Below, piece after piece: positions 1 to 64,000 of a stretch of DNA of 64,000 bases; position 1 is the stretch's first letter, and each line of letters begins with the position of its first letter. Both the position numbers and the translations under genes were made by a program. Where the stretch lies: NCBI GenBank assembly GCA_947501445.1, contig CANMVS010000014.1, positions 1 to 64,000 of the forward strand. Direction: 5' to 3'. The notes under the pieces are model-generated. The model made no database searches. It was given only the letters and a program-made list of their open reading frames with translations, and had not been told where the DNA came from. Source of the DNA: an uncultured Rhizobiaceae group bacterium (GTDB taxonomy: Bacteria > Pseudomonadota > Alphaproteobacteria > Rhizobiales > Rhizobiaceae).

Positions 1-1
1 C

Positions 2-865
2 TCTTCATCAGTGCTCTCCTTCTTAGTTAAGAAAATCACTAACTCAGCCGTGGATCAATTCCCGGGGAGAGGGTCGGTGCCCTCATATGGTTCCATAAAA
101 GTGAGACTTCACAAAAATTTTTCAGTTTCCTCCGAAGATGCCAATAGCACAGATTTGATATATGCTTATTTTCAAATAGCTGGAGGTAGAAATATCACCT
201 CTGCAATTTTCGATTCGAGTGCCGGCAACGGAGATTTGATGGATTCTTGGTTCAGGAGTACACCCGGTGGAAGCTGGTCATCAAATGAGACTGCAAAAGT
301 CGGTGCACCGATTTTCATGATGCGTCCAACTTTGTTCATATCGCCGTTTCAAACAAGTCCAGCTTATATGCAAGGTAACTTCAGCAAGATAGGGACAACC
401 TATAGTTATGATTTACTAAGTTGCCTTTGTTACCAGCCGGCGGGCTCGTCTACGGGTAAATATCTCACCTTCAACAATAGTTGGTCCAGTTTTACCTATA
501 GCGGCACTACATACAATTATAGCCCGATTGATTCCTACGAAATGGTTGTCCAGCTATACGGTATTGGTCGTTATCAGTCCTATTTTTCAGCCGCAAATTC
601 GAAGGAGCCAGAAAATATTGTTCAATCACCAACGGAGCATCCGCTACCTCAGAGCGGTCTTTATGGCGCAACACAACAGGCGGTTTTTCCCGGATTGGCC
701 TATGAACAATCCTTGGCACCGGGCATGAGTGCGGTTCAGAGAGACGTTTCTGTGCCCGGAACCTATCAGAAGGATTTTGGCCAGTCGCTCGCTCCCAATT
801 ACACTCAATATTATGCTGACACGGATTGCCTCTACATGCGCTTTATATTTATGCCGAGAGTCTAG
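2..865 (+). CDS. Hypothetical protein, 5'-truncated by the window edge
   Basis: I do not recognise this protein. The reading frame is open from base 2, so the GTG at 11 need not be the true start and the gene probably begins left of the window; at least 287 codons are visible, ending in TAG at 863-865. The product is rich in Ser, Tyr, Asn, Gly and aromatic residues, with no Lys/Arg-rich or membrane segment, which looks like a beta-rich extracellular, surface or virion structural protein rather than an enzyme. There are few Cys (a CLC pair near residue 140). Base composition is clearly A+T-richer than every other gene in the window, and an insertion-sequence scar follows it, both suggesting acquired DNA. 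No function is assigned. Confidence 0.6.
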   Translation, partial: SSSVLSFLVKKITNSAVDQFPGRGSVPSYGSIKVRLHKNFSVSSEDANSTDLIYAYFQIAGGRNITSAIFDSSAGNGDLMDSWFRSTPGGSWSSNETAKVGAPIFMMRPTLFISPFQTSPAYMQGNFSKIGTTYSYDLLSCLCYQPAGSSTGKYLTFNNSWSSFTYSGTTYNYSPIDSYEMVVQLYGIGRYQSYFSAANSKEPENIVQSPTEHPLPQSGLYGATQQAVFPGLAYEQSLAPGMSAVQRDVSVPGTYQKDFGQSLAPNYTQYYADTDCLYMRFIFMPRV

Positions 866-1388
866 TCGCAATTGGTTTTCCGGCGCCGCCCTTCCGAGCT
901 AAAGTCAATTCTCGTGTTTGGAGATTTCAAACGGCGGCCTGATCTGGTGATGATGTCCTGATGCCGTCTTCGAATGTTATTCCTTCAAGGGGCTCGGCAG
1001 GGTGCGCTAAGCCGCATGGTTTTCTCCAGCTTTTCTGGGCGCATTGGCTGAACTTGAACATCCTATGCAACGTGCCGTCACAGGTTTTGCCGATTTCCTC
1101 AAATCGTAAGTTGACCCAAGCGGCACAAATAACCGGACTGATATAACCCGGCCCCGGCATCAATGGGTCCCGGTTGCAGCAGCAAGACGATTGCCGGACA
1201 AATCCAACGACCGGTTGGCTCACACGACAATGCTGGAACACATGCGACAGGACTTTACAAAATCTCCTTTCAAGCAGGCAAAAAGCACCTGCTCAAAAAA
1301 AATCATTCCCCATGGAATATTCCTGAAGTCCAGCCGTTTTCCCACTGTCCGCACTGAAGCGGGCCTTGTGACCAAATGAGGTGTTGGA
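866..1388. other. Intergenic region, 0.5 kb, mostly non-coding
   Basis: Apart from the transposase scar at about 927-1076 I see no convincing gene here. Small frames on both strands have no recognisable motifs or ribosome binding sites. The promoter for the rightward pair starting at 1389 should lie in the last 200 bases, but I could not pick a convincing -35/-10 pair. A GAGGTG sequence sits shortly before the ATG at 1389. Confidence 0.5.
927..1076 (-). pseudogene. C-terminal remnant of an IS256-type transposase
   Basis: On the minus strand a short frame ends in a segment containing MFKFSQCAQKSWRK and, shortly after, EGITFEDGI, then stops at 927-929. This layout (MxFKLxQxAxKxWRx, then a GVxFxDGI motif just before the stop) is what I remember of the carboxy terminus of IS256/mutator-family transposases from alphaproteobacteria. 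Upstream the frame has no recognisable DDE catalytic core, so only the tail survives. The assignment rests on recall of the family's C-terminal pattern, not on a search. The remnant sits between an A+T-rich orphan gene and housekeeping-like genes, a sensible place for an old insertion. Confidence 0.45.
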
Positions 1389-2444
1389 ATGGAAATCCTG
1401 GATATCAACAGAATACTCAGCGCAAAACAGTCCTATGCGACAAGACGTGTCGACCTGAAAGACTGCCGGGCGCTGATTACAGCAAATTATAAACCCAAAC
1501 CCGGTGATCTGATGCTTGCAAGGGTTGTCGACATCGGCTCTCACTCCAGGATCGAGCTGCCAACAGGGCGCAAATCAAAGCTTCATATTGGTGATGAGAT
1601 TTTGCTGGCCTATGGTAACCGCTATGCACCCGACCAGTATGAGGCCTATGTGCCCCAGGATCTGGGGCCATGCCATATGGTGGCAGGTGGCGGCATTGCG
1701 GCATCCGCAAGAAGCTGGCACAGCAGATTGTCAGGCCCAACCAGCATTGAACCGGCAGGCGTATTATGCAACGCTGATGGTGTTCCCATAAACCTGAAAC
1801 AATACGTCATGGCGGACACCACTGCGCCAATGCCGCAAATCATTTTCGGCGTCTTTGGAACCTCGATGAATGCTGGAAAAACGGCAACCGTTGCCTCACT
1901 TGTGCGCGGACTATCAAATGCAGGATACAGCACTGGCGCTGCAAAAATCACCGGCACTGCTTCCGGTGGTGACCCATGGCTCATGCGTGACCTGGGTGCA
2001 GTCGCAGCTCTCGATTTTACCGATGTGGGCTTTGCGACAACTTTTCTTGAGCCGGTTAGTGCGCTGCTTTCGGGCACGCAAAAACTTCTCCATAACCTTG
2101 GAGCATTGGGCTGTGAAGCTGCCGTCGTGGAAATCGCCGACGGCATCAATCAGGAAGAAACCGCCGAACTTTCACGCCATCCATTGATCAAGACACTTTT
2201 TGATGGTGTGCTTTTTGCAGCGGGTGATGCCCTTGGCGCTGTTTCGGGCGCTGAGCGTCTGCTGGCACAGGGACATAATGTCCTGGGCATATCCGGTGCC
2301 GTCATGCGCTCTCCCCTGGCAGCGCGCGAAATCAGCTATGCCTGCCATCTTCCAAGATTTGATCTTTGCGATCTTCAGGACCCGGCAATAGCCGCCAACC
2401 TGATGCGTCAGGTCGAACCCACGCCACTGGCCGTTGCCGAATAA
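1389..2444 (+). CDS. P-loop NTPase of DUF1611/MobB-like type
   Basis: A 351-residue cytosolic protein. Residues 1-150 form a non-conserved, probably beta-rich N-terminal domain. Residues 154-165 read GVFGTSMNAGKT, a Walker A loop of the SIMIBI/MobB/CobB/DUF1611 kind, followed by a helix with repeated Ala/Val. Segments near residues 245-250 (VVEIADG) and 270-280 (DGVLFAAGDALGA) would fit Walker B and a substrate strand. The exact substrate cannot be read from the sequence; family relatives include amide-ligase and racemase-associated NTPases and molybdopterin nucleotide handling proteins. It lies 3 bases upstream of the degenerate ABC exporter gene and is probably co-transcribed with it, so a joint job (for example energising or regulating export) is possible. 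Family assignment is moderate; function is unknown. Confidence 0.55.
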   Translation: MEILDINRILSAKQSYATRRVDLKDCRALITANYKPKPGDLMLARVVDIGSHSRIELPTGRKSKLHIGDEILLAYGNRYAPDQYEAYVPQDLGPCHMVAGGGIAASARSWHSRLSGPTSIEPAGVLCNADGVPINLKQYVMADTTAPMPQIIFGVFGTSMNAGKTATVASLVRGLSNAGYSTGAAKITGTASGGDPWLMRDLGAVAALDFTDVGFATTFLEPVSALLSGTQKLLHNLGALGCEAAVVEIADGINQEETAELSRHPLIKTLFDGVLFAAGDALGAVSGAERLLAQGHNVLGISGAVMRSPLAAREISYACHLPRFDLCDLQDPAIAANLMRQVEPTPLAVAE

Positions 2445-2447
2445 ACC

Positions 2448-3995
2448 ATGCCTGATCCCTTCACAAAGAATGCACTTCCGCCTCTTTGGACGTTGCGCCG
2501 TCAGATCCATTGTCTGGTTCTGGCGGCGGGCGGCATGCTTCAGGCCGTTCTTACCATTGTTCTGTCGCTGGCCTGCAGTCGTTTGCTGGCTGGTGAAACA
2601 CAATTGTGGACTATCTCGCTCACGCCCCTGATCGCCAGCACGACACTTGCAACCTTTGCCCTTGCTGTGTGGCAATATCGTTCGGCAGAGGCATTTGCAC
2701 TGTCCTATGTGCATGTCCTGCGAATGAAATATATGGAGCATGTCATGCTCCAACCACTCAAAAAGGGTGATCAGGGCATCGGCCTGATCATGGCACGGAT
2801 CGTCAACGACATGTCCGCCATCAAGCTTTGGCTCTCAAGAGGGCTGGTTACATTTGTCACCTCGTTGCCAATGCTGGTGACCCTGCTGGTCTGGAGTTTT
2901 TATTACGCGCAGGCGATCACCCTGCCCCTCGTCGCCATGGTCAGCCTGTGGTTTTGCCTCGTTGGACTGGCATTATTACCGCTTAGCCGCAGTATTCGCC
3001 TCACCCGCAAACGACGCGGTGCCATTGCAGGCTTCGCCGGAAAAGTTCTGCACGCGCGTACACCCCTGCTCCTGCATGGAAAAATTTCCAGCGTCCTTGC
3101 ACGCATGGACAGACGAAGTAATCACCTGAGTGCCGCCATGCGCTATCGCGCCCTATGGTCCGGCTTGTTGCGTGCCAGCGGGCGCGCAAGCTTTCCCTTT
3201 GCCGTACTCGTGCAATTCACGCAGGAAAACCTGCCCGGTGCCGGTGCCACGGCGTTGTTCCTGATGATATCGGCGATGGTCGCGGCTCAGCTGACCATGC
3301 TGGCCTCAGGGATTGAGTATCTTGAAGCCTCGCGCGTGGCCACCGGCAAGATTGCCAGCATATTGTCGCGCCCGGCTATTGGCGATATCTCACTGCGAAC
3401 AATGGCACCACCAAAAGACGCCTGCGTCCTGTCGGTGACACAATTGTGCCTGCCGTCAGGCAGGCGTATTTCCTTTAGGATTGACCCGGGGACAATCGCC
3501 CGGCTGCCGGATTTACAGCAGCCAGACTATGATGGCCTGGTACAAACATTGCTGAGATTGAACGGCCCCCAGCAAGCAGCCTCGATTGAACTGGTCGGTA
3601 GCCCACTGTTGCAAATGAACCCCAAGCAGGTCTGGAAACACATTGCTCTGGTATCACCGCTCAACGGTCTGACAACCTTCCAAAAGTCCGTTCCACCACA
3701 TGCGCTCGGCGCTAGAGCGAAACGCCCACCAGATACCGCTCTGCGATCGGAAATTGATACGAACAACGAAGATATAAATGCTCAGGAAATGGATTTGCGA
3801 AAACGATTGATCCGGGCGCTGTTGCGCAAACCGCGCTTGGTAATCATTCACGAGCCCGGCCTGCATGCCATGCCGACTGCAATGAATGCATTTTTGCAGG
3901 AACTGAGGCAATTGGGCACAAGTGCGATCATTCTGGAAAAAGAAGAAATCAAAGGGCTGAATCTCAGCCCATTGCACGTAACAATCGCTGATTGA
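2448..3995 (+). CDS. ABC exporter-like protein with degenerate nucleotide-binding domain
   Basis: A 515-residue protein. Residues about 20-320 look like an ABC-exporter transmembrane domain with several hydrophobic helices (for example around 25-50, 55-75, 145-165, 170-190). The C-terminal ~200 residues follow the layout of an exporter ATPase domain, including a recognisable post-signature segment (RKRLIRALLRKPRLVIIHEP). However, the Walker A GxxGxGK[ST] loop is absent where expected (around FRIDPGTIARLPD), the LSGGQ signature is missing, and the Walker B Asp is replaced by His, although the following Glu remains. As it stands it should not hydrolyse ATP unless it dimerises with a competent partner; none is encoded nearby except the P-loop protein immediately upstream. 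It could also be a regulatory pseudo-transporter. The frame is intact, so it is not an ordinary pseudogene. Confidence 0.6.
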   Translation: MPDPFTKNALPPLWTLRRQIHCLVLAAGGMLQAVLTIVLSLACSRLLAGETQLWTISLTPLIASTTLATFALAVWQYRSAEAFALSYVHVLRMKYMEHVMLQPLKKGDQGIGLIMARIVNDMSAIKLWLSRGLVTFVTSLPMLVTLLVWSFYYAQAITLPLVAMVSLWFCLVGLALLPLSRSIRLTRKRRGAIAGFAGKVLHARTPLLLHGKISSVLARMDRRSNHLSAAMRYRALWSGLLRASGRASFPFAVLVQFTQENLPGAGATALFLMISAMVAAQLTMLASGIEYLEASRVATGKIASILSRPAIGDISLRTMAPPKDACVLSVTQLCLPSGRRISFRIDPGTIARLPDLQQPDYDGLVQTLLRLNGPQQAASIELVGSPLLQMNPKQVWKHIALVSPLNGLTTFQKSVPPHALGARAKRPPDTALRSEIDTNNEDINAQEMDLRKRLIRALLRKPRLVIIHEPGLHAMPTAMNAFLQELRQLGTSAIILEKEEIKGLNLSPLHVTIAD

Positions 3996-4017
3996 CTCAA
4001 AAGATCGTACCGCGACC

Positions 4018-4803
4018 TTATTGAGTCAGCAATTTCAACTCTTCTTGTGTGCTTAACGGTTGTCCCGCGCCTATGGCTTCCAGATAGGCATCAAGCGTTG
4101 CAAGGGATGAAGCCGGGGCATAACCACCATCACTCGGAGCGGCGGCAACCTGAAATCGTACCTGCCACTGGCTGTCTTCACTGCAGGCGACCACCACGGA
4201 CGTGTCACCGCCGACAGGATCGATTTCAAACTCCCGGCAAAGCCTGCTGTCACTGCTCAAAAAGGATGCGATGAACCGCAGCCGCGCTCCATTGTCCATG
4301 TTCATTTCAGAGCCGGAAGGAACCGTTTGTATGGCGCGTACAAGCTCAGGATTACCCAGTGTGGCTGTTGTCAGGCCATCGGAAGCAGGGCCAATGTTTT
4401 CGCCTGAGAAATAATGGCCTAATACCCCACCAACAACCAGCGCAATGGAGGCGGCAATCGCAAGTTGGGACATCGGAGCACGCGGGAAGTGACGCGCGGG
4501 TGCATCGGCAATTGATATGACATTATCGCTCGCAACCGGCTCATTGGCGGTGGTCTGTGCGTTATTTCTTGCCACCATGGCAAGTACACTGGCGCGCAGG
4601 GCATCAGGCACCGGCTGATCTGCCAGTGGTGCCATTGCTTCCTGCGCCAGCGCACGGGTCTGCATGAACCCGGCAACCCGTTCTGCCAGCTGCTTGTCGT
4701 CGTTTATCGCTGCCTCAATTTCGGCAGACTTTTCATCATCAAGTTCACCATCGGCAAAGGCCATCAGCAACGTGTCATCAAATTCATGATCCATCGAAAT
4801 CAT
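4018..4803 (-). CDS. Membrane-anchored anti-sigma factor
   Basis: A 261-residue protein with an N-terminal cytosolic part starting with DDTLLMAFADGELDD, the usual opening of anti-sigma factors of the ChrR/RsiW-like group, then one hydrophobic segment at about 113-131 and a C-terminal extracytoplasmic domain of ~125 residues. The Zn-binding HxxxCxxC motif is not evident, so it would be a non-zinc anti-sigma. Its start codon overlaps the stop of the sigma gene (ATGA at 4803-4800), so the two are translationally coupled, as expected for a sigma/anti-sigma pair. Inference: the periplasmic domain senses an envelope signal, and the divergent secreted protease may belong to the same response. The signal is unknown. 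Confidence 0.8.
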   Translation of the reverse strand: MISMDHEFDDTLLMAFADGELDDEKSAEIEAAINDDKQLAERVAGFMQTRALAQEAMAPLADQPVPDALRASVLAMVARNNAQTTANEPVASDNVISIADAPARHFPRAPMSQLAIAASIALVVGGVLGHYFSGENIGPASDGLTTATLGNPELVRAIQTVPSGSEMNMDNGARLRFIASFLSSDSRLCREFEIDPVGGDTSVVVACSEDSQWQVRFQVAAAPSDGGYAPASSLATLDAYLEAIGAGQPLSTQEELKLLTQ

Positions 4804-5324
4804 TCCTTACTACCGGGAGAACGTATACCAGGCGAATTTATTCCCAGTTGGTCGGCAAGTTTTTTGCGCGCACGGGCCAGTCTGCTCATAACAGTGCCAA
4901 TGGGTACGTCAAGAATATCCGAGGTTTCCTGATAGGACATGTCTTCCACACACACGAGAACCAATACATTGCGCTGATCATCGGGAAGGCCAGCTATCGC
5001 TGTACGGGTTTCCTTCAACAGGAGATGGTTTTCCGTGTCTGTGCGGCCATCGGAGCCTGCTATGTCGAATGCATGTTCGAGTTCGACAGTGGTTCCGGTA
5101 TTCGAAACCTTGCGGGTGTGATCTATCCAGCTGTTGCGCATGATTCGAAACAGCCATGCATTGAGATTTGTCCCCGGTTCAAATCCGGATGCATTTGCAA
5201 GTGCTTTTTCGCAGGTGATCTGCACCAGATCATCTGCCGCCGCATGATTGCGCGTCAAGGACACTGCAAATCGACGCAACCGGGGCAAAAGGGCAATCAG
5301 ATTGGTATCAAAAGCGTCTTGCAT
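4800..5324 (-). CDS. ECF RNA polymerase sigma factor (sigma-70 family)
   Basis: A 174-residue protein from the ATG at 5324. A longer frame to 5432 exists but its N-terminal extension is hydrophobic and unlike sigma factors, and it would run across the putative promoter, so I prefer MQDAFD as the start. Region 2 is seen in DDLVQITCEKALAN and the following AWLFRIMRNSWID. Region 4 is seen in LPDDQRNVLVLV through YQETSDILDVPIGTVMSRL, a typical helix-turn-helix with the GTVxSRLxRAR signature. Such factors direct RNA polymerase to GGAAC/AAC-type -35 sequences. Just upstream lies GGAAC-N16-GTTT (5376-5352), ideal for autoregulation. It is co-transcribed with its anti-sigma gene and divergent from the subtilase. 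It lacks the SnoaL or other C-terminal extensions of some ECF groups. Confidence 0.9.
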   Translation of the reverse strand: MQDAFDTNLIALLPRLRRFAVSLTRNHAAADDLVQITCEKALANASGFEPGTNLNAWLFRIMRNSWIDHTRKVSNTGTTVELEHAFDIAGSDGRTDTENHLLLKETRTAIAGLPDDQRNVLVLVCVEDMSYQETSDILDVPIGTVMSRLARARKKLADQLGINSPGIRSPGSKE

Positions 5325-5346
5325 CGTGCCCCATACCGCAAATTGC

Positions 5347-5376
5347 GGAATAAACTGTCTTGTCCAACGTTGTTCC
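5347..5376. promoter_or_regulatory. Bidirectional ECF-type promoter between sigma and subtilase genes
   Basis: On the minus strand GGAAC (5376-5372) is followed after 16 bases by GTTT (5355-5352), 28 bases before the sigma ATG. On the plus strand GGAAT (5347-5351) is followed after 16 bases by CGTT (5368-5371), about 40 bases before the subtilase ATG. Both fit the alphaproteobacterial ECF consensus GGAAC-N16/17-CGTT with one or two deviations. The two elements interlock almost symmetrically within 30 bases, so one sigma would drive both genes but probably only one direction at a time. Motifs are read directly; activity is inferred. Confidence 0.6.
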
Positions 5377-5411
5377 CTTACCACATATAACAAAAGGACA
5401 ATGGACACGAC

Positions 5412-6851
5412 ATGCAAAAACCATCTGTGCATTCGAAAACGACAGGCTCATTGCGAGCGACCATCTGTCTGTTTTTGACAATTTCATTTTTCCTGCCCCC
5501 GACATTTCCGCCTTTCGATTCAGGAATTGCTTTTGCTGATGATGATGGAGATGACGGCGATGATGGTGACAACGGGGGAGATAATGGCGGAGGCAATGGG
5601 AGCAGCGGGGCAAATAATGGCAGGGATGGTGACAACCGCGCCACCAGGCCGTCACGGGGGGCAAACGGCTGGTTGAACAATACGATCTTCAAAAAGCTGA
5701 GAAGAAAGAAGCCCAAATCAGTTCAAACCTCAAGGCGCGTTCTGCCCAAAGCTGCTCCCGCTGAAATCGTCGCCATAGACCTGGACGACAGCGAATTGGC
5801 TGCGCTCGAGAGCCAGGGTTATATTGTGTTGGACCGGTCAGAGATATCGCTACTCGCTTCCTTTGTAACCCGCTTGCGCGTGCCAGCCACAGTGACACTG
5901 GAGGAAGCGCGTGCGGATGTTATTGCCGCAAACCCGGACGGTTTGGCAGACTTCAACCATTTTTACCGGGCCAATCAGGACAAGGGGTGCAATGACCTGT
6001 GGTGTGCCGCCCCCAGGCTTGTGGCCTGGCCAACAAGCGGCAATCTTGTCGGGCAATGTACGACGGATGCAGTCATCGGCGTCATCGATACCGGCATTAA
6101 CACCAGCCATGAAGCACTCGAAGACAGCAATCTTGAAGTGATCAACCTCACTTCAGATGAACAGGTCGCATCAGGCAAACAGCACGGAACAGCCGTGGCA
6201 GCAATCCTTGCCGGTTCCAACGATACACGCGCTCACGGCCTATTGCGTGGGGCGAAAATAATTGCCGTTGACGCATTCTACCGTGGTCCTGGAAAAGATG
6301 AACGGGCCGACGTTTACACGCTTGTGCGTTCACTGAATGCCTTGGCCGACCGGAACACCGACATAATCAATATGAGCCTTTCAGGACCTGCCAACCTTCT
6401 GCTTGAACGTATGGTCGCCGTGCTGACAAACAATGACATTCTTATCGTCGCAGCAGCAGGCAATAATGGTCCACGCGCCCAACCCGCCTACCCCGCCGCC
6501 TATCCAAAAGTCTTTGCGGTCACTGCAATTGATGCGCGCAAAAGAATTTACCGGCGCGCCAATCAGGGTGACTATATCGATTTTGCAGCGCCTGGCGTCA
6601 ACGTATGGACTGCAGCATCAATCAAGGGCGCACGCACCAAAACCGGGACATCCTTTGCAGCCCCTTTTCTGACCGCGGCTCTGGCCGCCATGATGGACAG
6701 TTCTGCTAACAAAAAAATTGAGTATGAAAGTGTCAAAAAACGGCTTGCGGCCCAATCTGAAGACCTTGGAGAACCCGGGTTTGATCCCATATTCGGCCAT
6801 GGTCTTCTGCAGGTGCACAATATCTGCAATGAACCTGCTGCAGGCAATTAA
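5412..6851 (+). CDS. Secreted S8-family (subtilisin-like) serine peptidase
   Basis: A 479-residue precursor. The signal peptide is hydrophobic at residues 15-42 with likely cleavage after IAFA. It is followed by an Asp/Gly/Asn-rich low-complexity stretch (about 43-75), possibly calcium-binding or a flexible linker, then a pro-like region to ~200. The catalytic triad is complete: Asp226 in VIDTGIN, His258 in QHGTAVAAI, and Ser414 in GTSFAAP. The oxyanion Asn is at about 351 (AAAGNNG). Cys192/198 and 216 could form disulfides. The protein would act in the periplasm or outside the cell. It is divergent from the ECF sigma/anti-sigma operon and shares its putative promoter region, so it is probably a target of that sigma, either degrading misfolded envelope proteins or feeding back on the anti-sigma. 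Confidence 0.88.
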   Translation: MQKPSVHSKTTGSLRATICLFLTISFFLPPTFPPFDSGIAFADDDGDDGDDGDNGGDNGGGNGSSGANNGRDGDNRATRPSRGANGWLNNTIFKKLRRKKPKSVQTSRRVLPKAAPAEIVAIDLDDSELAALESQGYIVLDRSEISLLASFVTRLRVPATVTLEEARADVIAANPDGLADFNHFYRANQDKGCNDLWCAAPRLVAWPTSGNLVGQCTTDAVIGVIDTGINTSHEALEDSNLEVINLTSDEQVASGKQHGTAVAAILAGSNDTRAHGLLRGAKIIAVDAFYRGPGKDERADVYTLVRSLNALADRNTDIINMSLSGPANLLLERMVAVLTNNDILIVAAAGNNGPRAQPAYPAAYPKVFAVTAIDARKRIYRRANQGDYIDFAAPGVNVWTAASIKGARTKTGTSFAAPFLTAALAAMMDSSANKKIEYESVKKRLAAQSEDLGEPGFDPIFGHGLLQVHNICNEPAAGN

Positions 6852-6865
6852 TTTTACTATAATTA

Positions 6866-8269
6866 CTAAACAAGGACATTCGGGTTCATGCGGCGTTGAG
6901 GATCAATTGAACGCCGCAGCTTTTGCATGATGTCCTTTTCAATCGGGTCGATGGCAGCTTCAAACGCGGCCAGCTTCAATGTCCCGATACCATGTTCGGC
7001 GCTGATCGTGCCGCCAAGTTTCAACGCCTCCTGTTCAGTCAGGCTTTTAATGGCGTCCCAGTGGGTTCTGAATTCAGCCCCGTCCATTTCAGCAGGCCGG
7101 GCGACATTGAAGTGGATATTGCCGTCTCCCAGATGGCCAAAATGCGCGGCGCGTGCGCCCGGTACACATTGCGCCACAGCTTCAAGGGTTCGCTCAATAT
7201 ACGCGGCGACCCGGCCAACCGGCACTGCCGTGTCGCCCTTGACACAATCCTTGTCTTCCACAAAAGCCATGGCGATCGATTCACGCAAATGCCAGAATGA
7301 ATTGCGCTGGGCAACCGATTGGGAAATGACGGCATCCTCAACGTCTCCACATTCAATAGCAGCGGCAAGCGCGGCTTCAAACGCGGTTGCCAGATCCAGA
7401 TGGTGCGAGGGTGTTTCAACTTCAATCAACACATTCCACTGCGCCAGATGCTGCAATGGGTAACGCGCGCCCTCCATGGTCAGTGCAAATTCGACTGCAC
7501 TGGCCGACATGAGCTCAAAAGCAGCAATTGTTTCACCGACATAGGTCTCAAGACTGCGCAATAAACGCAGTGCCGCCCCAGACGATTCTACTGAAACGAA
7601 AGCACTCACCCGATTATGCGGATAGGGTCTCAGTTTGAGAACGGCACCGGTTATCAGACCCATCGTCCCCTCAGCACCAATGAAGAGCTGTTTCAGGTCA
7701 TAGCCAGCCGTATTTTTACGCAATTGCCGCAGCCCGTTCCACACAGTGCCATCCGGTAAAACCACCTCCGGCCCAAGCACCTGATCGCGCGCAGTGCCAT
7801 AGCGAATAGTATTATTACCACCCGAGTTTGTTGACAGATTTCCGCCAATCTGGCTGGAACCCTGTGCGCCATGGCTGAGTGGAAAATAGCGTTCCTCAGC
7901 AACCGCCGCAGCCTGCAAATCAGCAAGAACGACACCCGCATCAACGGTAACTGTATTATTGAGCGCATCAATATCACGGATCGCATTCATTCTATCCAGC
8001 GCGATGATCGCTGTTTTGCCCGCCTTTGTCGGTACCGCCGCTGTCGTCAGACCGGTCAATCCGCCCTGGGGAATAACCATAACATCATGCTTCCGGCACC
8101 ATTTGACGACGATTGCTGCTTCCTGTGTTGTAGACGGACGAAAGACGGCGATAGGCACAACAGGCAATCCGCCCTGCAGATCCGCCAGATAACGCGCCAT
8201 ATCCTCAACGCTGCGTATAACGCCCCTTTTACCAATTGCAGACTGTAACTCCTGCAGCGCTTCATCCAT
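6866..8269 (-). CDS. FAD-linked 2-hydroxyacid dehydrogenase (GlcD/D-lactate dehydrogenase type)
   Basis: A 467-residue flavoenzyme of the vanillyl-alcohol-oxidase fold. The N-terminal FAD_binding_4 domain shows the PP-loop-like VIPQGGLTGLTTAAVP near residue 72, and a glycine-rich SSQIGGNLSTNSGGN near 140. The C-terminal FAD-oxidase domain shows HFGHLGDGNIHFNV and ends with SAEHGIGTLK, the GlcD/LDH/D-2-hydroxyglutarate dehydrogenase signature that carries substrate- and metal-binding His residues. It oxidises a D-2-hydroxyacid to the 2-oxoacid. I chose the ATG at 8269, which overlaps the TGA of the aminotransferase gene (TGATG), rather than the GTG one codon earlier. Last gene of the leftward operon. 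With the aminotransferase it could interconvert amino acid, 2-oxoacid and 2-hydroxyacid. Substrate not proven. Confidence 0.85.
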   Translation of the reverse strand: MDEALQELQSAIGKRGVIRSVEDMARYLADLQGGLPVVPIAVFRPSTTQEAAIVVKWCRKHDVMVIPQGGLTGLTTAAVPTKAGKTAIIALDRMNAIRDIDALNNTVTVDAGVVLADLQAAAVAEERYFPLSHGAQGSSQIGGNLSTNSGGNNTIRYGTARDQVLGPEVVLPDGTVWNGLRQLRKNTAGYDLKQLFIGAEGTMGLITGAVLKLRPYPHNRVSAFVSVESSGAALRLLRSLETYVGETIAAFELMSASAVEFALTMEGARYPLQHLAQWNVLIEVETPSHHLDLATAFEAALAAAIECGDVEDAVISQSVAQRNSFWHLRESIAMAFVEDKDCVKGDTAVPVGRVAAYIERTLEAVAQCVPGARAAHFGHLGDGNIHFNVARPAEMDGAEFRTHWDAIKSLTEQEALKLGGTISAEHGIGTLKLAAFEAAIDPIEKDIMQKLRRSIDPQRRMNPNVLV

Positions 8270-9369
8270 CACAATGCATCCAATATTTCTTCAAGTGCCT
8301 CAACCAGACGGGCATTATTTTCAGGCGTGTCCACGGTGATGCGTAAACTGCCCTGTTCATCCGGCCACGCCAATGGCACAACCTGAATATTGCGCTGCGC
8401 CAGTGCCTTGTGCAACGTTCGCGCCTTCGCCGGGCAGCGTACCGTCAAAAAATTTGCGAAACTTGGAAATTCCTCAAAATCAAGCCGGGACAATTGTGCC
8501 GCCAATTGCTGTCGCTCAGCGATGGTATTTCGCAGCGTTTCATTAAGATATGCATCATCCTGCATCGCTGCCGCAGCAGCGGCCAATGACACACGACCAA
8601 TATTAAAATTGGGCCGGAGCCGCCAAAGGCCCGCATTGATTTCCGCATCGCTGGACATGGAATAACCGACGCGAAGCCCGGCGAGGCAATAGGCTTTGGA
8701 AAATGAACGGGTTACCACCCAAGGTCCCGGTCGTTTGGCAAGAACGGACAGTACGTCGGGTCCGCCCTCAACCTGAGCAAACTCGAAATAGGCTTCATCA
8801 ACAACAAGAAGGCAGTTCTGCGGAACCTGTGTGGCCGCTTTGATGAGCGCCTGTTGAGACAAAATTCCACCCGTCGGATTGTTTGGCGTACACAGATAAA
8901 ACAACCGCGTTCTGCTGGTCATCGCCGCCAGCATTGCATCGACATCATTGCTGCCATCGCTGCGCAAGGGCACATTGATGATGTTACCACCAGCAATTTG
9001 CACACCTTTGGCGCAGGTTGGAAAAGTCGGGCTGGGCATGATCGCATCATCGCCCTCATTGATGGCCATCATAGCCAGAGCCACCAGAATTTCACCGCTG
9101 CCATTGCCAAAACTCAGCCGGTCGACGGGCACACCCGTTCGCCCGCTGATGATACCGGCCAATGCTGTACAATCGTGGTCAGGATATCTGTTGATATCAG
9201 TCAATGCGTCGGCAATGGCACCCAATACAAGAGGCGACGGTGCACCCGGTGCCTCATTCAGGTTCATGCGGGCAATTTCAGGTGCCGGGCCACTCAGTGT
9301 TTCGGGAGAACTGGGTGGTGGTGGAAATGTGATGGCCTGAATTCTGGCATTGGGAATGGACGAAACCAT
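8269..9369 (-). CDS. HisC-like class I/II aminotransferase (PLP-dependent)
   Basis: A 366-residue fold-type I PLP enzyme. Visible landmarks are LCTPNNPTG (around 159-167), VDEAYFEF with the PLP-pairing Asp191, and the Schiff-base lysine K225 in TRSFSKAYCLAGLR, followed by the conserved Arg/Gly-rich RVGY. The arrangement and the RYPD motif near 61 match histidinol-phosphate aminotransferases and the related aromatic/imidazole aminotransferases. A strong AGGAG lies upstream of the ATG at 9369. It is the fifth gene of a leftward operon that starts with an ABC importer, not among his biosynthesis genes. Inference: a catabolic transaminase, perhaps acting on histidine or a related imidazole amino acid, given urocanase across the divergent promoter. 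Confidence 0.85.
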   Translation of the reverse strand: MVSSIPNARIQAITFPPPPSSPETLSGPAPEIARMNLNEAPGAPSPLVLGAIADALTDINRYPDHDCTALAGIISGRTGVPVDRLSFGNGSGEILVALAMMAINEGDDAIMPSPTFPTCAKGVQIAGGNIINVPLRSDGSNDVDAMLAAMTSRTRLFYLCTPNNPTGGILSQQALIKAATQVPQNCLLVVDEAYFEFAQVEGGPDVLSVLAKRPGPWVVTRSFSKAYCLAGLRVGYSMSSDAEINAGLWRLRPNFNIGRVSLAAAAAAMQDDAYLNETLRNTIAERQQLAAQLSRLDFEEFPSFANFLTVRCPAKARTLHKALAQRNIQVVPLAWPDEQGSLRITVDTPENNARLVEALEEILDAL

Positions 9370-9377
9370 GACCGCTC

Positions 9378-9989
9378 CTATGTGTGGTTCCAGTCATCAG
9401 GGTCGTCGGATTTATTGGGAGATAGTCCCAGAATATCACCTTTGGTCGAACACCCAAGCCCCAGCACGGTACGATTTGCATAGCTGAAATAGGCGGACAC
9501 CTGGTTAATTTCCAGAACCTCTCCATCGGTGTATCCGGCATTGCGCAAACGAATGACAATGTCTTCCTGCATGCCGCCGGGATCGCGGGTCAATTGCCGT
9601 GCGTATTCCATGGCGATTTTTTGCCGTTCATCCAAAGGCGCAGCTTCGATGTTGCGGGTCTCAATGGCAGAGCGGATCGCCCCTGCCCGTGCATCATCAC
9701 CAAGCAGCCGTGCCAGGCCGGAAAAATGGTGTTCAACACAATAGTTGCAGTCATTGAGCGAACTTACCCAGACGCCAAGGGTCTCCAAAAACCACTTTGG
9801 GATCGTGTTGCCTGAATGATGCAGCACATATTTGTAAATGGCCATATGCCCCTCCATAGAATGGGGGCGCAGCGAGTGCATCATCATGATATTGTCGACA
9901 TTATTGTCGGGGCCTTTGACCCGATCATAGAGCATTTTCAGTTTACCGTTGGCATCCTCATAGGCGACCGTATCGATCCAAGCCATCAT
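9378..9989 (-). CDS. AhpD/carboxymuconolactone-decarboxylase-like peroxidase-related protein
   Basis: A 203-residue all-helical protein. The CxxC redox pair is at residues 81 and 84 (NDCNYCVEHH), with His88 completing the ExnCxxCxxxH pattern used by AhpD-type alkylhydroperoxidases. The length fits the peroxidase-related subgroup rather than short CMD proteins. An AGG sequence precedes the two adjacent ATG codons at 9989; I use the first. It is sandwiched between the importer ATPase gene (48 bases upstream) and the aminotransferase (8 bases downstream), so co-transcribed. Probable roles are disposal of peroxide produced by the downstream flavoenzyme if that acts as an oxidase, or a pathway reaction not yet known for this family. 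The second role is speculation. Confidence 0.75.
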   Translation of the reverse strand: MMAWIDTVAYEDANGKLKMLYDRVKGPDNNVDNIMMMHSLRPHSMEGHMAIYKYVLHHSGNTIPKWFLETLGVWVSSLNDCNYCVEHHFSGLARLLGDDARAGAIRSAIETRNIEAAPLDERQKIAMEYARQLTRDPGGMQEDIVIRLRNAGYTDGEVLEINQVSAYFSYANRTVLGLGCSTKGDILGLSPNKSDDPDDWNHT

Positions 9990-10037
9990 CTTACCTTTTC
10001 AAAATTTCTCACATTCAATTCAGGCCGTACGACAGTG

Positions 10038-10835
10038 CTATCCAAGAAGCAGCGAGTCGTCCGCCAGTTCCTCACCCTGCTCCCGCTTGAACAGTTCAAG
10101 CAGGTCAGCAACTTCCATCTTGTCGCGCTCTGCACCGGCAGCATCAAAGACAATTTTGCCGCGGTGAAACATTGCTGTGCGTTCACCAGTGTGGAGTGCC
10201 TGAGCCATGGAGTGGGTAACCATTACTGCGGTCAGCTTCAGATCGCTGACGATGGTTTTGGTCAATTCCAGCACGAATTCCGCCGTCTTGGGATCAAGTG
10301 CAGCGGTATGTTCATCAAGCAGCAGCACTTTGGTATCACCAGTTGCGGCCATCAGCAGGGAAACGGCCTGGCGTTGCCCACCAGACAGCAGCCCGACCTT
10401 GTCGTCCAAACGGTCTTCAAGACCCAGCCCCAGGACCTTCAGCCGCTCTGCCGTTGTGTCACGCATGTTGGGCGCAACTGCAAAACGCAGGCCTCTGGGG
10501 CGGGTGCGGCCATGGGCCAGGGCAAAATTTTCGAGAATGGACAGGTCCTCACAGGTTCCCATTTTGGGGTCCTGGAAAACACGAGACAGCATTTTGGATC
10601 GTTTATAAACAGGCCATCGTGTTACATCCTCACCATCGACCTTGACGCTGCCGTTTTCCGCCTTTGTCAGACCGGCAATGACATTCAGACACGTTGATTT
10701 ACCTGCTCCATTGGAGCCGATGATCGTGAGAAACTGTCCCTCGGGAACTTTAAGGTCAACACCGCGAAGCGCACGCGTCTCCAGCGGTGTGTCCTTGTTG
10801 AAGGTGACGTCTATCTTTGACAGATCAATCATCAC
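10038..10835 (-). CDS. ABC transporter ATP-binding protein (ABC_sub_bind system)
   Basis: A 265-residue ATPase. Walker A is GSNGAGKST at about residues 40-48, the signature is LLSGGQRQAVSLLMA near 140, Walker B is KVLLLDEHTAALD, and the switch His lies in VMVTHSMAQAL. It energises uptake with the permease immediately upstream; its start codon overlaps the permease stop (ATGA at 10835-10832). The shape of the ATPase and its partners (a lipoprotein-like binding protein plus one permease) match the TrpXYZ/ABC_sub_bind importers. Substrate unknown; the neighbouring catabolic genes suggest an aromatic or imidazole amino-acid-like compound. Confidence 0.9.
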   Translation of the reverse strand: MMIDLSKIDVTFNKDTPLETRALRGVDLKVPEGQFLTIIGSNGAGKSTCLNVIAGLTKAENGSVKVDGEDVTRWPVYKRSKMLSRVFQDPKMGTCEDLSILENFALAHGRTRPRGLRFAVAPNMRDTTAERLKVLGLGLEDRLDDKVGLLSGGQRQAVSLLMAATGDTKVLLLDEHTAALDPKTAEFVLELTKTIVSDLKLTAVMVTHSMAQALHTGERTAMFHRGKIVFDAAGAERDKMEVADLLELFKREQGEELADDSLLLG

Positions 10836-11731
10836 TTTTTCCCCCTGCCGAACATCGATCGCAGGGATCCTGATTGTTGCATGATCAGTGCAATTGTAAC
10901 CAATAGTGCCGTGACCAATTGTACATCTGACGCCTGAAATCCAAGGAAATCGGCATTGAGGGCCAATGCCACCGCATATCGGTAAAGGATCGCGCCAATG
11001 ATACAGGCAAAGGTCGCCAGAAATATCGTTCGCGACGGCAGGATCGACATGCCGACGATAACCGACGCCAGACCAATGATAATCACACCAAGGCCCATAT
11101 AGGCATCAGCGGCACCAAATATCTGGGCAAACAGCGCACCGGCAAAGGCCGTCAGCGCGTTTGCGGTTCCAACACCAAACAATTTCATATTGCCAACATT
11201 AACGCCGTTGGCTTCAGCCATTGCCGGGTTTGCACCGGCGGCACGCATGGATATGCCAAGACCCGTTGCCAAAAACGCATCAAGACCCAACTTGATCACC
11301 AGAACAATAATACCGAGGAAAATGGGGTTGATAATATAGCCCGGCAATCCAAAACCCTCGAACGCGGTAAAGACGGAATCAACCCGCAAAAGTGGTTTGT
11401 TCGGCCCGCTCATAATGCGCAGGTTTATGGAATAGAGCGAAATTGACAGCAAAATACCAGCAAGAATATGCAGGATATTGAAGCGAACATTGAGCAAGGC
11501 CGTCAAGAACCCGGCGCCAAACCCGGCAACAGCTGCTGCCAGTGTTGCAATCCAGGGGTTCCACCCGGCACCCACCATCAGTGTGGCCGCCACCGCTGCG
11601 CCGAGCGGGAAACTACCCTCCACGGTCAGATCAGGAAAATCGAGTATTTTGAACGTCATATAGGCGCCAAGCGCCACGATGCCGAAAATGAACCCGGTCT
11701 CTAGTGTACCTAGAATTTCATAGAGGGACAT
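10832..11731 (-). CDS. ABC transporter permease (BPD_transp_2/LivH-like)
   Basis: A 299-residue integral membrane protein with about eight hydrophobic helices (for example ALGAYMTFKIL, LPGYIINPIFLGIIVLVIKL, LGVIIIGLASVIVGMSIL). The N-terminal PDLTVEGSFPLGAA and the following glycine-rich helices are typical of the single permease of ABC_sub_bind systems. Gene order is binding protein, permease, ATPase. A GC-rich hairpin lies in the 97-base gap after the binding-protein gene, which usually means the binding protein is made in excess over the membrane parts. Substrate not determined. Confidence 0.9.
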   Translation of the reverse strand: MSLYEILGTLETGFIFGIVALGAYMTFKILDFPDLTVEGSFPLGAAVAATLMVGAGWNPWIATLAAAVAGFGAGFLTALLNVRFNILHILAGILLSISLYSINLRIMSGPNKPLLRVDSVFTAFEGFGLPGYIINPIFLGIIVLVIKLGLDAFLATGLGISMRAAGANPAMAEANGVNVGNMKLFGVGTANALTAFAGALFAQIFGAADAYMGLGVIIIGLASVIVGMSILPSRTIFLATFACIIGAILYRYAVALALNADFLGFQASDVQLVTALLVTIALIMQQSGSLRSMFGRGKK

Positions 11732-11800
11732 TTGGGAACTTTCAGGAGATGTTTTTCAGATGAAAGGTCAGACAACGAATATGTTGCTGCGCAGAAAATC

Positions 11801-11818
11801 GCGCGCCCGAAGGCGCGC
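11801..11818 (-). terminator. Intercistronic stem-loop after the binding-protein gene
   Basis: A perfect 7-bp inverted repeat, GCGCGCC-cgaa-GGCGCGC, lies 10 bases beyond the stop of the binding-protein gene and 70 bases before the permease. It has no following T-run, so it is more likely an mRNA-stabilising or partial attenuating element than a full terminator, as is common after binding-protein genes. Confidence 0.55.
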
Positions 11819-11828
11819 AATCATTGCC

Positions 11829-12806
11829 TTACTCAACCGTAAGCGTTGCCCTTTTCATGACTGCTTCGGGTATTGTGACACCCATGCGCTCTGCAGCACC
11901 GGGGTTCACTGCCACGACAAAATCATCCACCACCTTATAGGCGATGACGGCATCAATATCGCCGGCTTTTTTGCCTTCCAGAACGTCCGCAGCCATGTCC
12001 CCTGCAACGCGTCCCACGGCAACATAATCAAGCCCGACTGAAGCCAGGGCACCGCGTTCAACACCACCGGTCTCACCGGTAAATACCGGCAGATCCACAT
12101 CTTCACCAATTTTGATGATCGCCTCAAGGGCGGCAACGATGGTTGTATCATTTGGTACATAGATCGCATCAACATTACCGATGAGTTTCTTGGTTGCCAA
12201 AATGACTTCATTGGTTGTCGGCGCGGGTGATTCCACCACTTCGATACCACGTGTTGCACCATGCTCCTTGACCCAGCCAAGTGTTGCAAGCGCATTGTCC
12301 AGACCAGGGTTATAGATAAAGCCAATTTTCTTCAGGTTTGGAACAATTTCAAGAAACATGTCCAGCTGAGGCTCGATGGGCGCTGCATCGGACACGCCGG
12401 TAACATTGCCACCCGGCTTGACATAGGTGTCAATCAGCTTGGCTTTGACAGGATCAGTAACCGTTGCAAAGACAATAGGGATTTCTGATGTTGCAGCGAT
12501 CATTGCCTGCGACGTTGGTGTTGTAATCGGAATGATGACATCAGGTGCGTTACCAACGAATTTCTTGGCAATCTGCTGCTGAGTCGGCATGTTTCCATTG
12601 GCATTCTGATAGTCCACTGTGATGGTTTCGCCATCAACATATCCACGTGCGGCGAGCGCTTCCAGAATACCCTTTTTTGTGTCGGTCAGGGCTGGCACCT
12701 CGACAATCGTCGAAATCGCAACATTCTTCTTGTCCGCTGCGTAACTGGCCGACGCCATAAGACCAATGGCAATTGCGGCCAAAGATGCCTTGTAAAAAAA
12801 ATTCAT
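11829..12806 (-). CDS. ABC transporter substrate-binding protein (ABC_sub_bind/TrpX-like)
   Basis: 325 residues from the ATG at 12806, chosen because AGGAGA sits just upstream and because the next ~23 residues form a clear signal peptide (basic start, hydrophobic core, cleavage near ASYAA). The longer frame would bury the signal. The mature part has the two-lobed periplasmic type I architecture, with motifs VDYQNANGNMPTQQQ and IVFATVTDPVKAKL typical of the ABC_sub_bind family. First gene of the leftward operon, facing the iclR gene across a 144-base promoter region with palindromes. It catches the substrate in the periplasm and delivers it to the permease. The ligand cannot be read from sequence. 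Confidence 0.88.
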   Translation of the reverse strand: MNFFYKASLAAIAIGLMASASYAADKKNVAISTIVEVPALTDTKKGILEALAARGYVDGETITVDYQNANGNMPTQQQIAKKFVGNAPDVIIPITTPTSQAMIAATSEIPIVFATVTDPVKAKLIDTYVKPGGNVTGVSDAAPIEPQLDMFLEIVPNLKKIGFIYNPGLDNALATLGWVKEHGATRGIEVVESPAPTTNEVILATKKLIGNVDAIYVPNDTTIVAALEAIIKIGEDVDLPVFTGETGGVERGALASVGLDYVAVGRVAGDMAADVLEGKKAGDIDAVIAYKVVDDFVVAVNPGAAERMGVTIPEAVMKRATLTVE

Positions 12807-12821
12807 AGTTCTCTCCTGTTC

Positions 12822-12841
12822 GGTTCGCTCATTCGCGAACC
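12822..12841. promoter_or_regulatory. Inverted repeat in the leader of the importer operon
   Basis: GGTTCG-N8-CGAACC, a perfect 6-bp inverted repeat 16 bases upstream of the binding-protein start codon. It lies inside the probable 5' leader, so it could be an operator or an RNA hairpin near the ribosome binding site. Confidence 0.35.
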
Positions 12842-12908
12842 ATTGGTGCTCTCCCCGGGCCATTTGTGCAAGTTTTTACTAACTGCTTGACGGGTCCCAT
12901 TGAATTAG

Positions 12909-12929
12909 TGTCTCATAATATGAGCACAC
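12909..12929. promoter_or_regulatory. Candidate IclR operator in the divergent promoter region
   Basis: CTCAT-AAT-ATGAG (12912-12924) is a perfect palindrome extended by a near-matching GTGT/CACAC flank. It lies 27 bases before the iclR ATG and inside the only space between two divergent operons, where an IclR regulator would be expected to bind. The symmetry is visible; binding is inferred. Confidence 0.4.
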
Positions 12930-12950
12930 AACACATATAACGGGCCAACT

Positions 12951-13742
12951 ATGATGGAAGTCAAGGCTGAATTTCAAACCGGTGTCGCATTAGTGGCTAA
13001 GGCATTTCACATCATAGATATGTTCCAGCTGGATTGTCCAACCTGGACTCAGGCGGAGCTTGTAAGGGCAACCGGCCTCAACCGATCAACGATCAATCGG
13101 CTTGTACGGTTCCTGGCAGATCGCGGCTATCTTGTACAGGTAGCCGACACTGGCCGCTATTCACTTGGGCTGGCGGCCATTGAACTGGGCAATCGTGCCC
13201 ATTTCAGTTTCGATCTGCGCATTACCTGCCAGCCAAGACTGGCAGCTCTGGCCGTCAACATCAATGAGACTATCATTTTAAGCGCTTTTGATCCGACGAG
13301 CATGATGGCCATTTGCATTGACCAGATCGAGGGTCGCCATCAGGGCTTGAGGGTCTTTGAACGGGTGGGAACCCGGTTTCCACTGCATGCTGGTGCAGCG
13401 CCCAAAGCAATGCTCGCCTTCGTACCAAAAGATGTTCAGGACGCCTGTCTGTCACGCAAACTCGAGCGGCTGACAGATCATACGGTGGTTGATCCGCACA
13501 AATTGCGGCTGGAAATCGCCGAATCAAGAGAACGCGGCTACGCAATTTCGTGGGAAGAGACGTTTGAGGGCACTACCGGTCTGGGCGCTCCGATACTCGG
13601 CCCCGGCGGCAGTGTGGTCGGCAGTGTTGGTGTCACCTTGCCGTTGCAGCGGGCCAAGCCCGGCGTGCTTGAGACCATCAGCAAGTTTCTGCTGCAATGC
13701 ACCAATGAGATCAACAGGGATCTGGCGGGAGACCGCGCATGA
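12951..13742 (+). CDS. IclR-family transcriptional regulator
   Basis: A 263-residue regulator. The N-terminal winged helix-turn-helix spans about residues 10-75 (TQAELVRATGLNRSTINRLVRFLADRGY as a whole, with recognition helix around NRSTINRL). The C-terminal effector domain shows HAGAAPKAMLAF and a conserved GAPILGPGGSVVGSVGVTLP, both IclR hallmarks. It is divergent from the ABC importer operon and first in a rightward operon with the MDR, CoA-transferase and urocanase genes (ATGA overlaps), so it probably controls both operons in response to a small carboxylate or imidazole compound. Two adjacent ATG codons exist at 12951; the first is used. Confidence 0.88.
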   Translation: MMEVKAEFQTGVALVAKAFHIIDMFQLDCPTWTQAELVRATGLNRSTINRLVRFLADRGYLVQVADTGRYSLGLAAIELGNRAHFSFDLRITCQPRLAALAVNINETIILSAFDPTSMMAICIDQIEGRHQGLRVFERVGTRFPLHAGAAPKAMLAFVPKDVQDACLSRKLERLTDHTVVDPHKLRLEIAESRERGYAISWEETFEGTTGLGAPILGPGGSVVGSVGVTLPLQRAKPGVLETISKFLLQCTNEINRDLAGDRA

Positions 13743-14728
13743 ATGCACCCGAAGAAAATACAATGAACTGCTGGATTTCCGGGAAAACACCGGGTGTCGA
13801 TCACCTCACCCCTGAGACAGCGCCGGTTCCAGCCGCCACTGCCGGGGCCATGATTGTCCAGATCAAGGCGGCGGCGCTGAATTTCTCGGATCTGTTGATG
13901 ATCGACGGCACCTATCAGGTACGCCCACCGCGTCCCTTCATCCCGGGGCAGGAAATTTCAGGCATTGTGCATGAGGTTCTGCCCGGCAGCCGCTGGAAGC
14001 CCGGGGACAGGGTCGCCAGCAAGGTTTTTTCCGGCGGCTTTTCCGAATATGTTGCGGTCCGCGAGGACATGGCAATTGCCCTGCCAGACACGTTGGATTT
14101 TTCCCGCGGAGCCGCCCTTCCGGTCGTCTATATGACAGCCATGGTTGCACTTCATCACAGTGTTACGATTGGCAAAGCCGACACGGTGCTGATCCACGCG
14201 GCAGCCGGCGGTGTGGGTCTGGCGGCGGTTGAAATCGCCCATGCTGCCGGTGCAAGGGTCATAGCAACGGCAGGATCAACCGAAAAACTGGATCTGGCAC
14301 GCCAGCATGGTGCTGATCTGGGCATCAATTACAAAAACCCCGAATGGAAAGATCAGGTTAAAGCTGCAACGGCTGGCAAGGGCGCCTCAGTCATTCTCGA
14401 TCCGGTGGGAGGTGATATAGCGGTGCAGAGCCTGCGCTGCATTGCCCGATACGGAACGTTGCTGATCGTTGGTTTTGCTTCAGGAGAAATTGCCAAGTTA
14501 CCGTCCAACTATCTGCTGCTGAAAAGCGCTGCAGCACGTGGTGTATTGTGGGACCATGACCGCGATGCTGAGCTGATTGCCAGGCTGACCGGGCAACTGC
14601 AATCGCTTCTGGCGGCCGGAAAAATCGCCCCGGTCGTCGATGACCGGTTTGATCTGTCTCAGCTGCCGGAAGCGCTGGAGGCATTGGCAAATCGCAGTTC
14701 CATGGGAAAGCTGATCCTGAAAACATGA
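13739..14728 (+). CDS. MDR-family quinone oxidoreductase/zinc-independent dehydrogenase
   Basis: A 329-residue medium-chain dehydrogenase/reductase. The GroES-like N-terminal domain includes AAALNFSDLLMIDGTYQ and PFIPGQEISG. The Rossmann domain has the nucleotide-binding loop HAAAGGVGLAAVEIA near residue 160, and GKLILK at the end, all characteristic of NADPH:quinone reductase/crotonyl-reductase-like enzymes. The catalytic zinc ligands of alcohol dehydrogenases are not present. It overlaps iclR by 4 bases (ATGA), so it is translationally coupled. In this operon it might reduce an unsaturated acyl-CoA or enone intermediate made by the downstream CoA-transferase; that is inference. Confidence 0.82.
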   Translation: MNAPEENTMNCWISGKTPGVDHLTPETAPVPAATAGAMIVQIKAAALNFSDLLMIDGTYQVRPPRPFIPGQEISGIVHEVLPGSRWKPGDRVASKVFSGGFSEYVAVREDMAIALPDTLDFSRGAALPVVYMTAMVALHHSVTIGKADTVLIHAAAGGVGLAAVEIAHAAGARVIATAGSTEKLDLARQHGADLGINYKNPEWKDQVKAATAGKGASVILDPVGGDIAVQSLRCIARYGTLLIVGFASGEIAKLPSNYLLLKSAAARGVLWDHDRDAELIARLTGQLQSLLAAGKIAPVVDDRFDLSQLPEALEALANRSSMGKLILKT

Positions 14729-15948
14729 AATCACACACCAAGGCAGGACCGGCCATGCATCAATCGTCAATTTTGAACGGCATAAGGGTACTCGACTTGA
14801 CAAGGGTCATGTCCGGCCCCTTCTGCACCTCCATGCTGGCTGATCTTGGTGCGGAGATCATTAAAATTGAATTGCCCGAAATCGGTGATGAAGCACGCCA
14901 TTTTGGCCCCTACAGGGACGGTGAAAGCACCTATTTCATGCTGCTCAACCGAAACAAGAAGAGCGTCACAGTCAATATGAAAGAACCGGCAGGCCGGGAT
15001 ATTCTCAGCGCCCTTATTCCCAAATGCGATGTGATCGTTGAAAACTTCCGCCCGGGTGTCATGGACCGACTGGGACTGGACGAAGCGTCGGTGCGAAAAC
15101 TCAATCCGACGATCATATATGCCAGCATTTCTGGCTTTGGGCAGAACAGTCCGCTTAAAAACTGGCCGGCATTTGATCTTGTCATACAGGCCATGAGCGG
15201 TCTGATGAGCCTCACAGGTCCGAAAGATGGCGCACCAACCGCGGTTGGTGAATCCATGGCCGATGTCAGCACCGGTATGTTTGGTGCCTTTGGCATTATG
15301 GCAGCGCTGTTTGATCGGGAACGCAACGGCAAGGGCCATCACGTCGATGTTGCAATGTTCGATTCCATGATGGCCATGCAGCTCACCGGTCTGTCTCGAC
15401 AACTTTATGCGGGCGATACGCCAAAGCCTGTCGGCAACAGACATCCGATCACCTATCCGGTGGACAGCTTTCCGACATTGGATGGCGACATTGTCATGGT
15501 GTGTTTTTCCCAGCAGAGCTTTCGCGCACTATGCACGCTGATGGAACGGCCAGAGCTGGCTGATGATCCGCGGTTTTTGACCAATGACGCCCGCAACACC
15601 AATGAGAAACAACTGCGGGACCTGATCAGTGCATGGACCGTTACGCAACATCAGGCGGCTCTGGTCGAACTATTGCAAAATGCCCGCATCCCCGCTGGAC
15701 CGGTGTGGGACCTGCACGATGTGGCGCAATCCGATCACGTGTCCGAGCGGCAATTGGTTGTACAGGGAACCCATTCGAAACTGGGTTCAATCCCACTCGT
15801 CCCACAACCGGTAAAATTTTCTCATATGCCACCAGCTCCAGACCCCCATATCCCCATGCTTGGCGAACATACCGATAAGGTATTGGCCGAACTTCTGGGC
15901 ATGGATGAGCAGGCAATTGCGGACTACCGCACCAGGAAAATCATATAG
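14725..15948 (+). CDS. Class III CoA-transferase (CaiB/BaiF/formyl-CoA transferase family)
   Basis: A 407-residue enzyme that moves CoA between carboxylates through an aspartyl-CoA intermediate. Family marks: [28 protein letters not shown] at the start of the domain (seen in part as [13 protein letters not shown]), [22 protein letters not shown], and the catalytic Asp in [17 protein letters not shown] overlap at 14725 links it to the preceding gene; an alternative start at 14755 would also give a complete domain. In this operon it would activate an organic acid as its CoA thioester, plausibly an imidazole-containing acid given urocanase next door, but the substrate is not shown by the sequence. 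Confidence 0.85.
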
Positions 15949-15959
15949 AGGCGTTCACA

Positions 15960-17624
15960 ATGACAACCCGTCACAATACGCGCACCATCCGCGCACCACG
16001 CGGCACGACCCTGAATGCCAAAAGCTGGCAAACAGAGGCGCCTTTACGGCTGCTGATGAATAATCTGGATCCGGACGTTGCCGAACGCCCCGAAGAGCTG
16101 GTGGTCTATGGTGGCATCGGCCGGGCAGCACGCAATTGGGAAGCCTTTGATGAGATTGTGCGTCAATTAACGATCCTTGAGAATGATGAAACACTGTTGG
16201 TGCAATCAGGCAAACCTGTTGGTGTTCTCAGAACCCACAAAAATGCCCCCAGAGTGCTGATCGCCAATGGCAACCTTGTACCGCGTTGGGCAACGTGGGA
16301 GCAGTTCAACGCCCTCGATCAGCTGGGGTTGACCATGTATGGGCAAATGACGGCCGGCTCATGGATTTACATTGGCAGTCAGGGCATTGTCCAAGGTACC
16401 TATGAAACCTTTTGTGAAATCGGTCGGCGACATTTTGATGCCAATACGTCCGGTCGCCTGCTGGTGACGGGCGGATTGGGTGGCATGGGCGGTGCACAAC
16501 CACTGGCCGCCCGGATGGCTGGATACAACGCTATCGTCGTGGAATGTCAGCCGCAGAAAATAGAATTTCGGTTGCGTTCGGGCTATCTGGATACACAGGC
16601 AGAAACACTTGATGAGGCGTTGGAAAAAATCCGGGCTGCGAATGGAATGGGAAACGCTCTGTCTGTTGGGCTTCTGGGCAATGTGGTTGATGTGCTGGAG
16701 GAGATGAAATCCCGCGATATCGTGCCCGATGTGGTGACGGATCAGACATCTGCACATGATCCGGCCAATGGATATCTGCCTCAGGGCTGGTCCGTCGCGC
16801 AATGGATGGATGCCAGTCAGAACGATCCGAAAAGGGTTGCAGCGCAGTCAAAGCAAACGATGGCCAAACATGTGAAACTGATGCAGGAATTCAGGCAAAA
16901 GGGTGCCGTGGTATTTGAATATGGTAACAATCTACGTGCCATGGCACAGGAAGCAGGTCTCGAAGAGGCCTTCGCGTTCCCGGGTTTTGTAGAGGCCTAT
17001 GTGCGTCCCCTGTTTTGCCGTGGTGTCGGTCCCTTTCGTTGGGTGGCCCTTTCGGGGGATCCGGAAGACATCTACAAAACCGACGCAAAGGTCCGCGAAC
17101 TTCTGCCCGACGACACATTCCTGCACAACTGGCTCGACAAGGCCCGCGATCACATCAAGTTTCAGGGACTGCCTTCACGCATTTGCTGGGTCGGTCTGGG
17201 TGACAGGGAAAGGCTCGGCCTTGCATTTAATGAAATGGTTCGCTCCGGCGAACTGAGTGCTCCCATCGTTATTGGCCGTGACCACATGGATAGTGGTTCT
17301 GTTGCCAGTCCCAACCGCGAAACTGAAGGCATGAAAGACGGTTCTGATGCCATTTCAGACTGGCCAATACTCAACGCGCTGTTGAACGCTGCAAATGGCG
17401 CAACCTGGGTATCGTTCCACCATGGCGGTGGCATGGGGATGGGTTACTCTCAACATGCCGGTATTGCGCTCGTTGCAGATGGCTCACAAGACGCTGATGA
17501 AATGATAGCACGCACATTGTGGAATGACCCGGCATCCGGTGTCATGCGGCACGCCGATGCAGGCTATCAGGATGCGATTGACTGCGCCCGGCAGCACGGT
17601 TTGAATATCCCCATGCTGGACTAG
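15960..17624 (+). CDS. hutU: Urocanate hydratase (urocanase)
   Basis: A 554-residue NAD-dependent enzyme adding water to urocanate to give imidazolonepropionate. The match is strong along its whole length: [11 protein letters not shown] near residue 50, [21 protein letters not shown] near 131-151, the NAD-binding [13 protein letters not shown] at 171-183, and ICWVGLGDR with the essential Cys at 409 (Cys410 in the Pseudomonas enzyme). Length is as expected. No hutH, hutI, hutG or hutF is in the window, and it ends an IclR-controlled operon with MDR and CoA-transferase genes, which is not a standard hut layout. It could be true urocanase or a paralogue acting on a related compound such as thiourocanate. 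Confidence 0.9.
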
Positions 17625-17641
17625 GATCTGCTGAAATTCAG

Positions 17642-17658
17642 TGACAGGTTAACTGTCA
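17642..17658. terminator. Small palindrome between convergent genes
   Basis: TGACAG-GTTAA-CTGTCA forms a perfect 6-bp stem at the junction of the convergent urocanase and lactonase genes; its right edge includes the lactonase stop codon. There is no strong T-run, so it would be a weak bidirectional terminator at best. Confidence 0.3.
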
Positions 17659-18501
17659 AAAGCCATATACGCGCCTGGCATTTTGCGAGCCAATTGCCCT
17701 GGCTTCGTCCTCGGAGAGCCCTGACAGGATTCTATTCGTGACATCCAGCCAGTCCGGTAAACCATTGGCAAGATTGACCACCGGCCAGTCGCTGCCCCAG
17801 ACCAGACGGTTGGCGCCAAATGTCTCTAGAACGTGTTCGACATAGGGCGATATTGCCGCATAGGATGCCTGACCCGGCGTACAATAGGCCATGATGCCGG
17901 AAAGTTTGCACACAACATTGGGAAGCGTCGCCAGCGCACGCATGGATGTGCGCCACGTGTCTATGTCACCGCCGGCGATATCAGGCACACCACAATGATC
18001 CAGAACCAGCTGGGTGTTGTCGCAGGCGCGGGCAAGATCATAGGCAATTGGCAATTGGCGTGCCAAAAAGCACATATCAAAAACCTGACCGCTGGCACCG
18101 ATACGGCGAATGTTCTGACGGAAATGGTCGGTTTGTGACAGATCATCATCGATTTCATGCAATATCCGCCGATAACCGACAACGCTCAGACGACCGCATT
18201 CTTCAAGCCAGGCTTCAAAGCCATCATTTGTCTCAGGTCGGCAGGAGGCTATCAGACCGAGGATCTTGTTTTCGGGTTTCCCGGCAAGTTCAGCCACGAA
18301 CCGTGTTTCGGTCTGATAGTCCGCATCATTCACACCTGCTTCCATAAACAGCGAACCGGCAACCCTGTGGTTGGCGGTCAGGGCATTATAATCGTCCACT
18401 GTGAATGGCGTATTGGCGAGCGGTGGTATCCCGTCTGTCCAGGCATATCCCGAGATGTCAGGGTATATCAGATGTTGATGGGTATCGATCAGATCCGTCA
18501 T
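17656..18501 (-). CDS. Amidohydrolase-2 family lactonase (L-fuconolactonase-like)
   Basis: 281 residues from the ATG at 18501, which has AAGGAC upstream and gives the conserved start DTHQHL; a longer frame to 18594 would overlap the FAH gene and adds unrelated residues. TIM-barrel amidohydrolase marks are the HxH-like THQHL near residue 7, LVLDHCGVP with a metal or active-site His, and VWGSDWPV near the end. This COG3618 group contains L-fuconolactonase and related sugar lactonases that open 1,4- or 1,5-lactones to the aldonic acid. It is the last gene of a long leftward sugar-acid operon whose other members fit L-fucose or similar 6-deoxysugar breakdown. Confidence 0.8.
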   Translation of the reverse strand: MTDLIDTHQHLIYPDISGYAWTDGIPPLANTPFTVDDYNALTANHRVAGSLFMEAGVNDADYQTETRFVAELAGKPENKILGLIASCRPETNDGFEAWLEECGRLSVVGYRRILHEIDDDLSQTDHFRQNIRRIGASGQVFDMCFLARQLPIAYDLARACDNTQLVLDHCGVPDIAGGDIDTWRTSMRALATLPNVVCKLSGIMAYCTPGQASYAAISPYVEHVLETFGANRLVWGSDWPVVNLANGLPDWLDVTNRILSGLSEDEARAIGSQNARRVYGF

Positions 18502-18523
18502 GATGAAAGTCCTTTTCAGCGTA

Positions 18524-19372
18524 TTACTCCGGGTCAGCAATAACGTCCTGACGTTGCTCACCCAGTCCTTCAATACCAAGTTCCACAGTGTCACCTGGCT
18601 TGAGATAACGCGGTGGCTTCATGCCCATGCCAACACCAGGTGGTGTGCCGGTTGAAATGATATCCCCCGGGTGAAGACTCATGAATTGGCTGAGGTAGGA
18701 AATGACATGAGCGACTGTGTAGACCATGGTGCGGGTGGAACCATCTTGCATGGTTTGTCCATTGACCTTCAGCCACATGGACAGGTTTTGAGGGTCAGCG
18801 ATTTCATCACGGGTTACCAGCCAGGGGCCAATCTGACCAAAATTATCGCAGGATTTGCCTTTGGTCCATTGCCCAGCCCGTTCCGCCTGGAAGGAGCGCT
18901 CTGAAACGTCATTGCTGACACAATAGCCCGCGACATGATCCAGTGCATTTTCTTCAGACACATATTTGGCCCGCTTGCCGATGACGACGCCCAATTCGAC
19001 TTCCCAGTCGGTTTTAACAGAACCGCGCGGAATAATAATCGGATCACCAGACCCGCAAATTGCGCTGGTGGCTTTCATGAAAATCACCGGTTCCGGCGGC
19101 ACATCCAATCCGGATTCAGCTGCATGATCGGCGTAATTGAGGCCAATACAGATGAATTTTCCGGTGCCCGTGACACAGGGGCCCAGTCGGGTTCCCGGTG
19201 CAACCGTCGGCAGGCTCTGGATGTCTGCAGCTGCGATAATTGCCAGCCCGGCATCACCAAGCACATCTGCGCCAATGTCTGGCACCAGTCCCGACAGGTC
19301 GCGCACGTTTCCGCTTGTGTCCAAAATTCCCGGTTTTTCAGCGCCCTGGCCACCATGTCTCAATAGTTTCAT
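18524..19372 (-). CDS. FAH-family hydrolase (2,4-diketo-3-deoxy-L-fuconate hydrolase-like)
   Basis: A 282-residue fumarylacetoacetate-hydrolase-fold enzyme. The metal-binding and catalytic framework is visible in FICIGLNYADHAAESG, DWEVELGVVIGKRAK, YCVSNDVSERSFQ and GDIISTGTPPGVG. This exact set, including the KGKSCDNFGQIGPWL stretch, is characteristic of the group that includes the sugar diketo-acid hydrolase of the non-phosphorylating L-fucose/L-rhamnose routes (products pyruvate plus lactate) and enzymes mis-annotated as ureidoglycolate lyase. It lies between the SDR and lactonase genes, the natural order for the end of that route. Confidence 0.85.
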   Translation of the reverse strand: MKLLRHGGQGAEKPGILDTSGNVRDLSGLVPDIGADVLGDAGLAIIAAADIQSLPTVAPGTRLGPCVTGTGKFICIGLNYADHAAESGLDVPPEPVIFMKATSAICGSGDPIIIPRGSVKTDWEVELGVVIGKRAKYVSEENALDHVAGYCVSNDVSERSFQAERAGQWTKGKSCDNFGQIGPWLVTRDEIADPQNLSMWLKVNGQTMQDGSTRTMVYTVAHVISYLSQFMSLHPGDIISTGTPPGVGMGMKPPRYLKPGDTVELGIEGLGEQRQDVIADPE

Positions 19373-19384
19373 TGCTTTTATCCT

Positions 19385-20122
19385 CTATACGTTGGCCCAG
19401 CCGCCATCAATAACGTGTGCCACACCGGTGGTATATGCGGCCTCATCCGAAGCCAGATAGACTACAAGAGAAGCAATTTCTTCCGGCTTGCCGATCCGGC
19501 CCATTGGCTGGCGTGCAACAAAATCGGCACGTGATCGTTCGTAGTCTCCACCGGCACGCATGCGCCCCTCGAGCGACGGAGATTCCACAGTTCCGGGACA
19601 GACGGCGTTACAGCGAATGCCCTGCCCGATGAAATCCGCGGCAATTGCCTTTGTCATGCCGATGACCGCAGCCTTGGTGGCGCCATAGACAAACCGGTTT
19701 GGCGCGGCAATGATCGATGAGGCAGCAGAAGACATATTGATGATTGAGCCGCCACCATTTTCGAGCATGGATGGCAGGAAAGCGCGGTTCATCCGATACA
19801 TTGCCGTGACATTCAGATCGAATGAAAATGCCCACTGCTCCTCGTCGCAGTCAAGAATGTTGCCGTTAGCGACAAAGCCCGCACAATTGAACAGGACGTC
19901 GGGCGCACCAATGCGCTTGACCGCATCCGCGATGGAGGCCGGGTCCAACACATCAAGATGGCTGGTTTTAAGGCCCTGTGCCGCCAGGTCTTCAAGTGCG
20001 CCATCATTGACATCCGTTGCAAATACATGCGCGCCCTCCGCTTTCATGGCCAGGGCCGTTGCCCGTCCAATTCCCTGGCCTGCAGCGGTTACAAGGCATT
20101 TTTTACCCTCAAGGCGTCCCAT
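19385..20122 (-). CDS. SDR dehydrogenase, 2-keto-3-deoxy-L-fuconate dehydrogenase-like
   Basis: A 245-residue classical SDR. The coenzyme loop TAAGQGIGRATALA is at about 12-25, with Asp in the acidic position after the second strand (ATDVND), which favours NAD. NCAGFV follows, and the catalytic Ser/Tyr/Lys are in MSSAASS and VYGATKAA. The whole pattern, including VTAAGQGIGRA and RFVYGATKAAVIGMTK, closely resembles dehydrogenases acting on 2-keto-3-deoxy-L-fuconate (and the related BDH2 type). It would oxidise the C4 hydroxyl to the 2,4-diketo acid, the substrate of the FAH protein 12 bases downstream. A GGAAGGAA ribosome binding site precedes the ATG. Confidence 0.86.
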   Translation of the reverse strand: MGRLEGKKCLVTAAGQGIGRATALAMKAEGAHVFATDVNDGALEDLAAQGLKTSHLDVLDPASIADAVKRIGAPDVLFNCAGFVANGNILDCDEEQWAFSFDLNVTAMYRMNRAFLPSMLENGGGSIINMSSAASSIIAAPNRFVYGATKAAVIGMTKAIAADFIGQGIRCNAVCPGTVESPSLEGRMRAGGDYERSRADFVARQPMGRIGKPEEIASLVVYLASDEAAYTTGVAHVIDGGWANV

Positions 20123-20164
20123 TCAAATTCCTTCCATTAGCGTTGCAATTTTCCTCCTACAGGA

Positions 20165-20196
20165 AATATTGACCACGCCACATTGCGTTCAATATT
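20165..20196. promoter_or_regulatory. Inverted repeat in the gap upstream of the SDR gene
   Basis: AATATTGA and TCAATATT form a perfect 8-bp inverted repeat with a 16-base spacer in the 121-base gap between the UxaA large-subunit gene and the SDR gene. It could be an operator for a second promoter inside the operon, or an RNA stem. No clear -35/-10 pair is seen. Confidence 0.35.
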
Positions 20197-20243
20197 CTTT
20201 GTGCGCTGCTTCCCATTCATGATCCAGAATGAAACAAGGCACG

Positions 20244-21434
20244 TTACCCCGGCAGGCAAGCCGGGCCAATCGGCTCAAAACTCTTATAGGTCAGAATGAA
20301 TTCCGTATGACCAAGTTCTTCAGATTTCGTTTGCTCGCCGGCTGCAACAGCAACAACCAGATCATAAATCTCGTTGCCAATTGCATCAATTGTGGCCTCA
20401 CCCGTCATGATCCGCCCGGCATTGACATCCATATCTTCGCTGAGACGTGCATACATATCCGGATTGGCGGCAATCTTGATGACAGGAGACAAAGCCGATC
20501 CAACGACGGAACCGCGCCCGGTAACAAACAGTGTCAAATGAGCGCCGGAGGCCATCATCTCGACGATTTCCGCATTGTCAGAGATATTGGGGAAACCAAA
20601 CAGCACGTCCCCATCAGGCACAACATCCATCAGATAGAGCCCGCCACCGGGTGGAATGTCGCCAGGCTTGATAAGACCGTTGATGGGCGAACTGCCTGAT
20701 TTTGCATAGGCTCCCATGGATTTTTCTTCAATGGTGGACAAACCACCATCGGCATTGCCGGCAGCAAAGCTGCCAAATCCAAGTGTTTCGTAATAGCGGG
20801 CCGCTTTGTGAACCGAGGCGCGCAGCGCGTCACCCAGCGCCGGTGTCGCCGCCCGGTCAGCCATAATCTCCTCACAACCAATCAATTCACCCGTTTCTTC
20901 GAAAATACACGCTGCCCCCTCAGCAACCAACCGATCAAAACACCGACCTGCCGCAGGGTTACCCGAAATGCCACTGGTACCATCAGAGCCACCACAAACG
21001 GTACCGATAATAAGATCAGATACCGCCATGGGAACGCGTGGGCTCTGGCGCAGTGATTGAACCGCTTCCGCTACCCAGTTCTGGCCAAGTTCTATAGCTG
21101 AACGTGTCCCCCCTTCACGCTGAATGACCAGTGTTTTAACCGGCCTGCCGCTATCGGCAATGACTTTTTCCAACTGATACCGGTTAAAACTTTCGCATCC
21201 AAGCGAGACAAGCAATACGGCTCCAACATTGGAATGGGTGCACAAACGTTCCATCATATTTTGTGCATATTCATTGGGAAAGCAGCCTGGAAAGCCGATG
21301 ATATGAGCGTTTGAGCGCATAGGGTGCGCAATCTCGCGGGCAACATGGTGCGCACATTCAACCAGATAGGCCACCGCAACAACGTTGCGAATTCCTATGC
21401 GTCCATCCTGCCGCTGATAGCCACTGATACTCAT
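20244..21434 (-). CDS. UxaA-family dehydratase/lyase, large subunit
   Basis: A 396-residue protein corresponding to the C-terminal domain of altronate dehydratase (UxaA), and to the large subunit of split relatives such as galactarate dehydratase or sulfolactate sulfo-lyase (SuyB). Visible marks: GYQRQDGRIGIRN at the start, HIIGFPGCF with a ligand Cys, LVSLGCESFN, GTVCGGSDGTSGISGNPAAG near residues 145-165, and EETGELIGCEE. These hold the conserved Cys/His residues of the metal or cluster site. It overlaps its SAF-domain partner by 4 bases. Expected chemistry is beta-elimination of water (or sulfite) from a sugar acid. Which acid is not certain; the operon suggests a 6-deoxyaldonate. Confidence 0.8.
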   Translation of the reverse strand: MSISGYQRQDGRIGIRNVVAVAYLVECAHHVAREIAHPMRSNAHIIGFPGCFPNEYAQNMMERLCTHSNVGAVLLVSLGCESFNRYQLEKVIADSGRPVKTLVIQREGGTRSAIELGQNWVAEAVQSLRQSPRVPMAVSDLIIGTVCGGSDGTSGISGNPAAGRCFDRLVAEGAACIFEETGELIGCEEIMADRAATPALGDALRASVHKAARYYETLGFGSFAAGNADGGLSTIEEKSMGAYAKSGSSPINGLIKPGDIPPGGGLYLMDVVPDGDVLFGFPNISDNAEIVEMMASGAHLTLFVTGRGSVVGSALSPVIKIAANPDMYARLSEDMDVNAGRIMTGEATIDAIGNEIYDLVVAVAAGEQTKSEELGHTEFILTYKSFEPIGPACLPG

Positions 21435-21772
21435 GATGGCACCTGACCGGAAGGCGCGCCATGCGCGGCCCTTGCGTCTTCCAGTGAATGTGTGGGCGTA
21501 TAGTCACTTTTCATATTATGCAGATGGACATGATCCCCAATCGCAATGTCATCTGTCGCGGATCCGATGGGCACGCCATATTTTCTGATTTTGTCATCGG
21601 GTTTTATTTTTTGCACCGCTATTTTATGCCCCATGCCAATGTAGACCTGCACAATGATACGTACACCCGACACAACAATGGTTTCACCTTCGACAACGGG
21701 CGCCCGCAAAACCGCAACATTGTCGCTGGGGTTCAACACAATCAGGCGGTTATCGGATTCATTCGGGTTCAT
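21431..21772 (-). CDS. UxaA-family dehydratase, SAF-domain small subunit
   Basis: A 113-residue protein forming a single SAF domain, equal to the N-terminal part of fused altronate dehydratases and to small subunits such as SuyA/GarD-N. Landmarks are LNPSDNVAVL at the start, a central VQVYIGMGHKIAVQKI, and the terminal DIAIGDHVHLHNMKS in which HxHN is conserved. The gene overlaps the large-subunit gene by 4 bases (ATGA), which supports a heteromeric enzyme. It starts directly after the enolase-superfamily gene in the same operon. Confidence 0.8.
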   Translation of the reverse strand: MNPNESDNRLIVLNPSDNVAVLRAPVVEGETIVVSGVRIIVQVYIGMGHKIAVQKIKPDDKIRKYGVPIGSATDDIAIGDHVHLHNMKSDYTPTHSLEDARAAHGAPSGQVPS

Positions 21773-22885
21773 TCAAACCACCGCAATCGTTGCATTGTCA
21801 ATCATGTCCCAATCCAGATCAGCACCGAGGCCATTGGCCGTGGGTAGCGATGCCATGCCACCTTCTATCGGCAGACGCCCCTTCAATCCAAATGCAAATT
21901 TTTCCATGGGCCACAGCACCTCAAAATAGGAACAGTTTTTAACCGCACCGCAAACGTGAAGATTAACCAGCTCAAGCGGATGGAATATGGTAGTGTGAAG
22001 CTCACAATTCATATGGAAAGCCTCTGCAAGGCGAGCTGTTTTTACAGCGCCCGTTACACCACCTGTCCAGGACACATCGGCACGAACCGCATCAACAACA
22101 CGGCTGGCAATACATTCAGCAACACTATAGGGGTGGCGTGCCAGAACTTCAGTTCCAACCACCGGGATATCAAGAATACGGGTAAGTTCGCGCAGGGCTG
22201 AAAAATTCTCGTCCGGCAGCGGTTCCTCGAGCCACAAATAATCAAGCGATTCCAGTTCACGCCCCAATCGCACAGCTTCTTCCAGCGTATAGGGTGCCAC
22301 CGGGTCCGACATCAGGTTGAAATCGGAACCCACAGCTTTGCGCACCGCCTGGTGTATCTCGATATCCTCACCGACAGATTTGCCGGGCGGGTGAATTTTA
22401 TAGGCTTGTAGCCCGGCCCGCTGAACATCAAGTGCTTCATTTGCATAGGCATCGGCATCCGCATGCACAAGCGATGAGGCATAGACCGGAACCTTCGCCC
22501 GCGCGCCACCGATATAACGCCACAGCGGCTGGCTGGCGGCCTGTGCTCCCAGCAGCCAAAGACAGCAGTCGACCGGGCCAAAACAATAGATTGGCAGATG
22601 GTGCCACCAGCGGTCCGAGACCCGCCAGTCATGCCAGATCTGTTCGCGATCAAGTGCATTGCGCCCCTGCAGAAATGGCCGAAATGAAGATGCTGCCAAA
22701 TGGCCGGCACCCAGTGCTGACCGGCCGGCAAAGCCGAACATTGATGCCGATGATCCATCATCGGTGTTTACTGTGTAGACCAGAAATTCCAGGCCATCCT
22801 GCGCAATCCCGTCACGCATGGCGGCGCCTTCGACCACGACCGCTTCATGACGACAACAGCGAATTTCAAGACTACTGATCTTCAC
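21773..22885 (-). CDS. Enolase-superfamily sugar-acid dehydratase (mandelate racemase/muconate lactonizing type), copy 2
   Basis: A 370-residue protein starting at GTG 22885, two codons after the preceding stop and with GGAAAG upstream. It has the superfamily's N-terminal capping domain and a TIM barrel with AYKIHPPGK around residue 160 (K-x-H rather than the usual K-x-K), metal ligands in MSDPVAPY (Asp), LEEP (Glu) and GTEV (Glu), and CELHTT near 295. The K-x-H pair is reminiscent of rhamnonate-dehydratase-like and related acid-sugar dehydratases. It probably dehydrates a 6-deoxyaldonate to a 2-keto-3-deoxy acid. A second, diverged member lies 1 kb upstream, so each may use a different epimer. 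Confidence 0.8.
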   Translation of the reverse strand: MKISSLEIRCCRHEAVVVEGAAMRDGIAQDGLEFLVYTVNTDDGSSASMFGFAGRSALGAGHLAASSFRPFLQGRNALDREQIWHDWRVSDRWWHHLPIYCFGPVDCCLWLLGAQAASQPLWRYIGGARAKVPVYASSLVHADADAYANEALDVQRAGLQAYKIHPPGKSVGEDIEIHQAVRKAVGSDFNLMSDPVAPYTLEEAVRLGRELESLDYLWLEEPLPDENFSALRELTRILDIPVVGTEVLARHPYSVAECIASRVVDAVRADVSWTGGVTGAVKTARLAEAFHMNCELHTTIFHPLELVNLHVCGAVKNCSYFEVLWPMEKFAFGLKGRLPIEGGMASLPTANGLGADLDWDMIDNATIAVV

Positions 22886-22888
22886 AAT

Positions 22889-23539
22889 TCAGAACTTTCC
22901 ATATTTCAGATAGGCTTCCTGAGGGTCCATCCCGGCAAGGATGGCTGTGCGAACCTTGCTTTCAGCTTTCATGGCAACAATTGATTTTTCGATGATCTCA
23001 TCCAGTTGACCAACCGGAATACGCACCATCCCGTCGCGATCACCATGTAACCAGTCGCCCGGCTGTATGAATACATCTTCAATCATGATGTCGATCTGGG
23101 AACCGGTCGGCATCCAGCGACCAACAATATCCAGCGGCGTATGATGGGTTCGCCAGGAGGGAAAACCAATCTCCAGAATGAAATTTGTATCACGCAGCGC
23201 CCCGTCCAGAACGCATCCGAGCACCCCTTTTCGCTTGAGGGTTTCCGCAGACAATTCACCCATTTGCGCCAGGCCGTGTGTGTGCGGTTGCGCTGTCCAG
23301 ATATGCCCGGCTGGACATTTGGACAAAAGCCCGGTCCAGGCCAGCAATGTGTCATGCGCACTTGCTGATTCATCCAGCCGCCCCTCGATGGTAAATGCCG
23401 GCCCACAAAGCGTGATATCGGGTTGCAGGGATGTCATGCGTGATGGCAACGTGAAGTTACGCATGCCCATATCGCGCATGACATCATGAATGACGCTGGT
23501 ATAGCAGTCTTTCAAAACCTCAATCCTGCTGTCATGCAT
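22889..23539 (-). CDS. RraA-like aldolase family protein
   Basis: A 216-residue protein of the RraA/HMG-aldolase fold. Recognisable points are the Gly-containing CGPAFTIEG, the catalytic-type DGALRDTNFI (Asp-Arg of the 4-hydroxy-4-methyl-2-oxoglutarate aldolase site), and a GDWLHGDRDGMVRIP segment. Proteins of this type in sugar-acid operons act as class II retro-aldolases on 2-keto acids or lactones. It overlaps the mutarotase gene by 8 bases. In this operon it could provide an alternative cleavage of a 2-keto-3-deoxy acid. A true RNase E inhibitor role is unlikely given the context. Confidence 0.75.
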   Translation of the reverse strand: MHDSRIEVLKDCYTSVIHDVMRDMGMRNFTLPSRMTSLQPDITLCGPAFTIEGRLDESASAHDTLLAWTGLLSKCPAGHIWTAQPHTHGLAQMGELSAETLKRKGVLGCVLDGALRDTNFILEIGFPSWRTHHTPLDIVGRWMPTGSQIDIMIEDVFIQPGDWLHGDRDGMVRIPVGQLDEIIEKSIVAMKAESKVRTAILAGMDPQEAYLKYGKF

Positions 23540-23861
23540 GATAAAACACCTCTTCCATCATTGCCCACCATTCATCCTTTGAACGACTGTCCAGTGGGTC
23601 TTGCATCGGCATACAGATATCCCACCATTCCTGCGTTTTGGGGTCCGCAGCCATCAGTGCCGCATCTGCCGCAAAATCCTTTCCGTGATATTCCCAGTAG
23701 CCGAACAGAAGGTTTTCCGGCTCCCGCAGGAAAATTGAATAGTTGGTGATATTGCAGGCGCTGATTTTGGCAAGCACCTGCGGCCAGACGTCGGCATGCA
23801 GTTTTTTGTATTGGGGGATATGCTCCGGTTTGATTCCAATAACCATTGCCATTCGTTTCAT
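23532..23861 (-). CDS. L-rhamnose/L-fucose mutarotase family protein
   Basis: A 109-residue protein of the RhaM/COG3254 dimeric alpha-beta barrel family. Typical features are the early HIPQYKKLHADVWPQVL helix, NYSIFL, a LLFGYWEYHG strand, and the C-terminal TQEWWDICMPMQDPLD, with the conserved His, Tyr and Trp pair that line the sugar site. It interconverts alpha and beta anomers of a 6-deoxy sugar, the first step of uptake-linked catabolism. Its presence is the strongest sign that the operon handles L-fucose or L-rhamnose rather than a hexuronate. It lies between the two enolase-superfamily genes. Confidence 0.85.
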   Translation of the reverse strand: MKRMAMVIGIKPEHIPQYKKLHADVWPQVLAKISACNITNYSIFLREPENLLFGYWEYHGKDFAADAALMAADPKTQEWWDICMPMQDPLDSRSKDEWWAMMEEVFYHA

Positions 23862-23864
23862 AGT

Positions 23865-24980
23865 TCAGACCCCTCCTATGGTGGCGCTCAGTTTCGCAAC
23901 GGCACGTGCATTTATTGCATCCCAGTTCCAGGCGATTCCAAGACCCGGATCCTCAGGCGCAAGGGCGGTGCCGTCAACGATCGTCAGGCCCGCTGTGGTG
24001 ATGTCGTCAAGTTGTGGAATATATTCCAGCATCGGTGCGTTTGGTACGGCGCAGGTGAGGCTCACATGCAGTTCCATCAGGAAATGCGGGCACACGGAAA
24101 CGCCAAACGCCTCGGCCATATGCGCGACCTTCAACCAGGGTGTAATGCCGCCGATACGGGCAACATCGACCTGTACAATGGAACAAGCTCCCATCTGCAG
24201 ATAATCTTTGAACTGGCTGATGGAATACATGCTTTCACCAACTGCGACAGGCACTGCGGAATGCTGGCTAAGCGTAATATGCGCGCCAATATTGTCGGCG
24301 ACCATTGGTTCTTCGAACCAGCCAATATTGAATTGTGCCAACATGTCTGCTCGCCGTATCGCTTCCGACAAAGAAAATGACTGATTGGCATCAACCATCA
24401 AATGAAACGTATCGCCGACAGCGTCGCGCACCGCCTGCAATCGGCTACGGTCTTCGGCAACGGTGGGTTTGCCGATCTTTATTTTTGCCCCGCCAAATCC
24501 CCGCGCCTTCATTTCCAATGCATCGCGCACCAGTGCATCGGTTGGCAAATGAAGCCAGCCGCCTTCGGTTGTATAGAGCGGCACCCGATCCTTGGCGCCC
24601 CCCGCCATGCGCCACAAGGGCTGCCCGGCCCTTCGACAACGCAGATCCCATAGCGCCGTGTCAATTGCAGCCAGTGCAAGCGAGGTAATGGCGCCAACAG
24701 CCGTAGCGTGCGTTGAGTGCAGCATGTCGTGCCAGATACCGCCGATTTCCTCGGCTTCCCGCCCGATCAGACGGGGTACCAGCGTTTCATGCAACAGGCT
24801 CATGATGGCAGGACCACCGGTACCTATCGTATAGGAGTAACCGGTTCCGACCTGTCCGTCCGCATCGGTAATTCGCACGATGGGTGTTTCCTGTGAAATA
24901 AATGTCTGGATCGCATCAGTGCGCCGAACCTTCGGTGCAAGGTCGACCATTAGCAATTCAACCTGTTTAATGAGAGCCAT
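23865..24980 (-). CDS. Enolase-superfamily sugar-acid dehydratase, copy 1
   Basis: A 371-residue mandelate racemase/muconate lactonizing enzyme. The catalytic K-x-K is in GGAKIKIGKP (about 163-172), metal ligands are Asp in LMVDANQSF, Glu in FEEP and Glu in AVGESM, and the late catalytic His is in CPHFLMELH. This is a full MR-type active site (Lys on one face, His on the other). It would abstract the proton alpha to a carboxylate and eliminate water from a sugar acid. The start codon overlaps the ATPase stop (TGATG at 24980). It shares the superfamily with copy 2 but the two differ throughout, so they are not a recent duplication. Confidence 0.83.
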   Translation of the reverse strand: MALIKQVELLMVDLAPKVRRTDAIQTFISQETPIVRITDADGQVGTGYSYTIGTGGPAIMSLLHETLVPRLIGREAEEIGGIWHDMLHSTHATAVGAITSLALAAIDTALWDLRCRRAGQPLWRMAGGAKDRVPLYTTEGGWLHLPTDALVRDALEMKARGFGGAKIKIGKPTVAEDRSRLQAVRDAVGDTFHLMVDANQSFSLSEAIRRADMLAQFNIGWFEEPMVADNIGAHITLSQHSAVPVAVGESMYSISQFKDYLQMGACSIVQVDVARIGGITPWLKVAHMAEAFGVSVCPHFLMELHVSLTCAVPNAPMLEYIPQLDDITTAGLTIVDGTALAPEDPGLGIAWNWDAINARAVAKLSATIGGV

Positions 24981-26074
24981 CAGTCGAGCCTCACAGATTT
25001 ACCGGTTGCACCATCAAACAAATGCGCCTTGTCCAGGGAGAGATTCATGTTCAATTCCTCTCCAGGATGTATATCGCGCGGATCAAACATTTTGCCGAGG
25101 ATTTCCTGACCGGCAATCTGTGTGTAGAGGATCGTCTCAGTTCCCAAAAGCTCTGCCAAAGTGATGACCAGTTTCATCGGAGCCTGCTGACCGCTCTCAT
25201 TGATACCGTGCCCCACCGGAGTCAGGTCATCCGGCCGAAAACCAAAGATAATTTCCTGCCCATTGCGCACTTTGTCCTTGAGGCGTGTCGGTACGGATAT
25301 ATGCGCACCATCTGAAAAACGAATATTATCGCCATCAATGGCCCCGGGAATAAGGTTCATTGGCGGCGATCCAATGAAACTGGCTACAAATGTGTTGACC
25401 GGGTGATTGAAGACCTCCATGGGCGATCCAACCTGCTCGATATAACCATCCTTCATGACAACGATCCGATCAGCCAGCGTCATCGCCTCAACCTGATCAT
25501 GGGTCACATAGACTACCGTCGTTTTGACCTTTTGATGCAACTTCTTGATCTCGGTACGCATCTGCACGCGCAGCTTTGCATCCAGATTTGAAAGTGGTTC
25601 ATCAAACAGAAACGCCTGCGGATTGCGTACGATGGCCCTCCCCATGGCAACACGCTGTCGCTGCCCGCCTGAAAGCTCTGCGGGTGTGCGGTCCATGAGA
25701 TCGCCAAGCCCCAACACGTCGGCAGCCTCGCGCACGCGTTCTTCAATAACATCAGGCGCTTGTTTCGCAATCTTCAGGCCAAAACCAAGATTGTCGCGTA
25801 CACTCATATGCGGATAAAGCGCGTAATTTTGAAATACCATCGAGATATTTCGTTTGCGTGGCGGCAACTCATTGACGATTTCGCTGCCAATCGAAATTGT
25901 ACCGTCTGAAATCTCCTCCAGACCGGCAATCATCCGCAGGGTTGTGGATTTTCCACAGCCTGAGGGTCCCACGAGCACAACGAATTCATTGTGTTCGATA
26001 TTCAGATTGATGCCGTGAACGACCTCCAGCTTTCCATAGTTCTTGACAACATTATGCAGTGCAATTTCGGCCAT
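24980..26074 (-). CDS. Sugar ABC transporter ATP-binding protein (UgpC/MsmK type)
   Basis: A 364-residue ATPase. Walker A is GPSGCGKSTT near 37-46, the signature is LSGGQRQRVAMGRA, and Walker B is AFLFDEPLSNLD. The C-terminal ~120 residues form the MalK-like TOBE regulatory domain (IIFGFRPDDLTP, GEELNMNLSLDKAHLF). Such ATPases serve carbohydrate importers of the CUT1 class and can be shared between systems. It overlaps the enolase-superfamily gene downstream and follows the permease gene after 3 bases. Confidence 0.92.
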   Translation of the reverse strand: MAEIALHNVVKNYGKLEVVHGINLNIEHNEFVVLVGPSGCGKSTTLRMIAGLEEISDGTISIGSEIVNELPPRKRNISMVFQNYALYPHMSVRDNLGFGLKIAKQAPDVIEERVREAADVLGLGDLMDRTPAELSGGQRQRVAMGRAIVRNPQAFLFDEPLSNLDAKLRVQMRTEIKKLHQKVKTTVVYVTHDQVEAMTLADRIVVMKDGYIEQVGSPMEVFNHPVNTFVASFIGSPPMNLIPGAIDGDNIRFSDGAHISVPTRLKDKVRNGQEIIFGFRPDDLTPVGHGINESGQQAPMKLVITLAELLGTETILYTQIAGQEILGKMFDPRDIHPGEELNMNLSLDKAHLFDGATGKSVRLD

Positions 26075-26077
26075 GCT

Positions 26078-26938
26078 TTATCCTTTGACGCCGCCGAATG
26101 TCAGACCGGCGATGAGGTGTTTTTGTACGAGAAAAGTGAGGACCAAAGCTGGAATGATGATGATGACAGCCATTGCAGACATACCGGCCCAGTCAATGGT
26201 GAACTGTGCGGTAAAGTCCATAAGCCCAACCGGCAGCGTCTTGCTGTCCGTTGAACGGGTAAGCTGGCTGGCAAGCGCATATTCATTCCAGGATGTAAGG
26301 AATGCAAAGATACCAGCTGATGCGATGCCTGATTTGGCCAACGGAAACTCTATTTTCCAAAAAGCTTCCCATCGCGTACAACCGTCAACCTGTGCAGCTT
26401 CCGACATTTCTTTTGGTATCTGGCGGAAAAACCCGTCAATGAGCCAGACCGTGAAGGGCACATTCAACGCCACATAGACAATAATGAGGCCAAGTTTTGC
26501 GTCGATCAGACCAATGCGGCTCCAGATCATGAATACGGGCAATGAAAGGGCAATACCCGGGACTGTACGCGACAGCATCAGACCAAGAAACAACCCGTTC
26601 TTGAAGCGAAAGCGATAGCGCGCAAATGCATAGCCACCCGACATTCCGATCAGCAGCGCTATCGCAGTGCTGGTCAAGGCGATAATCAGCGAGTTGGTGA
26701 AATAGGCCGGAACAGGAATAGCAACCTGTTCTGCGCCAAAACCAAATATCTTGGCAAAATTATTGAGATTGAAGTTCTGCGGAATCCACACTGCAGGCTT
26801 TGCCAGGACTTCCGAGTTCGGTCGAAAAGCAGTGAGCACCACCCACAGACCCGGCACACAAATAACCAGCATCAACAGAAACGTCATGACCCAGGACAGA
26901 ACATTGCCGATGCGTTTTTTCAAGGCACTATTCATCAC
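26078..26938 (-). CDS. Sugar ABC transporter permease (CUT1 class, MalG type)
   Basis: A 286-residue protein with six hydrophobic helices and the cytoplasmic EAA loop EAAQVDGCTRWEAFWKI, which contacts the ATPase. The second permease is encoded immediately upstream with an ATGA overlap at 26938-26935. Together they form the channel for the periplasmic sugar-binding protein encoded at the head of the operon. Confidence 0.9.
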   Translation of the reverse strand: MMNSALKKRIGNVLSWVMTFLLMLVICVPGLWVVLTAFRPNSEVLAKPAVWIPQNFNLNNFAKIFGFGAEQVAIPVPAYFTNSLIIALTSTAIALLIGMSGGYAFARYRFRFKNGLFLGLMLSRTVPGIALSLPVFMIWSRIGLIDAKLGLIIVYVALNVPFTVWLIDGFFRQIPKEMSEAAQVDGCTRWEAFWKIEFPLAKSGIASAGIFAFLTSWNEYALASQLTRSTDSKTLPVGLMDFTAQFTIDWAGMSAMAVIIIIPALVLTFLVQKHLIAGLTFGGVKG

Positions 26939-27858
26939 TCTGCTCCTCCCATATATTTGCGCGCTGCGAGCAGTTTGGTGAAGAAATAGTAGGTAAACAG
27001 GATCGACAGGAGGATTGAAACATAGGCCATTGCATTGGCCTGCCCCATACGGGAGTTGTCATAACCGACACGTGCGATCAGGGTCCACAAAAGCTCGGTG
27101 CGGCCGGCGGGGCCGCCCCCCGTCATCACATCAACAATGTCATAGGCACGCGCAACATCAAGCGAGCGAATGGTCATGGCGATAAAGGCAAAGGGCATGA
27201 TAAATGGCAATGTTATGTGACGAAAGACCTGCCAGGCATTGCAGCCGTCCACCTTTGCAGCCTCAAGCGGATCCCGCGGCATGGCAAACAATCCGGCCAG
27301 CAGAAGAATGGCAAATACCGACGTGCTCATCCATATTTCGGCAAAGAGAATTGAAAACATGGCAAGATATTTATCAACCAGCCAGGGGATGGCGCCGTCA
27401 CTCAATCCCAGCGCCTGCAGCGCATTATTGAGGATGCCTATATTGTCGTTAAAGATGAATTTGAACTGATATCCAACAAGAATTGGCGAAAACATCATCG
27501 GAAACATCATGAACGTGCGCAATGTGCGCTGCCCCCAGGTGATACGGTTGATCAAAAGGGCAATCCCCAATCCGAGAATGAATTCCACATTGAGTGCAAT
27601 AGTCAAAAACAGGATTGTGCGCCCGAATGCGATCCAGAAATTCTTATTCGAAAAGATGCGCTCATAATTGCGAAAACCGACCCAATCGTAGAGGCTTTCG
27701 GGCCTGATCAGCCGGTATCCGGTAAAACTTGTGTAGAGCGAAAACAACAGTGGCAGAAGCACCACAAACATCAGGGTCAGGATGGCAGGCGATAACAGAA
27801 TAAATGGCGTGAACTGTTCTTTTCTCCAGAACGGAACGCCTTTCGCAATATTGGACAT
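26935..27858 (-). CDS. Sugar ABC transporter permease (CUT1 class, MalF type)
   Basis: 307 residues from the ATG at 27858. A longer frame reaches into the binding-protein gene and across the hairpin and is not credible. It has six or more hydrophobic segments and an EAA loop, EAAKVDGCNAWQVFRHI, near residue 210. It is the MalF-like partner of the next permease. A stem-loop 28 bases upstream separates it from the binding-protein gene and probably lowers its expression relative to that protein. Confidence 0.88.
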   Translation of the reverse strand: MSNIAKGVPFWRKEQFTPFILLSPAILTLMFVVLLPLLFSLYTSFTGYRLIRPESLYDWVGFRNYERIFSNKNFWIAFGRTILFLTIALNVEFILGLGIALLINRITWGQRTLRTFMMFPMMFSPILVGYQFKFIFNDNIGILNNALQALGLSDGAIPWLVDKYLAMFSILFAEIWMSTSVFAILLLAGLFAMPRDPLEAAKVDGCNAWQVFRHITLPFIMPFAFIAMTIRSLDVARAYDIVDVMTGGGPAGRTELLWTLIARVGYDNSRMGQANAMAYVSILLSILFTYYFFTKLLAARKYMGGAE

Positions 27859-27885
27859 TGATCGACCCTGACTGAATGAACGTTC

Positions 27886-27911
27886 GGGACGGCGGCCTTG
27901 GCCGCCATCCC
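27886..27911 (-). terminator. Intercistronic hairpin between binding-protein and permease genes
   Basis: A GGCGGC-CTTG-GCCGCC stem (27891-27906) is extended by GGGA/TCCC, giving about 10 pairs with one mismatch, between the binding-protein stop and the permease ATG. It has no T-run on the minus strand, so partial termination or protection of the upstream mRNA is the likely role. Confidence 0.6.
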
Positions 27912-27928
27912 TGGGAGTATAACGAAGG

Positions 27929-29260
27929 TTAGTTGTAGCCTGCGTCTTCCATGATGATCTTTGTCTCGGCTGCTGCCTCATCCAGGGCTTCCTGCGGCGT
28001 CATTTCGCCCAGTATCGCTGCCTGCAATCGCGGCCACAGTTCATTTGAAACCTCGATCCATGGTGTAATCAATGGCGGCGTAAAGGCATCTTCCGTCATC
28101 GAAACCGCATAGGTCTCAAACACATTGACCATAAAGTCATTGCCTGCACCGGCAAATTCAGCCTTGGCATCATCCCAGACCTTGGCCCGTGTCGGCAACA
28201 GACCCTTGGTCGCTTCAACCATCTGACGTTCATGCGATGTCAAAAACGAAATGAACGACGCCGCTGCTTCCTTGTTGTCGCAGGTTTCGGTAATCGAAAA
28301 CGTATGACTGCCAGACCAGCCGGAACGTTTTCCACCGGAACCGACAGGAGCACGAACCAGACCAATATCCCCGGCAACCTTTGAGTTTTCCGGATCGTTG
28401 AAGAAAGAGGCCCAGCCGGCCCAATCCAGGTTAAGGGCAACAGTTCCAGATGCAAAGCCAAGCCCCGTATCATCCCAAAGGTAGTTGAGAACACCCGCAG
28501 GTACGGCCTTTGCGTCATAGAGGTCCTTGAACCACTGTACCGCCCGCACACCAGCCTCGGAATTGAAAGTCGGGTTCCAGTTCTCATCAAACAACTGACC
28601 ACCCTCGGCCACCAGCAACTCATAAAAACGGCCGGTTATCGCCTCATCTTTTCCAACATATTGCGTACCGTAAAATGTTGGTGCATCAGCAAAGAATATC
28701 GCCTGATCCTTGAACTGCGCCCAGGTTTCCGGCGGGGTCAGATCATAGCCATGTTTGGCCTTGAAGTTGTCCTTGTTTGCCTGATCCGCATAGAGCGACT
28801 TTTTATAGTAAAGGTTCGAGATATCCGAATGGCGCGGCAATTGCACAAGGCGGCCGTCCACGGTCGAGTTTTTAAGTGCAAGCTCCTGAAATTCGGCAAG
28901 TGTTGCCTCAGGAATAACGCCATTGAGATCGATATAAATCGAACCATATTGTGGTGCAAAACTTGTATGATTTGAACCCACACACCAATCGAGTGTACCT
29001 GCGGCGATATCCTGTTTGATCTCACGGTCGAGTTCAAAATGGTTCTTGCGTGAAAGCACATCAACCTTGGCACCGGTCATTGCTTCCCATTTTTCGATCT
29101 CTGCATAAAGTGGTTCATACTGAGCGCCACCGATAAGTTTAACCCGTAGCGTGTAGTCATCAAATTTGCCGTAGTCGATATCTTCTGCGACCACACCACC
29201 AACAAACAACAACGGCAACGCCGTGGCAATAGTGAGATTTTTCAATACTTTACGTATCAT
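27929..29260 (-). CDS. Sugar ABC transporter extracellular binding protein (family 1)
   Basis: A 443-residue precursor. It has a signal peptide (basic start, hydrophobic TIATALPLLFVGGVVA, cleavage near residue 25), then a family 1 solute-binding protein fold. Marks include an early LRVKLIGGAQ strand, WEAMTGAKVDVL, and a late ETCDNKEAAASFISFL helix typical of maltose-binding-like proteins. A strong GGGAGGA sequence precedes the ATG, in keeping with high expression. Head gene of the importer and catabolic operon. The ligand is probably a deoxysugar or its oligosaccharide, inferred from the enzymes downstream. Confidence 0.9.
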   Translation of the reverse strand: MIRKVLKNLTIATALPLLFVGGVVAEDIDYGKFDDYTLRVKLIGGAQYEPLYAEIEKWEAMTGAKVDVLSRKNHFELDREIKQDIAAGTLDWCVGSNHTSFAPQYGSIYIDLNGVIPEATLAEFQELALKNSTVDGRLVQLPRHSDISNLYYKKSLYADQANKDNFKAKHGYDLTPPETWAQFKDQAIFFADAPTFYGTQYVGKDEAITGRFYELLVAEGGQLFDENWNPTFNSEAGVRAVQWFKDLYDAKAVPAGVLNYLWDDTGLGFASGTVALNLDWAGWASFFNDPENSKVAGDIGLVRAPVGSGGKRSGWSGSHTFSITETCDNKEAAASFISFLTSHERQMVEATKGLLPTRAKVWDDAKAEFAGAGNDFMVNVFETYAVSMTEDAFTPPLITPWIEVSNELWPRLQAAILGEMTPQEALDEAAAETKIIMEDAGYN

Positions 29261-29318
29261 AATATCCTCCCGATAAAGTTACGTCCAAGTCGATTGGCAT
29301 TCTTGCCAGTGGGCTGCG

Positions 29319-30521
29319 CTAGGCAGACCCGCCTTCCTCTGTCGACTCTCCTGCAGAGGTCATAGCTGCGTAAATTCGATCATTGTCCTGTCCCAGGTCC
29401 GGGGCAGCTTGCGGTGACTTCAAGGTGGCATCATTGACCCGAAGCGGTGAGCGCACCGTATTCAGCGTCACAGATCCGTTACGGCTGATAACCTGCTCAA
29501 GATCCAGCATCCTGTACGCTTCCTCTTCGCGCATCGATGCCCATTCCAAAACCTCCGAGCACCAGATATCAGCCGGTTGCAACAGGGCCAGCCAGTGGGC
29601 CGTTGTATTGGTTTTGATTGTGTCAGCCAGTGCGCGCTTGATTTCATCCTGATGGGTCAACAGCACGGTTTTGTCGTCATAATAGGCTTCCAGTCCCGAC
29701 ACACCGAGTAATTGCGCAAGGACTTTGAGTGACGGGGTCATGGCAAGGGCGAGATGCCCATCCAAGGTCTCATAAACACCATAGGGTGCACCGAGATAGG
29801 CGTGAGCACCATTGAAGCCACCGCGTTTTGGCTGGCGCTGCCCATCATTCAGATGTGTTGTCAGCACTTCAAATTGAAAATCGATCATTGCTTCCAGCAG
29901 GCTTGTTTCGACTTTGGCACCGCGACCGTTGATGCCACGTCCGACAAGAGCGGCGAGTATGCCCTGCGCCAGAGCATTTCCTGCCATCATGTCGGCCACA
30001 GCCAAGCCCATTGGCGTCGGCGGATCGTCATGACTGCCGGTCAGCCAAAGAAGCCCGGATCGCGCCTGTGCCAGCAAATCCTGACCGGGCAAATCCTTCC
30101 ACGGCCCCTCATCACCAAATCCGGATATGGAGCCATAGATGATACCGGGATTGATTTTCTTAACATCATCATACCCAAACCCCTGCCGCTCGATAACGCC
30201 CGGCCTGAAATTCTGGATCATCACATCAGCCGTCTTGAGAAGCTCGCGCAGCATGGCCCGATCATCATCATTGCGAAGGTCCGCTGTAATGCTTTCCTTG
30301 TTGCGATTGATGGCGTGAAAAAGCGAATTGTCTCCGTCAATTTCAGTATCAGTCAGATAGAGGTATCGGCACAGATCACCCACACCGGGGCGTTCAACCT
30401 TGATAACACGCGCACCAAGATCGGCCAGCTTCAGACTGCACAGTGGTCCGGAAAGAAACTGGCTGAAATCGATGATCGTCAGGCCGTTGAGCGGCCGCTC
30501 GTCCTGCGGCAGAACTTTCAT
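29319..30521 (-). CDS. Class III CoA-transferase (CaiB/BaiF family)
   Basis: 400 residues from the ATG at 30521. That start has AGGAGA upstream and overlaps the preceding gene as ATGA; a TTG two codons earlier is less likely. Family marks are LTIIDFSQFLSGPLCS, LADLGARVIKVE, NRNKESITADLR, FRPGVIERQGFG, and the catalytic Asp in GQDLLAQARSGLLWLTG. It transfers CoA to a carboxylic acid. In the same direction upstream lie a binding-protein-like gene and a MaoC hydratase gene, which would fit formation and hydration of an enoyl-CoA. It is only distantly similar to the CoA-transferase at 14.7 kb, so not a tandem duplicate. Substrate unknown. Confidence 0.83.
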   Translation of the reverse strand: MKVLPQDERPLNGLTIIDFSQFLSGPLCSLKLADLGARVIKVERPGVGDLCRYLYLTDTEIDGDNSLFHAINRNKESITADLRNDDDRAMLRELLKTADVMIQNFRPGVIERQGFGYDDVKKINPGIIYGSISGFGDEGPWKDLPGQDLLAQARSGLLWLTGSHDDPPTPMGLAVADMMAGNALAQGILAALVGRGINGRGAKVETSLLEAMIDFQFEVLTTHLNDGQRQPKRGGFNGAHAYLGAPYGVYETLDGHLALAMTPSLKVLAQLLGVSGLEAYYDDKTVLLTHQDEIKRALADTIKTNTTAHWLALLQPADIWCSEVLEWASMREEEAYRMLDLEQVISRNGSVTLNTVRSPLRVNDATLKSPQAAPDLGQDNDRIYAAMTSAGESTEEGGSA

Positions 30522-31657
30522 TTCCAACTCTCCTGATAGGCTGCCTGCAAGTCATCAAGCGTCCGATCTATTGTGGTTTCACCCCGCAGAAAGGTGTGAA
30601 CAATCTCACCACCCTTTTCCTGAAACCCCATGTAGCCCTCATAGCGGGGGCGTAACCACGCGGTCTCCAGGGTCTTGCGGGTATTGCGGAAAAAATTGCG
30701 GCTGGCTGCATTGCAGGCATCATCTTCCCAGGCGACCGCATTGCCTGGCTGGCCGCCGGAAGTAAAGAACAGGCCCGACTGGCAACTATCGCCTGCAATC
30801 CAGAAGGCATAGTCCGCAGCCACTGACCGGTTTTGCGACTGGGATGAAACAGCAATCCCCGTCCCGCCGATTACCGTTCCTCGCGGCCCGTTGGTTCCAA
30901 TGCCAGGAGCATCGGTAAATGTAATGGGAAAGCGGCAATATCCCTCACGGCTGTAATTGGTGTAACCGTAGCCAAAAGGTGCATAGGCCGGACTTTCTGC
31001 ACTGCGCCCCATCCAGTCCAGAACCCCAATGGGATCCAAAGTCAAGCAGACCGGGTCCATCAAGGAGGTAATTTCGCGCATTATTTCAAGAACATGCCGC
31101 CCATTGTTCCTGTCAATAAACTGTTCGGAATTTTCAGCAACAACGTAGCCAATATTATTGGCAAACCCGAAAAATGTCATCATCGCATTGATGGGTATCA
31201 GAGCAAATGCCACCCTTGCTTCCCGCGCCAATGCAATCACATCATCCCAGGCGTGTGGTGGCTGTGACAGCAGGTCTGCACGATAGGACGCAACGGGTGT
31301 CGCCGCATCAATCGCAAGTGCCCACTGATGACCACCAAACGCATAGGAGCGGTGTGAAACACCAACCGATTGCTTTGCCAGTACGTTTAACTCCTGATCG
31401 CGGCCAAGCGTATCGAAAGCCAGCAAATGCCCTCCTGCGACCACTTCACCAACGTGCGGATGATCAATCACCATGAGATCATATTGGCAGGCCATTTCGC
31501 CAATTGGTCGATCAGCAAACGCCTGCAGTGAACGCTTGTCCCAGGATATTGATACACCCGGATGCTTTTGCGCATAGGCCTGTGATGTGGCAATCATCGG
31601 ATCAAAACCACGGCTGTGGTCCCAGGTCATGCCCCGTAAATGAATGGTATCAGGCAT
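30518..31657 (-). CDS. Binding-protein-like protein without a signal peptide
   Basis: 379 residues from the ATG at 31657. It has the family 1 extracellular solute-binding protein pattern ([20 protein letters not shown], then [13 protein letters not shown], and a C-terminal [13 protein letters not shown] helix) but no hydrophobic leader. The frame begins only six codons earlier, so no signal peptide is hidden upstream. The protein should therefore stay in the cytosol, or a leader was lost. It overlaps the MaoC gene by 8 bases and the CoA-transferase gene by 4, so it is embedded in an enzyme operon rather than a transporter operon. A cytosolic carrier or sensor of the pathway compound is possible; no function is proven. 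Confidence 0.7.
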
Positions 31658-32210
31658 TCTTTGCCGCCTCTGCATCTTTCACCTGCTGCGAAAACCGACC
31701 GGGATCCTTGTACAAGGCTGTCATCAGGTGCTCACAATAAAGCGCCAGCTCACCATCGCCTTTGTAGACGGAGTAACTGACACGTACTTTGCCCATCGTG
31801 TCTGACTTGAGTTCCCTGGAGAGGTTTTCGCGAATGGTGTAAATCGTATCACCAATAAAGACCGGGGCTATGAAACGCAGTCGATCGTAGCCGTAGGAAA
31901 ATGAATTCAGGCAATTGGTTGCCGCCAGGCCCAGACCGTAGGAAAACACCATCGCACCGGCAACCAGCCGCTTGCCGAATACACCTTCGTGTTCAGCGAA
32001 TTGCTGATCCGACACGTAAGGGTGGTGATCCATGACCAGCGAATTGAACAGCATTGCCTCCCCTTCGGAAATCGTCCGGCGAATTGAGCGAATGCTGTCG
32101 CCAATTTCGAAGTCCTCGTAAAACCAGTTCTCAGCATTCCACACTGGAATCCTGGCATGATCTTCTGGCAGCCCGGGCAAACCGCGGGCATGAACACCAA
32201 TCTGCGCCAT
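31650..32210 (-). CDS. MaoC-family enoyl-CoA hydratase-like protein
   Basis: A 186-residue hot-dog-fold protein. The hydratase 2 motif is spread over [23 protein letters not shown], the Asp/His of [38 protein letters not shown] (seen in part as [11 protein letters not shown]), and [18 protein letters not shown]. The Asp-x4-His-like dyad of MaoC hydratases is recognisable as D-H-H near residue 60. It is divergent from a second MaoC gene across a 130-base A+T-rich promoter region. It likely hydrates an enoyl-CoA or mesaconyl-type CoA ester produced by the nearby CoA-transferase. Confidence 0.8.
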
Positions 32211-32229
32211 CCTGTTTCTCCCATTGGCT

Positions 32230-32275
32230 CATTTGATGTGTGCAATATCAATTTAATCTTTTCATATGTCAAATG
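32230..32275. promoter_or_regulatory. A+T-rich divergent promoter region with inverted repeats
   Basis: Between the two divergent MaoC genes, CATTTGA (32230-32236) and TCAAATG (32269-32275) form a 7-bp inverted repeat. Inside the left arm TTGAT-N9-ATCAA (32233-32251) is a second symmetry. These are candidate operator sites for the IclR regulator encoded 1.6 kb to the right. No binding evidence. Confidence 0.35.
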
Positions 32276-32340
32276 TTTTTGTATATTTAAAATCAACGAA
32301 TTTTCCTCGCGCGCAAATCTGCGTCAACCCGGAGCAAATT

Positions 32341-32796
32341 ATGGAAAAAGAACAATACTTTGAGGACTATATCGAAGGTGACAGGAGAGAGACGCTCGGG
32401 CGGACGATAACGGAGACAGACATCGTTATTCATGCTGGACATACCGGTGACTTCTTTCCCCATCACATGGATGAGGAGTTCTGCAAGAAAGAAATTTTTG
32501 GCCGGCGCATCGCTCACGGGACCATGACATTTGCCATTGGCATTGGACTTACAGCCACGCAAATCAACCCCCGGGCTTTCACCTACGGCTATGAGCGGTT
32601 GCGGTTTCCAAATCCGGTGTACCCGGGCGACACCATCAGAACGACAGTGACCATTGGGGATATGTCGGATGATCCGAAACGCCCAAAATTTGGACGTGTT
32701 GTCGAGATCAGCGAAACAAAGAAGCAGGATGGGTCGACAGTCATGTACTGCGAACATATTCTGCTGGTTGAAAAGAGGTCATCTGATGGTTCATGA
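32341..32796 (+). CDS. MaoC-family dehydratase-like protein
   Basis: 151 residues from the ATG at 32341 (GGAG upstream; a longer frame upstream lacks support). Hot-dog-fold hydratase marks are FEDYIEGDRRETLGRTITETDIV, HAGHTGDFFPHHMDEEFC, GRRIAHGTMTFAIGIGL and TYGYERLRFPNPVYPGDTI, of which HAGHTGDFFPHHMD carries the likely catalytic Asp/His. It forms a pair with the divergent MaoC protein, with which it shares the YGY-RLRF segment, so the two may act as a heteromer or on successive substrates. It overlaps the following oxidoreductase gene by 11 bases. Confidence 0.82.
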   Translation: MEKEQYFEDYIEGDRRETLGRTITETDIVIHAGHTGDFFPHHMDEEFCKKEIFGRRIAHGTMTFAIGIGLTATQINPRAFTYGYERLRFPNPVYPGDTIRTTVTIGDMSDDPKRPKFGRVVEISETKKQDGSTVMYCEHILLVEKRSSDGS

Positions 32797-33850
32797 TCTG
32801 GCACAAATGTGGCCCGCGCCAGCGACCCCCAAACCAATTGTGGTCATAGGCGCTGGCGGCATTGTTCGCGATGCCCATCTCCCCGCCTATGAAAAGGCGG
32901 GCTTTACGGTAATTGGCGTAACTGATCCTGATCAGGATCGTGCCCAAAGCCTGGCACGGGACTGGGACATTCCAAACATCCACCCGACAGTGGCAGATGC
33001 TGCAGCAACATTTGGCACCGATGTTGTCTATGATATTGCAACACCGCCGCATGTGATAACGGCAATCCTGCCCGATCTTCCAGATCGTGCCGCGGTTCTC
33101 ATTCAAAAGCCGATGGGTGCTGATCAGGACCAGGCGCGCCAGATCCGCGACATATGCAGGGACAAGCAGCTGAAGGCGGCAGTGAATTTTCAGTTACGGT
33201 TCTCGCCAATGATGATGGCAACAAAAAATGCCATCGATAAAGGTATGATTGGCCGGCTTCTGGATATTGAAGTGCACCTCAATATATTCACACCCTGGCA
33301 CATATTCCCCTTCCTGATTCCGATGGAACGGGTGGAAATTGCCGTTCACTCCATCCATTATCTGGATACGATACGTGCTTTGGCAGGAAATCCGATTGGT
33401 GTATTTGCCCGCAGCATGGCTGATCCGCGTGCAGAAGAATTTGCCCAGACCCGCACATCGGTGATTTTGGATTATGACGAACCGCTGCGCGCTTTGATGT
33501 CGATCAATCACAATCATCAGGGCGGGCGGGATTTTCAATCAGCCTGGTTTCGGATCGAAGGAAGCGAAGGCGCAATGATGGTCAAACTGGGGGTTTGTTT
33601 CGACTATCCCAATGGCGAGGCCGACGAGCTGTGGCACTGCCCCAATGGCGGTAAATGGCAACAGATTCCGCTTGAAGGAAGCTGGTTCATAGATGCTTTC
33701 ATGGGAACCATGCGCAATGTTCAGCGCTTTGATGCGGGCGAAGACGAAAGCCTCTACGCATCTGTTGAAGATGCATACCAGACGATGGCCCTGGTTGAAG
33801 CATGTTTTGTAGCGACAGGCACGCCCTCCACGCCACTGCAGCTTGACTAG
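32786..33850 (+). CDS. Gfo/Idh/MocA-family NAD(P)-dependent oxidoreductase
   Basis: 354 residues from the ATG at 32786; the longer upstream frame lies inside the MaoC gene and is not credible. The N-terminal Rossmann domain has VVIGAGGIVRDAHLPAYEKAGF-type geometry (GAGGIV loop near residue 20). The usual EKP catalytic-loop motif is QKP here (IQKPMGADQDQ), keeping the important Lys. The C-terminal beta-sheet domain includes AVHSIHYLDTIRAL, with the His/Asp pair expected to contact substrate. Such enzymes oxidise sugar or inositol hydroxyls. It could supply the sugar dehydrogenase step that is otherwise missing from the deoxysugar pathway, though that is inference from position. Confidence 0.8.
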   Translation: MVHDLAQMWPAPATPKPIVVIGAGGIVRDAHLPAYEKAGFTVIGVTDPDQDRAQSLARDWDIPNIHPTVADAAATFGTDVVYDIATPPHVITAILPDLPDRAAVLIQKPMGADQDQARQIRDICRDKQLKAAVNFQLRFSPMMMATKNAIDKGMIGRLLDIEVHLNIFTPWHIFPFLIPMERVEIAVHSIHYLDTIRALAGNPIGVFARSMADPRAEEFAQTRTSVILDYDEPLRALMSINHNHQGGRDFQSAWFRIEGSEGAMMVKLGVCFDYPNGEADELWHCPNGGKWQQIPLEGSWFIDAFMGTMRNVQRFDAGEDESLYASVEDAYQTMALVEACFVATGTPSTPLQLD

Positions 33851-33869
33851 AGTTTCCGTTTTGATGGGG

Positions 33870-34718
33870 TCATTGAGAGGAGTTTTCCCCTTTTTCGTTT
33901 TTGTCACCGTGCAGCAGGTTCACCGGGTCCGATGAACCGCCTCCAAGGCTTCGGGTCAACGTACCTGCGGTCTCAATCAATGCATCCCGGCAGGCTTCAA
34001 AGGTCACCGAATCAAAGTACCGCTCAATATGCGGCACGGTCAGCGCAGCGATGGCACGTCCTGAATGGTCGAAAACAGGGGCAGAGATATTCACAATACC
34101 GCGGACCACAAAGCTGTCACGCACCTCATGGCCGGCTTTGCGGATGGCGATCAAATCAGATCGGACAGTCGTCTCGTCCATGCCATCGGGCAAAGGCACA
34201 TTGGCAAAAAACACCGCAACCTCCTCCTCGGGAAGATGCGCAAGAATAACCCGTCCTGATGATGCCTGCCAAAGATCGATTTTGGCACCCAGACGCACGG
34301 CCATCATATTATTGCCGGGCGAATCCACCTGGCCGACAACCAGAATGGAATCGTCACTGGCAATGGCCAGGTGAACCGATTGATTGATGATTTTGACCAA
34401 CCCGCGCATCAGCGGTCCGGCAAAGGCCGTCAAACGTCTGATCTTGGGAATGCGATGGGCAATCTCGAACAGAAACGTCGTCAATACATAGCGGTCGGAT
34501 AACGGCTCCTGCGCCACATAACCGCGGTTTTGCAACACCATCAACATGCGAAAAATTTCACCAACCGTTCGGCCCAACAGCCGAGCGATCTCGGATTGAC
34601 TGAGGCCTGTATCCTGATTGGATAACAGTTCGATGATGTCCAGCCCCTTGTCCAAAGCCGGTGCTGTATAGTCCCGTTTATCGTTTTTTTTCATAGGCAA
34701 TTCTAAATCTGAAACCAT
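33870..34718 (-). CDS. IclR-family transcriptional regulator
   Basis: About 282 residues. ATG codons at 34718 and 34694 are both possible and neither has a good ribosome binding site; family similarity begins just after the second. The N-terminal winged helix shows LSQSEIARLLGRTVGEIFRML, with recognition near RTVGEIFR. The C-terminal effector domain shows LGAKIDLWQASSGRVILAH and FVVRGIVNISAPVFDHSGRAIAALTV. It converges on the oxidoreductase gene, which is 19 bases away, and probably regulates the sugar-acid and MaoC operons. It lies directly downstream of the biosynthetic cluster on the same strand but separated by 121 bases, so I do not count it as part of that cluster. Confidence 0.85.
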   Translation of the reverse strand: MVSDLELPMKKNDKRDYTAPALDKGLDIIELLSNQDTGLSQSEIARLLGRTVGEIFRMLMVLQNRGYVAQEPLSDRYVLTTFLFEIAHRIPKIRRLTAFAGPLMRGLVKIINQSVHLAIASDDSILVVGQVDSPGNNMMAVRLGAKIDLWQASSGRVILAHLPEEEVAVFFANVPLPDGMDETTVRSDLIAIRKAGHEVRDSFVVRGIVNISAPVFDHSGRAIAALTVPHIERYFDSVTFEACRDALIETAGTLTRSLGGGSSDPVNLLHGDKNEKGENSSQ

Positions 34719-34839
34719 CAAAAGATTGAAATAACCAATTGGCCCTATCCAGGTATGGCACCTGTTTCAGCCCGTGTCGGTTTCATTCTAGCCACAAATT
34801 GGGGTTTGCGTAGATAAAATATCCACCATTGCAATCGCC

Positions 34840-36009
34840 CTATTCATCCAGAGCCGACACCAGTCGCCCGGCTAAGGCCTCCAAGAGTGAATCCGGATCT
34901 TCATCACGCAGACTGCCAACAATCATCAGGCGATCCGCGTTGCGCGCCAGACTGATAACAAATCCGCCGCCGCGCGCTGAACTTACAACCCAATTGCGTG
35001 CACCCAACGCTGAGGGTTGCGCGTCATTGCCAATGCGCGAGGGTGCGCCGGTTACCGTTGCTTCTGCCATGTGTTTCTCGACGCCGCCTTCTTCCAGAGC
35101 AATGGGCAGCGTCAACAACAGATCGGCGGCCCGTCCGGCATTAAGATTGTCAAATAGCTGGGCACGGACACCCTGTGCTGTTTCCCAGAATGGGCCCGGT
35201 GAAACCGCCGTAAACAAGTGGGAAATCGCCAAACCCGGCCCCGGTACCGGTTTCGGGTCGATGAAGCGGGTCATGTCGATTGCGTGCGCAACATTGTCCA
35301 CACCGGAAATGTCGCCTATTGCCGTCGCCACAACACTATTCAGATTGACGCCCTCGTTCTTGCAGCGATCATCCAGGGCGTCGGTTTGCTCAGCAGTCAA
35401 CATGGCGGTACGCAGGCGCGTGCCGCTGGATTTCGGCATAACGTCCGTCAAACGTTGGATACCAGCCGACTGCCACCGATGGGCAGCGCGTTGGCTCCAC
35501 CAGCTGTCAATCAATGCATCCGCATCGCTCAACCCGAACAGCTGTGTCGGAATCAATTCCTCACAGGCCGGAGCAAGTTGTCCAGGTGCCACATTGCGCA
35601 GAAATGCATCTGCCATCCACAGTCCGGAGCGATAGTCCACCAGTGCATGATTTAGCACCAGCAAAAGCATGGTATGTGCGGGGCCTTGAAGAAACCGCGC
35701 AATGAAGGGCGGATTGTGTTCTGTACCGACGCGCATTTTGAGCAATTGATCAGCGTGACTGATCCACATGTCGCCAGGATTTGCCTCCGACACAGTCTCC
35801 AAAAGGCCATCAAGGCCAGACTGTTCCCAGCGCGGTCGCCCGTTGCTCCCCGTTACAATCGACGGCACTTTGAACGAGTCCGGATGCTCTGTTGGTATCC
35901 CATGTTCCGCTTTGTGAAGATCCACCACGATAACCACGTTCATGGGCGCAACAACATCCAGCAGCCAAAACTTTGTCTCGTTGGGGCTCAGCATACGCAA
36001 CATGGTCAT
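34840..36009 (-). CDS. Condensation/PapA5-like acyltransferase, candidate product-release enzyme
   Basis: A 389-residue protein of the condensation-domain superfamily. The key motif is LNHALVDYRSG with His121 and Asp125 (HxxxD; the first His of the NRPS HHxxxDG is Asn120). A later segment, MLTAEQTDALDDRCKNEGVNLNSVVATAIG, has the cadence of PapA5/trehalose- and phthiocerol-type acyltransferases. Stand-alone members of this family take an acyl chain from a carrier protein and pass it to an alcohol or amine. It is the last gene on the strand of the PKS/NRPS cluster, 83 bases after the ABC1-kinase gene, and no thioesterase or reductase domain is present in the last module, so it may release the product as an ester or amide. 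Role inferred. Confidence 0.72.
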   Translation of the reverse strand: MTMLRMLSPNETKFWLLDVVAPMNVVIVVDLHKAEHGIPTEHPDSFKVPSIVTGSNGRPRWEQSGLDGLLETVSEANPGDMWISHADQLLKMRVGTEHNPPFIARFLQGPAHTMLLLVLNHALVDYRSGLWMADAFLRNVAPGQLAPACEELIPTQLFGLSDADALIDSWWSQRAAHRWQSAGIQRLTDVMPKSSGTRLRTAMLTAEQTDALDDRCKNEGVNLNSVVATAIGDISGVDNVAHAIDMTRFIDPKPVPGPGLAISHLFTAVSPGPFWETAQGVRAQLFDNLNAGRAADLLLTLPIALEEGGVEKHMAEATVTGAPSRIGNDAQPSALGARNWVVSSARGGGFVISLARNADRLMIVGSLRDEDPDSLLEALAGRLVSALDE

Positions 36010-36092
36010 TTCCAGCTCAACTTAAAACGTGACGCAATTGTACAGGCAAAACCGTCACACGAATTGTGCATCCCAGACCCTGTCTACAGGCT

Positions 36093-38015
36093 CTAGAAGG
36101 TGGAGGTCAGCCTGTTAATGATCCGACGCAACGCAAAACTAACGCCAATAAGCCCGACGATACCGAATACCATACCTAACTTCCCAACTTCAGAGGCAAT
36201 TGTCCGGAAATCATCGAATACATTCTCCTCAACCCATGCGACGCCCTGGCCATGCGCATCAAACAAAATCAAGCCCAGTACACAAAGAGTGACAACGACG
36301 CCCCAACGCAGCACACGCAGCAGACTGACAAAAGATAGAGCAAGTCGTTCAGAGATATGCCCGGCTGAGGCGGTGTATATCATTCTGCTGCGCAAGGCCG
36401 GTGACAGCAGGGCTTCATATTCGCCCATCGTGGTAATCGTATCACGCGCTATTTCCATTGTTTTGGGCACAATATAGGCGAGTCTGCGTTTCCGGCGGGT
36501 GGCGTTTTCAAAATAGTCTCTGAAAAACTTCATATAATTGGCATCGGGACAAAGGTGGCTGATAGAAGCATCCAATGTTGCCCAGGTTCGACTGATGCGC
36601 ATGAATTCCCAACTGAGCTGGACTTTGTGCTTGGCCATGACCTTGCCCGAATCACCACCCGCTGAAGCCATGGAGCGTTCGTGATAGGGAATGCCTGAAA
36701 GATGCGTGCGTGCGTCCCATTCTCGATAGAGCCTGATCAAATCCTTACGTAGCGGCGCGATTCTCTCAATACTTGGTGGAGTAATGGTCATCATCAATGA
36801 CAAGTCAGTCGCTTTGACAAAATCCTGTTGTGACAACGCACGCAGGCTGGCACGATAGTTGGAAAGAAATGTCGCTCCTGACGTGCCAATTGTTCCGAAG
36901 TCAATCAGCACCAGCTTGCTGTCTTTCAACAAAAAAATGTTGCCGGGATGCAAATCCGCGTGGAACAAATTGTCTTCAAACAGTTGGCGCATCGCCGACT
37001 GAAACAGCTTTGTGGCGACCTTCTTAGGCTTGACGTTATTGACTGCACACCAGTTCTTGAGCGCTTTAGGATCGCTTTTTCCCAATTCGATAAAATCAGT
37101 CATCAAGACGCCACGTATGTGCTCCGTGGTCAGCGTGTGACAGCCGCAATGTTTTTCGTATACGCGTGGTACAAATATTGAGTGTGATTTCAATGATTTA
37201 CGCATGCGTAACATATTGGCGGCTTCATAGCGAAAATCGAGTTCCTCTCGCACCATCTGTTCAAGTTCGTAGAGGGCCTCGTGCAGATGCAGGTATTTAC
37301 CCAATCCAAAAAAGCTGAAAAAACCAATCGTTTTACTGATGATAGCCAGATCACGTTGAAATGCTTCATTGCCATCTGGCCGAAGAATTTTTACGCAAAC
37401 CTTATTGGCAACCTTTGGCAGTTTTGCAAAATGCACCTGACTGACCGAGGCGGCAGCAAACGGTTGAGGATCGAACCATTCAAAGACATCCTCTATCTCC
37501 TTGCCCATATCAGAGCGAAAACTGGCTTGCACTTTTTCATAGGGAAATCCCACTGCCCGGTTTTGCAGACGTGCCAGTTCCTTGCATACAATATCCGGCA
37601 GGAGATCATTTCTCATCGCAACCAGCTGTCCGGCCTTGATCCACAAACCGCCAAGATTTTCAAATACTTCCCGCAACCGGACCGCAGAATCCTTCGCTGT
37701 ATAACGTCCTGAAATTTTGTAACGGATATTCGTTATCCGATATCCAACAAAAAGTTTCACAACACGCAATAGCGGAAACCGGCTGTTGCGACGCCCCTCC
37801 TCCAGCTCTATCGGAGGTTTCGCCATCTCTTTGTGAATCTGAGTCGGGATCAACTCCTCGGTGACTGTCTGTCTGCGTCTGTAGCGCTGTTCTTCGTCAA
37901 ACTGTTTTTCTTCAAGACTGACAATTTTATACGGATGGGCTCCCTGAGTGCCTGTCGCTGTCGTGACAAGCATCCGCTTGGGTACTGTTGGCAGCTTATT
38001 GAGCATGAGCATCAT
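36093..38015 (-). CDS. ABC1/UbiB-family atypical kinase-like protein with C-terminal membrane helices
   Basis: A 640-residue protein. The UbiB-type kinase-like core is complete: KxGQ motif at 127-130 (WIKAGQLV), Ala-rich loop AAASVSQVH at 187-195, ATP-site Lys209 (VCVKI), EELDFRYEA near 257-265, HADLHPGN at 352-359 and DFG at 372-374. Two hydrophobic segments at the C terminus (about 565-590 and 610-632) anchor it in the membrane. Its start overlaps the last PKS gene (ATGATG over the TGA), so translation is coupled to the assembly line. UbiB relatives support synthesis or handling of lipophilic quinones; here it could help extract, move or process a membrane-bound lipophilic product. Such a role is inference; it does not look like a housekeeping UbiB. 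Confidence 0.85.
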   Translation of the reverse strand: MMLMLNKLPTVPKRMLVTTATGTQGAHPYKIVSLEEKQFDEEQRYRRRQTVTEELIPTQIHKEMAKPPIELEEGRRNSRFPLLRVVKLFVGYRITNIRYKISGRYTAKDSAVRLREVFENLGGLWIKAGQLVAMRNDLLPDIVCKELARLQNRAVGFPYEKVQASFRSDMGKEIEDVFEWFDPQPFAAASVSQVHFAKLPKVANKVCVKILRPDGNEAFQRDLAIISKTIGFFSFFGLGKYLHLHEALYELEQMVREELDFRYEAANMLRMRKSLKSHSIFVPRVYEKHCGCHTLTTEHIRGVLMTDFIELGKSDPKALKNWCAVNNVKPKKVATKLFQSAMRQLFEDNLFHADLHPGNIFLLKDSKLVLIDFGTIGTSGATFLSNYRASLRALSQQDFVKATDLSLMMTITPPSIERIAPLRKDLIRLYREWDARTHLSGIPYHERSMASAGGDSGKVMAKHKVQLSWEFMRISRTWATLDASISHLCPDANYMKFFRDYFENATRRKRRLAYIVPKTMEIARDTITTMGEYEALLSPALRSRMIYTASAGHISERLALSFVSLLRVLRWGVVVTLCVLGLILFDAHGQGVAWVEENVFDDFRTIASEVGKLGMVFGIVGLIGVSFALRRIINRLTSTF

Positions 38016-41000
38016 TCCGATTTATCAAAATACTGATGTTCCATTTCAGAGAGAATTTCATCCAGTTCTCTATCGTCATACACCAGAAAATCATCGCCCG
38101 GCATTTCCGTAGGATTCGGATCATTGCCAGGCAGGACAGATTGATCCGGTTTTTCCGAGAATAACAACCCGTTGAGATAAGTGGCAAGGCCTGTAATCGT
38201 CGGGTAATTGAATAGAAGGGTAGCAGGATGTGTGACACCCGCCATTTTTCCAAGCCTGTTTCGCAATTCAATCGCCATCAGAGAATCAAGACCAATTTCC
38301 TGCAATGGCCGACCATGGGAGATTTCCTCTGTCTGAACGCTCATCAACCGCCGCACGTCCTGCTCAATCTGCAACGCCAAAGTGTCAATGCGCCGGGCAG
38401 GAGACAGACTGGAAATTTGCGAAACAGACAATTGCGATGGCATGGCCTGTGCAGGCCCATCGGTGTTCATTTCGCTGGTGGTTGCCGCATCAGAATTGTT
38501 CAGCAGACCGGAAAATATTGTTGCGCCCTCGCCAGCAGGCCCCTGTGCCAATTCAGCAAGGTTCAGTGGTAGCGCGACAAGCCGGCTCACACCGCTATCA
38601 AGCGAACGTTGCAAAGCCTTCAATCCATCCTCTGGCTTGATCAGCCCGACACCTGACCCCTCCAGTCTTGCGCCTGTGCCCTGTTCGTGGGCAGCCCCCA
38701 CATCACTCCAGGCGCCCCAGTCAATTGAAATCGCAGAGCGACCGGTGGCACTGCGCGCTTCTGCAATGGCATCCAGTGCAGCGGACGCAGCAGCGTGGTT
38801 TGCCTGTCCCGGTGACCCCAGCACACCTGCTGCCGATGAAAAGAGCACAAATGCATCCACATCGCCCAGCCGTCTATCAAGGTGGGCAGCAGCAACCGAT
38901 TTTGGAGCGGCGACGAAGGCCATGCGCTGCGGTGTTAACCCGCCAAGCAATGTATCATCCAAACGGCCCGCAGCATGAAACACACCTGCAATGTTCGGAC
39001 TGTTCTCGCCAATTTTGCTCAAGAGGTCGTCGATTGCCGACAAATCTTCCAAATCCACCTTGTGAACATCGACCTGAACGCCCGCGGACCGCAGGGTTTC
39101 AATGCGTTCATGTTGAACCGGTTGCAGGTCCCGGTGCGTTGTCACATGCAGGTGGGCTGCACCGCAATTTGCTGCCCATTCAGCAATCAGCAAGCCCAGG
39201 CCACCCGTGCCGCCGGTAATCAGATAGGATTTATCGGCCTCAAATGAGAATTTGTTCTGAAGCTTGAGGACAATTTTTCCGATATGATCAGCACGTTTCA
39301 TCAATGCCATTGCGGCATTGATTTCTCCCATTGGCATGACGGTAAGCGGTGGCAAAGCGATCCTGCCCGCCTCAACCATCTCAAGTGCCCCCGAAAGCAA
39401 GGCACCGCCCGTGCGATTATCAATCTCGTCCAGTGACACAAGTTGATAATTGATATCCGGAAAATCAGCGGCAATTGCGGCGCTGCCCCGGACATTCGAC
39501 CGACCGAGTTCAATGAATGCCCCGCCAGACTTTAATACACGAAGCCCGGCGTCTGTCAGATCTCCGGACAATGTGTTGATGACAACATCGATGCCATCTG
39601 GCGCAATGGCCCTAATGGAATTTTCATATTTTGTATCACGGGAGGAATAAACGTGTTGGATTCCGGCCGCCCGCAGTCTGCTGCGCTTCCACTGACTGCC
39701 CGCAGTTGCAAAAATCTGCGCCCCAGCCGCCTGTGCCAGCGCCAGAGCAAATTGGCCAAGCCCGCCGGTAGCTGTGTGAATAAGAATTTTTGACGCCGGT
39801 CCAAGATCAATCAGATCTTTGAAAATGTGAAAGGCCGTCATGCCGGCAACCGGCACCACTGCACCTTCAGCAAAGCTCATCGACGCAGGCAGGCGGGCAA
39901 CACGCTCAACCGGAACCATGACATGGCTGGAAAAACAGCCGCCAGCGAGCCCCACCACACAATCTCCGATGGAAAACGTGCTGACGTTGGGCCCGACAGC
40001 GGTGACAATGCCGGCACATTCACCGCCGGGTGCTGCTGTTCGTGCAACAGCACCAATACCCATCAACACATCTTTGAAGTTCAGTCCTGCCGCCCGTATG
40101 GCAATTTGCACCATGCCGGATGACGGTTCTTCGTGCACAACGGGCTCGAAACACAGTTGGTCACCATCGTCGCCAAAAATCCCGCAAAAAGGCTCATTTG
40201 GCGTTGTCGCCTGTGCTGCAACCGGCAACAATCGTTCAACAAAGCGACGACCATTGCGCCAGGCGACGGAGCGTTCCCCATCATTGATCTCGCCTTCACG
40301 CGCCATAAGAGCCATCGCATTTTCTTCGAGTGGATCGACGTCGATAACACGTATTTCTGCACCCGGCTCCTCCAGTGCAGCGGCTTTTACAAGCCCTGTT
40401 ACCGCGCTGTGATCAGCGTCTGGCACGTCATAGGGCAACACATGGCCCGCGCCACGGGTAGCCACGAGCAGCCTTGCATCGGATTTGATGACGTTTTGCA
40501 GTGATGCCAGCACTGAGTTCGCCGGATTGACTGCATTAAACGCTGCAGTGATCAAATCGAACCCACGGGTTACGTCTGGAGACTTACGCGCCAGTATGAC
40601 CCCTTGTTCAGCCAACCGCCCGGCCCCAAGTGTCAGCGTTTCCACATCGTCAAAACCATTTTGTAAAAGCAGTTCTTGCCAGGTGCTGGCGTCGATCAAA
40701 GGGTAATCGGGTCGCAAATCGACATCTGTACGGTTCCACCACCCTTTCGTTAGCGCAAAGGTCAGATCAAGCCATCGAGAAGGGACAAAACCTTCAATCA
40801 GCACCAGCCAACCACCGGGTACCAGAACCTCACTGGCATTCTGGATGGCACACCGGATATCCTGTGTTGCATGTAGCACATTTGCCGCGACGGCAACATC
40901 ATAGGATCGCGGACGAACATTCTGGTCAGCGAATGATCTTTCTGCGTTCAACACGGCCGTGTGAAACCAGGCATGTTGGCCGAATTCATCACCTGCTGCA

Positions 41001-44000
41001 GCAAGGAACCCGGGTGACACATCGGTAAACAGATACTCAGACAGCTGACCACCAAGCCTTGCCATCAGATGACGGGTTGAACCACCAGTACCCCCACCAA
41101 TTTCAAGTAACCTGCCATCGCGCCTGCCTGAAAGCGCCTGTCCTACAGCCTCGCACAAAAGGTTGTTGAGACCATAGGCAATGGCGCTCTCGGCATAAAG
41201 ATCACCGGCAGCCGCCGTCCCTTGATCAAACAACAAAGACACCGGATCGGTCTGTCCGCAAAGGACGGATGCAAGTGCGTCGCCACAACGTGCCAACAGT
41301 TGTGTTTCCATCCGTCGGTCCGCAAACCGATCAAGTAATGTGTTTGCCTGAGACTGCACATCTTCTGACGATGAAGGCAATTGCCCAAAGCGGTCCATCA
41401 GTCCATCGTCATTTAAATAGGTCTGATAACGCCCAACCAGCCGACGATAGAGCGGCAGTATCGAGGGATTTTGGACAACATCACCAACCGGCAAACCAGG
41501 CCCAAGCTGTCTGATAGCCTGCGCCATGTAGGCGCCGGCGAGCCTGTCCATGCCACGCAGATAGTCATCGTGAAGGACAACGTCGATGGGTGGTATCGCA
41601 AGATCGGCTGCTACACTTGCCGGAGCCGCCAAAACATTTCCGGGTTTTTCCACCCAGACTGGTCTGTAGAGAAAATCGATCCCTTTGTCCGCCATTGGTC
41701 GCGAGGCAAGCCCCTCCACTGTTGCCAGGGCATTTCCTTCATCGTCCACAAGCCAGATGTCACCGACGATCAGTCCGGATTCAGGCACAGCGGATCGGAG
41801 CTTCGCCTTACATACATATGCAGTTTCAGAATAAACGGCCTGATAAAGGCGCAATCCGTCAATTGAAACCGGCACATGCGCCTCTGCCTCACCGACAGCC
41901 GCAGCCAGCACCTGAAACATCGCATCCACGACAGTGGGGTGAAGAACAGCACCAAAGCCATGGCGACCTGTGTCGTCGAACCTGATTATTGCCGTTGCTG
42001 CGCCATCACCGCTGCGAATCTGGGAAAGTCGTTGCAACGCTGGCCCCAGATCGATCCCGTTGCCAGCCATATCACCATAAAACCGCTGTGGGCTGATATC
42101 ATTTGAGCAGTCTTCAACCTGAGGTGAACCAATGGGCACAATACTGCCGGGCATGGAATTGAGACGTGCGATCCGCTTCACATCGGACTGTGAGCCGCGC
42201 GCCAATATGGCCAGGGTCCCATCTGCATCCTGTTGGGTCTGAAGCTCGGTACCCTCGTGGTCAATCTCGAGCAAAGATTCAAATGTCATAGGGCCAAGAT
42301 TGCGGTTGCCCGTTGCCGCCAACGCAAATGAGACGAGGCCCGCGGCTGGCATTGCCACGCGACCATTGACCTTGTGGTCACCCAGCCAGGCGGGCCGGTC
42401 CGGCCAAAGACTGGTCACCATCGGCCTGTCTGCATTGTTGATCCTGGGCGGCTCAATCCAGTAGCGATCGCGTTGGAATGGATAACTTGGCAGTTCGGTC
42501 AGCGGCCCCGGCGGGACGAGTTTTGACCAATCCGGATCACATCCAAAAGCGTACAGATTGGCCACTGCATCCAGCAAAGCCTCGTCGTTGCCAATACCGC
42601 GCAACGCCGCAAAGGCATGAAATTCCTCACCATTTTCGCTCAACAAGGCCGTCAAACCGGCGCCAGATCCGATCTCAAGCAGGATTGAAGTACCCTGAGC
42701 GACAACAGTTTCAATCGCCCGATGGAAAACAACAGGTTTAACGGCCTGACGCGCCCAATGGTCTGCGTTGACAGAATTCGCAACATCGCCCGATACGGTG
42801 GAGATAAATGGTATGTTTGCAGGGAGCGACTGCATTTTCGCTGCTGCTGCTCGCAGTGGCTCCACGATGGATTCGATGGCTGGTGAATGAAAGGCAGTCT
42901 GACCGGCAAGCAACTGGGCGGCAATGCCCGCACGCTGGCAAATCAGCACAGCATGATCAACTGCAACCCGTGGGCCGCTAATCACCACATTCGAGTTTGA
43001 ATTATGTGCCGCAATCGAGACTCCAGACAGAGCCTCCGGCGGTATCTTCGCCTCAGATGCATTGATCGACGCCATTGCACCGCTACCAGCCCCCGCCATA
43101 AGACGCCCGCGCTCATGAGTAAACCTCAGTGCCTCATCCAAGCCAATCATTCCTGCGGCCCAGGCAGCAGCGATTTCACCAACACTATGGCCGCATACAA
43201 CAGCAGGATGGATACCGATGGAGCGCATCGTCCCGGTCAATCCGGCCTGCAGGGCAAACAGGCAAACCTGAAAATGCGCTGTATCCGCGGGGTCGACTGC
43301 TTGTGCACCGGTGAGGATTGGCATGAGTTCAGGAAATATGCCTATGGCCTGATCCAAAGTATCCCGAAATGGGGCAAACCGTGTCCGAAGTGAAGCAATA
43401 TCAGGCCATGAGCGACCGCCCTGGCCTGAGAAAACAAATGCGACGCAAGGTGGCATATCCGGCTTGCCGGGTTCGGTCAGCGCAAGGCGTTCGGCTGCCT
43501 GAGCAGCGCTACTGGCTACGATTGCAGCGCGGTGTTCATAAAATGGCCGACCAAGGGAAGCTGTTCTGACCGCAGCAGTGAACGAAAGGCGTCCATTCTT
43601 CAATGCTGCTTGATGATTGTGCACCATATCAGACAGTGCCTGAGTGTTCTTGGCAGATAGCGGATATATGTAAGGCGTTGCCATTGCAGACATATCCGGT
43701 TCAGCCGCTTCTGGTGCCCCGGATATGATGACGTTGGCATTTGTTCCACCGATACCAAATGAACTTATGCAAGCCCTGCGCGGCACCCCAACTGGCCAGG
43801 AGCGTGCGCGGTGTTGAATGTCAAATGGCGTATTTTTCAGTCCGAGATGAGGATTTGGCTGCGAGAAATTTGGCAACGCCGAAATTTCTCCATCCTCCAC
43901 AGCCACGACTGCTGCCATCAGCCCGACGATGCCGGAAGCCGCTTCCAGATGACCGAAGGTCGCTTTTGCTGTGCCAAGGGCAATGCGGCCCTGCGACAGT

Positions 44001-45004
44001 CCATGCCCGCCAAACACCTGATCCAGCGCACGAACTTCGATTGGATCACCGATTGGCGTTCCTGTGCCGTGGGCTTCAACATATCCGATATCAGCCGGTT
44101 CCAATCCGGACGCGGCCAGCGCTTCTGCAATGACAGCTGCCTGACCATCCAGGCTGGGAATTGTGTAACCGGCCTTGGTGTTGCCATCGTTGTTGACAGC
44201 AGAGCCCAAAATGACCGCCCTGACGGGAAGGCCGTCGCGGAGCGCATCGGACAAACGACACAGGGCCACAACACCCGCACCTGATCCAAACACCGTACCA
44301 TCCGCATCCGCATCAAAACTGCGACAACGCCCCGATGATGAAAGAATGGATCCCGGCTCAAACTGGTAGCCGACACGATGGGGCACACGTATGTTGACGC
44401 CGCCGGCGATCGCGATATCACACTCGTGAGAAAGCAGGCTTTGAACACCATAGTGCACGCCAACCAGTGACGATGAACATGCCGATTGTATACCAACCGC
44501 AGGTCCCTTCAGCCCCAACAAATAGGCTGTGTGGCTGGCCAGATAGTCTTTTTCATTGCCAACCATGGCCGTCAATGTGCGGGCCGATGCACCGGTTGCA
44601 AGGCCGGGTAGGATGTTAAACAGCAGATAGGAACTGATCGACGCACCGGCAAAAACACCGATATGGTGCTTTCCATCCCCGGCAACGATACCGCCATTTT
44701 CCAGGGCCTCAGCCACACATTCCAAGAACAGACGGTGCTGAGGGTCCATCAATTCCGCTTCTGCGGCGGAAAGATCAAAATAAGCTGCATCGAACTGATC
44801 AATATTGTCGAGCAAAGGCGCACGTTTCACATAATTTTCGTGCCCGATCACATCGGCGCCAAGGCCTGCAATGCTCAGATCTTCAGCTGATAGATCGCTG
44901 AATTGATCCTCGCCGGATCGCAAAGCGCTACGCATCTGATCAATATTGATTGCGCCCGGCAATCGACACGACATGCCGATAATCGCAATGCCATCGTCAC
45001 TCAT
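38012..45004 (-). CDS. Type I PKS module, KS-AT-DH-MT-ER-KR-ACP
   Basis: A 2330-residue, highly-reducing-type module. KS: active Cys176 (QSACSSSLV), His312 (EAHGTGT), His352. AT: Ser607 in GHSVGE, with TAFH at 703-706, close to the malonyl-CoA type HAFH. DH: His877 (HxxxGxxxxP) and Asp1027 (VVDAMFQ), intact. C-methyltransferase: LLEIGGGTGGSTRH at about 1299-1312. ER: NADPH loop HTATGGLGQF near 1743. KR: TGGTGGLG at 1930-1937 with LDD at 2015-2017, but the catalytic Tyr is His2070 and the following Asn is Ser2074. ACP: Ser2241 in GLDSLMAIEL. There is no thioesterase. It extends the thiazolyl chain from the preceding NRPS; gene overlap is TGATG. If KR is active it adds a methylated, fully reduced C2 unit; if not, a beta-keto unit. 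Confidence 0.92.
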   Translation of the reverse strand: MSDDGIAIIGMSCRLPGAINIDQMRSALRSGEDQFSDLSAEDLSIAGLGADVIGHENYVKRAPLLDNIDQFDAAYFDLSAAEAELMDPQHRLFLECVAEALENGGIVAGDGKHHIGVFAGASISSYLLFNILPGLATGASARTLTAMVGNEKDYLASHTAYLLGLKGPAVGIQSACSSSLVGVHYGVQSLLSHECDIAIAGGVNIRVPHRVGYQFEPGSILSSSGRCRSFDADADGTVFGSGAGVVALCRLSDALRDGLPVRAVILGSAVNNDGNTKAGYTIPSLDGQAAVIAEALAASGLEPADIGYVEAHGTGTPIGDPIEVRALDQVFGGHGLSQGRIALGTAKATFGHLEAASGIVGLMAAVVAVEDGEISALPNFSQPNPHLGLKNTPFDIQHRARSWPVGVPRRACISSFGIGGTNANVIISGAPEAAEPDMSAMATPYIYPLSAKNTQALSDMVHNHQAALKNGRLSFTAAVRTASLGRPFYEHRAAIVASSAAQAAERLALTEPGKPDMPPCVAFVFSGQGGRSWPDIASLRTRFAPFRDTLDQAIGIFPELMPILTGAQAVDPADTAHFQVCLFALQAGLTGTMRSIGIHPAVVCGHSVGEIAAAWAAGMIGLDEALRFTHERGRLMAGAGSGAMASINASEAKIPPEALSGVSIAAHNSNSNVVISGPRVAVDHAVLICQRAGIAAQLLAGQTAFHSPAIESIVEPLRAAAAKMQSLPANIPFISTVSGDVANSVNADHWARQAVKPVVFHRAIETVVAQGTSILLEIGSGAGLTALLSENGEEFHAFAALRGIGNDEALLDAVANLYAFGCDPDWSKLVPPGPLTELPSYPFQRDRYWIEPPRINNADRPMVTSLWPDRPAWLGDHKVNGRVAMPAAGLVSFALAATGNRNLGPMTFESLLEIDHEGTELQTQQDADGTLAILARGSQSDVKRIARLNSMPGSIVPIGSPQVEDCSNDISPQRFYGDMAGNGIDLGPALQRLSQIRSGDGAATAIIRFDDTGRHGFGAVLHPTVVDAMFQVLAAAVGEAEAHVPVSIDGLRLYQAVYSETAYVCKAKLRSAVPESGLIVGDIWLVDDEGNALATVEGLASRPMADKGIDFLYRPVWVEKPGNVLAAPASVAADLAIPPIDVVLHDDYLRGMDRLAGAYMAQAIRQLGPGLPVGDVVQNPSILPLYRRLVGRYQTYLNDDGLMDRFGQLPSSSEDVQSQANTLLDRFADRRMETQLLARCGDALASVLCGQTDPVSLLFDQGTAAAGDLYAESAIAYGLNNLLCEAVGQALSGRRDGRLLEIGGGTGGSTRHLMARLGGQLSEYLFTDVSPGFLAAAGDEFGQHAWFHTAVLNAERSFADQNVRPRSYDVAVAANVLHATQDIRCAIQNASEVLVPGGWLVLIEGFVPSRWLDLTFALTKGWWNRTDVDLRPDYPLIDASTWQELLLQNGFDDVETLTLGAGRLAEQGVILARKSPDVTRGFDLITAAFNAVNPANSVLASLQNVIKSDARLLVATRGAGHVLPYDVPDADHSAVTGLVKAAALEEPGAEIRVIDVDPLEENAMALMAREGEINDGERSVAWRNGRRFVERLLPVAAQATTPNEPFCGIFGDDGDQLCFEPVVHEEPSSGMVQIAIRAAGLNFKDVLMGIGAVARTAAPGGECAGIVTAVGPNVSTFSIGDCVVGLAGGCFSSHVMVPVERVARLPASMSFAEGAVVPVAGMTAFHIFKDLIDLGPASKILIHTATGGLGQFALALAQAAGAQIFATAGSQWKRSRLRAAGIQHVYSSRDTKYENSIRAIAPDGIDVVINTLSGDLTDAGLRVLKSGGAFIELGRSNVRGSAAIAADFPDINYQLVSLDEIDNRTGGALLSGALEMVEAGRIALPPLTVMPMGEINAAMALMKRADHIGKIVLKLQNKFSFEADKSYLITGGTGGLGLLIAEWAANCGAAHLHVTTHRDLQPVQHERIETLRSAGVQVDVHKVDLEDLSAIDDLLSKIGENSPNIAGVFHAAGRLDDTLLGGLTPQRMAFVAAPKSVAAAHLDRRLGDVDAFVLFSSAAGVLGSPGQANHAAASAALDAIAEARSATGRSAISIDWGAWSDVGAAHEQGTGARLEGSGVGLIKPEDGLKALQRSLDSGVSRLVALPLNLAELAQGPAGEGATIFSGLLNNSDAATTSEMNTDGPAQAMPSQLSVSQISSLSPARRIDTLALQIEQDVRRLMSVQTEEISHGRPLQEIGLDSLMAIELRNRLGKMAGVTHPATLLFNYPTITGLATYLNGLLFSEKPDQSVLPGNDPNPTEMPGDDFLVYDDRELDEILSEMEHQYFDKSE

Positions 45005-48000
45005 CAGCGCTTCCCACGCTGTTTCGACATGCGGCGCTGGGCGCCACGCGTGCTGCCCAAATCTGCCGCTTTGCGATCTGCTGCCTTGCGCTGTGAACCG
45101 CTGGCAGACAAACGTGCAGCAATGCCAGCAACCGTGGGATCCCGGAATATATCAACAATATCGATTGCAGCCCCGAAAGTGTCAGTGAGCTGACGATGCA
45201 GCCTCACGATGTGCAAAGACGTGCCTCCAAGATCAAAAACGGCATCCGTACGTCCCACGTCCGACCTACCCAAAATTCCCGCAAAAATCTGCGCAACGGA
45301 TTCCTCAATCGCGCCGTCGGCCCGCTCGACATTCCCGCGTTCAACACCGGAGAACTCCGCCACCAGCCGATTGCGGTCTACCTTGCCATTGGAACTCAAT
45401 GGAATGGCGTCAATTTCCACTATATGTTCCGGCACCATATAGGCAGGCAATATCTGTGAAACGTGCTGTTTGAGCTGCGACGGGAGATCACCTGTTGTCC
45501 TAGTGCCATTCAACCGGCCCTGAGGCACACCGCCGACTATCGTCATGGCAAGGAAATGTCTCTCGCCCAACTCCATAGCACTGGTCAGTAGACCGGTATC
45601 CATTGTGCCAACAGGACACAGGCCGAGATCAACTCTGGCAGCCTGCAGCATCAGTTCCTGTGTCATTGCACCGGTTTCAATGAGGCTGAAATCCCGTGCG
45701 AGATCCCCATAAAGAGGCACGATTGCTTCATTTGCCACCACCAGATAAATGGCGAAAGCTGCACTCGCAACCATGGAGCGATTGGCATCAACCTGCGCCT
45801 CAATCGGAAAGGTAATCTGCGGGTCAACCAATTCCAGATCATGTCGATCCGGGTTATAGGCGTATAACCCTGAAAGTTCATCAGATCGCCCAGCCTTGAC
45901 ATGCAGCCACACCTGAACCGGATAAGCACTTCCTGCTGATGGATAACGATATAGCGGGCCATCTTCACCCTGAACCGTGCCCATGCAGGACAATAGCGCC
46001 GCCAATTGCGCTGCAGATACTGGCTCTTGTGAATACTGCCGTATGCTGCGCCTTGTCTGATCGCCGGAAGTTGGCTCGCCTGCCAATGCAATGCGCCTTG
46101 CCCCGTCCCGTTCCGGGCGCAGCGCCAATCGTTTGAGACGGTGTTCTATCCGCTCACCGGCACCGCGCAGCAGGCGCGCATCATCCGTTGCGGACGTATC
46201 TTTCGATGTGCCGTTATTGGCAACAACACAAGCCACGAGCCTATGATCCTGTGGGTTCGAACCAGCAACAAGTGCACAGGCCCTTTGTACTCCGCCATGG
46301 CTGTTCAAGGCGGCTTCCACCTCACCCAGTTCAATACGGTGACCGCCGATCTTGACCTGTGAATCTTCACGTCCCAGAAATTCTATTGAACCGCCTGGAA
46401 GATAGCGGCCCAGATCACCCGTTGCGTATAGGCGCTCTTCAGTTACCGGATGATTGAAGAATTTTTGCGCCGTGAGGTCGCTGTCTCCCTTGTAGCCGCG
46501 TGCCAGTCCGTCTCCAGCGATGTGTAGCCATCCTGGAACCAGCATCGGGCAGGGTTCAAGAGCATTGTTGAGTATGCGGAAACGCTGATTGGCAAGTGGC
46601 CACCCATAGGGAACGCTGGTTGCATCTGCATCCAATCCGTCCGTATCGAAGTAGTTTGACCAGATCGATGCTTCCGTTGCACCACCAAGAGCAATCACCC
46701 GCGCATTTGGTGCGATCTCCCTTAGTTTTTGCGGCAGATCAACGGGCACCCAGTCACCGGACAGTAAAAATAATCTCAGGTTGGGGTACGGACCACCACC
46801 ATGCTCCAGAAGCATCTGTGCGAGTGCAGGAACCGTATTCCAGACGGTCACATTCTGCTCAAGAAGCAAGCGTGACCAATGGGCCGGGTCGCGAACCCTT
46901 TGCCAATCCGGCAGGACCAGTCTGCCACCAACATTCAGCAATCCGAATATATCATAGACAGACAGGTCAAAACCAAGATCAGACAGGCCCAGCACCGCAT
47001 CATTCGAGGTAACATCAAAACGCCGATTTATGTCCTGAATCGTATTGTCTGCGGCGCGATGTTCAATCATCACACCCTTGGGTTCACCCGTTGAGCCGGA
47101 TGTAAAAATTCCATAGGCCAGATCACCGACAGCCGCCTCCGTCAGCGGTGCACGTGCTGGTAATACGCCGGTGCACTCGGCATTTTGTACCTTAACACCA
47201 TCGGGCCAGATGTGATCCGACGGGTCGCCATCGGTCAGGATAAGGCGCAACCCTGCCCTATCGGCCAAACGGTTCTTTCTGTCGCCAGGTGCAGACACCG
47301 GAATTGGCAGATAGGCCGCCCCGGCCATTAAAACCCCCAGAACCGCTGCAATCTGCATCGGACCCTTGTTGAGCACGATACCGACCAACTCTCCCCGGCC
47401 TATATTATGGTCGCGAATTTCACCGGCAATTTTCAGCGCCTGAATTCTCAGCCTTTCATAACTCCAGCTTTCTGAAGACGATATTATTGCCGGGCTGGCA
47501 GGATTATGTGTGAATATTTTTTCGTGGATAGGAGCCGGCTTCAGCGCAACGGTCGTTTCATTTGCCCGAGATTGCTCATCCAGATCAATCCGCGACAAAT
47601 GACTGCCCAGTCGGCCTGACCATGCAGTCTGATCGGCTACCAGTGTCTGCAGCAGCCGCTGATAAGCACCCATCATTGCATCAATCAGGCGCGTCGGAAA
47701 CAATCCGTCGACGAAATCAAATGACAAAGAAAGCCCATTTGCGTCTTCAATGACATGGTGGTCTATCCAGACCTGAGGTGTTTGCGTAATGGCGTAGGTG
47801 CCTTTTCCCAACCACCCCATGGGTTCATCGCCGCCGACATGCGTCTGATGTCCCAGTGCGCTGGTAAAGACTACCGGAATGGCAGCATCAGCCTGTCCGG
47901 TCACCCGGGCGATTTCACGCGCAACACGAACACCGCTCCAGCCGTCATATTCCAATGCATCTGCCAGAGTTTTCTGAATATATAGCGCTCGGTCACGAAA

Positions 48001-49068
48001 GGTCGTCAGGCGCGCGTCGACCTCAACAAGCAGCGTCGAAGTGAAATCCCCAACAACATCGCCAAAGTCTGGCGGTGTGCGAAACGACGTCAGGGTGAGC
48101 ATGAAATGCTGAGTTTTGGAATAGGCGGCCAGCACGTCCGCATAGGCAGCCAAAAGCAGCGTCGAGGGCGTCATTGCATTGTTTTGTGCGCTGCGGCTCA
48201 GTGCCTGCCATTCCAATTGATTGATCGATACGGATCGCCGGATAAATTTCGGAACACCTATTTGCGATGGTACACAGGCGAATGGCAATTGCGGTGGACC
48301 GGGCAATGCTGCAAGCTTCGGACGCCAATAGGCCTCAGCCCGCGCCATATCTTCTACCGATGGCCCACCGTGTTGCACAAATTGTGCAAAGCTTCGCTTC
48401 GGTTTCGAAACATTCTGCGCTGGATCTTCGTAAAACGACCGCCATTCGCGATACAGAAGCAACATGCTTGCGGCATCTGCAATCAGAAGATCCATACCCA
48501 GGTGCAATATTCGGCGGCCATCAATGATTGAAACGCGAATGTCGAACAACGGCCATTGACCCGGATTAAAAACATGGTGAGACATCGCATCTCGAATGGC
48601 GGTCAGACGTTCCTGCGGATTATCGGCCACATCCAGAACATCCTGCTTAAAACGGTATTCCGAGCCCGCCGGGAGAATACCTTGTTGTCCATCGTCGCTG
48701 AATACGGCCCGCAGCATGTCATGGCGTGTAATCAGGCGGTTCCAGGCTGATTCCAAACGCTCCAGATCCACCTCACCCAGTTCGAATTCACGATAGGCAT
48801 GGCATCCAACACCCCCCAGAACATCTGATTGCCGTCCAATCCAGTATGCTGCCTGTATCTCGGTCAGTGGAAAGGGCGCATCTGTTGTTTCAGCTGTCAG
48901 ATGGGCAATCAGCCGTTCCTTGTTAACCGCAAGAACGCGTTTGTCTTCATCCGTCAATACGCCTTTTGGTGCACGAATTCCAAGACGATCTCCATCCAGG
49001 GAAATCATCACGTTGCGGTTCTTGTAGACCTCTAACAGCTCATTCATGGACAGGTGAGCAAAATTCAT
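45004..49068 (-). CDS. NRPS module, docking-Cy-A(Cys)-Ox-PCP, thiazole-forming
   Basis: 1354 residues from the ATG at 49068, chosen because it overlaps the PKS stop as ATGA. N-terminal ~60 residues form a TubC-like docking domain. Heterocyclization domain: DLLIADAAS (193-201) matches DxxxxDxxS, not the HHxxxDG of ordinary condensation domains. Adenylation domain: FTSGSTGEPKG at 655; pocket residues read D701, L702, Y705, N744, L768, S770, L794, I802, W803 plus Lys, the cysteine code DLYNLSLIWK. A flavin-dependent thiazoline oxidase of nitroreductase type (about 985-1190, RRSIRQYSQEP then YPSAGSAYP) is inserted inside the A domain before the A10 Lys1229. PCP: Ser1284 in LGGTSL. The enzyme should load cysteine, cyclise it on the acyl chain and oxidise the ring to a thiazole. 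Confidence 0.93.
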   Translation of the reverse strand: MNFAHLSMNELLEVYKNRNVMISLDGDRLGIRAPKGVLTDEDKRVLAVNKERLIAHLTAETTDAPFPLTEIQAAYWIGRQSDVLGGVGCHAYREFELGEVDLERLESAWNRLITRHDMLRAVFSDDGQQGILPAGSEYRFKQDVLDVADNPQERLTAIRDAMSHHVFNPGQWPLFDIRVSIIDGRRILHLGMDLLIADAASMLLLYREWRSFYEDPAQNVSKPKRSFAQFVQHGGPSVEDMARAEAYWRPKLAALPGPPQLPFACVPSQIGVPKFIRRSVSINQLEWQALSRSAQNNAMTPSTLLLAAYADVLAAYSKTQHFMLTLTSFRTPPDFGDVVGDFTSTLLVEVDARLTTFRDRALYIQKTLADALEYDGWSGVRVAREIARVTGQADAAIPVVFTSALGHQTHVGGDEPMGWLGKGTYAITQTPQVWIDHHVIEDANGLSLSFDFVDGLFPTRLIDAMMGAYQRLLQTLVADQTAWSGRLGSHLSRIDLDEQSRANETTVALKPAPIHEKIFTHNPASPAIISSSESWSYERLRIQALKIAGEIRDHNIGRGELVGIVLNKGPMQIAAVLGVLMAGAAYLPIPVSAPGDRKNRLADRAGLRLILTDGDPSDHIWPDGVKVQNAECTGVLPARAPLTEAAVGDLAYGIFTSGSTGEPKGVMIEHRAADNTIQDINRRFDVTSNDAVLGLSDLGFDLSVYDIFGLLNVGGRLVLPDWQRVRDPAHWSRLLLEQNVTVWNTVPALAQMLLEHGGGPYPNLRLFLLSGDWVPVDLPQKLREIAPNARVIALGGATEASIWSNYFDTDGLDADATSVPYGWPLANQRFRILNNALEPCPMLVPGWLHIAGDGLARGYKGDSDLTAQKFFNHPVTEERLYATGDLGRYLPGGSIEFLGREDSQVKIGGHRIELGEVEAALNSHGGVQRACALVAGSNPQDHRLVACVVANNGTSKDTSATDDARLLRGAGERIEHRLKRLALRPERDGARRIALAGEPTSGDQTRRSIRQYSQEPVSAAQLAALLSCMGTVQGEDGPLYRYPSAGSAYPVQVWLHVKAGRSDELSGLYAYNPDRHDLELVDPQITFPIEAQVDANRSMVASAAFAIYLVVANEAIVPLYGDLARDFSLIETGAMTQELMLQAARVDLGLCPVGTMDTGLLTSAMELGERHFLAMTIVGGVPQGRLNGTRTTGDLPSQLKQHVSQILPAYMVPEHIVEIDAIPLSSNGKVDRNRLVAEFSGVERGNVERADGAIEESVAQIFAGILGRSDVGRTDAVFDLGGTSLHIVRLHRQLTDTFGAAIDIVDIFRDPTVAGIAARLSASGSQRKAADRKAADLGSTRGAQRRMSKQRGKR
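45499..46116 (-). other. Thiazoline oxidase domain embedded in the A domain
   Basis: Residues about 985-1190 of the NRPS form a nitroreductase-like FMN domain placed after the A8 region (RIELGEVEAAL) and before A10 (SSNGKVDRN). It begins with the family's TRRSIRQYSQEPVSAAQL-type start and includes YPSAGSAYP. The insertion site is the one used by epothilone- and myxothiazol-type Ox domains. Confidence 0.85.
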
Positions 49069-52000
49069 AGCACCAAATCCTCCCACTCATCGTCCCGGGA
49101 TGCATCATTCTCAAAGGTCTGCAGCAATTCGGCAAGCGTCCCACCGCCAAGGATGGTTGCAATGGAGGGCGACTGGCCAAATTTTCGCCTGAGTCGGTTA
49201 CGCAATTCCATGCCCATCAATGAGTCAAATCCCAGCTGCACAAGCGTTCGATCATGCGCCAGTATGCGCCCGGCCCCAAAACCGGCGACCAGGCGTATTT
49301 CCGCAAAGACCATTTGCTCAAGGCTACCGGTCACCTCGTCAGTTGGATGATTTTCGCCGGCCAGATGCGCAAGGCTCGGCCCCAATTGACCGGCCGGGTG
49401 CCTTGCAGCAAAGGCCTGCCAGTCAATTGCCGCAATCATCGGATCAACCAGATCGGATTTCAGAGCGCGCTCTATCGCTTCAAGCACGACATCCATCGAA
49501 AGTGCCGTCATTCCCAATGCAGCCAGCCGCGCACGCGCACTTGCGTCCAAAGCGCCAGCCATGCCCGCACCATCCAGTTGACCCAGAATGATGGACAGCC
49601 CGGGCAACCCATCTTTGCAGCGACGGCGGATCAGCGCATCTAGGACACTATTGGCTGCGGCATAGCCGCCCTGCCCCGCAGCCCCAAGAACTGAGGCGAT
49701 TGAAGAAATGACCACAAATTCATCAAGATTATTCTCACGGGTGGACGCATCAAGGGACAGTGCACCCCGTGCTTTGGCACCATAGGCGGTGTTGAACTGT
49801 GCATCGGACAAGGCAGCAAGAGGCCCGGCCGCCTGGGCCCCTGCCGCATGATAGACCGCACGCAACGGCGGCAGATCATCAAACGAGGATTGTATTTTGT
49901 CGCAGGACGCCGCGTCAGACATATCTGCTGCAACCGCCTTGACCGTTTTACCGGTTTCGCGCGCCAGTTCGGCTACAAAATCCATATCCGGATGACGCCC
50001 AACCAATACAACAGCTTTTGCACCGCGACCAAGCAGCCATCTGGCAAGCGTTCTTCCCACGGCACCAAATCCGCCGGTTACCAGCGCGCTGCCATTCAGA
50101 TCAGACAATGTTGAACCGGTTGGCATAGGGTGCTGCGTGAGGCGAGTAACCCTGCGTGTTCCCTTTTCAATACACACGCGGTCTTCGTCACACGGCTGTG
50201 CAATTTCTGCCATAAGTGCTGCCGGTGTGTCAGCGACTATATAGCGGGCACCCGTCAGTGGTTGCTCCAGCGCAAGCGTCGCTGCCAAACCGTCCAGAAG
50301 CGCCATTTCAGGATTGGACTGCGGCCCAAAAACACCAAAGGATATGCCGGGCGGCATCTCCAATCCTGCAGCAAATGCAGCAAATTTCATCGCCCGTGGC
50401 CCAATGTCGTGATCGCGTGCACTATTGTAGCAATCCACAATGTGAGAGACCGGCCCACAGCGGTCGATCAGTCCTTCAATATCATTGTCCAGGTAACGCC
50501 ATACACCAGTGACTTCGCGTTCCAATCGATCCCCAGCAACTGCAATTTGGGTCGATTGCCCGACTGTTTGGGCCAAAACAGCAGCATCTTCCATTGTGCT
50601 GGCAACGACCAGAACATTTGGCGACTGTGCAGTCGCCTTTGCCACCTGCTCGTGCCATTCAAGCTGATAGTAGAGCCCGTCAAGAGGATCTTTGCGTAAA
50701 TCCTGTTCGCTTGCAGTGTGCGCATTCAGGCCCTTGACCTGAATAAATACATCGCCCGCCTCATCAGCAACATCTAGGTCCACGACAACGACTGTGCCGG
50801 CCTGTTTGAGCCTTGCATGAACACAGGCAGTCCCGGTTGGCACTGAACGAATGGCAAACCGGTCTATGCCGATTGGCAGTAGCGTTTTTCCCCGCATTTC
50901 CTCCGGCAACGCACCGCCTGCAGCCTGCAGGCATGCATCCAGAAATGCCGGATGGATCATACCATCAAGCAGCTTTCGTTCATTGACCGGCTCCACCTTT
51001 GCCAGCGCCTCTCCACGACCTCTGCGCATTTCAACCAAACCGGAAAATGCCGGTCCAACATCTATGCCAAGCCGGGCAAGTTCACTGCGCCAATCAGCAC
51101 CATCAATGGCCTCTTCACAGCGTTTGGCAATCGCTGGTACATCGATTTTAACCGGGTCTTCATGACCACTGACAAGATCAGCCTGTGCATGAATGACCCA
51201 TTGCCCATCTGGCCCTTCACTGACCAGACTTGCCTGATTGTCCGGTTCGATCTTTGTCCAGATCGAAAAATCCGCATTGTCCGGCAGGCGAAGCGGGTTG
51301 GGAAACACTATGCCGTCAATCACAGTGTCGCTGTGGCCGGATTTTTCGGCAGCCAGCAACAGGCAGGCGATTTGAAATGCACCGGGAACCAGCACGCTTC
51401 CATGGACCATGTGATCAGCCAGCCAGGGGTGTCTTGTCAGCCCGCTCATGAGGTGAAACTGATGTCCGGGCAAGGGCCCGGCAATCAAAGTGCCCGGCAA
51501 CCCGCTGGGTGCGTTAACCCGTGCTCTTTGCTGGCGCCAGAAACGTTTTTTGTGAAACGGTGTAACCGGAAGCGCCATACGCGGGCCAGCTGGCAAAACC
51601 GCTTGCCAGTTCACATGAAATCCAAGTTCATACAGACGCGCATACAGATGCAGCCAGTCTTTTTCAGTCCGCAGCGGTGTGCAAACAACATTCAAATCCG
51701 CTGTGCCATAGGTCGGTTTTTGTACTGCGACGACAACGCCGACCCCTATTTTTTCCAAGCTCTTTTTCAGGTCGTTGCCTTCGTGCGTGTGAATGAGAGG
51801 CAAGCCAACCGGCAATCCAGCCGGAACTGGTGTTCCCGGTTCACCAAGCAATGCATAGGGCTGAATGCCGGCAGCTTTCAGCCTGGACAGGTCAATATCA
51901 CCGGCGCCGCTTATATCAAAAGCCAATCGGGGGCGCGGTATTACATGTGCAAAGCTCGTTTGTTTCAGAGCAAGACGCGCCTCACTGCAAGATTGCGTAA

Positions 52001-53561
52001 CAACTGCGATACGATATTCGAAAGCACAACGCCCCAGTGCTGCCGAGCGGCAAACGCGTGCAAAATCCTGCTCCTCCTGCAGCACCTGATCCATTTTGTT
52101 CATTATTTCGCGCAGACCCGACGGCGTGCGCGCAGAAAGAACCAATGCGCTCGGATTATCGTTCGTCCGTGGCACTTCGCTTGGTGCGGCAGCCTGCGCA
52201 ACGCGCTGATCTTCCAACACGAGATGAACATTGGTGCCGGAAAAGCCAAAAGAACTCACGCCAGCGATCCGGCGGTCATGGTTTTCTGGAAATGCCCGCT
52301 GGCTTAGCGGAAAATCAAGTTCGAGTTTGCCGGTAGAAATTTCAGGATTTATGCGCTCAAAATGAATATTTGGCGGCACCTGCCCACTTTGTACAATTTG
52401 TGCGGCCTTGATCAGTCCGGCAATACCGGCTGCAGGACCCAAATGCCCAATATTCGATTTAACGGCACCCAACATCAACGGGTTATGCCGGTCGGCGGCA
52501 AATACATCGGCCAGAGCGTGGCATTCTATCGGATCACCCAGTGCAGTACCGGTCCCATGTGTCTCGATATAACCAATATCGGAGGGATTTACGCCCGCAT
52601 CACGCAGGGCATCTTCAATGACCCGTTTTTGCGCTATACGCGACGGAGCGGTCAAACTGACGGAACGTCCGTCCTGATTCATTGCAGTGCCGCGTATGAC
52701 ACTTATCACCGGATCACCGGCGGCCAGTGCGTCATCCAGCCGTTTTAGCACCACAATACCGGCACCCTCACCCTGAACAAACCCGTCAGCGCGGGAATCA
52801 AAGGATTTGCATCGTCCGTCCTGCGCCATCATATGTAATTTTGACAAGCCAACCGACAGGTTTGGTTCCAAAACAACATAAACACCACCGGCCAATGCAA
52901 GGTCGGTTTCGCCCGACCGCAGGCTCTGGCAGGCCTGATGCACCGCCGCCAGTGAAGACGAACAGGCTGTATCAAGTGCAACGGCCGGTCCGTTCAACCC
53001 AAGCTGATAGGCAATTCTTCCGGCAGCCACGCTTGCAACGCCACCTGATATCGTATGGGCGTCAATGGCACCAGGATCTGCAATGCCCTGTTGGTAATAT
53101 TCGTCTCCATTGATACCGACAAAGACACCAGTTCGGCTGCCCGACAGGCTATCGGGCGCTATGGCGGCGCGCTCAAGTGCTTCCCACGAAACCTCAAGAA
53201 GCATCCTGTGCTGCGGGTCCATTTCAATAGCTTCACGGTCCGACAGATCAAAAAACTCGGCGTCAAAGCGGTCTATGCCTTCCAGAAAAGCGCCCCAGCG
53301 CGAATTCATCTTTCCAGGCACATCAGGATCGTGATCATACCAGATATCATTGTCCCAGCGGTCCGACGGCACTTCACCAACAGCATCGACACTGTCCATC
53401 AGCATGTGTGCGTAAGCTTCGGGCGAATTTGCACCACCTGGAAAACGGCACCCCATGCCAACGATGGCAATAGGACCATTGTGCTTGGCCTGCGCCTTTC
53501 TAAGCTCAGCTTTCAAAGTGCGAATGGTTACGATGGCACTGCGCAGTTGATCTTCGTACAC
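49065..53561 (-). CDS. Type I PKS module, KS-(eroded AT)-DH-KR-ACP
   Basis: A 1498-residue module starting at GTG 53561, two bases after the upstream stop, with GGAGAGGA upstream. A short coiled N-terminal docking segment precedes the KS. KS: Cys200 (DTACSSSL), His335, His373. The following ~200 residues are a shrunken AT relic (see separate entry) ending in a normal post-AT linker (PFHKKRFW). DH: His717 in DHMVHGSVLVP and Asp875 in FLDACLQ, complete. KR: TGGFGAVG at 1162-1169, Ser near 1286 and Tyr1300 (GQGGYAAAN), complete, without the LDD motif. ACP: Ser1447 (LGFDSLMGMEL). The acidic C terminus (DDEWEDLVL) suits the docking domain of the NRPS. Expected output: an alpha,beta-unsaturated acyl chain handed to cysteine. 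Confidence 0.92.
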   Translation of the reverse strand: MYEDQLRSAIVTIRTLKAELRKAQAKHNGPIAIVGMGCRFPGGANSPEAYAHMLMDSVDAVGEVPSDRWDNDIWYDHDPDVPGKMNSRWGAFLEGIDRFDAEFFDLSDREAIEMDPQHRMLLEVSWEALERAAIAPDSLSGSRTGVFVGINGDEYYQQGIADPGAIDAHTISGGVASVAAGRIAYQLGLNGPAVALDTACSSSLAAVHQACQSLRSGETDLALAGGVYVVLEPNLSVGLSKLHMMAQDGRCKSFDSRADGFVQGEGAGIVVLKRLDDALAAGDPVISVIRGTAMNQDGRSVSLTAPSRIAQKRVIEDALRDAGVNPSDIGYIETHGTGTALGDPIECHALADVFAADRHNPLMLGAVKSNIGHLGPAAGIAGLIKAAQIVQSGQVPPNIHFERINPEISTGKLELDFPLSQRAFPENHDRRIAGVSSFGFSGTNVHLVLEDQRVAQAAAPSEVPRTNDNPSALVLSARTPSGLREIMNKMDQVLQEEQDFARVCRSAALGRCAFEYRIAVVTQSCSEARLALKQTSFAHVIPRPRLAFDISGAGDIDLSRLKAAGIQPYALLGEPGTPVPAGLPVGLPLIHTHEGNDLKKSLEKIGVGVVVAVQKPTYGTADLNVVCTPLRTEKDWLHLYARLYELGFHVNWQAVLPAGPRMALPVTPFHKKRFWRQQRARVNAPSGLPGTLIAGPLPGHQFHLMSGLTRHPWLADHMVHGSVLVPGAFQIACLLLAAEKSGHSDTVIDGIVFPNPLRLPDNADFSIWTKIEPDNQASLVSEGPDGQWVIHAQADLVSGHEDPVKIDVPAIAKRCEEAIDGADWRSELARLGIDVGPAFSGLVEMRRGRGEALAKVEPVNERKLLDGMIHPAFLDACLQAAGGALPEEMRGKTLLPIGIDRFAIRSVPTGTACVHARLKQAGTVVVVDLDVADEAGDVFIQVKGLNAHTASEQDLRKDPLDGLYYQLEWHEQVAKATAQSPNVLVVASTMEDAAVLAQTVGQSTQIAVAGDRLEREVTGVWRYLDNDIEGLIDRCGPVSHIVDCYNSARDHDIGPRAMKFAAFAAGLEMPPGISFGVFGPQSNPEMALLDGLAATLALEQPLTGARYIVADTPAALMAEIAQPCDEDRVCIEKGTRRVTRLTQHPMPTGSTLSDLNGSALVTGGFGAVGRTLARWLLGRGAKAVVLVGRHPDMDFVAELARETGKTVKAVAADMSDAASCDKIQSSFDDLPPLRAVYHAAGAQAAGPLAALSDAQFNTAYGAKARGALSLDASTRENNLDEFVVISSIASVLGAAGQGGYAAANSVLDALIRRRCKDGLPGLSIILGQLDGAGMAGALDASARARLAALGMTALSMDVVLEAIERALKSDLVDPMIAAIDWQAFAARHPAGQLGPSLAHLAGENHPTDEVTGSLEQMVFAEIRLVAGFGAGRILAHDRTLVQLGFDSLMGMELRNRLRRKFGQSPSIATILGGGTLAELLQTFENDASRDDEWEDLVL
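51537..52154 (-). other. Eroded acyltransferase domain remnant
   Basis: Residues about 470-675 of the PKS keep the outline of an AT: an opening RLAFDISGAGD where ATs have LAFxFSGQG, and GIQPYALLGEPGTPVP where the catalytic GHSxGE should be. The Ser and His of the active site are gone, and the domain is about 200 instead of 330 residues. The frame is intact, so the module survives without its own AT. Confidence 0.75.
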
Positions 53562-53563
53562 CC

Positions 53564-56500
53564 CTATCCTCTCCCCACATCTTCTCCCAACTCCGCTGCC
53601 AATAGCGCAGAGAGTGAGTCAGCATCGAGAACATCAAGATCAGCGCCACCCGTGTCTGTTTCCACCTGCTCTTCCTGCGCCGGTTCAAAAAGATCAGGAA
53701 AGGCCGTCATGCCCAGATGGTGTGACAGCGCGCGTACACTGGGGTAATCAAAGACCAGTGTCGCACCAAGACGGATTGCCACGGCGTTGGACAGATTTTT
53801 GCGCAATTCTATGGACATCAATGAATCAAGCCCGGCTTCTCGCAGCGGCTTGTCATCATCTATCTGCTCTTGGCCAACACGCAATATTGCCGCAACCTCC
53901 GCTCTGATAAGGTCGCACAAGAGGTCTGCGCGGTGACTTTGCGGCGCAGTTTCGATCACGCTGAGCCAGGACTTCACATCCACCGGATCGCTCGATGTCA
54001 CAGCAACCTGCGTGCCTTTTGAACGGCAGACGGATTGAAGAAGGAAAGGAATACCGCCCAGTGAAAAACGTTTGCGATATTGCTGCCAATCGGCATCCAG
54101 AATAGCGACCTGTGCTTCCGGTTGCATCATGGCATGGCCAAGCATTGCGAATGCCGCTTCCGGCGGCATGAAGCCGAGCCCTGTTTCGGAAACATGTTCC
54201 TCAATACCGGGTTGAACTGCAGCACCTGCCTGAGCAAACGCACCCCAGTCAACCGACAGTCCCACACGACCACTCAGTCGTCTTTGCAATGCCAGTTGAT
54301 CGAGCGCTGAATTGGCTGCGGCATGATTGGCCTGACCAAATGGCGCCAACAGTCCTGCCGCAGAAGAAAACAAGACGAAATGATCGAGGCTGATATCGCG
54401 GGTCAACCGATCCAGAGCAAGTGCGCCGGACAGTTTCGATTTCAAAGGCACAAGGACATCATCTGCGCTTTGATTGATAAGGGCGCCATCAGCCAGCGCT
54501 CCGGTCGCATGGAACACACCTTTCAGCGGTGCGATTGATGTGGCAAGCGCAATCAGGCGTTCCAACGCATCTGGATCGCTGACATCCACTGTTTCAAGCC
54601 GGGCTTCAATCCCGTCCAATGCCATTCTGGTGGCTTGTGACGGAGGTCGCCTGCCCGCCAATACCAGGTTGCGCGCACCCCGCTCATACAGCCATCGCAC
54701 AAAAAGAGGACCCAATCCTCCATAGGCGCCGGTTACCAGATAGATCGCATCCCCATCCAACCGGGGTGCGGTTAAATTGTCAGCCGGTTGCAAAATAAGT
54801 TGCGACGTGACGTTGGCGGTTCCGGTTAAAGCAACATCACCGCGGGTCTTCACAATGGCTGTAGCAAGCCGCGTGCTTTGCGCGTCCAATGTCTGATTGG
54901 CGTCAAGTGTGATGCATCGACAGTGGGTATCCGGTAGCTCAACTGACACGCCCCTTCCAAATCCGGTCAGCGCTGCGGTTTCCATTTGACCGGTTGCGAT
55001 CAGGCAAATGCGCGGTTGCGTTTTTGCCGATGCCACGTTTTTGACAATACTGTGGGCCTCCAACAATACCTGCTCGGACGAACAGTCTGCTTGCAGGCCG
55101 CCAACATAGATCAGGTCCGTTACGAAATCCGGTATCGATGTTTCAGATGATAGATGGTCAACGCCATGTCCCATCGAAACCAAAGATTGTTCCAGACTTG
55201 CAGTAACGGCACGTGGTGCGCCCAATATGGCAAAGCGGCGTTGCTGACACTTTCGAGCCAGGATAAAAATCTGCTGGGAAACACCGGCAATACCTTCATG
55301 CCCCGGATCATGAAACTCAATCGCTTCAAACCCCGCGTCTTCGAGATGCCGGCGCCATGCCGCCGGTGACAGGAGGGCATGATCGCGGGTCGAGGTATCA
55401 GTAAATGCCCACATCCCTGCAGTTAATCCAAACGTCAGGTCACCCCACAGTATTTGTCCAGCATTTTCCACCAGCATCAAAAGACCGCCCGGTGACAGCA
55501 GATCATGAACATTGCGTAAAGTGGCAGAGATATCCGATGTGGCATGCAGCACATTTGCAGCGACAGCCATGTCGAAATCACCCTCGGCGATATTTTGTGA
55601 CGAAGCGGGTCGCTCTATATCAAACTGCGAGGTTGCGATCGCCGTCCCGGCGAACTTCACTTCGGCGCGTGCAACCAATGCAGCGCCGATATCCGTGAAC
55701 AGATAGGAGGAACCCGGTGGAAGGGTTTTCAGGAGATGGGCTGTCGTAGCGCCGGTTCCGCCGCCTATTTCGATGGCATTGACGGGCACATCCCGTGGCA
55801 GAGCTGCACCGGCAGCAGCAACCATTCGCTGGACTGCTGCAGAAAATGGCGAGTGCTCGTAGAGTGCTTCCGCCAATGCGGTATCGCCGCCGGGAAACAG
55901 CAATTCCAACGGGTCCAGGCGCCCCTGCAACAATTCATCCAGTTTTGGACCACAGCGACCCAGCAGTTGGAGTTCGCCAGCAGCTTCCGGATGTTGCTCC
56001 ATCGCATCCCGCAGGCGCAACTGAATGTCCCCCTGCCCGTCCAACTGCCCGATACCGTGATCTGCCAATGACCGCACCAGATGGTCCACCAGCCTTTTGT
56101 GCTCAGGTGCCACTGTCAGGGATGCAACATCGCTCAGATGTCGTGCACCCATCGATAGAAATGCAGCGATTATATACTGACGGCTGAGGTCATCCAGGAC
56201 CTGGCCGGTTTTGCTGTATTGTGCCAGCGCCAGCGTTTCCTCAACCGCGACGTGACCAACGGCATCATTGATCACAGTCAGATCAAAATTTGCAGCGCTT
56301 TGTGCCGGCCTATTCTCTATCCGATACATCCAGTCTTTGCCGGACGGCTCATCAGACAGCGCATCAACCGATCCGGCCTGTTCGAGCATTGCAAGATTTG
56401 CTGACGTTAACGCCACGCGATTTTCATGCGGTGATGCAATGGCACGCAGCAGCATATATTGCATGAGATCAGCACGCAGTGCGCCACCGATATTGCCATT

Positions 56501-59500
56501 GGAAAGAAGATGACGTTTCGTCAGTTCACTCAGATCGTACTTGGCAACAAGTGCATCGACGTTTTGCGCAAAATGGACATCGTCTAGCCAGTTGGCAACT
56601 TCACGGCTGGCATCGACAGCACGCACCAGACGCAATCCATGCCCCCCCAAGAGCTCAGCCCAGTCCCTGGCTGAAGGGGTGTAGGAATGGGTTTGCGGAT
56701 TAACAATCGCATCACCTGTTGAAACAAAATCAGCGATAACCAGCAGTCCGCCTGCGCGCAGGCTGCCGGCAATATTTGCAAATAATCCCTCTTTATCCGC
56801 AATCAGGCCGGTGACCTCAACACCGAAAATCAGATCGGAATTTTGTGGAAATGGCACTTTGCTGGAATCGGCACGGTCCACCTTGACCCGGTCGCCAAGC
56901 CCCATGGCATTGAGGCGTTTTCGACCGACGGCCACCTGACCGGCTGAAACCGTAAATCCCCGCCCGGTCAAATGCGGATGTTCCAGCATCATGCTGGCCA
57001 GATCGGCAGCGTGTCCGCATCCATAGTCAAAAACAGTGCTAATCCGGTCAAAATCCAGATCCGCAAACAGGACATCTTTCAAAGCTCTTTGGGTTTGACG
57101 AAGACGTTCGTGCCCCTGTGGATCAATGTCCTTTTCAAACAATGAACGCACCCAGGAAAAATTGGGGTCCGGTTGCGGCAGGAAACCAAAGGTCAAATGG
57201 CCTTCTTCCGACGTTCCATCATCGCCGGCATCGCTGTAGTTTTGCGACAACACTGTCAGTTCATCATAAAAATCGTAGATAACAGCAGAGCCACGGGCGT
57301 CCGTTTCAATCTGTTTGCTCTGCGTATCTGACTGAGACATGTGCCCGCTGGCCGGGACATCCAACCAGTATCGACTGCGCTCAAAGGGCGTCGGCGGCAC
57401 ACCAACGACCTGTGCACCGCTGCCTACAAATAAAGGTTCCCAGTTCAGATGCACGCCGGCCAGATAGAGTTCGGTCGCTGCCGCCGCGATTGTCCGCCCG
57501 TCGTCAAGGCCACGGCGCAGGGACGCTATCTGCCTGCAGTCGGGCACCAGTTTTGCAGCCATGGCACTCAGAACACTGTCCGGGCCGATTTCCAGCAACA
57601 CATCCACTTTGTGGGTTTCAAGATGGCGAATGCCTTCGGCGAAACGTACAGGGTTCTTTGCATGATCCAGCCAGTAATCAACACCCAGATTTTCAACCTG
57701 TCGGCCGGTCAGATTGGATACCAGTGTCATCTGCGGCTTGTGCCAGACGATTTCACCAGCAGCGCGTGCCAGTTTCGGCAGGCAAGGTTCAATCAATGGC
57801 GAATGAAACGCATGCGACACTGCAAGCCTGTGTGTATCCACACCAGCATCGTCAAGCATGGCACCCAACCGGTCCAATGCGTCGGCTTCACCGGAGACGA
57901 CGGTGTTACGCGGCCCATTGATTGCGGCAATTGCCAACACACCTTTCACCCTGTCGAGATAGGGCAGGACTTCAGCAGCCTCTGAGAAAACCGCCATCAT
58001 TCCGCCACCCGAAGGCAAGGCCTGCATGGCTTTTCCTCGCGTTGCAGCCAATCGCAGCGCGTCCTCATTGGTGATTGCACCACTGATCGCAGCGGCAGCA
58101 AACTCACCCACACTATGTCCCAGAACAGCAACGGGTTGAATGCCCGCAGCACGCCAGAATTCGGCCAGAGCCAACTCCACCGCCACAATCAGCGGCTGCG
58201 CCAGATCCGTTCGCTCAATGGGGGTTTCACCAAATAATGTGTCCTTTGAGTTAATCCCCATAAGAGGATCCAGGAACGTGAAATTTCGATCCAGCGCCTG
58301 TCTGAATATTCGCTGGCCATCATACAAGCCGCGCGCCATACCCGCATATTGGCTACCCTGTCCGGTAAAGATAAATGCGACACGCGGTGCGGCTGTGACA
58401 TGATGACAAACCGCATTATCCAAAGCTTCACTGGCCTGTAAGGCCGTATCAGCGGTAACGGCCACCCGGTGAGGGAATGCGTGGCGCCGTGCTGTCGACG
58501 TATAGGTGATATTACGAAATGCGTTACCGGTTCCCTGCAGATATTGCTTCCACTGCGCGACGGCGGTCTCAAGTGCGCCGGCTGTTCGTGCCGATATGGC
58601 CAGTGTTCGTGCCGCATCTTCACTCGGCATCATTGCGGCTGGTAGTGGCTGATGGGATTCCACAATGACATGCGCATTTGTACCAGCAAACCCGAATGCA
58701 CTTACGCCGGCAATTCGCCGTCCTTCAATTGTCTCCAGCACCATCGACTGCTGCGGCACCACTATGGGTGCATCCAGCAGATCTATTTCAGGATTAAGAA
58801 CGCTGAATCCTGCCTGTGGCGGCACAATCCCACGATTGACGACCAGCAATGCCTTAATGAGACCTGCAATGCCTGCGGCAGCTTCGGTGTGCCCCAGATT
58901 GGCTTTGACGGAACCGACCAATACTGGCCCTGACCGTTCATGATCAAGTGATCTGGCAACCGCCTCAATTTCTATGGGGTCACCCAGGGGTGTCCCCGTA
59001 CCATGCGCCTCGACAAAACCAACCTGATTTGCCCGAACACCGGCATCTCGCAGGGCCTCTGTGATAACATTTTCCTGCGATGGTCCGTTGGGCGCTGTCA
59101 GTGAATTCGACCGACCATCCTGATTAACGGCCGATCCGCGTATGACGGCGATGACACGGTCATGGGCAACATCCGCATCACTCAACCGCTTGAGTATGAT
59201 GACACCGGCGCCCTCACCGTGGCCGAAACCATCAGCACTTGCATCAAATGGTTTGCAATGGCCATCAGGTGCGGTTGCACCAAGTTTTGTGCTGGCTACA
59301 AGCGGCTCGGGGGCCGTCATTAAATGCACGCCGCCAACAATAGCCAAATCACATTCACCGGCCCGCAGGCTTCTCACCGCCATATGTATCGCAACAAGAG
59401 ACGATGAACAGGCGGTATCAACAACCAGCGCTGGACCGGTTGTTCCCAGATAATAGGCAAGCCGACCTGCAATGACACTGGCGTGGCCACCTGTTGCCGA

Positions 59501-59968
59501 CCAGCCATCGATGAGCGCCGGGTCCGGCGCACCGCGTGCCATCAGTGAATAATTGGCGTTATAGGCACCGGCAAAAATGGCTGTACGGGTTCCTGCCAGG
59601 CTATCGGCAATAATTCCGGCATCCTCAAGCGCCTGATGACTTACTTCCAGAAACAAACGCTGGTGCGGATCCATGGTGGCAGCTTCGCGCGGCGCTATGC
59701 CAAAAAAACCAGCATCGAAGCGATCAATCCCGTCCTCCAGGAAACCGGCCTGCGTCATGTTCATTGTGCCGGGATGATCACGTTCACTGTTGTACCATTT
59801 TTCGCTGTCCCACCGGTCAGCCGGAACGGAAATAATCCCGTCGCGCTTTTCTTCGAGCAACTGCCACAGTGCATCCGGTCCATCAACACCACCAGCAAAT
59901 CGACAGCCTATTCCAATAACTGCAATCGGCTCCCGCTCGCTGGACTCGGTGTCAGATATCGCATTCAT
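53564..59968 (-). CDS. Type I PKS module, KS-AT-MT-MT-KR-ACP (two methyltransferases)
   Basis: 2134 residues from the ATG at 59968, four bases after the upstream stop; a longer frame overlaps that gene and lacks homology. KS: Cys187 (DTACSSSLV), His322, His360. AT: Ser619 in GHSVGE and HAFH at 719-722, predicting malonyl-CoA. MT1 (about 895-1175): VFDYGCGHAADL and FGVEVTGLIADKEGLF, the McyG-like class. MT2 (about 1225-1575): AIEIGGGTGATTAHL and ANVLHATSDI, the usual PKS C-MT class. KR: TGAYGGLG at 1746-1753, LAD near 1825, Tyr replaced by His1882 while Asn1886 stays. ACP: Ser2049 in AGLDSLMSIEL. The C-terminal tail (DADSLSALLAAEL) looks like a docking helix. Likely gives a C-methylated or gem-dimethyl, or C- plus O-methylated, unit. 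Confidence 0.9.
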   Translation of the reverse strand: MNAISDTESSEREPIAVIGIGCRFAGGVDGPDALWQLLEEKRDGIISVPADRWDSEKWYNSERDHPGTMNMTQAGFLEDGIDRFDAGFFGIAPREAATMDPHQRLFLEVSHQALEDAGIIADSLAGTRTAIFAGAYNANYSLMARGAPDPALIDGWSATGGHASVIAGRLAYYLGTTGPALVVDTACSSSLVAIHMAVRSLRAGECDLAIVGGVHLMTAPEPLVASTKLGATAPDGHCKPFDASADGFGHGEGAGVIILKRLSDADVAHDRVIAVIRGSAVNQDGRSNSLTAPNGPSQENVITEALRDAGVRANQVGFVEAHGTGTPLGDPIEIEAVARSLDHERSGPVLVGSVKANLGHTEAAAGIAGLIKALLVVNRGIVPPQAGFSVLNPEIDLLDAPIVVPQQSMVLETIEGRRIAGVSAFGFAGTNAHVIVESHQPLPAAMMPSEDAARTLAISARTAGALETAVAQWKQYLQGTGNAFRNITYTSTARRHAFPHRVAVTADTALQASEALDNAVCHHVTAAPRVAFIFTGQGSQYAGMARGLYDGQRIFRQALDRNFTFLDPLMGINSKDTLFGETPIERTDLAQPLIVAVELALAEFWRAAGIQPVAVLGHSVGEFAAAAISGAITNEDALRLAATRGKAMQALPSGGGMMAVFSEAAEVLPYLDRVKGVLAIAAINGPRNTVVSGEADALDRLGAMLDDAGVDTHRLAVSHAFHSPLIEPCLPKLARAAGEIVWHKPQMTLVSNLTGRQVENLGVDYWLDHAKNPVRFAEGIRHLETHKVDVLLEIGPDSVLSAMAAKLVPDCRQIASLRRGLDDGRTIAAAATELYLAGVHLNWEPLFVGSGAQVVGVPPTPFERSRYWLDVPASGHMSQSDTQSKQIETDARGSAVIYDFYDELTVLSQNYSDAGDDGTSEEGHLTFGFLPQPDPNFSWVRSLFEKDIDPQGHERLRQTQRALKDVLFADLDFDRISTVFDYGCGHAADLASMMLEHPHLTGRGFTVSAGQVAVGRKRLNAMGLGDRVKVDRADSSKVPFPQNSDLIFGVEVTGLIADKEGLFANIAGSLRAGGLLVIADFVSTGDAIVNPQTHSYTPSARDWAELLGGHGLRLVRAVDASREVANWLDDVHFAQNVDALVAKYDLSELTKRHLLSNGNIGGALRADLMQYMLLRAIASPHENRVALTSANLAMLEQAGSVDALSDEPSGKDWMYRIENRPAQSAANFDLTVINDAVGHVAVEETLALAQYSKTGQVLDDLSRQYIIAAFLSMGARHLSDVASLTVAPEHKRLVDHLVRSLADHGIGQLDGQGDIQLRLRDAMEQHPEAAGELQLLGRCGPKLDELLQGRLDPLELLFPGGDTALAEALYEHSPFSAAVQRMVAAAGAALPRDVPVNAIEIGGGTGATTAHLLKTLPPGSSYLFTDIGAALVARAEVKFAGTAIATSQFDIERPASSQNIAEGDFDMAVAANVLHATSDISATLRNVHDLLSPGGLLMLVENAGQILWGDLTFGLTAGMWAFTDTSTRDHALLSPAAWRRHLEDAGFEAIEFHDPGHEGIAGVSQQIFILARKCQQRRFAILGAPRAVTASLEQSLVSMGHGVDHLSSETSIPDFVTDLIYVGGLQADCSSEQVLLEAHSIVKNVASAKTQPRICLIATGQMETAALTGFGRGVSVELPDTHCRCITLDANQTLDAQSTRLATAIVKTRGDVALTGTANVTSQLILQPADNLTAPRLDGDAIYLVTGAYGGLGPLFVRWLYERGARNLVLAGRRPPSQATRMALDGIEARLETVDVSDPDALERLIALATSIAPLKGVFHATGALADGALINQSADDVLVPLKSKLSGALALDRLTRDISLDHFVLFSSAAGLLAPFGQANHAAANSALDQLALQRRLSGRVGLSVDWGAFAQAGAAVQPGIEEHVSETGLGFMPPEAAFAMLGHAMMQPEAQVAILDADWQQYRKRFSLGGIPFLLQSVCRSKGTQVAVTSSDPVDVKSWLSVIETAPQSHRADLLCDLIRAEVAAILRVGQEQIDDDKPLREAGLDSLMSIELRKNLSNAVAIRLGATLVFDYPSVRALSHHLGMTAFPDLFEPAQEEQVETDTGGADLDVLDADSLSALLAAELGEDVGRG
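55244..57286 (-). other. Tandem pair of unlike methyltransferase domains
   Basis: Two SAM-binding domains lie back to back between AT and KR of one module. The first carries DYGCGHAADL and DSSKVPFP, the second EIGGGTGATT and a NVLHAT motif. The two differ in sequence class, so this is not a recent tandem duplication. The second is the ordinary PKS C-methyltransferase; the first could be C- or O-directed. Confidence 0.8.
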
Positions 59969-59972
59969 GGGC

Positions 59973-62900
59973 CTATTCACTCCGGCTCTCTTTTTGCACT
60001 TCCATTCGGCGATTAATGGCATTGGTGACAGCAAGCACCGATGGGTAATTGAAGGCAAGTGTGACCGGCAGTCTGATACCCAGGCGCACAGACAGATCAT
60101 TGCGCAACTGAACGGCTACCAGGGAACTCATACCGAGGTCACCAAAGGACGACATCAACCTGGGGTCCATGCGATCAATTCCCAAAAGCCTGGAAACAGC
60201 ATCACTCACAACCTCATCAACCTTGGCGGTCTGTGGTCGATCCGGTATCGAAATCTCGATATTGGTACCCAACAATTGCGAGTACAGGGCAGCCCCGCTT
60301 GCATCCTGGATCGCGTGCCGGCTGATTTTGTTCCAGTCGCAATGCGCTGCGACCTGTTCTGTCACACCTGCCGCCATCAGCGCTTCCATTGCACAAAAGG
60401 CCCGATCCTGCGTGATTGTATCGATACCATGCGCCGCCCAGCGCCGCGCTAAGGTTTCGTCAGCGGATTCAAGCATGCCTGAACCATCCCAGGTACCCCA
60501 GTAAATACATGTGGCCGGGTGGCCCGCCGCATGGCGCGCACGCGCGATGGCACCAAGGCTTGCATTTGCCGCACCATAGGCACCGGCGCCGGTCAAAGGT
60601 ACATAGGCAGTTATGGACGAGAACAGCACGAATGTATCGATTTGTCGGTTGCGCGTAATACTATCCAACACAGAAGCACCCAGCAATTTGGAGCGAAACG
60701 GGGTTGAAAACTCGACTGCAGCCTGCCGGACCAGCAATGCGTTTGATACTGCACCTGCGGTGTGAAAGACGCCTTTGATCGGCCTTCCATCGCTTTCACT
60801 CTGTTCAAATATGGCTGCCATGGCATCGCGATCCGCTACATCCGCTGCAACGGTGATCACCTTCACCCCACGTGTCTCATAATCCGTGACTTCAGCAAGA
60901 GGCCGTGTATTGCGACCAACCAGCACCAGATGTTTTACACCACGCTCAACCAATCGCTGGGCCACAGCTCTACCTATGCCGCCGAACCCGCCTGTCACCA
61001 GGTAACTGGCCTGTGGGTCGGGATTGTATGGCACATATTTGTGCGATGATTTTTGAAGGCGCGGTACCTCTAGGCCCTGAGCCGTCACCCGCACAAAAGG
61101 GTCATTGTCGGCAATGCGCAGCGCATCAATGATGCGGTCGCCCGCATCTGAAAAACCCTGCTGAAGATCAATCATATGCACGTGTAGTTCAGGGTGTTCA
61201 ACCGCAATGGTTCGTCCAAGTGCCAATGCCGCCATCGCCAGGGCATTGCCTTCGCGCGCACCCTCGGCAAGAATTGCCAGACGGGGTACGACTTGCCGGT
61301 CAATCAATGCTGGTAACAATTGCTGAAGACGCGTCAATTCCTTGAAGGAACGCCCTGCCGGATACAAAATCTGACAGTCGCTGTCGCTCGGCAATTCATC
61401 CGGCAATACCACAACCACATCACATCCGGATTTTTGCAACTGCTGCGCAATTTTCTCGCTGAATGGACCATCGCCAATCAAAAATATACGGTTTGGAAGC
61501 GCACCGGTTGAACCTTCCACCGGCAGAGTCACCCATTCCTGCTGGAAGAACAGATCATCCATATCAGCGACAATAGTGTTGGCCCGGGGTATATGCTCCA
61601 ATTTGAAATCCGGCCAATGCCGTCTTCGACTAAAAGCTGTTGGCGCAAGATGCAGCCGCGTATTTTCGGAACATTGTTTTTCTGCCTCGGTCAGCATGTC
61701 GCTTGGCAGGGGTTCTCCACCGGCAACCGACCGCAGGCATTCCCTCACATCCTCTTGGGTTGAAACGACCGCTGTGCAAATCGCGGGTCCTGAAATCCGA
61801 CCGGCCCTCAAAGTATGGCAAAATGCACCGACGTTTGTCTGCTCATCCAGATTTGCCAACAGGCGTTTGGCTGTGTTTCGCAACGATGTTTCATTGGGTG
61901 CTGCCAAACGCAACTGAAAGGGGCCGTCCTGAAGAGCCTCGGCATCGCCCACCGGTGCCGGGCCCACTATGATATGGGCGTTGGTGCCACTCATGCCCAA
62001 CGCAGTGACAGCCGCATAGGGCGCTGCCTCGGACCATTCTCCGGGTGGTGTCTCAAGTGTTATCTGCTCACTGAATTCTGCAATCTCGACATTGAGCGTA
62101 CCCGGCTTTTCATGTCGCGGAATCCCATTGGCAGCCCGAGCCAGAATGACCTTGATGAGGGCGGCCATTCCTGACGCCGCCTCCAAATGCCCCAACTGTG
62201 GTTTTAGAGCGCCTATTACAACAGGCTGAGCCCGACCCGCCACGTCACCATAGACATGGTTGATCGCTTCAACTTCTATGGCGTCACCAAGACGCGTTCC
62301 CGTTGCGTGCGCTTCAACATATCCAATTTGACCGGGCTCGATTGCCGCCTGCTCAATGGCGCGGCGCATGATCGTGCCCTGGGCCGGTGCGTTGGGTGCT
62401 GCAACGCCGTTGCCATGCCCGTCCTGTCCGCTCGATGCTGCCAAAATGACAGCATGGATCGGGTCACCATCCCGTTGCGCATCACTCAGCCGCCGCAATA
62501 CTAAAGTGCCTGCCCCTTCGCCGCGCACGAACCCATCAGCATCTTCATCAAAAGAACGACTGCCGCCGGTGGCGGACCAAAGCCCATGATTGTCAATTGC
62601 CTTGGACACCACATCCGACAATACAAGATTGACTGCAGCCACCACTGCATTGTCACACTCATTTCTGCGCAAGGCCTGACAGGCAAGATCAACCGCAACC
62701 AGCGACGATGCACAGGCTGCATCAATGACATAGCTGGGGCCGCGTAGATCAAAATGATAGGAAACCCGTCCCGGCATAAGGCTGTGAAAACTGCCTGCAA
62801 TGGCATGGCGTGCAAGCGAGGTGGGGCCATCCATCAAAGCGGCGGAAAAATCATTATTTTGTGCACCCAGAGCCAGATGAACGCTGGTTCTTGATCCGAT

Positions 62901-63317
62901 CAACTGGCCACCGGCCAGGGCTGCATCTTCCATCGCATCGCGGGTAACTTCCAGCAACAGGCGCAAATGGGGGTCTGTGGCGATGGCCTCTTCAGCGTCC
63001 ATACCAAAGGCCTCAGCGTCGAATTCAGCGATACTATCAAAAAAACCGCCGACTTTGTAACGCTCGTCCCGTGGACCGGCCATATCCGAAATGCGCGCAG
63101 ATGATACCGGCCCGACAGCAGTGTCGCCACGCTGCAGAAAATCAGCAAATTCAATGGGTCCGTCAACACCCGGGAACCGGCATCCGATACCAACGACTGC
63201 AATCGGTTCGCGTTCCGCATGAATTCGCGCTTCCAGCTGCGCCCGCAATTGCACCATGGCAGCCGCTGTACGTCTGTTGATCAGTTCGGACCGTTTTTCG
63301 TCAGATTGACTGCTCAA
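59973..63317 (-). CDS. AT-less type I PKS module, KS-KR-ACP
   Basis: An 1114-residue module. The N-terminal ~38 residues form a charged coiled docking segment. KS: Cys202 in DAACASSLV, His337 (EAHATGT) and His377 (LGHLEAAS). No acyltransferase follows: residues ~460-580 are a short linker containing only the post-AT-like AFSRRRHW. KR: pseudo-Rossmann part 590-760, TGGFGGIG at 775-782, Ser900/901, Tyr914 and Asn918 (GAYGAAN), catalytically complete, no LDD. ACP: DLGMSSLVAVQL with the phosphopantetheine Ser1065; the preceding Asp of the usual DSL is Ser. The first start codon overlaps the upstream PKS stop by 4 bases. Extender units must be supplied by an AT elsewhere. Product step: beta-hydroxyacyl. 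Confidence 0.9.
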   Translation of the reverse strand: MSSQSDEKRSELINRRTAAAMVQLRAQLEARIHAEREPIAVVGIGCRFPGVDGPIEFADFLQRGDTAVGPVSSARISDMAGPRDERYKVGGFFDSIAEFDAEAFGMDAEEAIATDPHLRLLLEVTRDAMEDAALAGGQLIGSRTSVHLALGAQNNDFSAALMDGPTSLARHAIAGSFHSLMPGRVSYHFDLRGPSYVIDAACASSLVAVDLACQALRRNECDNAVVAAVNLVLSDVVSKAIDNHGLWSATGGSRSFDEDADGFVRGEGAGTLVLRRLSDAQRDGDPIHAVILAASSGQDGHGNGVAAPNAPAQGTIMRRAIEQAAIEPGQIGYVEAHATGTRLGDAIEVEAINHVYGDVAGRAQPVVIGALKPQLGHLEAASGMAALIKVILARAANGIPRHEKPGTLNVEIAEFSEQITLETPPGEWSEAAPYAAVTALGMSGTNAHIIVGPAPVGDAEALQDGPFQLRLAAPNETSLRNTAKRLLANLDEQTNVGAFCHTLRAGRISGPAICTAVVSTQEDVRECLRSVAGGEPLPSDMLTEAEKQCSENTRLHLAPTAFSRRRHWPDFKLEHIPRANTIVADMDDLFFQQEWVTLPVEGSTGALPNRIFLIGDGPFSEKIAQQLQKSGCDVVVVLPDELPSDSDCQILYPAGRSFKELTRLQQLLPALIDRQVVPRLAILAEGAREGNALAMAALALGRTIAVEHPELHVHMIDLQQGFSDAGDRIIDALRIADNDPFVRVTAQGLEVPRLQKSSHKYVPYNPDPQASYLVTGGFGGIGRAVAQRLVERGVKHLVLVGRNTRPLAEVTDYETRGVKVITVAADVADRDAMAAIFEQSESDGRPIKGVFHTAGAVSNALLVRQAAVEFSTPFRSKLLGASVLDSITRNRQIDTFVLFSSITAYVPLTGAGAYGAANASLGAIARARHAAGHPATCIYWGTWDGSGMLESADETLARRWAAHGIDTITQDRAFCAMEALMAAGVTEQVAAHCDWNKISRHAIQDASGAALYSQLLGTNIEISIPDRPQTAKVDEVVSDAVSRLLGIDRMDPRLMSSFGDLGMSSLVAVQLRNDLSVRLGIRLPVTLAFNYPSVLAVTNAINRRMEVQKESRSE

Positions 63318-64000
63318 ATCTTGTTCCCCAACAGCCGTTCGACCTCTGCCAATTGCTGCTCAAGGAGATCAAGCGTATCTGAGTCATCCAGATCACTGGT
63401 TTTTACCCCCGGCAAAGGCAGCGTCGCCGACTGTACACCCTTTGAAAGCCTACCATCGGACGTTTGAGAAAGAAATTCAACAACATCATCAACATGCGGG
63501 TGATTATAAACAAGCGTTCCGGGCACGCGATGGCCAAGCCGCGTACTCAGTGAGTCGGAAAACTCTGCCGCCAAAAGGGAATCCAGACCCATTTCCCGGA
63601 ATGGGCGAAGGGGATCAATTTCCTGATCTTGCGGCAGTTTCAGGACATTCCTGAGACACCCATTCACAAGATCACGAACTGAAACGTTGGGATCCACTTT
63701 AGGTTCCACCTTTGACCGGTCACCGGCACCGCGCCTGACCGGATCGGCCATATGCTCCAGAAGCGGAGACGCCGCCGCAATCTTTTCATAGGTGGACCAG
63801 TTCACATCCACAATAACCGGATCTATCGATCCACCTGCACACAGGTCAAAAACAGCACAGGCGCTGTCGGGTTCCATTGGTTCTATGCCGAAACGCCGCC
63901 AGGCCTCCTGCGCACCTTCGCCCAACCGGGCACCAATCCCGACGGACCACGGCCCCCATAAAATTGACGTTGCATGATATCCGGCTGAGCGCCTGTTTTG
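63314..64000 (-). CDS. Type I PKS, C-terminal part only (KR end and ACP), truncated by the window edge
   Basis: The frame is open to base 64000, so the upstream part of this PKS is outside the window. The visible start (HATSILWGPWSVGIGARLG) is the C-terminal end of a KR domain, with the conserved WGPW. It is followed by an ACP with Ser in REMGLDSLLAAEF and a C-terminal acidic/coiled tail (DSDTLDLLEQQLAEVERLL) of docking type. It overlaps the next gene by 4 bases (ATGA-like). The tail would pair with the charged N-terminal helix of the AT-less KS-KR-ACP protein. No AT or KS of this module can be judged here. Confidence 0.88.
   Translation of the reverse strand, partial: QNRRSAGYHATSILWGPWSVGIGARLGEGAQEAWRRFGIEPMEPDSACAVFDLCAGGSIDPVIVDVNWSTYEKIAAASPLLEHMADPVRRGAGDRSKVEPKVDPNVSVRDLVNGCLRNVLKLPQDQEIDPLRPFREMGLDSLLAAEFSDSLSTRLGHRVPGTLVYNHPHVDDVVEFLSQTSDGRLSKGVQSATLPLPGVKTSDLDDSDTLDLLEQQLAEVERLLGNKI

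Follow-up and report, generated by a model that had tools for sequence, protein, structure and literature searches.

Probable stepwise loss of AT domains from a cis-AT-lineage hybrid PKS-NRPS line in an uncultured Rhizobiaceae group bacterium

The window analysed here (positions 1 to 64,000 of contig C14) contains part of a PKS/NRPS line in which AT-bearing and AT-less modules coexist. We consider it probable (roughly 0.78) that this is one hybrid PKS-NRPS line of cis-AT lineage, that its ATs were lost in place in a stepwise manner, and that the ACPs of its AT-less modules are loaded by another AT. Stepwise loss is proposed because modules M2, M8 and M11, which are AT-less here, bear ATs in the orthologous lines of the relatives G805 and G807.

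Organization of the PKS-NRPS Line

The line is contiguous and spans approximately 34.8–108 kb of the contig, the 64-kb window holding only its far part. Besides eleven PKS modules it contains two with Cy and A domains, the internal Cy-A-Ox-PCP and the terminal Cy-A-MT-PCP-TE. Domains were called with Pfam and with HMMs built from the line's own sequences. Each synthase gene is a single open frame, and all PKS/NRPS proteins in the window are encoded on the minus strand. The window breaks off within the gene for a 4,899-aa protein (ACP0 and modules 1–3; domain HMMs), whose 3' end lies at 63314..64000 and which continues to C14:78013. Next to it are module 4 (KS-[AT lost]-KR-ACP; 59973..63317), module 5 (KS-AT-MT-MT-KR-ACP, the first MT being O-MT-like; 53564..60100), module 6 (KS-[AT lost]-DH-KR-ACP; 49065..53561), a thiazole-type NRPS module (45004..49086) and module 7 (KS-AT-DH-MT-ER-KR-ACP; 38012..45004). 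Beyond the window, the contig carries a TEII gene (C14 78013-78831, minus strand), modules 8–9 (C14 80613-91169), module 10 (C14 91150-97527) and module 11 with the terminal Cy-A-MT-PCP-TE (C14 97619-108064), the last three on the plus strand, and an RND pump gene (C14 108167-112450, minus strand). The initial annotation had given 34840..64000 as a PKS/NRPS line; the PKS genes in that interval stand, two of its open reading frames (see below) are not PKS genes, and the line itself runs past the window to C14:108064. In plasmid comparisons, one end of the contig matched a single record over 82 bases and the other matched 56 records, among them Rhizobium (16), Pantoea (15), Sinorhizobium (6) and Phyllobacterium (5); the best-covered records were about 70-76% identical, and some shorter pieces reached 99% or more. 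An alphaproteobacterial host, as initially proposed, is plausible.

Read from colinearity, the chain would start on ACP0 and M1 (KS-AT-MT-KR) and pass through M2 (KS-KR), M3 (KS-AT-dead DH-ER-KR), M4 (KS-KR), M5 (KS-AT-MT-MT-KR) and M6 (KS-DH-KR) to the Cys thiazole module. It would then proceed through M7 (KS-AT-DH-MT-ER-KR), M8 (KS-DH-MT-KR), M9 (KS-DH-ER-KR), M10 (KS-AT-DH-MT-KR) and M11 (KS-DH-MT-KR, tandem ACP) to the terminal Cys Cy-A-MT-PCP-TE module.

The internal NRPS module (TubC_N dock-Cy-A-Ox-PCP) had been proposed to carry a cysteine code, and this was borne out. Its Cy domain (47626..48876) has the motif DLLIADAAS, in agreement with DxxxxDxxS; its A domain (46387..47517) shows FDLSVYD followed at later positions by N, L.S, L and IW, residues that we take to be a cysteine code; and its oxidase domain (45517..46074) is of the nitroreductase type (PF00881, 62.7 bits). 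Taken together, the data support a colinear PKS/NRPS line of the thiazole type that has modules for C-methylation and in which AT-less modules stand among AT-bearing ones, as first suggested.

The two remaining open reading frames, both on the minus strand, are a UbiB/ABC1-family atypical kinase gene (J; 36093..38015; PF03109, 180.1 bits) and a 389-aa ORF after it (K; 34840..36009). The kinase is 45-48% identical to its counterparts in G805 and G807 and retains kinase-like motifs; in both relatives a gene of this type likewise adjoins the terminal synthase gene. A second UbiB gene is present in the same genome, on contig C26. Literature searches on UbiB-type kinases in clusters of this kind returned nothing useful. 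For the 389-aa ORF, which perhaps belongs to the same operon as the kinase gene, searches of Pfam, NCBIfam, PDB sequences and plasmids gave no match within the limits applied.

AT Domains and AT Remnants

According to the line HMMs, ATs are kept in five of the eleven PKS modules and are missing from M2, M4, M6, M8, M9 and M11. The line thus has neither an AT in every module, as in cis-AT modular PKS-NRPS (6/11 are AT-less), nor modules uniformly without AT, as in trans-AT PKS (5/11 keep one). Within the window, Pfam and the line HMMs confirmed two intact ATs, one eroded and one absent. Both intact ATs had been described as having malonyl-type pockets. This holds for module 5 (AT at 57449..58378; GHSVG and HAFH), and the AT of module 7 (42548..43441; GHSVG and TAFH) is malonyl-like, not canonical, the motifs being given the meanings that we presume for them.

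The AT-less modules retain AT flanks or remnants. The KS-side linker persists in all six, and remnants of the AT ends are clearest in M6 and M8. In module 6, the interval 51519..52364 (minus strand) comprises the KS-AT linker, eroded AT ends and the post-AT linker, with the catalytic core gone; an HMM of the line's KS-AT regions matched both ends of this gap (114.1 and 26.3 bits). The same HMM gave no post-AT match in M4, and none was reported for M2. From M1 to M11 the AT pattern is + - + - + - + - - + -, so that AT-bearing modules are never adjacent. By our own arithmetic this is true of 21 of the 462 arrangements of five ATs in eleven modules (4.5%), which makes the alternation weak evidence. 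G805 and G807 lend it no backing, since their three AT-less modules are never adjacent either, as in 84 of 165 arrangements.

Orthologous Lines in Relatives

The whole orthologous line was found in G805 and G807, its genes split over five contigs in each, and most of it in G778, a Competibacteraceae MAG; orthology with these lines, which belong to another bacterial order, holds module by module. Module set and domain content are common to our line and these relatives, which argues against an assembly error. Proteins are about 40–50% identical over longer alignments, and the Cy-A-Ox module is 49% identical to its orthologs in all three genomes. TEII occurs in the three relatives, and G805 and G807 also possess the terminal Cy-A-MT-PCP-TE, the UbiB-type kinase and a relative of the DUF6312 protein. 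A single ACP was detected in their M11, versus the tandem ACP of ours. As far as searched, no characterisation of the orthologous line in these genomes was found.

G805 and G807 each have ATs in 8 of 11 modules, and both these counts and our own agree with separate PF00698 searches. In their AT-less modules, 221-288 aa separate the KS from the following domain; where an AT is present, it is about 300 aa long and begins 76-152 aa past the KS. In G778, M8 contains an AT and M11 the beginning of one; contig C136 of this genome was assigned to M8 from the best hits of its individual domains (KS, DH, MT and KR), the whole-length best hit being M10. Neither M6 nor M9 carries an AT in any of the three relatives, and M4 lacks one in both genomes in which it was seen. 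Since no AT-bearing ortholog of M4, M6 or M9 was seen in these relatives, loss at these positions is argued from flanks and remnants.

M2 is AT-less in G778 too. Because G778 is so close to G807 (78-86% identity in the three proteins compared), M2 must have undergone either two losses or one loss and a regain. A regain would also suit an ancestor that was AT-less at M2, M8 and M11, with ATs acquired later by lines of the G778 order. We regard such gain as improbable: our own M8 retains AT-like sequence at both ends of its gap, and none of the M2, M8 and M11 ATs of G807 exceeds 57% identity to an AT from a different module, so they are not recent copies.

Integrity of the AT-Less Modules

Ragged AT remnants in several modules, a DH without catalytic residues in M3 and a Tyr-to-His replacement in the KR of M5, M7, M8, M10 and M11 could be taken as signs that the pathway is decaying in this genome and that its AT-less modules are dead. 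This is quite unlikely, as no synthase frame is interrupted, all eleven KS keep the full Cys-His-His triad and the carrier-protein serines are present. Moreover, the AT-less state of M4, M6 and M9 is shared with the relatives, where the KS of G805 and G807, those of AT-less modules among them, give pairwise dN/dS values of 0.029-0.090; judged by this ratio, purifying selection acts there on the KS that lack an AT beside them.

KS Phylogeny and Domain Order

In the main KS tree, built by a quick method, ten of the eleven KS fell within a 28-row cis-AT clade (SH-aLRT 99), in which the line's KS from modules with and without AT are interspersed and the M4 KS forms a long branch. KS7 lies outside, with KS that follow NRPS modules; that post-NRPS clade includes two trans-AT rows. 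In a second tree of 101 KS with the orthologs included, all eleven modules were monophyletic (0.979-1.0) and the M4 KS stood beside three AT-less trans-AT KS, leaving its lineage unsure; under the root that we chose, the clade spanning the family minus M7 contains five AT-less trans-AT rows. KS matches shorter than 331 aa were excluded from both trees, and in two of the genome searches scoring was limited to a pair of candidates from each genome. The partial M4, M5 and M8 KS of G778 were omitted from the second tree, and its M7 was not found. A PDB phmmer search scored the AT-less KS6 at 487.6 against CurL and at about 364 against the best single trans-AT KS, the trans-AT entries being in part those that we take to be such; the best plasmid match to KS6 was 51.8%. 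Domain order is also of the cis type: DH-MT-(ER)-KR in this line versus DH-KR-MT in the trans-AT lines compared.

The initial annotation had seen a mosaic of cis-AT and trans-AT architectures and had proposed a KS phylogeny as a check; the outcome does not support a mosaic. That AT-less modules came from a trans-AT PKS and were joined to cis-AT modules, as their standing among AT-bearing ones and the M4 KS in one tree might suggest, is very improbable given the grouping of KS 2, 6, 8, 9 and 11 with cis-AT KS, the domain order, the persisting AT flanks and remnants, the AT-bearing orthologs, which already contradict it for M2, M8 and M11, and the failure to find a dedicated AT gene in the genome with PF00698.

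Loading of the AT-Less Modules

PF00698 (E ≤ 0.001) gave 11 matches in the genome, ten in frames of at least 2,127 aa and one stand-alone, FabD, encoded within a fabD-fabG-fabF block. G805 and G807 have one FabD-like protein each. A dedicated trans-AT serving the line was rejected, FabD being the sole stand-alone AT found with PF00698, a search that a highly divergent AT would escape. Since no dedicated gene was found, we infer that the ACPs of the AT-less modules receive malonyl either through FabD or through a malonyl AT belonging to a different module of this line. More tentatively, the line may be an intermediate between cis-AT and trans-AT systems, in which malonyl ATs serve their own and other, perhaps neighbouring, ACPs, so that AT copies became dispensable and were lost singly without a dedicated trans-AT.

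Predicted Product

The product is probably a methyl-branched natural product with a sulfur ring. It would join a polyol segment to a vinyl-thiazole and to a partly unsaturated chain with C-methyl groups, and would end in a thiazoline carboxyl; the TE would release or cyclise it. In a yersiniabactin-like comparison, the terminal module has the order Cy, MT, PCP, TE and keeps the SAM motif EIGGGLG. The terminal thiazoline may be alpha-methylated, or epimerised if this MT is of the epimerase kind; according to PMC12997852, thiazoline-forming lines of the agrochelin/massiliachelin kind carry an MT-like epimerase. A family of thiazole polyketides, matched here to no known product, is predicted for a few mutually distant bacteria.

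Comparison With Known Systems

In our view, the origin and loading of AT-less modules are usually argued from fully trans-AT lines. In this case, an AT-less module can be set directly beside its AT-bearing ortholog from another lineage and the edges of the deletion can be seen, which opens the loading question to direct biochemical test. Literature searches on alphaproteobacterial thiazole lines and on AT-less modules in cis-AT lines returned nothing useful.

Enacyloxin and kirromycin are made by hybrid cis/trans-AT lines, in which, as here, AT-bearing and AT-less modules occur together; this line differs in that no dedicated stand-alone AT was found and in that AT loss is followed in situ by comparing orthologous modules. 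The single KS structure nearest by score is that of CurL; PKS of this kind share the cis-AT KS lineage but keep their ATs, and the cyanobacterial cis-AT lines compared have the same DH-MT-ER-KR order. The lines of G605 and G744, which we take to be patellazole-like trans-AT systems, belong to the same bacterial class in our search and also combine PKS with a Cy-A module; unlike ours, they have AT-less KS throughout, save one ACP-KS-AT in G744, and DH-KR-MT order, and G744 has separate AT genes. Lines that mix modules with and without an AT form a recognised category, to which PMC10394414 assigns 122 PKS and 351 PKS-NRPS among 8,799 catalogued. Agrochelin/massiliachelin of Stappia likewise derives from an alphaproteobacterial thiazole-type PKS-NRPS, but is a small siderophore, for which the consulted portion of PMC12997852 describes no eleven-module PKS such as the one reported here.

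Organization of the PKS/NRPS gene set

The PKS/NRPS genes described in the initial annotation proved to be genuine, each being a long open frame. The contig (CANMVS010000014.1, C14) is 164,945 bp long, in a genome of 6.82 Mb and 110 contigs, and its first 64 kb, the window, hold only the distal portion of a larger contiguous PKS/NRPS gene set. A minus-strand block (78,831-36,093) codes for a TEII, synthases of 4,899, 1,114, 2,178, 1,498, 1,360, and 2,330 aa, and a UbiB-type kinase, in this order; plus-strand synthases of 3,518, 2,125, and 3,481 aa (80,613-108,064) are followed by an RND pump. According to domain profiles the whole line comprises 11 PKS modules (M1-M11), with a Cy-A-Ox-PCP thiazole module (45,004-49,086, minus) between M6 and M7 and a Cy-A-MT-PCP-TE stretch at the end, the chain order being inferred from colinearity and the sole integrated TE. 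Searches of Pfam, NCBIfam, PDB sequences, and plasmids gave no match, at the limits used, to the 389-aa ORF at 34,840-36,009 (minus). Genes for sugar-acid dehydratase-like, sugar ABC transport, and CoA-transferase-like proteins and an IclR-type regulator (23,865-34,721) form the left flank and are probably outside the cluster.

The synthase frames are intact, the Cys-His-His triad is present in all 11 KS, and carrier proteins of the line retain their serine. The two A domains read FDLSVYD and FDLSVFD, followed by N, S, L, and IW at later code positions, a specificity code that we take to be of the cysteine type. Since the M3 DH lacks its His and Asp, the ER of that module is probably silent. 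The catalytic KR Tyr is replaced by His in M5, M7, M8, M10, and M11, every one with an MT domain; M1, also MT-bearing, has this Tyr unchanged. AT motifs are HAFH in M5, TAFH in M7 and M10, and NGFH in M3, and the M1 AT differs from the others (IAYH, with the start GNGGQW).

Orthologous lines in distant genomes

A search of named genomes for relatives of the thiazole protein yielded 27 pattern-matching stretches, one of which was confirmed, in a Competibacteraceae MAG (G778). This MAG contains M1, M2, KS3, the end of M3, the start of KS4, M5, parts of M6, the thiazole module, M8, M9, M10, and KS11, most pieces lying on separate contigs. Six of 40 genomes of its order matched the thiazole protein at 1e-150 or better, three of them near full length: G778, G805, and G807. 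All nine synthase genes were found in G805 and G807 (the G805 M5 protein in part). These two genomes share 78-88% identity over eight proteins compared, and their proteins are about 40-50% identical to those of the Rhizobiaceae line over longer alignments and 54-62% where the alignment is mainly KS.

The pathway lies over five contigs in G805 (C14, C39, C26, C50, and C17) and in G807 (C101, C138, C51, C56, and C110). Since contigs carrying genes D-E and H-I-J (J, the kinase) hold no further KS of the line, and D-E are kilobases away from contig ends in both genomes, the line genes look truly dispersed there, in contrast to the contiguous set on our contig. The UbiB/ABC1-family kinase gene of the cluster (36,093-38,015, minus) is the second of its type in its genome; in both G805 and G807 its counterpart adjoins the gene of the terminal synthase. 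A role in self-resistance or product binding is possible. M11, part of the synthase at 97,619-108,064 (plus), has two similar tandem ACPs, and one was detected in each of G805 and G807. The terminal synthase of G805 (C17, L091) has an additional oxidase-like domain after the TE, not detected in G807.

AT domains by module and their probable loss

In our line AT domains are present in M1, M3, M5, M7, and M10, and the AT core is missing from M2, M4, M6, M8, M9, and M11, where a genome-wide PF00698 search also found nothing. G805 and G807 have an AT in every module except M4, M6, and M9; separate PF00698 searches concurred (eight line ATs in each, five in ours). G778 has an AT in M1, M5, M8, and M10 and the start of one in M11, and none in M2, M6, and M9, with the AT positions of M3, M4, and M7 outside the sequence seen. 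Its contig C136 was assigned to M8 because KS, DH, MT, and KR each matched M8 best; over the whole length, AT included, the top score was M10. No AT at another module is more than 57% identical to the M2, M8, or M11 AT of G807, so these three do not have the look of recent copies. The simplest reading is that ATs were lost in our line at M2, M8, and M11, with a separate M2 loss in G778; for M2, a loss followed by regain is possible.

Remnants were sought with an HMM built on the KS-AT regions of our line. A KS-side match persists in all six AT-less modules (29.9-114.1 bits), and a post-AT-side match in M6 (26.3), M8 (30.7), M11 (10.3), and M9 (6.8 bits); it was nil in M4 (0.1 bits), and none was reported for M2. 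The longest remnants are those of M6 and M8.

KS lineage

In a quick tree of 72 KS, ten of our KS fell inside a clade of 28 rows that also contains AT-bearing cis KS (SH-aLRT 99). Within it, AT-less KS6, KS8, and KS9 clustered with AT-bearing KS5 (90), and KS11 with KS10 (83). KS7, downstream of the NRPS module, belonged to a clade of 16 rows (100), together with KS from other NRPS-PKS hybrids, two of which are from trans-AT lines. PDB scores, obtained for three KS, point the same way: CurL scored 487.6, 289.5, and 436.2 bits for KS6, KS4, and KS5, and the best single trans-AT KS about 364, 243, and 352 bits. Entry 7zma, presumably a trans-AT bimodule, ranked above CurL for all three when two stretches of one chain were summed.

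A second tree was made with FastTree from 101 KS, its root placed by choice at a single trans-AT KS; here our modules and their orthologs were monophyletic for each of the 11 modules (0.979-1.0). The family clade minus M7 had 62 tips (0.993), including five AT-less trans-AT rows; three of these sit beside M4, which makes the lineage of M4 less certain.

Constraint and loading of AT-less modules

For the G805-G807 pair only, KS dN/dS was 0.090 (M4), 0.084 (M6), and 0.029 (M9) in AT-less modules, and 0.055-0.081 in the eight AT-bearing ones. PF00698 matched 11 times in our genome: five in this line, five in other long frames (C4, C5, and C3), and one stand-alone, FabD, inside a fabD-fabG-fabF block. 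As FabD is the sole stand-alone AT found, the AT-less modules would, judging from sequence, have to be served by it or by the AT of another module. Each of G805 and G807 has a single stand-alone protein resembling FabD; the two score 219.9 and 221.1 bits, respectively, short of the 260.9 cut-off of the fabD model. Other multidomain KS-AT systems of our genome lie at C4 243-246 kb, C5 1-16 kb, and C3 244-255 kb, the last perhaps PUFA-synthase-like from its layout.

Distribution and comparison with known systems

In a family survey (394 genomes, two candidates scored per genome), the next-best match to the thiazole protein was 42% identical over residues 69-1331 (842.9 bits; own protein, 3,098.1) and belongs to a line of mainly NRPS modules (G070). 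Among the seven other same-genus genomes listed, two matched weakly and five not at all at 1e-30. With the terminal Cy-A-MT-PCP-TE stretch against 385 genomes of the class (1e-100), none of the matches listed elsewhere extended past residue 919 of 1,681. Given these scarce matches, our genome would seem to have gained the line by a rare horizontal transfer.

PKS-NRPS frames of 3,558 and 3,564 aa in genomes of different families (G605, 1.5 Mb, L043/L054; G744, 5.0 Mb, L057) have an identical domain string and are both AT-less; we take them to be patellazole-like. A Burkholderia arboris plasmid (L045, 8018-12460, plus) carries a cis-lineage KS followed by an apparent eroded AT without GHSxG, which suggests that AT erosion occurs in this unrelated line too. 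The literature searched, with subscription papers mostly outside its scope, held no report of this line or of AT loss at orthologous cis-AT modules. Lines holding both AT-bearing and AT-less modules are already a counted category (PMC10394414), so that the novelty is not in the mixture itself; what is new here is that AT losses are traced by module, in a line whose product is unmatched to a known one.
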